A stretch of 33,173 nt of DNA from an uncultured Anaerobiospirillum sp. (GTDB lineage: Bacteria; Pseudomonadota; Gammaproteobacteria; Enterobacterales; Succinivibrionaceae). The stretch spans positions 1 to 33,173 of the forward strand of contig CALXOW010000032.1 in NCBI GenBank assembly GCA_944390115.1, given 5' to 3'. Shown one piece after another: positions 1-33,173 of this stretch (the stretch's first letter is position 1; every line of letters starts with the position of its first letter). The notes below the pieces were generated by a model that saw only the letters and a list, made by a program, of their open reading frames with translations, ran no database searches and was not told the DNA's origin. The position numbers were made by a program, and so were the translations under genes.

Positions 1-416
1 ACGACTACTACTATAAGGTCGAACCGCCTCATGTGAGACACCAAAATGTTGCAAAATTTAATTTGTAACAGCTCCCGACTTGCTAATCCTCGCTCTGGGG
101 CCAGATGCGACGTTATCGCGACTGAGAGATTCTCACCATCATGCGCAAAAGGTACCCCAAAAAGGACGAATTAGCCTAAAATAGTCTTTTCGGCCGCTGC
201 TAGCTGAAAACGGCGCGGACAAGGATCTAACGCGAAAATTGATCTTTGTACCCAACCTTGTGATACAGTGGCGCCCGGCCGCATAAAATGCGCTGGCGCT
301 AGTCAACAAATTTTTATGTGCTCGTCTCGTGGCGTTCCACTAAGGAGTTTAAGGAAGAGCGCTTCCACCACCTAAGGCTTAATCCCCGCTAGGGCTCACA
401 TTCGTCGAGGATATAA
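1..416. other. Upstream spacer, no gene seen
   Basis: I find no convincing coding frame here. The end of the spacer supplies the ribosome binding site GAGGA about five bases before the ATG at 417. There are AT-rich patches (around 178-183 and 282-289) and a TTGATC at 239-244, but no promoter pair good enough to call. Confidence 0.5.
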
Positions 417-3398
417 ATGGGCTTACAAGATTCTGTCGAGAACCGTTATCGTAAATTCGCCGGTCGCGACCACCGCAAAACTTACGCACAGTTCTTTACG
501 CCCATACCCGTAGCGACGGTCATGGCCGCTTTCATCCTGGACAATCCCAACTGTCGCTTGATCTTGGATCCAGCTGCGGGCTTATTGGGCTTTAGCCGCG
601 CCACGGATGACATCCTGACCTTGATCAACTCGGGCCAAAGCTCCGAGCTCGTCAACCTTATCTACCGTCAAGTCGAGGAAACTAAGGTTCAGCTGTTAAA
701 AGCCCCGTCGGTCAAAGCTGCTGAGACTAAGGCCCAAGACGCTGCCGCCTACGCCGCCGCTAAGGCCGCTGCCAAAGCTGCCGCGAAAAAGGAAGCCGAG
801 GAACGCCGTGCCGCTAAAGAAGCCATCAAGGAAGCACAGCCCGAGACCACTCCTAACCTGCTGAACCCAGTTGATCCTGAGCACAGCGTTTTAAATGTGG
901 TCGCGCAAAACGAACAAAATAAGAAGTCCCAGACCTTAAGCGGCCGGGAATTTCGTTTCCGCTCGCTTTACAACAAATTAAGCTCAATCAAACCGCGCGG
1001 TCGTGAAGTCAGTATCGCCCCTGAGCCCAATCGGCTCACCGCCAACGAGCGTAAGCTCTTAGCGCGCAACTTTGTGGAATATCCAGAGTACCTCAACACG
1101 CACGATACCTGGTTGAACCCTAACAGCTTGCTCTTAAACAGCACTGAGCTGCCTGCCGCAGGCAGCGCCAGCTTTAGCTTAAGTCCACGCTATCACCTGA
1201 GCTATAGCGCCAATCAGGCCTACAGCGGCAGCACCGACCTCAACCTCACCTTAAGCGCTCAGCTCGAACTTGCCCCTGCTGTCGGCTCTGAGCTTGACAC
1301 AGGCGCTGAGCTTGACACAGGCGCTGAGCTTGACGCAAGCGCTGAGTTCACCCTGCAAGAGCTCAATCTGCGCGGTCAGAGCAATTCGCAAGGCTTTCAA
1401 GACAGTCCCGAGTTGCCTGATTATGAGAGCATTATCAACGCCTTAGACCTTCAAGACGACACGAGCTTTAGCCGCATGATTCCGGCGGTCAATATGGTCA
1501 GCTATGAGCTTGATCCATTGATCTTTGGTGCGGCCCAAGCAAGCTGCCAAGAGTATCCCTTTGGCTTTGTCAACAATCGCCTTAAGTGCTGTGATTACCT
1601 TTCGGTTGAGATCAATGAACGCTTTGACGGCATTATCTGCAACCCACCATATATGTCCTATCGGGACTTTACCAAGCTGGCCGGAGGCGAAAGCCCTGCT
1701 TTAACCGAAGACTTGCCACGCCGCACCAATACCTACACCCTGTTCTTACTCCAGTCGTTAAAGCAACTAAGCTCCAAGGGGCGTTGCGCCTACCTCATTC
1801 CTTATGAGTTCTTAAACTCCAGTATTGGCATCAAGGTCAAGACCGAGCTGCTTAAGGAGCGCAGCCTGTGCTCGGTTATCATCTTCAAGATCCCGATCTT
1901 TGAAGGTGCTATCACCACCACGGGTCTGTTCCTCTTTGATAAGGGCAAGCACCATCAAAGCGTGGAATTTCTCACCATTACGAGCTTAGATGAACTGCCT
2001 GCCTTGGCCGTACACCTATGCCCGAACCTGTTAGGTGACTTGCCGCAGCCTCAGCTGCAAAGCGATCCGTTTAGCAGTGACTCCCACGCCCAGCGCACCG
2101 CTCGCTCCCCAGTCCCAGCCACCCCGGTGGCTGCGGTCAAGGCCGCGCAAGCGCGTGCCCCTAAGCTCAAGCCGAGCTTGCAGCTTGCTACTCAAGATCC
2201 AGCGGTAATCAAGGCAGCAGTCACGCAAGTGCCCGCCTTGCTCGACACCTTCACTCCGAACCAGCTTGCCTTAAGCGGCGTGCTGGCGCAGCCTAACCCC
2301 CGCCAAGCGCAGGGCGTTAACTTAGGGCCGATCTATGAGTCCCAGTGTCAGCTGCTCGAGCTCTTAGTGCCGGAAAGCCAAAACAATTATGATGATTACA
2401 CCCTGAGCTTGCGCGGGCAAGCGGTACCGTACCATGAGCTTGACGCTGAGCGTAAGTGGCATATCTACTACCAAGGCACCGAGCTCAAGCGGCCGCAAAG
2501 TCCTGAGCTTAGCCCAGAACCTAGTAGTGACACCGAACCAGAGCCGGGCCAAATGCCTAGTCTGTTGGCTCAACCGACCACTAATCCAGCGCAAAACCCT
2601 AACCCAGTTCACTGGGTCAAGGGAAGTGGTATCTTCCGTCCGCTGTCAGATTTCATCAAGGTTAAGCGCGGTATTGCCACCGGCGCCAATGAATTTTTCT
2701 TATTCAACCACGAAGAGATGAAGCGCCACCAGCTCAACCCGCGCTTCTTTATTCCGGCCTTAGCGCGCGCCAATATGGCGCCGTACCCGATCTTGACCTT
2801 AGAGGACTTTGTAAAGCTCGCCTCAGAGGGACAGCGCGTGTTCTTACTGAGCCCGCCACCTGAGATCGACGATCCGTACTTACTGCACTACCTGAAATTA
2901 GGCGTGGAGCAAGGGGTCGATAAGCGCTATCTCACCTCGCACCGCAATCCGTGGTACACCATGGAGCGCCGTGAGCTGGCACCGCTGTTTATCTCGGTCT
3001 TCAATCGCGGCAGCTTCAACGTGATCCGCAACGATGTGCGCATCTACAATCTGACAGCGTTCCACTCGCTCTTTGTGCACAATTCTGAGTTCACGGACAT
3101 CATCTTTGCCTACTTGCTCACGCCGCTTGCCTCAGAGCTCATTATGGCCAATCGCCGCGAGTATGGCCGAGGCTTAGAGAAACTTGAGCCGACCGATATC
3201 ATGGAGTCCATGTGTATCGACTTCAATCAGCTGAGCGTCGATCAGCTCAATCGCATCCGCGATCTGATCGCCCAATACGAGGTCATCATCGACAAGGCAC
3301 GTCACCAAAACGAGAACCTGCTGCCGCAGTCGCTCTACCAGCGTGCTCTCGACCATGTACTGCGCAAGCTCAGCGCGATCTTCGCTGAACTGACCTAA
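417..3398 (+). CDS. Adenine-N6 DNA methyltransferase, Eco57I/TaqI-like, with large inserts
   Basis: Likely transfers a methyl group from S-adenosylmethionine to adenine N6 in a specific DNA site. Near the N-terminus is the motif-X-like QFFTP (about residues 25-29), then motif I DPAAG at 51-55. A motif-II-like acidic residue follows only at E364 (SYELDPL), and catalytic motif IV NPPY is at 409-412. In this family motifs I and II normally lie a few tens of residues apart; here ~300 residues intervene, starting with an Ala/Lys-rich probable coiled coil (~100-140) and continuing Leu/Ser-rich. A second Pro/Gln-rich stretch lies at ~540-740. The C-terminal ~250 residues read like a TaqI/Eco57I-type target-recognition region. 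I see no PD-(D/E)xK nuclease motif and no restriction gene in the window, so it is a solitary methylase, or its partner lies upstream. The start is supported by GAGGA. The gene ends at a shared terminator with rpiA. Confidence 0.82.
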   Translation: MGLQDSVENRYRKFAGRDHRKTYAQFFTPIPVATVMAAFILDNPNCRLILDPAAGLLGFSRATDDILTLINSGQSSELVNLIYRQVEETKVQLLKAPSVKAAETKAQDAAAYAAAKAAAKAAAKKEAEERRAAKEAIKEAQPETTPNLLNPVDPEHSVLNVVAQNEQNKKSQTLSGREFRFRSLYNKLSSIKPRGREVSIAPEPNRLTANERKLLARNFVEYPEYLNTHDTWLNPNSLLLNSTELPAAGSASFSLSPRYHLSYSANQAYSGSTDLNLTLSAQLELAPAVGSELDTGAELDTGAELDASAEFTLQELNLRGQSNSQGFQDSPELPDYESIINALDLQDDTSFSRMIPAVNMVSYELDPLIFGAAQASCQEYPFGFVNNRLKCCDYLSVEINERFDGIICNPPYMSYRDFTKLAGGESPALTEDLPRRTNTYTLFLLQSLKQLSSKGRCAYLIPYEFLNSSIGIKVKTELLKERSLCSVIIFKIPIFEGAITTTGLFLFDKGKHHQSVEFLTITSLDELPALAVHLCPNLLGDLPQPQLQSDPFSSDSHAQRTARSPVPATPVAAVKAAQARAPKLKPSLQLATQDPAVIKAAVTQVPALLDTFTPNQLALSGVLAQPNPRQAQGVNLGPIYESQCQLLELLVPESQNNYDDYTLSLRGQAVPYHELDAERKWHIYYQGTELKRPQSPELSPEPSSDTEPEPGQMPSLLAQPTTNPAQNPNPVHWVKGSGIFRPLSDFIKVKRGIATGANEFFLFNHEEMKRHQLNPRFFIPALARANMAPYPILTLEDFVKLASEGQRVFLLSPPPEIDDPYLLHYLKLGVEQGVDKRYLTSHRNPWYTMERRELAPLFISVFNRGSFNVIRNDVRIYNLTAFHSLFVHNSEFTDIIFAYLLTPLASELIMANRREYGRGLEKLEPTDIMESMCIDFNQLSVDQLNRIRDLIAQYEVIIDKARHQNENLLPQSLYQRALDHVLRKLSAIFAELT
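1290..1343 (+). repeat. 18-bp tandem repeat in the methylase gene
   Basis: Three head-to-tail 18-bp units, two identical and the third differing at two bases, encode ELDTGA, ELDTGA and ELDASA. They lie in the low-complexity insert between motifs I and II. Such in-frame repeats can change copy number without breaking the frame. Confidence 0.85.
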
Positions 3399-3436
3399 AA
3401 AAAAAAGCCCAGCTCGGTGAGCTGGGCTTTTTTATT
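3399..3436. terminator. Bidirectional Rho-independent terminator
   Basis: A 15-bp stem (A-run plus GCCCAGCTC at 3401-3415 pairing with 3419-3433) encloses a 3-base loop. T-runs on both strands let it end the methylase transcript and, on the minus strand, the rpiA transcript. It begins immediately after the methylase stop codon. Confidence 0.93.
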
Positions 3437-3460
3437 GAAGTGCCGACCAATCTGAAAAGA

Positions 3461-4165
3461 TTAACCCATCAGGCTTAAGTCGGCGTAGCGGTGCAGACGC
3501 GATACTTGCTTTTGCTTGACGCCATCGTCGGTAGCAAAGAGCACCACATCAGCACCACGGTGAGCAAAAAGTCCGACCGTGACTACGCCAGGAATACCGT
3601 TGATCTTGGTCTCAAGCTCCTTTGGATTGGAGATAGCCAAACCATGGACATCCAAGATCTCGCAGCCGTTATCGGTGATGCAGCCTTTGCGCAGCACTGG
3701 ATCGCCGCCTAAGGCGCGCAGCGTGCGTGCCACCTGCTCACGGGCCATTGGGATGACCTCAACTGGCAGTGGGAAGGCACCTAAGGTGTTAACCAGCTTC
3801 GACTGGTCCACGATGCAGACAAAGGTCTTGGCCATCGAAGCTAAGATCTTCTCGCGAGTTAAGCACGCACCGCCGCCCTTGATCATCTCGAAGTTATCGT
3901 TGACCTCATCAGCGCCATCGATATAGACCTCATAAGGCTCACAGCAATTTGGGTCCAATACCGGCACACCGATCTCACGCAACAACTCGGTGGTAGCGTT
4001 GGAGCTGCTGACCGCGCCGTCGATCTTGATGCCCTGCTCGTGGATCGCCTTGATGAACTTGACCACGGTCGAACCCGAGCCCACACCTAAAATGCCGTGC
4101 TCTGGAATGAACTCCAAGGCCTTATGGGCCACCATCTCCTTTAATTCGTCTTGGGTCTTTGCCAT
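3461..4165 (-). CDS. rpiA: Ribose-5-phosphate isomerase A
   Basis: Interconverts ribose-5-phosphate and ribulose-5-phosphate in the non-oxidative pentose phosphate pathway (cytoplasm). At 234 aa it is slightly longer than E. coli RpiA (219 aa). Visible family signatures: phosphate-binding GVGSGST (27-33), the acidic pair D83 and D86 in YIDGADEVN, and [11 protein letters not shown] (96-106), where K96 and E105 correspond to the lysine and catalytic glutamate of the E. coli enzyme. The ATG at 4165 is preceded by GAGGTGAG. It is convergent with the methylase and shares its terminator. The upstream 313-bp gap to tyrS is filled by a tandem repeat, and I could not pick out a promoter there. Nothing in the protein is abnormal. 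Confidence 0.97.
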
Positions 4166-4298
4166 AACTCACCTCAAACTGAACGACCACCTGCTAGCCT
4201 AACGCCAAAACAAGCGGCGAGCAAACAGGGAGCGTCCCAAAGTCGACCGACGTCAAACTAAGTTTGCCCCCAGCACGACGACCGTCAAACTAGGCCGT

Positions 4299-4493
4299 CG
4301 TAATGCGTTAGGCCATGTAACGCACTAAGCCACCGTAACCAGTTAGGCACTGTAACGCGTTAAGCCACGTAATGCGTTAGGCCACTGTAACGACTAAGTC
4401 ACGTAATGCGTTAGGCCTCTGTAACGACTAAGTCACGTAATGCGTTAGGCCTCTGTAACGACTAAGTCACGTAATGCGTTAGGCCACCGTAAT
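4299..4493. repeat. 17/34-bp tandem repeat running into the 3' end of tyrS
   Basis: From 4366 to 4467 there are three 34-bp units (4366, 4400, 4434), differing at one position, and a fourth partial unit starts at 4468. Each unit is two diverged 17-mers (plus-strand types CACGTAATGCGTTAGGC and CTCTGTAACGACTAAGT). More degenerate 17-mers continue left to about 4299. The array overlaps the last codons and stop of tyrS (4479-4493), whose end contains the same CGCATTACG...GGCCTAA sequence. The repeat therefore appears to have grown from the tyrS tail. It has no spacers, so it is not a CRISPR. Confidence 0.9.
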
Positions 4494-5669
4494 GCGGGCA
4501 AAGCGGCGCTTGCCTACCTGGTAAACGCGGGTGCCAGGGGCTACTGGAGCCTTAGGATCGGTTACCACCTCACCTTCGCACTTAATGGCGTTTTGCTTAA
4601 TCATACGCAGGGCCTCCGAGGTCGAAGCCACTAAGCCTGCGTCCTTTAACATATTGGCTAAGGATTGGACATTCGAGAAGGTGAACTCTGGGATATCCTC
4701 AGGTAAGGCGCCCTTAGCAAACTGGTTGATAAAGCCCTCGACGGCCTCACGACCGGCGTCCTCACCGTGGTAGCGGGCGACGATCTCACGGCCGAGCTCT
4801 AACTTGGCATCGCGAGGATTCATTTCGCCTGAGGCACACTTGCGCTTTAACTCTTCGATCTCAGCTACTGGGCGGAACGATAACAGATCGTAGTACGACC
4901 ACATGAGCTCATCACTTAAGGACATGATCTTACCGAACATGTCAGCGACGCTATCGTGCACACCGATATAGTTACCGGCGGACTTGGACATCTTCTTGAC
5001 GCCATCAAGGCCGACCAATAAAGGCATCATGAGCACGACTTGCGGCTCTAAACCGGCGTCCTTTTGCAGTTCGCGGCCCATCAAGAGGTTGAACTTCTGA
5101 TCGGTGCCACCTAACTCCACGTCGCACTTTAAGGCAACGCTGTCATAGCCTTGGAACAGAGGATATAAGAACTCGTGAATTGCGATCGGCTGTCCGGATT
5201 GATAACGCTTGGTGAAGTCCTCACGCTCTAACATACGAGCGACGGTCAGCTTCGAGGCCAAGCGAATGACACCCTCAGCGCCCAAGGTCGAGAGCCACTC
5301 AGAGTTATAGCGGATCTCAGTCTTCTCCTTATCGAGAACCTTGAAGGCCTGCTCAGCATAAGTCTGAGCATTAGCCATGATCTGCTCACGCGACAGCTGT
5401 GGGCGGGTGGCGTTCTTGCCCGATGGGTCACCGACCGAAGCGGTAAAGTCACCGATAATGAGGATGACCTTATGGCCCAAGTTCTGGAAGGTGCGCAGCT
5501 TATTTAAGATCACGGTGTGACCTAAGTGGATATCAGGGGCGGTTGGATCCATGCCGAGCTTAATCGTGAGCTGACGACCGCTCTCGAGCTTTTGCTTGAG
5601 CTCTTCTAACGGAATGATTTCTTGAGCGCCGCGAGCAATCTCGCGCAGGGCCTCTTCCACTGCAACCAT
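4479..5669 (-). CDS. tyrS: Tyrosyl-tRNA synthetase
   Basis: Charges tRNA-Tyr with tyrosine in the cytoplasm. It is a class I synthetase with the HIGH-type motif HLGH at residues 48-51 and KMSKS at 226-230, plus typical blocks such as [13 protein letters not shown] and [17 protein letters not shown]-terminal S4-like RNA-binding region (~335-396) ends the protein. At 396 aa it fits the longer TyrS branch found in many proteobacteria. I chose the ATG at 5669, which has GGAG ten bases upstream; an in-frame TTG at 5693 adds eight residues that are not family-like. A candidate extended -10 promoter lies ~140 bp upstream. The last codons and stop sit inside a tandem repeat array, and no downstream terminator hairpin is apparent before rpiA. 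Confidence 0.97.
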
Positions 5670-5802
5670 GAACAAAATTCTCCAAAAACTCAATCACGAA
5701 CAGCACGCGGTGCAGCTGAGGCAACGCTCCACGAGTAAAGAAAGCGCGCACCAAACAGCCACTCCCAATTTTGGGGGCATGCTGCAAGAAAAAATTGGCG
5801 TG

Positions 5803-5830
5803 AGTATAGCACCCCCGGTGATAGGGCAAA
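5803..5830 (-). promoter_or_regulatory. Candidate sigma70 promoter for tyrS
   Basis: On the minus strand, TGCTATACT (extended -10, complement of 5803-5811) follows a TTTGCC-type -35 (5825-5830) with a 16-bp gap. It would give a leader of about 130 nt before the tyrS ATG. The -10 is good and the -35 weak. Confidence 0.55.
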
Positions 5831-6240
5831 AGCCCCATAATTTTCCCATCCCCAATCCAGCCTCAAAAAATGAGGAAAAGAAGAGCGCCCCCGTACCCAG
5901 TTGGTCGTTGATTAGGTGTGGCGCTCATAAGCGCTGCACTAAGACCGGACGAGAATGGAGCCGCGCCGACCAAGCCCCGATCGCCCATTTGAGGTAAAGA
6001 GCCCTACACGGGCGCCCACCGCATTTAAACCTTAACTTCCAGAAATCGTTACACTAATAGCAAATGCTGATTTTACAATTACCATGTTTATGCGGTTTGC
6101 AAGGCACAAGACGGACTTTAAACCCGCTCTTTGCCATATTTTCGTCGATCTCAACCAAGTCAATCAGAAAGCTCAAAAAGGCGCTCGACGTCAATTTGGA
6201 TGAGGATAAGCTCATCCGCTTCTGATAGGGCTTAATTAAG
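5831..6240. other. Spacer with one possible small gene
   Basis: This 410-bp stretch lies between the tyrS promoter and the terminator at 6242. Apart from the small plus-strand frame at 6064-6225 I see no gene. A weak TACACT -10-like box at 6050-6055 precedes that frame. Confidence 0.4.
6064..6225 (+). CDS. Possible 53-aa small protein (uncertain)
   Basis: A plus-strand frame from ATG 6064 to TGA 6225 encodes a 53-residue basic peptide with an acidic C-terminal stretch (LDEDKLIRF). In its favour, a strong terminator with a plus-strand T-run follows 17 bases after the stop, and no other plus-strand gene needs that terminator. Against it, I see no clear Shine-Dalgarno, the promoter is weak, and the terminator can be explained by the convergent minus-strand cluster. 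A second overlapping frame starting at 6084 is equally unproven. The locus could instead be a small RNA. I do not recognise the sequence. Confidence 0.25.
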   Translation: MLILQLPCLCGLQGTRRTLNPLFAIFSSISTKSIRKLKKALDVNLDEDKLIRF

Positions 6241-6241
6241 A

Positions 6242-6294
6242 AAAAGCGAGGGAGCTGGGGCGTCTGAACCGACCCTGTTCCCTCGCTTCTTTTT
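6242..6294. terminator. Terminator at the end of the eleven-gene cluster
   Basis: A 10-bp stem, AAGCGAGGGA (6244-6253) with TCCCTCGCTT (6279-6288), is followed by a T-rich tail on the plus strand (6287-6294) and by CTTTTTCTTAATTAAG on the minus strand. It is the only strong terminator found downstream of the minus-strand cluster and probably works both ways. A further GGCGGCC/GGCCGCC inverted repeat lies just beyond, near 6296-6323. Confidence 0.85.
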
Positions 6295-6370
6295 GGGCGG
6301 CCCCAACTAGGCAGGCCGCCGCCAACTTCAAGTTGGGAATAGAAAGCTCACAGCCCCCCTAGTCCTGCAA

Positions 6371-6871
6371 CTACATCATCGATTGGAGCTGCTCTAAGGT
6401 AGCGTTGAGCTCATCGATTTGCTTTTGCTTCTTGGCTAAAGCGGCCTTAGTCTTAGCCGAGCCCGTATTGCTCTTCTTTAAGGCCTCGATTTGCTCTTGA
6501 GCCTTGGTAATTTGGTCTTGCAGGTCGGAGCTCAGAGCCTTCTTCTGGGCCAGCTCGCCCTCTAAGGCGTAAAGCTCGCTTTGAGCGTGGTCGAGCAGGC
6601 GATTTTGCTCGGAGATCTGGCCCTTAACCAAAGCATCCTTAGCAAAGAGGTCACGCGCCAGCTGATTTAAGCGCTCATTCTCGGCCTTTAAGCTCTCAAC
6701 GCGTGCCTCGCGCTGCTCAATGCGCTCATCATAAGAGCCCGAGACCGTGCAGCCAATCTTGCCAAAAAAGCCTTGGTCTTGGCTTGGGTCACATTCTTCA
6801 GGGGTGGAAGCACAGGCGGTCAGCATCAGCGCGCAGCTCCCCACCAGGGCTAACTTCAAAGTCTTAATCAC
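6371..6871 (-). CDS. Coiled-coil lipoprotein, last gene of the cluster
   Basis: A 166-aa predicted lipoprotein. The start is a GTG at 6871, eight bases after AGAGGA, and gives a lipoprotein signal peptide ending LTAC with the lipid-accepting cysteine at residue 20. A start at ATG 6943 would bury the signal peptide and lacks these features. After a short Cys-containing segment (PEECDPSQ, GKIGC), the rest (~50-166) is heptad-rich, highly charged coiled coil. I do not recognise a named family; it is of the general small periplasmic-lipoprotein type. It lies downstream of another coiled-coil lipoprotein, across a 127-bp leader with a strong hairpin, so it may be expressed at a different level from the rest. 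Role inferred only from place: an envelope accessory of the Srf/Tag-like system. Confidence 0.72.
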   Translation of the reverse strand: MIKTLKLALVGSCALMLTACASTPEECDPSQDQGFFGKIGCTVSGSYDERIEQREARVESLKAENERLNQLARDLFAKDALVKGQISEQNRLLDHAQSELYALEGELAQKKALSSDLQDQITKAQEQIEALKKSNTGSAKTKAALAKKQKQIDELNATLEQLQSMM

Positions 6872-6895
6872 AACAAAATTCCTCTCACAAGCAAA

Positions 6896-6931
6896 GGCTT
6901 GCCCCTGGGGCAAAATGCCCTGAGGCAAGCC
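6896..6931 (-). promoter_or_regulatory. Stem-loop between the two lipoprotein genes
   Basis: GGCTTGCC (6896-6903) pairs with GGCAAGCC (6924-6931), and an inner GGGCA/TGCCC helix extends the stem. In the minus-strand transcript it lies ~25 bases upstream of the GTG start and just before its ribosome binding site. It is followed only by TTTGCTTG, so it could be a weak terminator, an attenuator or an mRNA-stabilising hairpin. Confidence 0.55.
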
Positions 6932-6998
6932 AAGGCGAACCAACCGTCCTAGGCCGGTCGCATCTGATCCCGTAAGTCTTAGCAGGCTGGACCTGGGG

Positions 6999-7754
6999 CT
7001 AAGCTTGGGCGGCGACTTGATCGTAGTTCTCTAAGCTCAGATTGAGCACATTGCGGTCCTCGGTGTAGCTGAGCATAGAACCACGGATTTGCTCAATGGC
7101 CTTCTCCAGCTGAGCGATCTGGCGGTCGCACTCACGCAGCTTGGCGCGGTCAGAATCAGAGTTGCCACCGTCGGCAGCAATACCCTTGCGGGCCTCTTGG
7201 TAGGAGGCCAATGCCTTCTCGTGGTAATCGAGGTTGCCTTGCAGCACTTCGATGTTGGCATCGTAGTAGGCAATGCGGTGCTCAATCTCAGCCTTTTGGG
7301 CCTTATGGCTCTTGATGTCCTTCTTTAAGGAAGCAAGCTTTGCTTTGTCCTCAGCATAGACTTGGTTGGCGGTCGCGGCCATATAAACGGCCTTTTGGCG
7401 ATCGTCCTCAAGCTTGGCGATCAGGGCATCGAGCTGCTGCTCCTTGGTGTGGTAGTTTTGGCGCAGGTTATCAAGCAAGGCATTGGAAGCCGCACCAATG
7501 GCGCAACCGGCCGCAGCTGCGGCGATGCAGGCTGCCTTTTGGTTGCCATCGGTAATTAAGAGGCACAGGCCACCTGAGACCAGAGCGCCGGTAGCGCAGG
7601 CGGTGACATAGGAGGTCCAGGAGACCGAGAAGTCATCGTTGACCAGACGTGGGTCTGGGTCGACGCCGCCCCACAAGGAAGAAGTTGATTGACAGCCGGA
7701 CAGGGCTAAAGCACCAATGAGAGCACTGGTAAGTAAGGTTACGCGCCAACGCAT
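6999..7754 (-). CDS. Predicted lipoprotein with Gly/Ala-rich segment and long coiled coil
   Basis: A 251-aa protein. The start at ATG 7754 is supported by GGAG seven bases upstream; a start at 7814 would place sequence before the signal peptide. The signal peptide ends in the lipobox LSGC (Cys21). Residues ~50-92 form a Gly/Ala/Cys-rich hydrophobic segment (TACATGALVSGG, AAAAAGCAIGAA), possibly a glycine-zipper-like or membrane-inserting hairpin. The remaining ~150 residues are predicted coiled coil. It follows the SrfA-like gene by 74 bp in the same direction. In Pseudomonas aeruginosa the TagR-TagS-TagT module works with the outer-membrane lipoprotein TagQ; this protein is a positional candidate for that role, but I cannot show homology. 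Likely an envelope lipoprotein of unknown precise function. Confidence 0.75.
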   Translation of the reverse strand: MRWRVTLLTSALIGALALSGCQSTSSLWGGVDPDPRLVNDDFSVSWTSYVTACATGALVSGGLCLLITDGNQKAACIAAAAAGCAIGAASNALLDNLRQNYHTKEQQLDALIAKLEDDRQKAVYMAATANQVYAEDKAKLASLKKDIKSHKAQKAEIEHRIAYYDANIEVLQGNLDYHEKALASYQEARKGIAADGGNSDSDRAKLRECDRQIAQLEKAIEQIRGSMLSYTEDRNVLNLSLENYDQVAAQA

Positions 7755-7828
7755 CGTACATCTCCAGGTAAAAAAAAGCGCAGCCACGGGCCAAGCCACC
7801 AAGCCCGCAAGCATACTAAGCGCCCAAA

Positions 7829-9838
7829 TTATTGGGCGTTATAAAACTGAATTGGGAAGCTATAAGAGCCGTAGTGGCCGGTGCAGCGCACTGTGCCATC
7901 GCCTTGCGGCTCGCATTTAACCTCAGGCATCCGATAAGACTTGCCATCTGGGCATACGGCATTGCCTTGGGTCGTGATATTCACGCCTGAGCCTGCCACC
8001 GTTGCCGCCGTCTGGGCCACGCACTTGACGCCATCTGGGCGGGTCACCGTGACCTGGCCCTGATCGCCCGAGAAACTATAGCCCAGTTGCAGTGGGGTAC
8101 CGGTCGCACGATCCATCAGGCCCGAGCGGGTATTCCAGGCACCGTTGAGCACGGACGAACCTTGCTGCGCCAGCGCCTGCTCATTGAAGTTTAAGCTATT
8201 CTCAGGCACAGCAGGCTGCGGCGGCACGACGCCGCTATTATTAGCAGCTGCCGCTTCGGCGGCACGCGCGGCCTCAATCGCAGCTTCCTGCTCTGGGGTT
8301 AAGCCCGGATTGGCCAGGGGATCAGGTTGGGTCTGCGGCATAGTTGGGTCAGATGGGGTCTGCGGCATATTTGGATCAGGTGGAGTCTGGGAACCCTGAG
8401 GCATGTTTGGCTCAGGAGGTACCTGAGCGCCCGGATCTTGCGGCATATTTGGGTCAAAGGCCTGGGCGGCCTGAGCCGCCTCCTCAAGCGCCTGCATCGT
8501 CTCAGGCGGCACTAACTCACCCGGCTGCGGCATCATAGGGTCGGCCGGTGGCACTTCACCGGAAAAGCCGGTCAGCGGCAGCTCACCTGAGCCAGCGACC
8601 GCTGGCATTTCACCTGCCGCATCTGGTACCGCGCCCGGTTCATTAAGCGGGATCTCACCTGATACCGCTGGCATTTCACCTGCCGCATCTGGTACCGCGC
8701 CCGGTTCATTAAGCGGGATCTCACCTGATACCGCTGGCAGTTCGCCACCGGTGCGATCAATGATCAGCGTCGAGCTCGAGTGGTCGGTATTGGAGACGGC
8801 GCTTGAATGATCGGAGCTGGAGCTCGAGTGATCTGAGCTGTGGGAGTAACTGGAGTGATCTGAGTTACTGGAATTGCTCGAGCTAGTGGAGCTCTCCGCG
8901 CCGTTTAAGGTAACAGTTGGATCGTTAGGATCCAAGTAGATGGCGTCGTTATTAGCACCTGGCAGTACCGGCTCCGCAGTTTCGAGAGGAGGAGCGGTAA
9001 GCGGCATTTCTTGCACTACGTCCGGGCCGTTTAAATTGGCGCTGGGAATCGCGACCTTAAAGCCAAAGAGCGAGGCCAGTAAACCCCACAGCCATGGCCA
9101 GAGCCACCATAATAAGAGCAAGAGTAAAAGGAGTAAGAGCAGCCCTAAGAGCCACATTGGCCAAGCTAAGAGGCAGCCTTTATTGCGCGAGCGATCTTCT
9201 TGCTGCGGTTCTTGCTGCGGCGGCACTGCCGCTTGCGCAGATCCCGAGGCAAAGCCCGCGCCCACGGTACCGGCGGCAGCCGCGCCATACGGCGGCACCG
9301 TACCCGCGCCCTTTAAGCTTGCAAAGGGACTTTGCTCCATCGGGGCGCCGTTTTTGGTAAAGCCCCAGAAGGTGATGACCGGCACGCCATCGACGATAAA
9401 GACGCAGTCATTGCTTGGGAAATGAATTGCCGGGAGCTGCTGCACCGAGTTTTGCCCAGTTAAGTAATGGGCAAAGAGCTGGCTGGTGCCTTGCGCCTGG
9501 TGATTGCCTAAGGCAACACCGACGCGCTTTAACACTTGCTCTAAGTGCCGAAGCTGACTGCGCGCTTGCTCCTGTTCTTGGGGCGTGGCCGCTTGCCAGG
9601 TGACAATGCGGTACTGTCCGTCCTCATTTTTTGGGGCAAAGGGGATATACCAGTCGATGGTATTGTTATCGGCGGCGATCTTAGGGCGCGCCAGGTGACG
9701 GGTGAGCTCAGGCCCCACCATCTTGTGGATATTCAAGGCCGCCAAAAAGGCCTCGGCATTGCGATACACCGGCTGGCCATCCTGGCCAATAGGCACGTAA
9801 TCTGAGATTTTGCCACTGTTCAAGAGCGCGTTTTGCAT
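7829..9838 (-). CDS. srfA: SrfA-like single-pass membrane protein
   Basis: A 669-aa protein whose N-terminal ~170 residues read like the SrfA family (YVPIGQDGQPVY at 14-25, DWYIPF at 62-67, VITFWGF at 154-160). One strong Trp/Leu-rich membrane segment spans about 222-257. It is followed by a ~300-residue low-complexity linker: a Ser/His/Asp-rich tract, two identical 22-residue Pro/Gly-rich repeats, then Pro/Met/Gln-rich sequence. The C-terminal ~110 residues form a compact, Cys-containing, beta-rich-looking domain (from SSVLNGAWNTRSG). The likely topology is cytoplasmic N-terminus and periplasmic C-terminus. It starts ten bases after the VWA gene stop, with GGGGAAG upstream. SrfA is the partner of SrfB and SrfC in Salmonella-type srfABC loci; here it is far downstream of srfB and srfC but in the same cluster. 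Biochemical role unknown. Family call moderately sure. Confidence 0.72.
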   Translation of the reverse strand: MQNALLNSGKISDYVPIGQDGQPVYRNAEAFLAALNIHKMVGPELTRHLARPKIAADNNTIDWYIPFAPKNEDGQYRIVTWQAATPQEQEQARSQLRHLEQVLKRVGVALGNHQAQGTSQLFAHYLTGQNSVQQLPAIHFPSNDCVFIVDGVPVITFWGFTKNGAPMEQSPFASLKGAGTVPPYGAAAAGTVGAGFASGSAQAAVPPQQEPQQEDRSRNKGCLLAWPMWLLGLLLLLLLLLLLWWLWPWLWGLLASLFGFKVAIPSANLNGPDVVQEMPLTAPPLETAEPVLPGANNDAIYLDPNDPTVTLNGAESSTSSSNSSNSDHSSYSHSSDHSSSSSDHSSAVSNTDHSSSTLIIDRTGGELPAVSGEIPLNEPGAVPDAAGEMPAVSGEIPLNEPGAVPDAAGEMPAVAGSGELPLTGFSGEVPPADPMMPQPGELVPPETMQALEEAAQAAQAFDPNMPQDPGAQVPPEPNMPQGSQTPPDPNMPQTPSDPTMPQTQPDPLANPGLTPEQEAAIEAARAAEAAAANNSGVVPPQPAVPENSLNFNEQALAQQGSSVLNGAWNTRSGLMDRATGTPLQLGYSFSGDQGQVTVTRPDGVKCVAQTAATVAGSGVNITTQGNAVCPDGKSYRMPEVKCEPQGDGTVRCTGHYGSYSFPIQFYNAQ
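8598..8729 (-). repeat. 66-bp perfect tandem duplication in the srfA-like gene
   Basis: Two identical 66-bp copies (8598-8663 and 8664-8729) are flanked by partial copies. Each encodes a 22-residue unit containing VSGEIPLNEPGAVPDAAGEM. DNA identity shows a very recent duplication that lengthens the periplasmic linker in frame. Confidence 0.92.
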
Positions 9839-9848
9839 GGCACTTCCC

Positions 9849-11471
9849 CTAATTGCAAACCTTGACTAAGCTCTGAGCCGCTTGCTTGAGCGATTTTACT
9901 AGCTCATGGGCATTTTCGGGGCGATAGACCTTGCCCCCAGTGATCTGCGCAATGCAGCGGGCACTCGCGGCCTCATCCCCGATCAAGACCACGTTGATTT
10001 TAAGCTTAGGCTTAGCCGCGTGAATCTCACGGGCTAAGCTGCACAAATCGGTATTGCGCGTATTGTTGCAGGTATCAAGACCATCGGAGATCAAGATACC
10101 GACCGCATCGTTATTGGTTCCGGCGACATTAGCCATACCCTTGAGCGCTGAGACTAAAGGCGTGAGCACTTGCAGCGGCCGTGGGCTTAAGAGCGGATTG
10201 GTCTGGGCAATTGCGCGCTGTAATGCCGCGCGATTATTGCCCGAGAAGGTACCGTAGTCACGCGCGAGCGGACAGCCCTGCATACCAAAGAGGCGAATCG
10301 GCACATTATGATCGACCGAGGAAACCACCTCAAAAGCCGCATCGATCGCCGCCTGAATGCGCAGCGAGCCGTCCGGCATAAAGTCGAGCATCGAGCCCGA
10401 GCCGTCAGTGGCCAAAATCAGCTGCGGCATCTTGCCTTGCGCGATGATAGTAGTGCACTTCGGCAGCTTGCTCTGCCCCGCCGTCACCTGCCCACTTAAA
10501 GCAGCAGGCGTAGTCGGCTCAGCTCCAGATGCGGTTGGCTCAGTCGAAGCAGACGGTTCAGTCGGCTCAGTCGAAGCAGACGGTTCAGTCGGCTCAGTCG
10601 GCACGACCGGCTCAGTTGCCGCCTGGTGCAGGGCTTCCTTATCTGCGACTTGATTTAACAGGTTGTGGATATCGACATAGTTGGTGCGTCGCTCCTCGAG
10701 CTCGCGATACAGGGCCGTCAGATCCTTTTGACGCTGATGCTCTAAGGCCGTATCAATGCTGGTATTAACCCGCCCTAACATACGGTTGATGTCGTGGAGC
10801 TGATATTGACGCTGTACCAGCTCTTGCTTAAGTGCGGCCAAATCATCTGAGCGCTGAGCGGCCGCTTGGCGCTCGTCCCACCAGTGCTGACCCCACAACA
10901 ACCACAGAGCCGCTAGGCCCAATAACAGCGCGAGTAATAACAGCCAGGGCCACCAGCGCCTACCACCTACAGCTGTCGCAGCGGCCGCTGCCGGGGCGAC
11001 CGGGGGCACGACGGGCTTGATGGTGAAGTTATGATCCCAAAAGGGCACGATGATCGGATCTTTATCCTCGAGCACGCTCAAGTACTGCGGCTGCTGCACC
11101 AAGGTCTTGAGCACTAAGGCCGCGCGCGCTTCAGGACTTAAATTTGGATCATCAAGACTAACGCTTTGGTCTTGTGGCAAATACGGCTGTAAGGCGGCAA
11201 ACCACTTTGCGCTGCGCTCCTCAAAATTGAGCTCAGCTACTTCTTGGCCTTTAAAAAAGAGCGGCTTACCCTCCAGGATCGGTGCCTCGCGCAGCGTGCC
11301 GCTTAGGGGCGTGACAAAGTTGAGGTAGTCCCCATCGCTCTCACAATTGGCGATGAGGCTCTTATCCTCGGGGCTGAGGGCCAAAGTACCCATCAGGCTT
11401 GCTAGCGCTGGCCGCACCTGCGACCACACGGGGGCGGCATCGGCGGCCGCTAAACGCTTGATGCGCAGCAT
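9849..11471 (-). CDS. Membrane-anchored VWA-domain protein
   Basis: A 540-aa protein with a cytoplasmic-looking N-terminal region (1-~160), one membrane helix (~173-194, WWPWLLLLALLL), a coiled coil (~203-280), a Thr/Glu/Pro/Ser linker that includes a 27-bp DNA repeat (EPTEPSAS twice), and a C-terminal von Willebrand A domain (~345-535). The metal-ion-dependent adhesion site is complete: DGSGS (D356, S358, S360), T437 and D463 in SDGLD. Cysteines (C339, C400, C468, C476 region, C539) could form disulfides, which fits a periplasmic VWA domain. The ATG at 11471 follows GGGAGGGAAA. It precedes the SrfA-like gene by ten bases, so the two are probably cotranslated. Its general layout (N-domain, Trp/Leu helix, low-complexity linker, periplasmic domain) resembles that of SrfA. 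Likely a metal-dependent protein-protein contact in the envelope. Confidence 0.82.
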   Translation of the reverse strand: MLRIKRLAAADAAPVWSQVRPALASLMGTLALSPEDKSLIANCESDGDYLNFVTPLSGTLREAPILEGKPLFFKGQEVAELNFEERSAKWFAALQPYLPQDQSVSLDDPNLSPEARAALVLKTLVQQPQYLSVLEDKDPIIVPFWDHNFTIKPVVPPVAPAAAAATAVGGRRWWPWLLLLALLLGLAALWLLWGQHWWDERQAAAQRSDDLAALKQELVQRQYQLHDINRMLGRVNTSIDTALEHQRQKDLTALYRELEERRTNYVDIHNLLNQVADKEALHQAATEPVVPTEPTEPSASTEPTEPSASTEPTASGAEPTTPAALSGQVTAGQSKLPKCTTIIAQGKMPQLILATDGSGSMLDFMPDGSLRIQAAIDAAFEVVSSVDHNVPIRLFGMQGCPLARDYGTFSGNNRAALQRAIAQTNPLLSPRPLQVLTPLVSALKGMANVAGTNNDAVGILISDGLDTCNNTRNTDLCSLAREIHAAKPKLKINVVLIGDEAASARCIAQITGGKVYRPENAHELVKSLKQAAQSLVKVCN

Positions 11472-11692
11472 TTTCCCTCCCTATGCCCGCAACATAACTT
11501 TAAATTCTAATCCACCGCACGCGCGCAAGCAACTGAGAGCCCCTCAGCGGGGCGAGCGCCCCAGCAGTGCGATCCTCAGAGCGCAACTCAGCGGTGCAGC
11601 TTCAGCGGCGAGCGCGGCGCCTGAGCGGCGCATCCTAAGTGCGAACCTGAGCGCAGGCGGCACCTCAGTGATGCGGCAGCGGGCCGGGCACG
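11472..11692. repeat. GC-rich spacer with degenerate ~13-bp repeats
   Basis: The 221-bp gap between the TagR-like and VWA genes contains, from ~11530, recurring variants of CTCAGCGG (11543, 11575, 11587, 11601, 11621, 11634, 11647, 11664), many 12-14 bp apart. No gene or terminator is visible. On the minus strand an AT-rich patch just before the VWA ribosome binding site (TAGAATTTAAAG) might hold a weak promoter. Confidence 0.5.
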
Positions 11693-13381
11693 CTATTGCT
11701 TTAAGGCGCGGCAGCGCTTGATCCAGCGGGCCTTGTTCTCATCCAAATTGCGGCTGCCACCGCGATAATCATGGACGTCAACCACGAATTGCTTGATGTA
11801 CTGCCCTAAGCTACCCGCATTTTGTCCTAAGGACTTCTGGGCGTTGTGGGTTTGGGCTACCACGAATTTGTAGTCAAAGGTCTCGGTGGTATCGGTGATG
11901 TGGTCGGCATAGTAGCTGACGTAGAAGTCGAGCATGTACTCGGCCAGCGCGCGATTGTGCTTGAGCTTTTCATCTTGGGCGGCGGTGGCCTTTTTGCACT
12001 CGTCGGAGTCAGCATCCGTGCGGCAAGCCGGAAGCGGAATGGAGCGGATCACCTCTTCGCTCTTTAAGGTGCGCTCATAGGAGATTTGTTCCGAGGCAAT
12101 GGTCGAGCACAGATAGCCGCCTAAGCGTAAGTTCGAGACGATGGCGCGATCGCGCATTTCATCGCGCTTGGCATTAGCCTCGACCATGCGCGCACGCAGA
12201 TCGGTGAGGTTGTGGCGCAGCTTATCGTAGGCCTTGCTCCACTCTTCCTTGTCTTGCTGATAGCGCTCTTGCGACTTCTTTTGCTCGGCGATGATCTTAT
12301 CGAGCTCAGCGACGGTATTGAGGTTACCGCCACCCTTTACATCCTCGGCATCGCTATCCTGACCTAGGGTCGCGACCTCTTTATTGAGCTCGCGCACCTC
12401 GGCAATCGAGGTGGTAAAAGGCAAGGCGAGAACCACGCGCATACCCAAGTCTCGTCCCGTGGTTTCCTTTTGGCGCGTGAAGTAAGCACGCTCGGAGCGA
12501 TAGGCTGTGACCATATCGCTTTGGGCACTGAGCACACTGCCGCCGCGCACGATAAAGCCACCACTTTGGCCGTGGAGACGCCCAGTGCGCGTAGCGTAGA
12601 ACGGGTCGAGCATGATTTCGCTGACATTGCCTAAGATGTCATAAAGGCCTAAGGGATTAGGCTCTTTTAAGCCAATCACGCGCACCTTACCGTCGGGGGC
12701 ACTGCCTTGACCCTTATACCAAGCGTAGTCGGCGATAGTCTTGCCCTGAGCTAAAGGAAAGGTCTCAGCACTAAATTGCGACGAAGTCACGGCATTGCCA
12801 CCGCGTGCGGCAAATTCCCACTCACTGTCGGTAGGCAGGCGCGCAAAGGCCACAGTCTTGCTCTCACTTTGGGGCAAGGTCAAACGGCCCTTGCTCTCGT
12901 CCACGGCTTTTTTGGCCGAAGGTGAGGCTAAGAAGGCAGAGAGATTTTTGGTGAGCTCAACCGCCTCAAACCAGGAGAGATTGCCTTGGGCCATGCGGTC
13001 TTTGACCGTGAGCTTACGCTCCTTAGGACATTTATTGGCGTTCTTTAATAATTGGGCCTGATAGGTGGTGAGCTCGTACTTACCGATGAGGTAGTAATAG
13101 CCCTCGCTATCGTGGAACGAGCCCTGAATATAGCGGTGGTTCGGGGCCTGGGCAATCAAGGCCTCGCCCTGGGTGCTACCGGCCATAAAGCCCTTATCTT
13201 GGAGCTTGGCGGCATTGGCGGTGTAGATCTTACGCAAGGCCATTTCACCGCCGCACGGCAGCGGAATGATCACATCATCGGCGGCTGGCTTGGGATTGAA
13301 GGCTGCGGCGCTATCTGCAGCCTGGACTGGAGTTAACAAAAATGGGCTGACCAAGGTCAGGGCGAGCAGTAAGCGGCGCAT
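11693..13381 (-). CDS. tagR: TagR-like periplasmic SUMF1-fold protein
   Basis: A 562-aa secreted protein with a Sec signal peptide ending PVQA (~21). The stretch FNPKPAADDVIIPLPCGG (28-45) and the following formylglycine-generating-enzyme-like (SUMF1) fold match my memory of TagR, the periplasmic activator of the T6SS kinase PpkA. Fold landmarks are RLPTDSEWEFAARGG (181-195), GLYDILGN (245-252), RGGS (279-282) and GMRVV (313-317). No sulfatase is nearby, so true formylglycine synthesis is unlikely. After the fold comes a ~110-residue coiled coil (~330-440) and a Cys-containing C-terminal region. The ATG at 13381 directly follows the permease stop, with GAGGGAGG upstream, indicating translational coupling. 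In Pseudomonas, TagR acts with the lipoprotein TagQ and the TagST transporter to relay an envelope signal. Confidence 0.82.
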   Translation of the reverse strand: MRRLLLALTLVSPFLLTPVQAADSAAAFNPKPAADDVIIPLPCGGEMALRKIYTANAAKLQDKGFMAGSTQGEALIAQAPNHRYIQGSFHDSEGYYYLIGKYELTTYQAQLLKNANKCPKERKLTVKDRMAQGNLSWFEAVELTKNLSAFLASPSAKKAVDESKGRLTLPQSESKTVAFARLPTDSEWEFAARGGNAVTSSQFSAETFPLAQGKTIADYAWYKGQGSAPDGKVRVIGLKEPNPLGLYDILGNVSEIMLDPFYATRTGRLHGQSGGFIVRGGSVLSAQSDMVTAYRSERAYFTRQKETTGRDLGMRVVLALPFTTSIAEVRELNKEVATLGQDSDAEDVKGGGNLNTVAELDKIIAEQKKSQERYQQDKEEWSKAYDKLRHNLTDLRARMVEANAKRDEMRDRAIVSNLRLGGYLCSTIASEQISYERTLKSEEVIRSIPLPACRTDADSDECKKATAAQDEKLKHNRALAEYMLDFYVSYYADHITDTTETFDYKFVVAQTHNAQKSLGQNAGSLGQYIKQFVVDVHDYRGGSRNLDENKARWIKRCRALKQ

Positions 13382-14578
13382 TTAGGCCTCCCTCAAAATG
13401 TCGGCAATATGGGCCTTTAAGAAGACGAACTTGGCACAGGACAGCGCAATCAGCTCAACTAAAAGCAAGGTCGCGCCAAAGAAGAGCGTAATATGCTCAT
13501 AGGTCAAATCGGAAATCATGGAGCCGTTTAAGATGGTGCCAAAATAGGTGTTAAAGATACCCGCGCCGATGCTATAGAGCGTAAGCGCCAAGGCAAAGCC
13601 CACGGTGGCAATGAACAAACCTTCGATCATGACCACGCCATAAATGCCGGTACTACCTTGCCCCATTAAGCGCAAGAGCACGAAATTGCGCTTGCTCGCG
13701 CGCAGGGCCGATAAAACTAAACCGGTTAAAGCTAAGGCGCCACCTGCCACCGACACCAAGGCGATCACACCATAGATGAAGTTTAAGACATGGGATACGG
13801 CCTTGAGGTTTTGAATCTCGCGCACCTTGGAGCTGACGTTTAAGTTCTGATTGACCAAGTAGTAATAAAGCGGAATGACGCTTGCCAAATCTTTAGCGTA
13901 CAGACGGAATTTAGCGTAGAGGCGCGGCTGGGTGTTGACCTTGCTGCCATCGGAGAGCAGCACCGGGTTATAGCCATTGCGATAGTCGTCGATGGCGTTG
14001 ACCAGATCGAGATTTAACAACAGGCAATCGTCGTTGACAAAGCGCTCCTCGACAATACCGCGCAGCTTAAGGGAAGTGCGCACGCTCTCGCGTACCCCAT
14101 TTCTCGTACGGGACACCACCATCGTCACCACGTCGCCGACCTTAAGGCCACGCAGCTGGGCTAAATTGTAGGAAATAAAGGCCTCATCTGAACCTAAAGG
14201 TTGCTCAAAGCTTAAATTGGAGCTTAAGACCACCGGATCACCGGGCTTGGTCGGCAGCACTGAGATACGCACCGCCGCCCCTGGGAACTTGAGATCAACT
14301 AAGGCGTTTAAGGCGGTGATCTGCGGCACGACAAAGCCCACTTCTGGGCGCGCCGCTAAATTTTCAAAGAAGGAGGAATCCAAGCGATAGGACATATCCA
14401 AGGTCAAGGACAGAACCTTGGGATCATTCATGAGCTTGTTGTGCAGCTCGGTCAAGATGCCAAAGCGCAATGAGAACAAGAGCAACAGCGGCGCCATAAT
14501 GCAGGCTAAGGCTGCAATCTGGCAGATAGTCATCATGCGTTCAAAGAACAGATGGCGCAAGGCAAGTTTAAACAGCAT
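13382..14578 (-). CDS. tagS: TagS-like FtsX-family ABC permease
   Basis: A 398-aa inner-membrane protein with FtsX/MacB topology: one N-terminal helix (~16-42), a large periplasmic domain (~45-260), then three C-terminal helices (~264-292, 314-342, 363-386). Such permeases usually transmit mechanical force across the membrane or extract lipoproteins rather than import solutes. Its reading frame overlaps the ABC ATPase upstream by 11 bases and has GAGG eight bases before the ATG, so the two are cotranslated. It is followed with no gap by the TagR-like gene. The ATPase-permease-SUMF1 order is the same adjacency as tagT-tagS-tagR in the Pseudomonas T6SS regulatory locus, which is why I prefer TagS over a generic LolC/MacB-type permease. 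Identity of the periplasmic domain is not verified. Confidence 0.8.
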   Translation of the reverse strand: MLFKLALRHLFFERMMTICQIAALACIMAPLLLLFSLRFGILTELHNKLMNDPKVLSLTLDMSYRLDSSFFENLAARPEVGFVVPQITALNALVDLKFPGAAVRISVLPTKPGDPVVLSSNLSFEQPLGSDEAFISYNLAQLRGLKVGDVVTMVVSRTRNGVRESVRTSLKLRGIVEERFVNDDCLLLNLDLVNAIDDYRNGYNPVLLSDGSKVNTQPRLYAKFRLYAKDLASVIPLYYYLVNQNLNVSSKVREIQNLKAVSHVLNFIYGVIALVSVAGGALALTGLVLSALRASKRNFVLLRLMGQGSTGIYGVVMIEGLFIATVGFALALTLYSIGAGIFNTYFGTILNGSMISDLTYEHITLFFGATLLLVELIALSCAKFVFLKAHIADILREA

Positions 14579-16334
14579 TCCGTCGACCTCGCTTAGTTCT
14601 TGGCGTCATATCAGGTACCGGCACCAACAGCGGCGGCAAATCAGGCTCAGGTTGCTTCGGCGCCTCCTTCTGGGGCTGATAGCCATACTGCTGCATATAC
14701 TCCGCTGCATAATCAGACCACGGCGCGTGCGCTGCATCCAAGCCGTGCTCTGAATCCAAACCGTGCTCTAGCCCCGGCCAAGGCTCAGCCCCCTGCTCGC
14801 ACGGCGATTTCACCCCATGCGCCTTGAGGGCCCGCAATTTATCCGGATCCGAGGTGTAATAGCTAAAGCCAAAGGGCAGCCACGACGGTGCCTGCTCCAA
14901 CACCTGCCGCGCTAAGAGCTCATCTTGGCTGTAGTCCGTCTCCTTAGGTTTTTGCCAGCGCATCCACGACAGGGCACTGGAACCTGCGGCCTTACGGGTG
15001 CTGACCTTGGTGTAGCCCTCATCCATAATGTGGACGGCAGCGGGCACATCGACCAAGATCTCGCCTAAGGCCTCAACCTCGCCCCAGCGCGTTAAAGCAT
15101 TAGCTTGCGCTGTGACCTGGGTGAGATCTGGGCTCTCCTTGGTCTTAACCATCACCGGCTCAATCAGGCCTGCCTCCACCGTCTCGGCGGCAACCGTACT
15201 ACCCAGATGAAATTCCGCCCCAAAGGCCGAAGTCGCAGTTTGCGCCGAGCGCTCGGGGCTAGCTACCTCCCCAGAATCAGGCGTACCGGTAGGAGTATGA
15301 TCCTTGATCAACTTCGCCTGCTCATGGCTAAAGACGCTCTTGGTGAGCCGACCTGAAGTTGGCAGCACTTGGGCGGCAAGATCGGCGCTTTCAACCGAAT
15401 CGACCACGCGCTCAGGGATAAAGATCGAGTGCTCGCTGTGCGAATGCTCGCGATCGTACAGATAGCGGCGATAGCGCTCGGCGGCCTTTAAGTCGTGGGT
15501 CACTACCAAGATCGAAATGCGCGAGACATGGGCAATCTCATCTATGAGCTCAAACAAGGTCTGGGCATTGTCAGGATCCAAGGCCGAGGTTGGCTCGTCG
15601 ATCAATAACAGGCGCGGCTTATGGGCGATGGCGCGCAAGAAGAGCGCCCGCTGGCGCTGGCCAATCGAGAGCTCATGGGGGAATTTGTCCAAGAGCCCGT
15701 CTAATTGCAGGCGCGTGCAATAAGGGCGCAAGGCCTTTAAATAGCTTTGCACCATATTGTGGCTTGACTCATCGAAGATCGCGACCCGCCGCGCTAAGCG
15801 CTCGCCATTGATGCGATGCAAGAGATAGGAAGGCAAGATCTGATTGGTGCCTTGGTAAATGCTATTGCGAAAGCTCCCTGGTCCATCGCAATTGTCATCA
15901 GGCACGGAGATATCATTGACCTGCTTGACCCATGAGGCGACCTTTTGCGCCATAGGGTCACTCTTGAACTTCTCATGGATGGTCGGACTTTGCGCGCGCA
16001 CTTGCTGCTTTAACGCCAGCTGAATTTGCAGCTTTAAATTCTCGCGCACCGTCAGGTAGGGAATGAGGCCGCCCACTTGGGGCATGATGCCAATGGCGCT
16101 GACGCGCAAGGCCTGGGCTTGGCGCTGCGGGAGCTCATCGACTTCGATATGGTCGAGGATAAAGCGCTGAACCCCAAAAGCAGGCGTCAAGAGGCCCAAG
16201 CCCTCAAGTAAGGTCGACTTACCTGAGCCTGAGACGCCGCACAAGGCGACGCACTCACCGTCGTCAATGTAGCAGTCATTGAGCGTCACTTTGAAGCTGC
16301 CGCGTATGACCTTGAGTCCTTGCACCACTAGCAT
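14568..16334 (-). CDS. tagT: TagT-like ABC ATPase with long C-terminal extension
   Basis: A 588-aa protein whose first ~290 residues are an ABC ATPase of the LolD/MacB/TagT type: Walker A GVSGSGKST (33-41), Q-loop Q86, signature LSIGQRQR (222-229), Walker B LLLIDE (242-247), D-loop SALD (250-253) and switch H280. The interval between Q-loop and signature is ~70-80 residues longer than usual. After the ATPase comes a ~300-residue extension rich in Ser, Glu, Thr and Pro with no recognised domain; stand-alone TagT/LolD ATPases are only ~230-250 aa. It should energise the overlapping TagS-like permease. The ATG at 16334 has only a weak GGGTGGG upstream. The MITE-like element separates it from the preceding gene, and a TATAAT box lies 33 bases upstream of the ATG, so it may start a second transcript. 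Confidence 0.84.
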   Translation of the reverse strand: MLVVQGLKVIRGSFKVTLNDCYIDDGECVALCGVSGSGKSTLLEGLGLLTPAFGVQRFILDHIEVDELPQRQAQALRVSAIGIMPQVGGLIPYLTVRENLKLQIQLALKQQVRAQSPTIHEKFKSDPMAQKVASWVKQVNDISVPDDNCDGPGSFRNSIYQGTNQILPSYLLHRINGERLARRVAIFDESSHNMVQSYLKALRPYCTRLQLDGLLDKFPHELSIGQRQRALFLRAIAHKPRLLLIDEPTSALDPDNAQTLFELIDEIAHVSRISILVVTHDLKAAERYRRYLYDREHSHSEHSIFIPERVVDSVESADLAAQVLPTSGRLTKSVFSHEQAKLIKDHTPTGTPDSGEVASPERSAQTATSAFGAEFHLGSTVAAETVEAGLIEPVMVKTKESPDLTQVTAQANALTRWGEVEALGEILVDVPAAVHIMDEGYTKVSTRKAAGSSALSWMRWQKPKETDYSQDELLARQVLEQAPSWLPFGFSYYTSDPDKLRALKAHGVKSPCEQGAEPWPGLEHGLDSEHGLDAAHAPWSDYAAEYMQQYGYQPQKEAPKQPEPDLPPLLVPVPDMTPRTKRGRRNAV

Positions 16335-16366
16335 CGCTTACCCACCCACTATCACACACACTAGAT

Positions 16367-16395
16367 ATTATAGCGCTTCCGCATGCAGACGGGAA
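16367..16395 (-). promoter_or_regulatory. Candidate promoter for the tagT-like gene at the edge of the MITE-like element
   Basis: A perfect TATAAT (complement of 16367-16372) lies just outside the left inverted end of the inserted element. The -35 position (16390-16395, TTCCCG on the minus strand, 17-bp spacing) falls inside the element's inverted end. The -35 match is poor. Confidence 0.4.
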
Positions 16396-16547
16396 AATTT
16401 TAGTTGAGCTAGGCAGCTTGCTAAGATGGTGACAAGAAGGTGATTTTTATCAGGAATCTTGTTGTTCCAAATCTTCAGCTTGGCACTGTTAGGGGCTGCA
16501 ACGACTAGCTCACACCAAATTTTCCCGTCTACATGGCGCTTCCGCAT
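16373..16547. mobile_element. MITE-like element with 29-bp inverted ends
   Basis: Left end 16384-16412 and right end 16505-16533 are inverted copies of each other over 29 bases with about five mismatches (outer part AGACGGGAAAATTT, inner part GAGCTAG). The 12-bp sequence GCGCTTCCGCAT occurs in direct orientation at 16373-16384 and 16536-16547, as a target-site duplication would. The ~90-bp interior is AT-richer than the neighbours and has no reading frame. The right direct repeat touches the stop codon of the VWA gene. This fits a non-autonomous transposable element; I cannot name a parent transposase. Transcribed from the minus strand it would fold as a long hairpin. Confidence 0.7.
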
Positions 16548-18517
16548 TAAGGCAACGCATCCAAGGGAATCGGATAGACTTCCTCAGAAGCATCAGCCTC
16601 GACATTGAGCTTGATAAAGCGATCGTTATCGGAGCTGCAATGTTGTAGATAGTTAAGGGAGTTCTCAAGCGAGCGCACGATATTGTCTTGCTCTTGCGAG
16701 CCTAGGTTATACCAATCATCTGGTGAGTACGAGGCAATACGCGACTTATACGGCAGATCGTCTAAGAGCTCGCCCATAATGCCCATTTCGGCAATCGAGG
16801 CGCTCTTATTGAGCTGGTTCGGGTCACGGCCCATTTGCGCCGCGAGCGCTTGCAGCTGGGCAAACATCGCATCCGAGCTCAATTGTCCGGCGATACCTGA
16901 CTCCAAGACCCCCTTAACCAGAGTGTAGAGGTCACTTAATTGATTGCGATTGACCAGAACAATTGGGGTACACACCACCTTATTGTGGTCGACGACATCG
17001 CGCTCAGCCATCCAGCCTTGCAGGAAGTCAGGGCTCTTGGTGCCCTGGACGCGGCCTAAGTACGCCAGCTGCATCGCAATACCCAAGGCATTGGAATCAG
17101 ACTCAATGGTCGCCTCTTGCGTCTTAGGTTGAGCGCTCAGGCTGGAGCCTGCGGCCATTTGCCCAGAGCTTGCCAGCTGCACTTGCGCGGTCAAGGAGCG
17201 CGCCAGCGTGTCTACCATCGAGCCAAAGGCCTCGACCGAACCTGCGTTAACCGGATAGTACAGGGGCTTGCCCAGAATCGAGTTGTAGCTCAAGAGTTCG
17301 TACTGCTCACGAGCGTGCTCATGATTGTGGTTGCGCGCGCCTGAGGCGGTGAGCAAGTGCAAAGTGTAGATCGCCGCACCGTAGTGCTCAGCCTCTAAGC
17401 GCAAGGCGTTAGCATCAAGGCCGGTGGTGCTTTGGGCATCAGAGCCGTCGATGGCACCGGCGTCGGTGATAAGCACGATATAGCGGCCACCATACTCATT
17501 CCAATTGATGTCTTGCAACGCCAAATTGATACCGGCGTAAGCATCCTCATCAAATTGGGCGCTCGAGACCGTGGCCTGCTCTAAGGCCGCGACCTTTTGG
17601 TTAAAGGTGGTAGCATCAGTGGCCTCACCTGGGCGCAGATACATCTTGGCGGTGTACTCAAGCCCTGGAACCTTACGGGTATCAGCGCGGAACGAGACGA
17701 TACCGAAGTTGACGCTCGAGCCCAAGTTCGAGGCCTCAATCGATCGGTAGATCGAATTGATCGCCTTCTTGGTACGGTCGATGTACGGCTGCATCGAAAT
17801 CGAGGAGTCGATGACAAAGACCACCGCCGACTTAAAGCCCACTAAGGCCGGCTCCCCAGGGGCCTGAGTCTTGGACGGCTGGGCGCCACCGCGATCGGCG
17901 GTGACATTCTTAGCCTCAGGGGCGGTAATCGACGCGATCTCATGTTTGTACACGTAGGAGCCGTCCGGGTACATACTCTCGACGCTATTTAAGATCGGCA
18001 GCAAATAGAAGTTTTGCTGATAGTCGACGTACTCCTCAGGCTCAATCGAGATCACATGATCCGCTACATTACCTACCGTAACCTGATCGTAAAGCGCGCG
18101 GTACTGCTCAGCGCCGTCCGGATTATCGATGATGGCATCTAAGGCCGACTCTTCATCAAAGATCAGGGCGCGATAGCGTTGGGCTGAGTTGGTAAAGAGC
18201 AGCGCCAATTGCTGCTTCCACGGCACGGTGCAGGTGGCCGCAAGCTGGCCTGAGATGGTACCGGTGGCATCAGGGCCCACGGTCAAAATCGGTTCACCGG
18301 TGCTATCAAAGCCCGCTTCGTAGACGTAGTATTGGGAAAAGGCCGGAACCTTACGGCCAGGGCCCTGCCCAAAGCTCTGCGGGTAGAGCACGCAGCTGGG
18401 GGTGGTGAGCACGCGCTGATAGAGGGTGCTCTTACCCTCCATCAGCAAAGGCTCAGCGGCAAAAGCTGCAGCTGAAAAGCCTAACAGGCCGAGCGCCAAA
18501 GTCAACTTTAATTGCAT
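16547..18517 (-). CDS. Periplasmic VWA protein resembling the C-terminal half of T6SS kinase PpkA
   Basis: A 656-aa protein with a clean Sec signal peptide (cleavage after AAAFA, residue 20). The VWA domain (~230-430) has DSSIS (D237, S239, S241) and a second acidic site D352 in LITDAGA. Flanking blocks are, from memory, those of the periplasmic part of PpkA: an N-terminal SH3-like segment (LYQRVLTTP, KVPAFSQYYVY, VPWKQQLALLFTN), then YLGRVQGTKSPDFLQGWMAE, the NQLSDLY segment, and a C-terminal ending VYPIPLDALP. The Ser/Thr kinase and membrane helix that precede this part in PpkA are absent. In PpkA this region is thought to receive the TagQRST signal; here it is a free secreted protein directly before tagT-tagS-tagR homologues. 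The ATG at 18517 has GGGAGGG upstream, 12 bases after the previous stop. Family resemblance is strong; function is inferred. Confidence 0.83.
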   Translation of the reverse strand: MQLKLTLALGLLGFSAAAFAAEPLLMEGKSTLYQRVLTTPSCVLYPQSFGQGPGRKVPAFSQYYVYEAGFDSTGEPILTVGPDATGTISGQLAATCTVPWKQQLALLFTNSAQRYRALIFDEESALDAIIDNPDGAEQYRALYDQVTVGNVADHVISIEPEEYVDYQQNFYLLPILNSVESMYPDGSYVYKHEIASITAPEAKNVTADRGGAQPSKTQAPGEPALVGFKSAVVFVIDSSISMQPYIDRTKKAINSIYRSIEASNLGSSVNFGIVSFRADTRKVPGLEYTAKMYLRPGEATDATTFNQKVAALEQATVSSAQFDEDAYAGINLALQDINWNEYGGRYIVLITDAGAIDGSDAQSTTGLDANALRLEAEHYGAAIYTLHLLTASGARNHNHEHAREQYELLSYNSILGKPLYYPVNAGSVEAFGSMVDTLARSLTAQVQLASSGQMAAGSSLSAQPKTQEATIESDSNALGIAMQLAYLGRVQGTKSPDFLQGWMAERDVVDHNKVVCTPIVLVNRNQLSDLYTLVKGVLESGIAGQLSSDAMFAQLQALAAQMGRDPNQLNKSASIAEMGIMGELLDDLPYKSRIASYSPDDWYNLGSQEQDNIVRSLENSLNYLQHCSSDNDRFIKLNVEADASEEVYPIPLDALP

Positions 18518-18529
18518 GATGCGCCCTCC

Positions 18530-19657
18530 CTACTTGGCCTGATAGCTCTGACCGGTCAACTGCTCCATTAAGGCGATGCCGTCGGCTTCCTTAAAGTTGC
18601 GGTCATTCTTGACGCGCAAATACCAGTAGTCGGCGTCGCTCTGGCGCTTGACGATGCACTTGTTAGTAGCGGCATTGTTCGGGTCAGCATAAGTCGCGTA
18701 GACAAAGGCAAAGGCGGTGCCGTCCGGAGCGCGGCCTAAGGTGCGCAAAATACGCTGGGCAATTTCGCAGCGCTCCAGGCGCAGGGCCTCGGCCAGCATA
18801 CCGGTTAAGTCCTCACGCGTTGGCTTAGCCGCCAGGCACAAATTGAGGATATCACGCTCATCGCCCGAAGTCCCCTCCAAGCGGCACGCGGCGTTGCCAC
18901 TGACCAGGGGCTCAGCCTCAGGCGAAGGCTCTGGTTCTGGTTCCGGTTCTGGCTCAGGCTCTGGTTCCGGCGCTGGCTCCTCTTGGGCTGGAGGCTCGGT
19001 AGGGGCTGCATCTTTAGAACCTGCGAACATCTGCCACAGGAAGTAAGCACCGACACCTAATAAAATCAGCAGCACAATCAGAGCGATGATCTTACCGATA
19101 CCGCCCCCGCTCTTAGCGGGAGCGGCAGGCGCGGCCGGACCGTTCGGGCCCAGCGGGGCTGGGCCATTAGGGCCCAGGCCTTGTGGCTGCGGCTGGGGCT
19201 GAGCCTGGTTAAAGTTGGAGGCTGGGCCGGGCTGAGCGTGCGGCGCACCGCCGGTTAAGTTGGCCTCGAGGCCCCGGCCGTTTTTGCGCTGGACGTCGAC
19301 GTTTAAGGTGCGAATCACCTCTTGGCCCGCCGGGTCGACCGTGCGCAGCTTCAAAAGGAAGTTATCGGTGCCGTCATAGGCGAGGGCATCGACAATGGCG
19401 CCGTCGATGGAGAAGACGAACTCCATACCCTTTTGCTGGGGCTCGATCGGCTTAATGGTGACAAAGCCCATCGGGTCGGCGTCTTGGGTCGGCCAATCGC
19501 CTAAGCGCTCCTCAGTACCCCGGCGCACAAAGAGTAGCGAAAGGCTCGTGCGGTAGTTCGGGATGAGTTTGCTCGCGTTAAAGCCCATTAAAGCGACTTG
19601 GGCGCGGCCCCGGCCTTGTGGGATCAGACGCGCCGATAAATTGTCCATTACCGCCAT
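18530..19657 (-). CDS. Single-pass membrane protein with Glu-Pro stalk
   Basis: A 375-aa protein. The start is the ATG at 19657 in TAATG, sharing a base with the stop of the SrfC-like gene, with GGAGGAG eight bases upstream; this indicates translational coupling and rules out the upstream in-frame start. It has an N-terminal cytoplasmic domain of ~135 residues (predicted beta-rich), a Pro/Gly/Gln-rich linker, a membrane helix at ~189-211, then a Pro-Glu dipeptide stalk (about eight EP repeats) and a ~115-residue Cys-containing helical domain, probably periplasmic. EP/KP stalks are stiff spacers, as in TonB. It has no signature I can name. Coupling to SrfC suggests it is the membrane dock for the GTPase. 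Not clearly one of SrfA, SrfB or SrfC. Confidence 0.78.
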   Translation of the reverse strand: MAVMDNLSARLIPQGRGRAQVALMGFNASKLIPNYRTSLSLLFVRRGTEERLGDWPTQDADPMGFVTIKPIEPQQKGMEFVFSIDGAIVDALAYDGTDNFLLKLRTVDPAGQEVIRTLNVDVQRKNGRGLEANLTGGAPHAQPGPASNFNQAQPQPQPQGLGPNGPAPLGPNGPAAPAAPAKSGGGIGKIIALIVLLILLGVGAYFLWQMFAGSKDAAPTEPPAQEEPAPEPEPEPEPEPEPEPSPEAEPLVSGNAACRLEGTSGDERDILNLCLAAKPTREDLTGMLAEALRLERCEIAQRILRTLGRAPDGTAFAFVYATYADPNNAATNKCIVKRQSDADYWYLRVKNDRNFKEADGIALMEQLTGQSYQAK

Positions 19658-22600
19658 TACTTCAGCTCCTCCATGGCCTGTAAGATCGCGCACAGCAAGA
19701 AGTTTTCTTCACTTGAGAACTGATATTTGCTCTGCACCGAGACGTTAACTTGGCACATCATATACCCTAAGGTCGCGGCAAAGTCACTTAAGAACTTGAA
19801 CTCATAGCCCGCCGAAACCGCATCTAAATGCGGCAAGAGGCCGGTCTCATCCAAGGTGCAAGTCCGACTAAAGACCGTGTGGTCTTCACGCTTAGGGTCA
19901 TAGCGCACCATGCCTTGTTCCTTCACAAAGCAATTTACTGGCCCCTCGGCCGTGCCTAACACCGACTGTCCCGCCGAAAGCTCAAAGCCGGTATCGGCCG
20001 CAGCAGCAACCTGAGCAACCGCTGCTGCTGCCACCGGGCGCACGGGAGCAGGCGCAGGAGCAGCAGAAGCCGCAGGAGCACCGAAATTGTTTTCGTCGTC
20101 GAGCCCGGCCAAATCCGAGAAGTCATCTAAGTCGTCCTCGCCGCCGAACACCGGAGCAGCAACCGGAGTCGCCGCAGCAGCAACCTGGGCCGTCTGAACC
20201 GCTGCGGCCTGAACCTCAGTCTTGGCGCTATTAAGCTCATTTAAGGCGGCCTTATTGGGCAGCAAGTTAGCGCCCAAATAGAGGTTGAACTCGCTTAACA
20301 TCTGGGACATGAGCTCGACTTGCAGGCGCAAGATATCGCCCAAGCCCTCAGTGGTGTTTTCGCGGGCACGCAGTACGCGCATCAAGTGGCCCTTTAAGCC
20401 CACTTGTGGCGATCTAAAGGTCTTGCCGATTTCATCGAAGATGCGGTTAAAGAGCGCGACCACATCACCCTTGAGCTCCTCGGCGCTCTTAAAGCGCTGC
20501 TCCACAGCGTTGTAGCACAGCGAGAAAGCGACCATACTCTTAGGGTCGGCCTCGAGATTGGAGCGCACGCGCTCGAAGTTTAAGACCACGAGATCTGCAA
20601 TCTGATTTAAGGCGACGTGATCTTTACGGCTTAAGTCCTCGAGGCGATCTTCGTATTCCTCGCACACGGCGGTGACAAAGCGCGCGACATTAGAGCCGGT
20701 GGCAAAGCCCTCTTGGTAGAGCTCTTCAAGACGTCCCTCGTCGATCTCCACCAAGCGGCGCAGTAAGTCAAAGCATGGGGCCAGGGCGTTGCATTGCAAC
20801 AGGCCTAAAGCCAGCTCCCGGCTTAAGGCCTTAGCCTCATCGAGCTTTTGGGCACTATCGCGCGTAGCAAATGGGCTTAACTCCTCGATGCACTTTTGCA
20901 CCGCGTGCTTGGCCTTAGCGGTACGTGCCGAGATGCGCAGCTCCGGGCTTTGCGCGCCTTGCTTAATCAGGGCGGTAATGGCGCTGACACCACCATCGTT
21001 TAAGGCCAGCAAGGCATCAAGTGCCGCCGGTAAATTAACGATATGCTGAGCAAATTCCGGCACCGCACACAAAGCGGCCTTGATTTGCTCAATCCCAGCT
21101 TGCGCCGACGACTTAATCCCCAATTCGTTATTCTGGGCATCACACTCGAGCCATGGGTTGAGGTCGCCGAGTTTTGGCTTTCTGGCAAGCAGTACTCGAT
21201 TGAACGGCTGGCCCTTAGTCCACTCATTGAACCAATTGAGCTTTTGGATACGGTTTAAGGCGATATTGAGCTCTTGGTTCATATCCAAAGGCAGACCTGA
21301 GCTCAAATTGCGCAACTGGCGGTTAAAGACCTCATCGTAGCGGGTCAAAATGATGGTGAGCGGATTGTAGACACCGGCACGCTTTTCTGGGGTCTTGCCC
21401 ACATTGTTTTCGACCCAGTCGGACAAAATGGTGAGCACCGAGGTAACGTCTTGCTGAGCGTTGACGCCAATGCAGAAGAGCAGCTGGTCGATTTCGTTAC
21501 GGCGCGAGTAGCGCTCGAAGAGATAGGCGACCTTACCACGGCGGAAAAATTCGCTACCGCGCATCTGGAAGGCCTCGGACAAGGAGGCAGGAGCTTGCCC
21601 CGGCGTAAAGGACGCGCCATCGTCCTTGACGTCAGTGAGCAGCACTACGTCGCGCGAGCGCGCCCCCGGCAAGTCAAGCACGTCAAAGTCATCAAGTGGC
21701 CCTGAGCTCTCAAGGAAGAAACTGAGCTCCAAGGACAGGGCAGCCAAACGCGAGGTATTAACCGCAACCGGCACCACTGAGTCCCCAGACACCAAGGCGC
21801 ACGATAAGGTCGAGCTGTCGCTGAACATGGTGCTGAGCTTGGTGATGTGCATGATGGTGCCCGCAGCGTTTTGCTTTAAGGAGCTGTCCGGCTGCACCGT
21901 GACAAAGGCTTCCTTCGGGGCATAGACCCATTGGTGGCCCTGCAGCAGCAAGAGCTCGGAGGCCAGGACGCGATAGGTCTCAGAGAAGATCGGCAGTTCC
22001 TGCCAGAAAATCGAGAGCGCCTTAATGCGGCCATCCAAGGTCATAAAAGGCAGCATGCTGCGCAGCTTGCCCCACAGGCGCGGCATTTCGTCGCAACCTG
22101 AAACCTTACCATTGGAGTTTTGCTTGACGTAGTCGGCAAGTTCCACTACCTGCGCCGGGCTAATGTAATTGACCTCAGTTACGCCAGCCACGCAAACCGT
22201 ACGCCCAGGGTAACAAGAGCCCAAAGAATCAGAGCCCTGGGCCAGGCTCTGGGCCTGTTCGGGCTGATAGCGCAGAAACTCGGCGCGCGCCTTAGTATCG
22301 ACCAAGGACTCCAACGAGGAGAGCTTACTTAAGTACTCGTCTTCAGAGGTTGGAACCTTAACGTCGCTTTGGTTGATATCGTAGAAGAAGGCGTTAATTA
22401 AGATCATGCCGAGCTCAAGCTCATGCAAGACCTTAAGCTCAATTGGGAAGCCTGGTGGGCACGAGGTGGCGCGGTGGGTAAAGCGCGTGGCAAAGCCGGT
22501 GGCCTCGGAGTTATTGCCCGACGGATTGACGTGGCGGATAAAGTCGACTTCGGCGCCATCCCAATGGGTCGACAAAACCCCACTACTGCCAGCGGCCAAG

Positions 22601-22827
22601 GTCGAGACCAAGTAGCTCTTACCTGCTTGCGAGGCACCGAACAGGCCAATGGTCGGGCGCGCCGCGACGTTGCTCGCGCTGTAATTTAATAAATTGGCCG
22701 AGCGCTCTAACCTGACGGTTAAGTCGGCACTCTTTTCCCCTAACTCAGGGGCTACCCCTTGATTGCGCTCCACCCAAGTGCTGCCCCATGCAGCGGCCTT
22801 GGTGGCATTAACTAATTGTGCGTGCAT
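19657..22827 (-). CDS. srfC: SrfC-like P-loop GTPase
   Basis: A 1056-aa cytoplasmic protein with no signal peptide or membrane helix. Nucleotide-binding signs: Walker A GASQAGKS (64-71), a switch-II-like DLPGA (385-389) after a hydrophobic strand (FDVL), and TRYD (495-498) after a hydrophobic strand (LTIIL), a plausible G4-type base-specificity motif. The spacing is that of a large, insert-rich GTPase resembling the bacterial virulence factor SrfC family. The middle region (~640-880) is long and helical. An Ala/Pro-rich linker (~890-960) leads to a ~100-residue C-terminal domain (from FELSAGQSVLG). It follows the SrfB-like gene across a 10-bp repeat array and is coupled by TAATG to the membrane protein downstream. 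AGGA precedes the ATG at 22827. In srfABC loci SrfC is always next to SrfB, as here. Exact activity of the family is not established. Confidence 0.83.
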   Translation of the reverse strand: MHAQLVNATKAAAWGSTWVERNQGVAPELGEKSADLTVRLERSANLLNYSASNVAARPTIGLFGASQAGKSYLVSTLAAGSSGVLSTHWDGAEVDFIRHVNPSGNNSEATGFATRFTHRATSCPPGFPIELKVLHELELGMILINAFFYDINQSDVKVPTSEDEYLSKLSSLESLVDTKARAEFLRYQPEQAQSLAQGSDSLGSCYPGRTVCVAGVTEVNYISPAQVVELADYVKQNSNGKVSGCDEMPRLWGKLRSMLPFMTLDGRIKALSIFWQELPIFSETYRVLASELLLLQGHQWVYAPKEAFVTVQPDSSLKQNAAGTIMHITKLSTMFSDSSTLSCALVSGDSVVPVAVNTSRLAALSLELSFFLESSGPLDDFDVLDLPGARSRDVVLLTDVKDDGASFTPGQAPASLSEAFQMRGSEFFRRGKVAYLFERYSRRNEIDQLLFCIGVNAQQDVTSVLTILSDWVENNVGKTPEKRAGVYNPLTIILTRYDEVFNRQLRNLSSGLPLDMNQELNIALNRIQKLNWFNEWTKGQPFNRVLLARKPKLGDLNPWLECDAQNNELGIKSSAQAGIEQIKAALCAVPEFAQHIVNLPAALDALLALNDGGVSAITALIKQGAQSPELRISARTAKAKHAVQKCIEELSPFATRDSAQKLDEAKALSRELALGLLQCNALAPCFDLLRRLVEIDEGRLEELYQEGFATGSNVARFVTAVCEEYEDRLEDLSRKDHVALNQIADLVVLNFERVRSNLEADPKSMVAFSLCYNAVEQRFKSAEELKGDVVALFNRIFDEIGKTFRSPQVGLKGHLMRVLRARENTTEGLGDILRLQVELMSQMLSEFNLYLGANLLPNKAALNELNSAKTEVQAAAVQTAQVAAAATPVAAPVFGGEDDLDDFSDLAGLDDENNFGAPAASAAPAPAPVRPVAAAAVAQVAAAADTGFELSAGQSVLGTAEGPVNCFVKEQGMVRYDPKREDHTVFSRTCTLDETGLLPHLDAVSAGYEFKFLSDFAATLGYMMCQVNVSVQSKYQFSSEENFLLCAILQAMEELK

Positions 22828-22865
22828 AAAGAAGCCATCCTGTGATGACGCCCCAGCCCTAAGGG

Positions 22866-22980
22866 CTCAACCGAGCCCAACCAGGCTCAACCGAGCTCAA
22901 CCGAGCCGAACTGGGACCAACTGAGCCCAACTGGGACCAACATAGCCCAACCGAGCCCAACCAGGCTCAACCGAGCCCAC
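22866..22980. repeat. 10-bp tandem repeat between srfB and srfC
   Basis: Eleven consecutive 10-bp units run from 22866 to 22975, with a half unit to 22980. The commonest unit is CTCAACCGAG (CTCGGTTGAG on the coding strand), variants being CCCAACCAGG, CCGAACTGGG and ACCAACTGAG. The period is exact over all units. Each consensus unit has complementary ends (CTC/GAG), so neighbouring units can also pair in RNA. The array fills most of the 188-bp spacer. Confidence 0.92.
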
Positions 22981-23015
22981 AGCCCCGGGCGGGGCGTCCA
23001 TTAAAAGGGAAAAAA

Positions 23016-26000
23016 TTACAAACGCTGACGTGGATTGAGGCCGCTTAAGTTGATCGAGCCTGAATCCATGAAGTACTTGATGTGCGCTCCCGAAATGGTC
23101 TTGAGGTACATCTTGAAGTACGGCGTGTAATCACGGCCATCGTCTGAGACCACCGACTCAAGCTGGAAGGTCTCAACCTGCTTTAAGCGCGGCAAATTGC
23201 GCTTGATAAAGGCCAGAGGATATGGCGAGTGGCGGTTGACCGTCTTCAAGGTCACGGCAAATTGCACGCGATCGACGTTGAGCTTGTGCAGTAATTGCTC
23301 AAAGCCAGCCTTATAGCGGGCGCGCACCGTGGCGATATTGCGGGTCAAGGCGTCAGTGAGGTAATTGTTGAGGCCATCCTCGAGCTCTTGGCGCTTAGTG
23401 TCCAGCTCAGCATTGAAGACCGTGAGCACCGCCGCGTTATAGCGCTCTTGGTAGAGCGAGCTAATCAGGGCCTGACGCTCAGCAGCGAGCTTATCCTTAT
23501 TGGCAAAGAGGCCCTTTAAGCCGGTCGGCTGCTCAATCTTGCTATCAGCCTCAGCCGTCACAGCGCTGAGCAAGGCCTGCTCGAGCTCATTCTTGCGCCC
23601 TTGCAGCACCGTCTCCAAGTTCTCAAGTTGATCTAAGTAAGACTCCGCCCCGGCCTTAACCTCAGCTTGGAGCTCAAAGTCGAGCTCATCCACGAAGTTT
23701 TTGACCGACTCGCGATCGATATCGCGGAAGGTTAAGGAGAGCGCCTTACGTACCGAATGAATCTCATCGACGTTATCTAAGGCCTCAATCTTAAAGAGCG
23801 GGGTCGCCTCGACCGTTGGGTCGTCAAGCAGGCGAAAGCCCAGCTCGACCGAGAGCTGCGTCTTAAAGGCCTCATCGGCACGCCCCACCGCCACAAAGTT
23901 CGAGTCTTCATCGTCCTCAGAGCTTTGGTTTTGGCGCGCCACCATGCGGGCAGAATCATAGCGATAGAGCACCGACTCAGGGCTGATGATATTGCTATTG
24001 TCGATAATACCGACATAGTGGGCGCTGTTGGTGACTTCGGCCGGATACGAGTAGAAGCGGAAGTTCGGGAACTTGTCGTGGGACAGGCGCAGATAGCATA
24101 AGAGCGCGCCCACGGCGGCGGTGGTCTTAGGGTCACCGATGAACTCGCCGTCATGCTGGAATGGGTACCACGACTCGCAGCGATAGCGGTGCATTGGGAT
24201 AATGCGCGAGCTTGGGATATTGAGGCGCTGCAAGAAGAAGGAGTAAATACCTGGCAGCTTAGAGCAACGGCCGGTGAGCAGCACCAAGTCGCATTGATAG
24301 ACCGTGAGCACCTCGGCCATCTTGGTTAAGATGCGGCAGATGTTAAAGCGGCTGCCCTCAACCAAGGCGCGGTTGATCTTCGCGATATCGAAGCTGAAGC
24401 GATAGTCCATAATCGAGAAATTAGGGACGTACGGCTTAATCAAATTGTCAGCGTAAGCGATGACCTCGGCGCTCGGCAGATCATACGGGCCCATACGCTT
24501 GATGGTCGGCGCCAGCTGCGGATTGACTTCCTGGTCGAGCAGGAAATCACGCACTGAGCCCTTGACCACGCACGATGGGGCGTACGGATCTAAGTTCTCA
24601 AGATGGAACAAGATCTTGTAGGCAATGCGCACCAGAATCTGCTGGGTAAATTGCGAGCGCAGCATCTCAGTGCGCACATTACCCGTGGTGCCATCGCCCA
24701 CCAGCTGCTGCAAGATCGGCTTGAAGTTGACGCGCGCCGTAGCCAAGGAATAGGACAGGCGCGTCATGATGCACTCACGAATGATATCGTGCACTAAGTC
24801 GTCACCTGCGATCTTAAAGCCGTCCTTATAAATCTCCAGCGGCCGAATATCGTCCTCATAGGAGGCGACGTCCCGCCGGAAGGTATAGTCCTTGATCACC
24901 AAGTCAGTAGTGCCACCACCGATATCAAGCGAGGCGATACGGGCGCTGTGCAGGGCCATGCCCTCGCCATCGAGCAAACGCTCGCCGATGCGCGTACCCA
25001 CCGAGGCCCGGCGCAGGCCCGCGATAAAGGCCTTGCAGTCACCTTGGTAGGTCTTTTGGCTCTCGTTGTAGAGATAAACGACCTGACCTGCTTCGGCCTC
25101 ATTCCAATCAAGGTAAACCTCAGGAATCGGCAGCGCCAGCAACGAATTATCCGAGGAAGCGCCAAAAGCGAACTCTTGGGCCGGACTCAAATCAAGGCCC
25201 AGGCTCTTCCAGAGAATGCCTAAAGCCTCATAGACGCAGGCGCGGTAGAGCTCGCGCTCTTCAGCGGGCATCGAAGGCGGCGTGGTCAGAATAATGGCCT
25301 TTAAGCGGCGTGGAGTATTCTTGGAGGTGCACTGCTGGCGCTGACTTAAGGAGTTCATCTGCACCATGGCCTGCAAGAAGATTTCGATCAGCATAAAGGT
25401 CATGGTGGAGCGATTGGAGTAGCACGACTCAAGGTTATCGTAAACCATATCGTCGGCGTCCAAGGCAAAGTAAGCCTTACCCTCAGTGTTGAAGTAGCTG
25501 CCGACGCTATTTAAGTAAGCGCGGTCGGTCTGGCCCTTTAAGGCCGCCTGCAACTTGGGGCTAGCAATCTGATAGGAGTAATTGTTAAAGACCCAACGGT
25601 CGTTGGTCAGCGGCTGGACATTCCACAGATAGCGCTTCGGCGAGGTTAAACCCGAAGTACCCTCATTGCCGTGGCGGTGCGAGGCCAAATTGCTCGCCTC
25701 GGTGCCCACGCGCACCATCGACGGCCAGCTAAAGGCGTCCGAGCGGCCCGAGCGCGCGGAGCGATTGTCGTAATCGAAGTTCGGGCGGGCAAACTCAATG
25801 CGGCTGACAAAGGCCTCGGAATAGACACGCTCGGGGGCGTTGAGGTCACGCAGCACCAGGCCATAGGTGTCCTTGAAGTCATCGTCGCCGCGTGTGGCAT
25901 TGGGATGGTCTTCAACCATGATGCCGCAGGAGCGGGCGTTGCCAATGTCCAGAATCAAGGAGACATTGACCATCTTGGATGAGGCGTATTCTGAAGCCGA

Positions 26001-26912
26001 GAAGGAGGCGTCAGCGGCGGTGTGATTGGCGATAAAGTGCACCGCCTGTGGCTTAACCATAAAGCCCATAAAGGCGAGCACGTTAAGGTAATGGGCCTCA
26101 TGGGCATGGTCGCGTACCACCGCCTCATTTAAGAGCTCATCGAGCATGCGCGGCTCACAGCGCTCTTGGTAGAGGTCGCGAAATACCGACTCCGCCCACT
26201 CGCGCACCCACGGCAGCGCCCCCGGACGATTCTTTAAGAATGGTTGGCAGCGGTCAGCGGTATAAGCAAGCTTAAAGCGTACGCCCGACTCGACGTCGCG
26301 CGCGGTCGGAGCCAAATATCCGTTGACGTCATCGGCGCTCAAAGTAGGTTGAGTCTTAGTGTCAAAGGCGACCACGATGCGGTAGTAAGCCTTAGTCGGC
26401 TTGCGCTTAATCGGGGTACCGGTCGGCCCTATCATCTCACCGCCCAAGCAATCGGACACCACCTCCGACGCATCTAAGCCATGGGCGACGCAATAGCGCG
26501 AGATCACCTTAGGATCGTCGACCTTGACGATGCGGGCGCGCGCCCAATTGAGCGGTCCGTACTGATTTTGGTTGATATGGTCAGGCAGATACGGCAGCGG
26601 GAACCAGACGCCATCGTAGAGCTCGAGCGACTGCTTGAGCGCAATGGCGTAAGTGGCGTTGATGGGATCGACCGTGCGCTCATTGATCGGGTCGACATAG
26701 ATCACCTCAGAGGTAATCTTAGGTACGAGGCGCACCAAGGGCTCATTTTGGGCGGCGGCAAAGCGCACAAAGTAGCCCGTTTCAATGGCCTTGATGACAC
26801 TGAGATCATCCTTACACTTGAAGTCCAGCAAAACATCGTAGTCGATAAACTGAACTCCCGAGTTTTGCACCAACTCAATATTGCCGTCTAGCGGCACCAC
26901 TTCAGGATACAT
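23016..26912 (-). CDS. srfB: SrfB-like actin/Hsp70-fold ATPase
   Basis: A 1298-aa protein, first gene of the cluster. I start it at ATG 26912 (GGGAG and GTGGGG upstream); 18 further residues to 26966 are possible but not family-like. The actin/Hsp70/sugar-kinase ATP-binding motifs are present in order: phosphate-1 DIGNARSCG (from D322), phosphate-2 DIGGGTTDL (from D663), and adenosine motif LLTGRCSKLPG (878-888). Other stretches (FDYDNRSARSGRSDAFSWPS, TSPKRYLW) fit the SrfB virulence-factor family as I remember it. A ~320-residue N-terminal region precedes the ATPase, and a coiled-coil-containing C-terminal region (~1080-1200) follows. No signal peptide or membrane helix is seen, so it should be cytoplasmic. 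Likely an ATP-dependent partner of the SrfC GTPase; family function is poorly defined. The stop is followed by a U-rich stretch without a clear hairpin. Confidence 0.87.
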   Translation of the reverse strand: MYPEVVPLDGNIELVQNSGVQFIDYDVLLDFKCKDDLSVIKAIETGYFVRFAAAQNEPLVRLVPKITSEVIYVDPINERTVDPINATYAIALKQSLELYDGVWFPLPYLPDHINQNQYGPLNWARARIVKVDDPKVISRYCVAHGLDASEVVSDCLGGEMIGPTGTPIKRKPTKAYYRIVVAFDTKTQPTLSADDVNGYLAPTARDVESGVRFKLAYTADRCQPFLKNRPGALPWVREWAESVFRDLYQERCEPRMLDELLNEAVVRDHAHEAHYLNVLAFMGFMVKPQAVHFIANHTAADASFSASEYASSKMVNVSLILDIGNARSCGIMVEDHPNATRGDDDFKDTYGLVLRDLNAPERVYSEAFVSRIEFARPNFDYDNRSARSGRSDAFSWPSMVRVGTEASNLASHRHGNEGTSGLTSPKRYLWNVQPLTNDRWVFNNYSYQIASPKLQAALKGQTDRAYLNSVGSYFNTEGKAYFALDADDMVYDNLESCYSNRSTMTFMLIEIFLQAMVQMNSLSQRQQCTSKNTPRRLKAIILTTPPSMPAEERELYRACVYEALGILWKSLGLDLSPAQEFAFGASSDNSLLALPIPEVYLDWNEAEAGQVVYLYNESQKTYQGDCKAFIAGLRRASVGTRIGERLLDGEGMALHSARIASLDIGGGTTDLVIKDYTFRRDVASYEDDIRPLEIYKDGFKIAGDDLVHDIIRECIMTRLSYSLATARVNFKPILQQLVGDGTTGNVRTEMLRSQFTQQILVRIAYKILFHLENLDPYAPSCVVKGSVRDFLLDQEVNPQLAPTIKRMGPYDLPSAEVIAYADNLIKPYVPNFSIMDYRFSFDIAKINRALVEGSRFNICRILTKMAEVLTVYQCDLVLLTGRCSKLPGIYSFFLQRLNIPSSRIIPMHRYRCESWYPFQHDGEFIGDPKTTAAVGALLCYLRLSHDKFPNFRFYSYPAEVTNSAHYVGIIDNSNIISPESVLYRYDSARMVARQNQSSEDDEDSNFVAVGRADEAFKTQLSVELGFRLLDDPTVEATPLFKIEALDNVDEIHSVRKALSLTFRDIDRESVKNFVDELDFELQAEVKAGAESYLDQLENLETVLQGRKNELEQALLSAVTAEADSKIEQPTGLKGLFANKDKLAAERQALISSLYQERYNAAVLTVFNAELDTKRQELEDGLNNYLTDALTRNIATVRARYKAGFEQLLHKLNVDRVQFAVTLKTVNRHSPYPLAFIKRNLPRLKQVETFQLESVVSDDGRDYTPYFKMYLKTISGAHIKYFMDSGSINLSGLNPRQRL

Positions 26913-27370
26913 TACCCCACTCTCCCTCACGCGGCCAAGACCGAAGGCAGAACCTCTGCAAAACAAAGCAGAACACCAAGCAGAAACAAATCCGCGCCAG
27001 CACCCAACAAAAAAGCCAACCGACCCTCAAAGCCATCAGGGCCAGAAAGCGCAGCGGCGCCAGTCCTCACCATGGTACCAGATTAATAAGCCGACGTGTG
27101 CGCCGCGCATCTTGTTTTGCTAACTAGGCAGCACAAAGCCCCACCGTGCCCCGCGACAGGGCACGCCCCGCCACAAGCAAAAACAGGGCACACCAAGAAA
27201 GGAGCGCAAGAGCGAGCGCCCATTAATGCGACCACCTGTGGGCCAAGAACAGCGTGAGTAAAAGACAGCAGCCCTTAGAGAGCCCCAGCACCACTAGCCC
27301 CAACGCAACAAAGCGGCTCGATCTCAGACCCAGCCGCCTATTCAGACCTGCCGCCCAGTGCAACCCCCTA
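26913..27370. other. Upstream region of the srf/tag-like cluster, no gene seen
   Basis: This should hold the promoter for srfB. The minus strand has a weak TATTAA near 27083-27088 without a good -35. A GTGCCC/GGGCAC inverted repeat lies around 27147-27165. I see no coding frame of convincing composition and cannot place the promoter firmly. Confidence 0.4.
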
Positions 27371-27700
27371 CCCACCATGAAGCTTGCACGCCATAGCAGT
27401 TGCTTCTTGCTAAAAAGTGCTACGCCTTACCAGCTCTGAAGACTGAAAGCCGTCTTGCATGGCGCCCAGCACCAGCACCTGACTCGTCATGAAGAATGTC
27501 AGCTGCCGCAGGTGCAGCACTCAGCACAAAGGACAGCCCCTGTCAGTCACAAAGGCTAAAAGCCGTCGTAGTAGCAAAGCTCAGCTCGAGAGCCAGCACC
27601 TTACCCACCATGAAGGCTGAGCGTCGTCACCGGCGCTCAGCTCGAGAGTCAGCGCCTTGCTCACACTGAAGCTTGTACGCAAGACGCTCAATATGGACAA
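27371..27700. repeat. Degenerate ~57-bp tandem repeat
   Basis: About six diverged units begin near 27371, 27431, 27483, 27543, 27603 and 27660. Shared pieces are CCACCATGAAG, AAAGCCGTCGT and GCTCAGCTCGAGAG followed by CAGCACCTT. The best pair is the units at 27543 and 27603. No frame is open across it. Confidence 0.65.
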
Positions 27701-27751
27701 GAGCAAAATGCCCCAAGAGATGCAAGAGTTGCTGGCGCGTGGGACGTGCTC

Positions 27752-28054
27752 TTAGCGGTCGAGATTGACGCTGCGGGTTTTGCGGCCACCGTAGGCGGGC
27801 TTGAGGAGGAAAGCCATGTAAGTGCGGCTCTTTTGCTCCTCGAACGTGTACTCTTTGAGAATGGCGGAGGCCAGCTCGCGCCCCAGCACCACGTTGATGC
27901 CTGCTTCGGTCACGTCATTTAAGACCTTTGGGCCCGACGCGGCGCGAATCTCGTCATAGAATTTGCCTAAGATTAGGATGTCGGAAAAGCGGTGCGCAAA
28001 GACTTCCTTGAGCTCGGTGATAGTCTGCGCACCGGTAGTGCCATGAATCGCCAT
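27752..28054 (-). CDS. Orphan 100-aa protein of unknown function
   Basis: A 100-residue soluble protein with no signal peptide, membrane helix or motif that I recognise. The ATG at 28054 has an excellent AAGGAGG seven bases upstream, which is the best evidence that it is real. The sequence is mixed alpha/beta in appearance and ends in a basic tail (GGRKTRSVNLDR). It sits alone between the repeat-filled spacer and tRNA-Leu. A perfect 15-bp palindrome 50 bases upstream of the start could be an operator. The tRNA terminator upstream isolates it from tRNA transcription. It may be a small regulator or cofactor-binding protein, but there is no evidence for either. Confidence 0.68.
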   Translation of the reverse strand: MAIHGTTGAQTITELKEVFAHRFSDILILGKFYDEIRAASGPKVLNDVTEAGINVVLGRELASAILKEYTFEEQKSRTYMAFLLKPAYGGRKTRSVNLDR

Positions 28055-28104
28055 AATGTGGCCTCCTTATGATGAAACATGGCAGCAAGTGTAGCGAGCG
28101 ATCT

Positions 28105-28119
28105 TGCCAGATTCTGGCA
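28105..28119. promoter_or_regulatory. Perfect 15-bp palindrome, candidate operator
   Basis: TGCCAGATTCTGGCA has 7-bp perfect half-sites around a central T. It lies between the tRNA terminator and the ribosome binding site of the 100-aa gene, where its promoter must be. No T-run follows, so it is not a terminator. Confidence 0.5.
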
Positions 28120-28150
28120 CTCAAAAAATTACATAGATACAACATCAAGG

Positions 28151-28175
28151 CAAAATAAAAAGCGCAGTGCGCTTT
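28151..28175 (-). terminator. Rho-independent terminator of tRNA-Leu
   Basis: AAAGCGCA (28159-28166) pairs perfectly with TGCGCTTT (28168-28175), and the minus-strand transcript continues TTTTATTTTG. It begins ten bases downstream of the CCA end of the tRNA. Confidence 0.9.
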
Positions 28176-28184
28176 CTAATTTTG

Positions 28185-28271
28185 TGGTGCCAAAGATGGG
28201 ACTCGAACCCATACACTATCGCTAGCGGCGGATTTTGAATCCGCTGCGTCTACCAATTCCGCCACTTTGGC
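28185..28271 (-). tRNA. tRNA-Leu (anticodon CAA)
   Basis: An 87-nt tRNA with acceptor stem GCCAAAG pairing with CTTTGGC, D-arm TGGCGGAATTGGTAGACGCA, anticodon stem-loop CGGATTCAAAATCCG giving CAA, a long variable arm (class II tRNA), T-arm GGGTTCGAGTCCC and an encoded CCA end. It reads UUG codons. It has its own consensus promoter and a terminator close behind. No integrase or attachment-site duplication is seen beside it. Confidence 0.97.
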
Positions 28272-28283
28272 TCACGGGTGCGC

Positions 28284-28312
28284 ATTATAGCGGGCGCTCA
28301 CCCACTTGTCTA
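28284..28312 (-). promoter_or_regulatory. Sigma70 promoter of tRNA-Leu
   Basis: On the minus strand, TAGACA (complement of 28307-28312) and TATAAT (complement of 28284-28289) are separated by exactly 17 bp. The GC-rich stretch GCGCACC right after the -10 resembles the discriminator of stringently controlled stable-RNA promoters. Confidence 0.9.
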
Positions 28313-28779
28313 GCCTTGCACGTTAAAAAATCACGCAACCACCACCCCACCATATCAGGCACCAGTCCACCCGGCCTGAGCCTCATAGCCCCAGCTACCA
28401 CCCCAGGCACAAGCTGCACCGCGCGCACGGCTCCCAGGTAAGGAGTAAACGGCACAGAGCTCCCACTAAGAGCGCTCCGCTCTGAGTTCAGGGGTACGCC
28501 TCATAACACGACCCAAGACTGATAGGCACAGCGCTTCGGCGCGCACCAAAGGACACGTCCCCTAAGGACATACGCAGCGAACACCGAGCTTCAGCGCGCA
28601 TCTCAGGCCATGTTCCAAAGGACGCACAGCATAAAGCACTGCGCTCCAGCGTGCCTCTTGCAATGTCGTTAAGAGCGCCCAGCACATAGCGCCCAGGCGC
28701 GCCTCCACAAACGCTTGGCACTGGGGCCGCGCCTCCAGCACGGAGCCCTGGGCGGCGCGATCCCCTAATTGCTATGTCC
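28313..28779. repeat. Spacer with degenerate ~55-bp repeats
   Basis: A 467-bp gap between the tRNA promoter and lptG with no credible gene. Variants of GCGCTTCGGCGCGC recur at 28531, 28586, 28641 and 28689, and a more distant one lies near 28471, a period of about 48-60 bp. The intervening sequence shares CCAAAGGAC in two units. Confidence 0.5.
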
Positions 28780-29853
28780 CTACACCCTGCGATTGAGCAC
28801 CATGATGGCTAGGATGGTAAAGATGACTGATGGGATAAAGACACCGATAATCGGCGGTAGGCCGATGATATAGGTGAAGTTTGGTAACACCTCATTTAGC
28901 AGGTAGAAGGCAAAGCCCACCGCGAGGCCAATCAAGACACGGGTGGCCATCGGCACCGAGCGCAGTGAACCAAAGACGGTGCTGGCGCCTAGAAGCAGCA
29001 TCACCACCATGGAGACCGGCAAGATAAATTTCTTGTACAAATTGGTCTTGTAGCGGTTGGCGTCGATGTTATTGCTCTCGAGGTACGAGATATAGTCGAT
29101 GAGCTCGCTTACCGTGAAGTCGCGGTTGTAGAGGTTAAAGATCTCCATGCGCTCTGGATTTAAGTAGAGATTCCACTGCTGGAGGGTGGAGCGCTCCTGG
29201 GTAATCTTTTGATCACCAAAATGCGTAGTCCTCACATCGAACATATCCCACATATGGCTTTCTTGGTTGTAGATGCCGATGTTGGCGCGATCGGTCTTAC
29301 GCAGTACCGTGCCATCGAAGGTGTAGCGGTTGATATCGTGGAGAGTCTGATCAGTATTGATATGGCCGATGTTGATAAAGTGGGAGCCATCGCGCAGCCA
29401 CAGGCCCCAGCTAATGCGCGAGACGCGGCCGCCGGAACTGGCAAAGCTATACTCACTTTGCGCGTATTGCTGGAGCATCGGCACGACCGTTTGGCCCATC
29501 AGCGCCACTACCAGCACCACTGGCACCACCATCTTGCACGCGCTCAAAATGAGCTGCAGCTTCGACAGACCCGCGCTTTGCATGACCACGAGCTCTGAGT
29601 TTTTACTGAGCATACCCAGGCCAATGACGCAGCCTAGCAGCACCGCGACCGGAAAGAGCTGAACAAAGAGGCCAGGGGTGAGCAGCGCCACGTACCAGAG
29701 CAAGAACATGAAGTCGACGTCGCCATCACCCAAGTGACGCGACTGGTCGATAAAGGTGATGATATCCGAGATCACAGTTAGGCCACCGGCGGCAATCAGA
29801 GTAATGAGCAGTACCGTCTTGCCGATGTATCGATCCAATACGCCAAAGATCAT
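28780..29853 (-). CDS. lptG: LPS export permease LptG
   Basis: One of the two inner-membrane permease subunits of LptB2FG, which extracts lipopolysaccharide and passes it to LptC and the periplasmic bridge. At 357 aa it matches E. coli LptG (360 aa). The layout is standard: three N-terminal membrane helices (~15-35, 55-85, 100-125), a periplasmic beta-jellyroll (~130-265) and three C-terminal helices (~270-355). The block LGMLSKNSELVVMQSAGLS (78-96) is the coupling region that contacts the LptB ATPase. Its ATG overlaps the lptF stop as ATGA, so translation is coupled. It lies last in the pair; downstream is a repeat-rich spacer with no obvious terminator. Confidence 0.96.
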   Translation of the reverse strand: MIFGVLDRYIGKTVLLITLIAAGGLTVISDIITFIDQSRHLGDGDVDFMFLLWYVALLTPGLFVQLFPVAVLLGCVIGLGMLSKNSELVVMQSAGLSKLQLILSACKMVVPVVLVVALMGQTVVPMLQQYAQSEYSFASSGGRVSRISWGLWLRDGSHFINIGHINTDQTLHDINRYTFDGTVLRKTDRANIGIYNQESHMWDMFDVRTTHFGDQKITQERSTLQQWNLYLNPERMEIFNLYNRDFTVSELIDYISYLESNNIDANRYKTNLYKKFILPVSMVVMLLLGASTVFGSLRSVPMATRVLIGLAVGFAFYLLNEVLPNFTYIIGLPPIIGVFIPSVIFTILAIMVLNRRV

Positions 29854-31085
29854 GACTGCACCTCCTGCTCCAACTTAAGCCCAGTTGACGCGTCTGCCCC
29901 TCCAGCCGACGCCCCATGAGAAGCCCCACTGGTTCCTGATGAACCCGAGGAGGAACCTTTTGGACCCTTTGGACCAAATGGCCCCCTTGGCCCACGTGGT
30001 GCGCGCATCTTCTTGAGGTGCGACTTTGGCAGATTGAGCGGAATGGCGACAAAGAGCAAGAAGAAAACCGGTACCACGAGCAAGCCAGGCCACAGCGGCA
30101 AGGTGCTGGTGAGCATGAGATTACGCAGCGAGAGCAAGAACATGTAGTAGGCGGCGTAAATCAAGATCGCAGGCATCAAGCGGGCAAAACGGCCCTGACG
30201 CGGGTTAACCATGGAAAGCGGTACCGCCACCATAGACAAGATCAAGGTTGCGAGAATTGGGCTAATACGCCACTGGGCCTCCACTTGGGCCTCGAGCTCT
30301 GCACTCATAAAGAGCTCTGGGGTGGTCATACGCTCAATCACGCCCTTTTTGCGAGTTTCCTCGGTGATATTGCCCGAGATCGGGGCGCGGAACGAATCAA
30401 AGTGGGCGCGACGATACGTGCCGTCAAGCGGCATTTCATAGCGGCGGCCATCGCTTAAGGTAAGCCAGCGTACGCCATCGGGGTCGAGCACTAAATGACC
30501 TTCGTTAGCGACGGTGATAGAGGCAGCCGGACGCGAGGGATCATGGGAGTTTTCAATGACGTAGATTTGGTGAATATCCTTATTCTCGCTTTGGGTGTCG
30601 ACTTCCTCGACGTAGATATTGTAAGAGCCGAAGTTGACAAAACGGCCGCTATCGATCGGCAAAAACTCAGGGTCGGAGCTAGCTTGTTGCTGCAAGGTGT
30701 AGCGCGCATCAGCGGCGCGATGGGTCAGCTCAAGGCTGACCACGCCCACCAAGATCGCGGCACCTAAGCCCAAGAACAAGGAGACAAACATCACGCGCAC
30801 TGGCGAGTAGCCGATCGCGCGCATCACCACCATTTCCGAGTCCGAGCAAATACGGCCGATCGTGATAATGATGGAGACGTACAGGGTCAGCGGGAAGAGA
30901 TAGGTTAAGAACTCCGGCAGCGAGTAGAGCAAAAAGAGCAGGATGAGGCGCGGCGGCAACTGGCCTAAGGCCGCCTCCGTCATGAGCCGGACGATACTTT
31001 GGCCCACAAAAATCGCCAGCAGGACCAAGAGGACCATCAGCTGCGATTTCAGCAGTTCCTTAAAGATGTATTTATCGATAATCAC
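29850..31085 (-). CDS. lptF: LPS export permease LptF with collagen-like tail
   Basis: Partner permease of LptG. Typical YjgP/YjgQ features are visible: N-terminal DKYIFKELLKSQ, the ATPase-coupling block SDSEMVVMRAIGYS, a periplasmic beta-jellyroll, and IPLSMVNPRQGRFARLMPA leading into the C-terminal helices. I prefer the GTG at 31085 because GGATGA sits seven bases upstream; a GTG at 31091 is the alternative. At ~411 aa it is ~45 residues longer than E. coli LptF. The excess is a cytoplasmic tail after LPKSHLKKM: a basic GPR-GPF-GPK-GPK collagen-like stretch, then Ser/Gly/Ala-rich sequence. It overlaps lptG by four bases. A TATAAT box ~100 bases upstream probably drives both genes. The common neighbour pepA is not present. 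Confidence 0.95.
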   Translation of the reverse strand: MIIDKYIFKELLKSQLMVLLVLLAIFVGQSIVRLMTEAALGQLPPRLILLFLLYSLPEFLTYLFPLTLYVSIIITIGRICSDSEMVVMRAIGYSPVRVMFVSLFLGLGAAILVGVVSLELTHRAADARYTLQQQASSDPEFLPIDSGRFVNFGSYNIYVEEVDTQSENKDIHQIYVIENSHDPSRPAASITVANEGHLVLDPDGVRWLTLSDGRRYEMPLDGTYRRAHFDSFRAPISGNITEETRKKGVIERMTTPELFMSAELEAQVEAQWRISPILATLILSMVAVPLSMVNPRQGRFARLMPAILIYAAYYMFLLSLRNLMLTSTLPLWPGLLVVPVFFLLFVAIPLNLPKSHLKKMRAPRGPRGPFGPKGPKGSSSGSSGTSGASHGASAGGADASTGLKLEQEVQS

Positions 31086-31183
31086 AAGCACGTCATCCGC
31101 TTAGCTGCTGCCCCTACCCAAAGCAGAGACACAACCCAACCAACAAAAAAGCAAAGACCTACCGGCCAAAGCAAGATCGCTCT

Positions 31184-31212
31184 ATTATACGGGGTTTGGC
31201 GCGGCGCGACCA
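31184..31212 (-). promoter_or_regulatory. Candidate promoter for lptFG
   Basis: A perfect TATAAT on the minus strand (complement of 31184-31189) lies ~100 bases upstream of lptF. At 17-bp spacing the -35 is only TGGTCG; a better TTGATG lies at 21-bp spacing. No other promoter is seen upstream of lptF on this strand. Confidence 0.55.
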
Positions 31213-31341
31213 TCAAGCCCGGCCGAACTGTCAGCAAATAGGCCCACGCAAGCCTTAAGCCTAGGCCAAAACAAGAAAAGCAGAAGAGAAACTTCAGGCG
31301 GGAACAAAGTGGGCCGGAAAGTACCAGGCACCCAGAAAAGC

Positions 31342-31368
31342 AAAAAAAAAACGCACGAAAAACGTGCG
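31342..31368 (-). terminator. Minus-strand Rho-independent terminator upstream of lptFG
   Basis: CGCACG (31352-31357) and CGTGCG (31363-31368) form a GC-rich stem with an A5 loop. The minus-strand transcript then runs into ten U residues (31351-31342). It has no T-run on the plus strand. It must end a minus-strand transcript coming from the right, where no minus-strand gene is otherwise obvious. Confidence 0.85.
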
Positions 31369-31384
31369 CCAGATCACAAATTAG

Positions 31385-31426
31385 CGTATACCCTATTGAC
31401 ATCCGTATACGGTAAGTATTTATAAT
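31385..31426 (+). promoter_or_regulatory. Strong plus-strand promoter with GTATAC operator-like sites
   Basis: A perfect TTGACA (31396-31401) and a perfect TATAAT (31421-31426) are present with a long 19-bp spacer; a TTTATA at 17 bp is the alternative -10. Two CGTATAC copies (31385-31391 and 31404-31410) flank the -35, the second inside the 10-bp palindrome CCGTATACGG. Two-site spacing of 19 bp suggests binding of a repressor or activator on one DNA face. Confidence 0.75.
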
Positions 31427-31431
31427 AGAAG

Positions 31432-31697
31432 GCATAGTACCACAAATAGCAACTTCGTCCCACGAGGAGACATTTTATACGAATCCACAAAGATACTATG
31501 CCGACCCTCATTGTGCGAAAAATTACCGAAAAGCTCAAGGGGAAAATGACCAAATTGGTGATTTTCACCACAATGGGGCCCCTTTGAGGGTGCAGGTCAA
31601 GCACCCAGAAGATTCGGACGAAGCTGAAAGCAAGGCCAAAGATCAATCCACGACACCGCTCCACAAACGGTGCCTCTAGGCCAGGGATCAACCACCA
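31432..31697 (+). other. Structured leader RNA region
   Basis: The predicted transcript starts near 31432 with GGCATAGTA, which can pair with TACTATGCC (31494-31502). Further hairpins follow: GGTGA/TCACC (31557-31569), GGGTGC/GCACCC (31588-31606) and CACCG/CGGTG close to 31650. A ~265-nt leader before a 102-aa gene is unusually long. No known riboswitch or leader is recognised. It could also be an independent small RNA, although no plus-strand terminator is seen. Confidence 0.5.
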
Positions 31698-32006
31698 ATA
31701 AAAAACGTTTTATCTGTCTTCTCACTTTTGCTACTTATGGCCCTGCCGCTAAGCGCAAGCTACGCCGCGACCACCACCACAACCACTGAAGCGGTCAGCG
31801 ATCCCTACGCTCCGACCAGCGAGAACATTACCCGCTTGTCTTACGAGGTTGCCAAGCTCCAAGACAGCATCAATCTGCTCAGCCAAAGACAACGGGAGCT
31901 GAAGGCAGAGATCAAGGAGGTCGACGAGAGCAGCGTAGGCTGGTACACGATCTTTTGCGTTTGCTGGATTGGCTTTATGGTGATCATGATGACGCGCATT
32001 CTTTAG
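31698..32006 (+). CDS. Small secreted coiled-coil protein with C-terminal membrane anchor
   Basis: A 102-aa protein if read from the ATA at 31698: a signal peptide (KN, then VLSVFSLLLLMALPLSASYA), a Thr-rich segment, a coiled coil (~45-75, TRLSYEVAKLQDSINLLSQR) and a C-terminal membrane helix (~80-100, WYTIFCVCWIGFMVIMM). No ATG, GTG or TTG lies in frame between the stop at 31677 and the TTG at 31728. A start at TTG 31728 or ATG 31737 would remove the positive end and half of the signal peptide. AGGGA (31683-31687) lies ten bases before the ATA. The start is therefore either a rare ATA codon or a decayed ATG. The strong promoter and structured leader upstream suggest regulated expression. Function unknown; probably a periplasm-facing inner-membrane protein. 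Confidence 0.62.
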   Translation: MKNVLSVFSLLLLMALPLSASYAATTTTTTEAVSDPYAPTSENITRLSYEVAKLQDSINLLSQRQRELKAEIKEVDESSVGWYTIFCVCWIGFMVIMMTRIL

Positions 32007-32329
32007 CACCAGCTGCACCGACTCCACCCGCAGTCACCAAAACAGCGGCTGAAGCCGTGCTAACGGCGTTACCAGCAAAAGGATGCAGCTTGTTGCGGAC
32101 GCTCAAGGGCAGCAACGAAGTAAGCAGTGACGCATGTGCCCTGTGGAGCTGGCCAAGCGCTCAACGGCAGTGGCTAAACTGCAAGGCTTGAGACTGTGCC
32201 TAGCTTCCATGCTGTCCCAAGATCAAACGCAAGCGGCAAAGTGTGAGGTTTTGACAGGTCATCACCTAACATGTGCGATAAAATAAGGCAGGTAACAGCG
32301 TGCAACTATACCTAACAAGGAATTTTGTC
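32007..32329. other. Spacer before the Sel1-repeat gene
   Basis: A second frame (-1 relative to the preceding gene) stays open through the stop at 32004 to TGA at ~32191 and reads APAAPTPPAVTKTAAEAVLT, so it may be a lost C-terminal extension. A TTGACA at 32251-32256 is followed by GATAAAAT at 32277 with a spacer of 20, a weak promoter candidate for the next gene. Nothing else is seen. Confidence 0.4.
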
Positions 32330-33115
32330 ATGCTAAATCATCTCAAGCATATTATGCTTTTGTTCGGTTTGACTGTTTATTCCACCTTCCTAACCAGTAG
32401 CACTGCGGCAGAACTTTTCCCCGCACAACAGCAACCAGCACTTACACCAACTGAAATTCAAAACTACCAAAATAAGTGCGATCTTAATGATACTTTTGCT
32501 TGCCTCGAGCTAGGAATTATGTACGCTAATGGTAGTGCGGGCGAGAAAAATATTGATAAAGCAATAAGCCTTTTTCAAAAAGGTTGCGATCTTAATGACG
32601 GAGCTAATTGTTGCAGACTTGGACATCTATACTTTATTAATGGCACAGAAGGATGGCAAAACATTCTTCAAAAGGGTTGTGATCTTAACAATGCCCTGTC
32701 CTGTAGTCAGCTTGGGTTGATGTACCTTGGAGGTATAAACATCGAGCAAAATATTAATAAAGCTTTAAGCCTTTTTCAAAAAGGATGCGAACTTAATGAT
32801 GGAAGATCTTTTTTCCTTTTGGGAGATGAATACTGGACAGGAAAAAGAGTTAAACAAAACAAGCAAAAAGCGCTTAGCCTTTTTCAAAAAGGATGTGATC
32901 TTTTAAATGGTGAGGCATGCAACAATTTTGGATATGCATACTATAAAGGCGATAGTGTAGAACCAAACACATCAAAAGCGCTTAGCCTTTTTCAAAAAGG
33001 ATGTGATTTGGGCAATGGTAATGCATGCAGTCGCATAGGAGCATTGTACTATTTGGGCGATGGTGTTGATAAAAACCTTTTAAAATCGGCAATCTACTTA
33101 CTCAAACTCCCGTAA
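32330..33115 (+). CDS. Secreted Sel1-like repeat protein, Cys-rich (Hcp-like)
   Basis: A 261-aa protein with start ATG 32330, supported by AAGGA eight bases upstream; an in-frame GTG at 32300 is less likely. The signal peptide (MLNHLKHIMLLFGLTVYSTF, ending TAA) is followed by about six Sel1-like alpha/alpha repeats of the pattern KALSLFQKGCDLNDGxACxxLGxxYxxG, 36 residues each. Every repeat carries a Cys pair, as in the Helicobacter cysteine-rich proteins, where the cysteines form disulfides in the periplasm or outside. One repeat (around residue 105) lost ~10 residues. Copies of AGCCTTTTTCAAAAAGG recur in the DNA, the last three clear ones 108 bp apart or nearly so. The gene is distinctly AT-richer than the window, suggesting recent acquisition. 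Sel1 repeats bind protein partners; the partner is unknown. Confidence 0.88.
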   Translation: MLNHLKHIMLLFGLTVYSTFLTSSTAAELFPAQQQPALTPTEIQNYQNKCDLNDTFACLELGIMYANGSAGEKNIDKAISLFQKGCDLNDGANCCRLGHLYFINGTEGWQNILQKGCDLNNALSCSQLGLMYLGGINIEQNINKALSLFQKGCELNDGRSFFLLGDEYWTGKRVKQNKQKALSLFQKGCDLLNGEACNNFGYAYYKGDSVEPNTSKALSLFQKGCDLGNGNACSRIGALYYLGDGVDKNLLKSAIYLLKLP

Positions 33116-33173
33116 TGTTATACGCGTGATATATCCCCATATTTTGCCAGCTCGCTTGGAATCAGTACTTGAA

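Follow-up and report, generated by a model that had tools for sequence, protein, structure and literature searches.

Several described systems lie close to the locus reported here. The TagQRST-PpkA pathway of the T6SS responds to outer-membrane damage, and the passages concerned call the signal perceived by TagQRST unknown (PMC11881912). For Pseudomonas, TagST has been assigned to the sensor module of the T6SS (PMC6657622). The Srf proteins of Xenorhabdus are described as binding each other in a heteromeric complex (PMC6950479), and a Salmonella srfC mutant as swarming poorly (PMC4219756), both of which are compatible with a surface or envelope function. SrfB and SrfC are labelled 'virulence factor' without a settled function. 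The combination of the two gene sets is not new, since the pages concerned show a srfABC-tagQRST-ppkA neighbourhood drawn in 2013 for host-associated Deltaproteobacteria (PMC3608642) and a mention of it in 2019 (PMC6950479). To this known combination we add that no kinase is present and that a SrfC relative is dynamin-like in its predicted fold; among titles and abstracts of the open-licence PMC literature we found no link between SrfC and dynamins.

An eleven-gene locus

The DNA analysed here, which we call the window, is a stretch of 33,173 nucleotides that makes up the whole of contig C32 in an assembly of 3.64 Mb and 123 contigs. Its V2 protein is 99% identical to one from uncultured Anaerobiospirillum, the closest named match among the matches listed. 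Eleven long open reading frames, all on the minus strand, span positions 6371-26912. From 26912 downward they are:

23016..26912, minus strand, SrfB, candidate actin/Hsp70-like ATPase (PF07520, E 3.1e-227, 757.5 bits vs 27.1)
19657..22827, minus strand, SrfC, predicted dynamin-like GTPase (PF10139, E 5.4e-126, 422.4 bits vs 28.1)
18530..19657, minus strand, P, predicted single-TM anchor (alignment, model of relative L224:8955-10004, TM scan)
16547..18517, minus strand, V2, exported VWA protein, PpkA-like (VWA PF00092, 1.2e-5, 26 bits vs 23.8)
14568..16334, minus strand, TagT homologue, ABC ATPase (ABC_tran, 3.1e-18)
13382..14578, minus strand, TagS homologue, FtsX/MacB-like permease (alignment; FtsX 1.8e-4, below cut-off)
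11693..13381, minus strand, TagR homologue, SUMF1-fold protein (FGE-sulfatase PF03781, 3.0e-24; alignment with T6SS TagR)
9849..11471, minus strand, V1, second VWA protein (alignment, hhalign to SrfA, TM scan)
7829..9838, minus strand, SrfA (NF040486, 4.1e-64, 217.6 bits vs cut-off 150)
6999..7814, minus strand, TagQ homologue, lipoprotein (HMM matches at the T6SS TagQ position; hhalign)
6371..6943, minus strand, E, second lipoprotein (hhalign to the TagQ homologue; kept with the set in relatives)

SrfB starts with the ATG at 26912 within a frame that opens at a TTG at 26966. The initial annotation had described eleven same-strand genes joining Srf-, Tag- and PpkA-like proteins with tight spacing, and both points agree with our data: the families were matched by Pfam, NCBIfam or our own profiles, and the coordinates show the SrfC stop overlapping the ATG of P at 19657 (TAATG), an 11-base overlap of TagT and TagS (14568-14578), and TagS and TagR abutting at 13382/13381 with zero gap. 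The SrfA-like membrane protein that it had named is likewise borne out by the NF040486 score and a predicted TM helix at 228-246, and its match to the periplasmic half of PpkA by the alignment of V2 with the post-kinase part of T6SS PpkA. Its Tag set contained TagT, TagS and TagR, all of which were found; it had missed TagQ, and the set is complete because the gene at 6999-7814 is a TagQ homologue.

One flank of the set carries tyrosyl-tRNA synthetase and ribose-5-phosphate isomerase genes, and the other a tRNA-Leu gene and two LptF/LptG-type genes, near which a Sel1-repeat protein is encoded (32300-33115, plus strand). Upstream of srfB, at 27092-28178, terminator-like sites are in excess, mostly on the minus strand (13 in 26500-28800, vs 2.7 in shuffles). 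At 417-3398 lies the gene for an Eco57I-like N6 DNA methylase (993 aa) that contains a long insert of low complexity, and no restriction gene to accompany it was found among the window proteins scanned.

Srf proteins

Actin/Hsp70-like ATPases carry two phosphate motifs and an adenosine motif, and all three were found in SrfB, in which the positions LDxGN-R, DIGGGT-DL and LTGR-S--P are invariant in a 20-row alignment. The phosphate motif is present in 84 of 84 Srf-linked homologues and the strict adenosine-motif pattern in 62 of them. A profile search of SrfB against the PDB gave no match. On its motifs, SrfB is a candidate actin/Hsp70-like ATPase.

The G1, G2 Thr, G3 and G4 residues of GTPases are conserved in the SrfC alignment. 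The AlphaFold model (pLDDT 82, pTM 0.73) is that of a relative, L224:6222-8951, which is 26% identical to window SrfC and stands in for it. By structure comparison it matches dynamins in the GTPase and in a helical bundle made from the N- and C-terminal regions, with alignments running from the N-terminal to the last helix. At the level of sequence the SrfC profile found no match to solved dynamins at E<=10. Judging from the model, SrfC looks dynamin-like. The TM scan found no hydrophobic export segment in window SrfB or SrfC, and a single borderline hydrophobic segment (330-348) in the L224 SrfC.

SrfA consists of an inner domain, the TM helix at 228-246 and a C-terminal domain with four invariant Cys (alignment and TM scan), and hhalign identifies a cytoplasmic domain common to SrfA and V1.

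VWA proteins, anchor and Tag homologues

V2 matches the part of T6SS PpkA that lies behind the kinase, from model positions about 16-24 to 657. The median frame of Srf-linked V2 starts at the V2 model start, the longest extension being 239 residues (L048). A PpkA kinase profile, built from the ten T6SS loci described below and therefore matching 10/10 of them by construction, matched none of the 95 Srf-linked stretches (which include split halves and some genomes twice) and none of 14 stand-alone stretches; Pfam gave no Pkinase match among the window proteins scanned. By these searches V2 is without the kinase domain of T6SS PpkA.

V1 has no Pfam model at E<=0.01, and in an alignment of nine its DxSxS, Thr and DG positions are invariant. 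It is laid out as the inner domain common to SrfA, a TM helix at 176-194 and, behind it, a VWA part with invariant Cys. The layout of P, taken from the alignment, the predicted model of the relative L224:8955-10004 and the TM scan, is an inner beta-sandwich domain, one TM helix and a periplasmic helical Sel1-like domain with four invariant Cys. SrfA, V1 and P would thus each be single-pass, with the pre-TM domain inside and the Cys-bearing domain outside.

The Walker A Lys, Walker B DE and H-loop His of TagT are present in 86 of 86 aligned Srf-linked rows. The window frame has 588 aa. Its Srf-linked relatives have a median of 242 aa, and long frames, of 438-603 aa, recur in seven related loci (L151-L153, L155-L157 and L186). 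The best NCBIfam match of TagT is LolD, at 104.5 bits, far below the cut-off of 307.75. T6SS TagS carries FtsX and MacB_PCD domains (Pfam). FGE/SUMF1 enzymes have a catalytic Cys pair behind an RGGS motif, and the alignment shows no Cys at that position in window TagR or in four T6SS TagR rows.

The TagQ homologue has a lipoprotein signal (LSGC), a small-residue-rich stretch and a coiled coil, and its true start is probably the internal ATG of MRWRVTLL. Its profile matches the TagQ position of nine T6SS loci at 36-48 bits, and hhalign pairs it with T6SS TagQ over 187 columns (prob 98.4, E 8.5e-15). It stands apart from TagR in the window and adjoins TagR in most relatives. E has a lipoprotein signal (LTAC, by eye) and a coiled coil, and on its hhalign match to the TagQ homologue (prob 97.6, E 3e-12) it is a paralogue of that protein.

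Conservation of the set

Named genomes were searched with the V2 profile and the best 80 of 355 relatives were kept, a procedure that favours the full set. Annotation used profiles built from the window proteins and relatives, and 79 loci were counted, namely 78 named loci and the window, with a near-copy of the window (L150) excluded. All eleven families are present in 63 of these 79 loci from the best 80 of 355, and in 62 of the 63 they lie on one strand. In 13 of the 16 incomplete loci no more than about 1.1 kb of sequence follows the last gene found. The three with room for more genes are L154 (5.3 kb; V2 three times, TagT and TagS absent), L155 (2.3 kb) and L166 (3.1 kb; Q and E absent). 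V1 is present four times in L189 and three times in L194, a local duplication of VWA genes like that of V2 in L154. Two gene orders recur: A-B-C-P-V2-T-S-R-Q-E-V1, with V1 sometimes in front or duplicated, and, in the Succinivibrionaceae including the window, B-C-P-V2-T-S-R-V1-A-Q-E. Carriers among the matches listed include Gilliamella, Pasteurella, Aggregatibacter, Proteus, Taylorella, Pseudomonas, Stutzerimonas, Azotobacter and Ketobacter.

Even samples of the order (148 genomes) and of the class (274 genomes) are less biased than the V2-queried search. SrfB is present in 19 of the 148 order genomes, and all 19 were examined. V2 lies beside SrfB-SrfC in 11 (G000, G275, G390, G403, G416, G363, G297, G401, G339, G357 and G388; the G416 stretch stops after V2 and that of G275 within TagS), SrfABC stands without a Tag set beside it in five, two from the window's own family have SrfABC beside genes without an informative Pfam match among those scanned, and one has a broken srf locus. 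In the class sample 7 of 274 genomes passed the SrfB cut-off, and V2 exceeds 850 bits in four of these, with G013 split between two contigs. Matches to V2 occur in 125 plasmid records too, of which 114 are from Klebsiella; the cluster was seen on both enterobacterial plasmids opened, pENTE01 and pKPN-065, and SrfB to TagR on a Cereibacter plasmid. The survey of co-occurrence, with all eleven families in so many loci, contradicts a chance adjacency of two gene sets, and on these neighbourhoods the Srf-Tag link is old and stable and not a local accident.

Some observations fall beside this survey. In L031 and L033, both of the window's family, SrfABC is followed by several long genes without an informative Pfam match among those scanned, possibly another Srf partner module. 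In L273 (G414) the srf locus has decayed, with srfB broken and srfA reduced to a remnant. The short-form loci L271 and L272 have an ABC ATPase match of 139-142 bits away from Srf, and L051 and L052 have SrfB-like genes without SrfC in the stretch, with an AMP-binding enzyme adjoining in L051. On contig C58 of G000, L067:1886-4647 encodes two tandem FGE-domain proteins, with an RNB-domain protein on the contig and no Tag-like genes nearby within the L067 stretch. On pKPN-065 (L114) the gene before SrfA is labelled tellurite resistance domain protein, and some Klebsiella plasmid V2 are labelled serine/threonine protein kinase, a label to which the sequence gives no support.

Relation to the T6SS and other contexts of the module

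In 148 Pseudomonadaceae genomes V2 matches fall into two classes. In the first (14 genomes, 981-1067 bits) 11 genomes have a frame of 658-834 residues and three a longer one; the second (17 genomes, 546-574 bits) has frames of 1012-1189 residues in 16 and of 756 in one. We took ten T6SS loci, nine from the second class and one with a weaker V2 match in G451. In the three T6SS PpkA scanned, Pfam confirmed Pkinase at 1.2e-49 to 8.9e-48. The order PpkA-TagT-TagS-TagR-TagQ, with TssK, TssL or TssM nearby, was found in 9 of the 10; the other, L266, has PpkA and TssM and no TagRSTQ in the stretch. Window TagT, TagS and TagR profiles matched the T6SS-linked proteins of nine Pseudomonadaceae loci, in the same order, at 168-181, 304-344 and 257-286 bits respectively, in keeping with the initial assignment. 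From the gene order and the profile-profile match of TagQ, the sensor genes of the T6SS, with tagQ among them, are homologous to those of the window set and follow the same order.

In the TagS tree a branch separates each of the three groups, Srf-linked, T6SS-linked and stand-alone, from the rest (SH-aLRT 89, 100 and 98), which argues for old, stable partnerships; the trees used 23 or 24 of the 95 Srf-linked stretches and a quick method with no bootstrap. Those of V2 and TagR need two changes for the Srf-linked proteins because of the long-branched L115 (Cereibacter). Mirror-correlation values still include the contribution of the species tree.

No T6SS family was found among the window proteins scanned, as had been claimed. 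The wider description of a set without T6SS genes stands for the window and fails for the genome, because they are present elsewhere in the same assembly: TssC on C94 (PF05943), with neighbours read by eye as TssB and Hcp, and TssK, an IcmF N-terminal domain, DotU, a ClpB-type ATPase, TssG, TssF, gp25 and a VgrG-like protein on C42. The host genome has a single V2 and a single TagS match, both in the window. TssC was matched in 38 of 72 carrier genomes and not in the other 34; at least five genomes enter the 72 twice, as identical or almost identical pairs, and once these repeats are removed 35 have TssC and 32 do not. Three of the TssC-negative carriers consist of one contig (G363, G401 and G136). 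The environmental carrier Stutzerimonas stutzeri 95A6 (L220, G597) is likewise among those that gave no TssC match, and Azotobacter vinelandii (L225) is among those with TssC. T6SS absence is provisional in draft genomes, the T6SS queries came from one genome, and the TssL query detected true T6SS loci at 13-19 bits only. Beside the Srf-Tag set, two T6SS-gene matches, both weak, were found in the 79 loci (at most 22 kb each, best 80 of 355).

Stand-alone modules of V2, TagT and TagS, with TagR and Srf absent, were found in 14 stretches from class genomes (V2 at 574-631 bits). T6SS-gene matches in these are limited to one weak TssM-like fragment, in L098. Seven of the 14 have a P-like gene at E<=0.001 and 13 at a lax threshold; the P-like proteins are without the inner domain and have in common with P the periplasmic helical domain (prob 97.7, E 1.6e-12). 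Among titles and abstracts of open-licence PMC papers we found no description of such a module. Azospirillum and G134 represent a fourth type, V2-T-S-R-Q with an E-like gene and no SrfB or SrfC nearby. The stand-alone and fourth-type contexts show the periplasmic VWA-ABC core to be a module whose cytoplasmic end comes in several forms.

Proposed mechanism and alternatives

The composition of the set, a T6SS-shared sensor with SrfB and SrfC and no kinase, is well supported by homology, gene order, motif integrity, the absence of a PpkA-type kinase, conservation and the predicted fold of a SrfC relative. We infer the function, and with it the topology, the Tag-Srf complex, the stimulus and the membrane activity. 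An even chance is what we give to a single envelope-spanning machine, with a Tag/VWA sensor, a TagST relay, Srf anchors and a membrane-acting output of SrfB and SrfC. The sensing side would be formed by the TagQ homologue, E, periplasmic TagR and the two VWA proteins, and by analogy this periplasmic half most likely senses envelope disturbance. TagST, of MacB/FtsX type, would use ATP to drive a conformational change that crosses the inner membrane, and SrfA, V1 and P would connect the sensor to cytoplasmic SrfB and SrfC. As no kinase was found, direct contact would carry the signal, in the simplest case via TagST together with SrfA, V1 and P. Upon a disturbance of the outer envelope the sensor may recruit or switch SrfB and SrfC at the inner membrane, which may then tether or remodel the membrane at the disturbed site. 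The output would then come from a dynamin-like GTPase and an actin/Hsp70-like ATPase where the T6SS pathway uses threonine phosphorylation, and its dynamin-like part points towards the tethering, fusion or fission of membranes. Of the initial proposal of a sensor wired to an Srf NTPase machine, the shared homologous sensor and the stable link to Srf hold, whereas the wiring to a machine across both membranes stays a proposal. A bolder reading, which we entertain tentatively and lean against, is that of a widespread response to envelope damage, in which TagQRST-VWA would be a swappable periplasmic module that fires the T6SS when joined to a kinase and, when joined to SrfA, V1 and P, switches SrfB and SrfC to seal or tether damaged membrane, serving repair and not virulence.

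Several other explanations can be set against the envelope-spanning machine. TagST might belong to an ABC exporter or a lipoprotein or adhesin sorter of LolCDE/MacB type, with SrfB and SrfC as chaperone or GTPase for the cargo. Perhaps the LolD match of TagT, far below cut-off as it is, and the FtsX and MacB_PCD domains of T6SS TagS hint at this, but no constant cargo gene was seen in loci annotated for the eleven families and T6SS genes, and the role of TagST given for Pseudomonas is in a sensor module (PMC6657622), so that we consider it unlikely. Decidedly unlikely in our judgement is a secreted three-part SrfABC cytotoxin whose export the Tag genes control or drive. Lysates and purified proteins of Xenorhabdus SrfABC are described as harming insect and mammalian cells, with T6SS-control genes adjoining srfABC (PMC6950479), and PpkA-triggered export of SrfC appears as a 2013 proposal in the part of that paper concerned (PMC3608642). 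However, window SrfB and SrfC have NTPase motifs and no hydrophobic export segment, SrfA is predicted to be membrane-anchored, V2 is without kinase, and Gilliamella, Azotobacter and Stutzerimonas retain the set.

Control genes of a T6SS that were relocated and continue to act on it in trans would account for a host genome that has T6SS genes and only the V2 and TagS matches of the window. Against it stand the 34 of 72 carriers with no TssC match, one-contig genomes among them, the missing kinase, the two weak T6SS-gene matches in the 79 loci (best 80 of 355) and a TagS branch apart from that of T6SS TagS; we hold it to be very improbable. SrfABC, T6SS-linked Tag genes and stand-alone V2-TagTS each exist apart, and two unrelated sets might have met by chance. 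To this we give practically no credence, given the 63 complete loci of 79 (best 80 of 355) and V2 beside SrfB-SrfC in 11 of the 19 SrfB genomes of the even order sample.

The envelope-spanning machine suggests a membrane response independent of the T6SS weapon. Should SrfC be a dynamin with the Tag set as its sensor, both the function of Srf and the Tag signal become testable in harmless T6SS-free bacteria, in which sensing could be examined without T6SS firing. Bacteria of the gut, the bee gut and soil carry the set, as do Klebsiella plasmids, so that a known function would replace much vague annotation.

Comparison with known systems

The set has TagT, TagS, TagR, TagQ and the post-kinase part of PpkA in common with the TagQRST-PpkA pathway of the Pseudomonas H1-type T6SS, and most Srf-linked loci keep its V2-T-S-R-Q order, whereas in the window V1 and SrfA stand between TagR and TagQ. 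T6SS PpkA has a Ser/Thr kinase domain that is absent from window V2, and in its place the Srf-linked set has SrfA, SrfB, SrfC, P, E and V1. The T6SS pathway lies inside a T6SS cluster and the window set outside any, and Srf-linked TagS forms a branch separate from T6SS TagS. Window TagR differs from FGE/SUMF1 enzymes in having no catalytic Cys pair, and window TagT differs from LolD of LolCDE in falling short of its equivalog score (104.5 vs 307.75 bits).

The neighbourhood of PMC3608642 joins, in the passages that describe it, a PpkA-like gene to srfB, srfC, tagQ, tagR, tagS and tagT, in most cases with no T6SS machinery, as here. The discussion in those passages takes SrfC for an effector and the PpkA-like gene for that of a threonine kinase, whereas in our loci, which include no Deltaproteobacteria, V2 is kinase-free and SrfC looks dynamin-like; a second VWA protein and a second lipoprotein are not named in them. 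The SrfA, SrfB and SrfC families are common to the window and to SrfABC of Salmonella and Xenorhabdus. Their A-B-C order comes first in most relatives outside the Succinivibrionaceae and is not kept in the window, where SrfA is behind V1 instead of before SrfB; five loci of the order sample have A-B-C without the Tag set. With SynDLP, BDLP, the Campylobacter DLP pair, IniA and LeoA, SrfC has GTPase motifs and a predicted fold in common and no match at the level of sequence, and where it differs from these bacterial dynamin-like proteins is in its conserved partner, which is SrfB and not a second dynamin.
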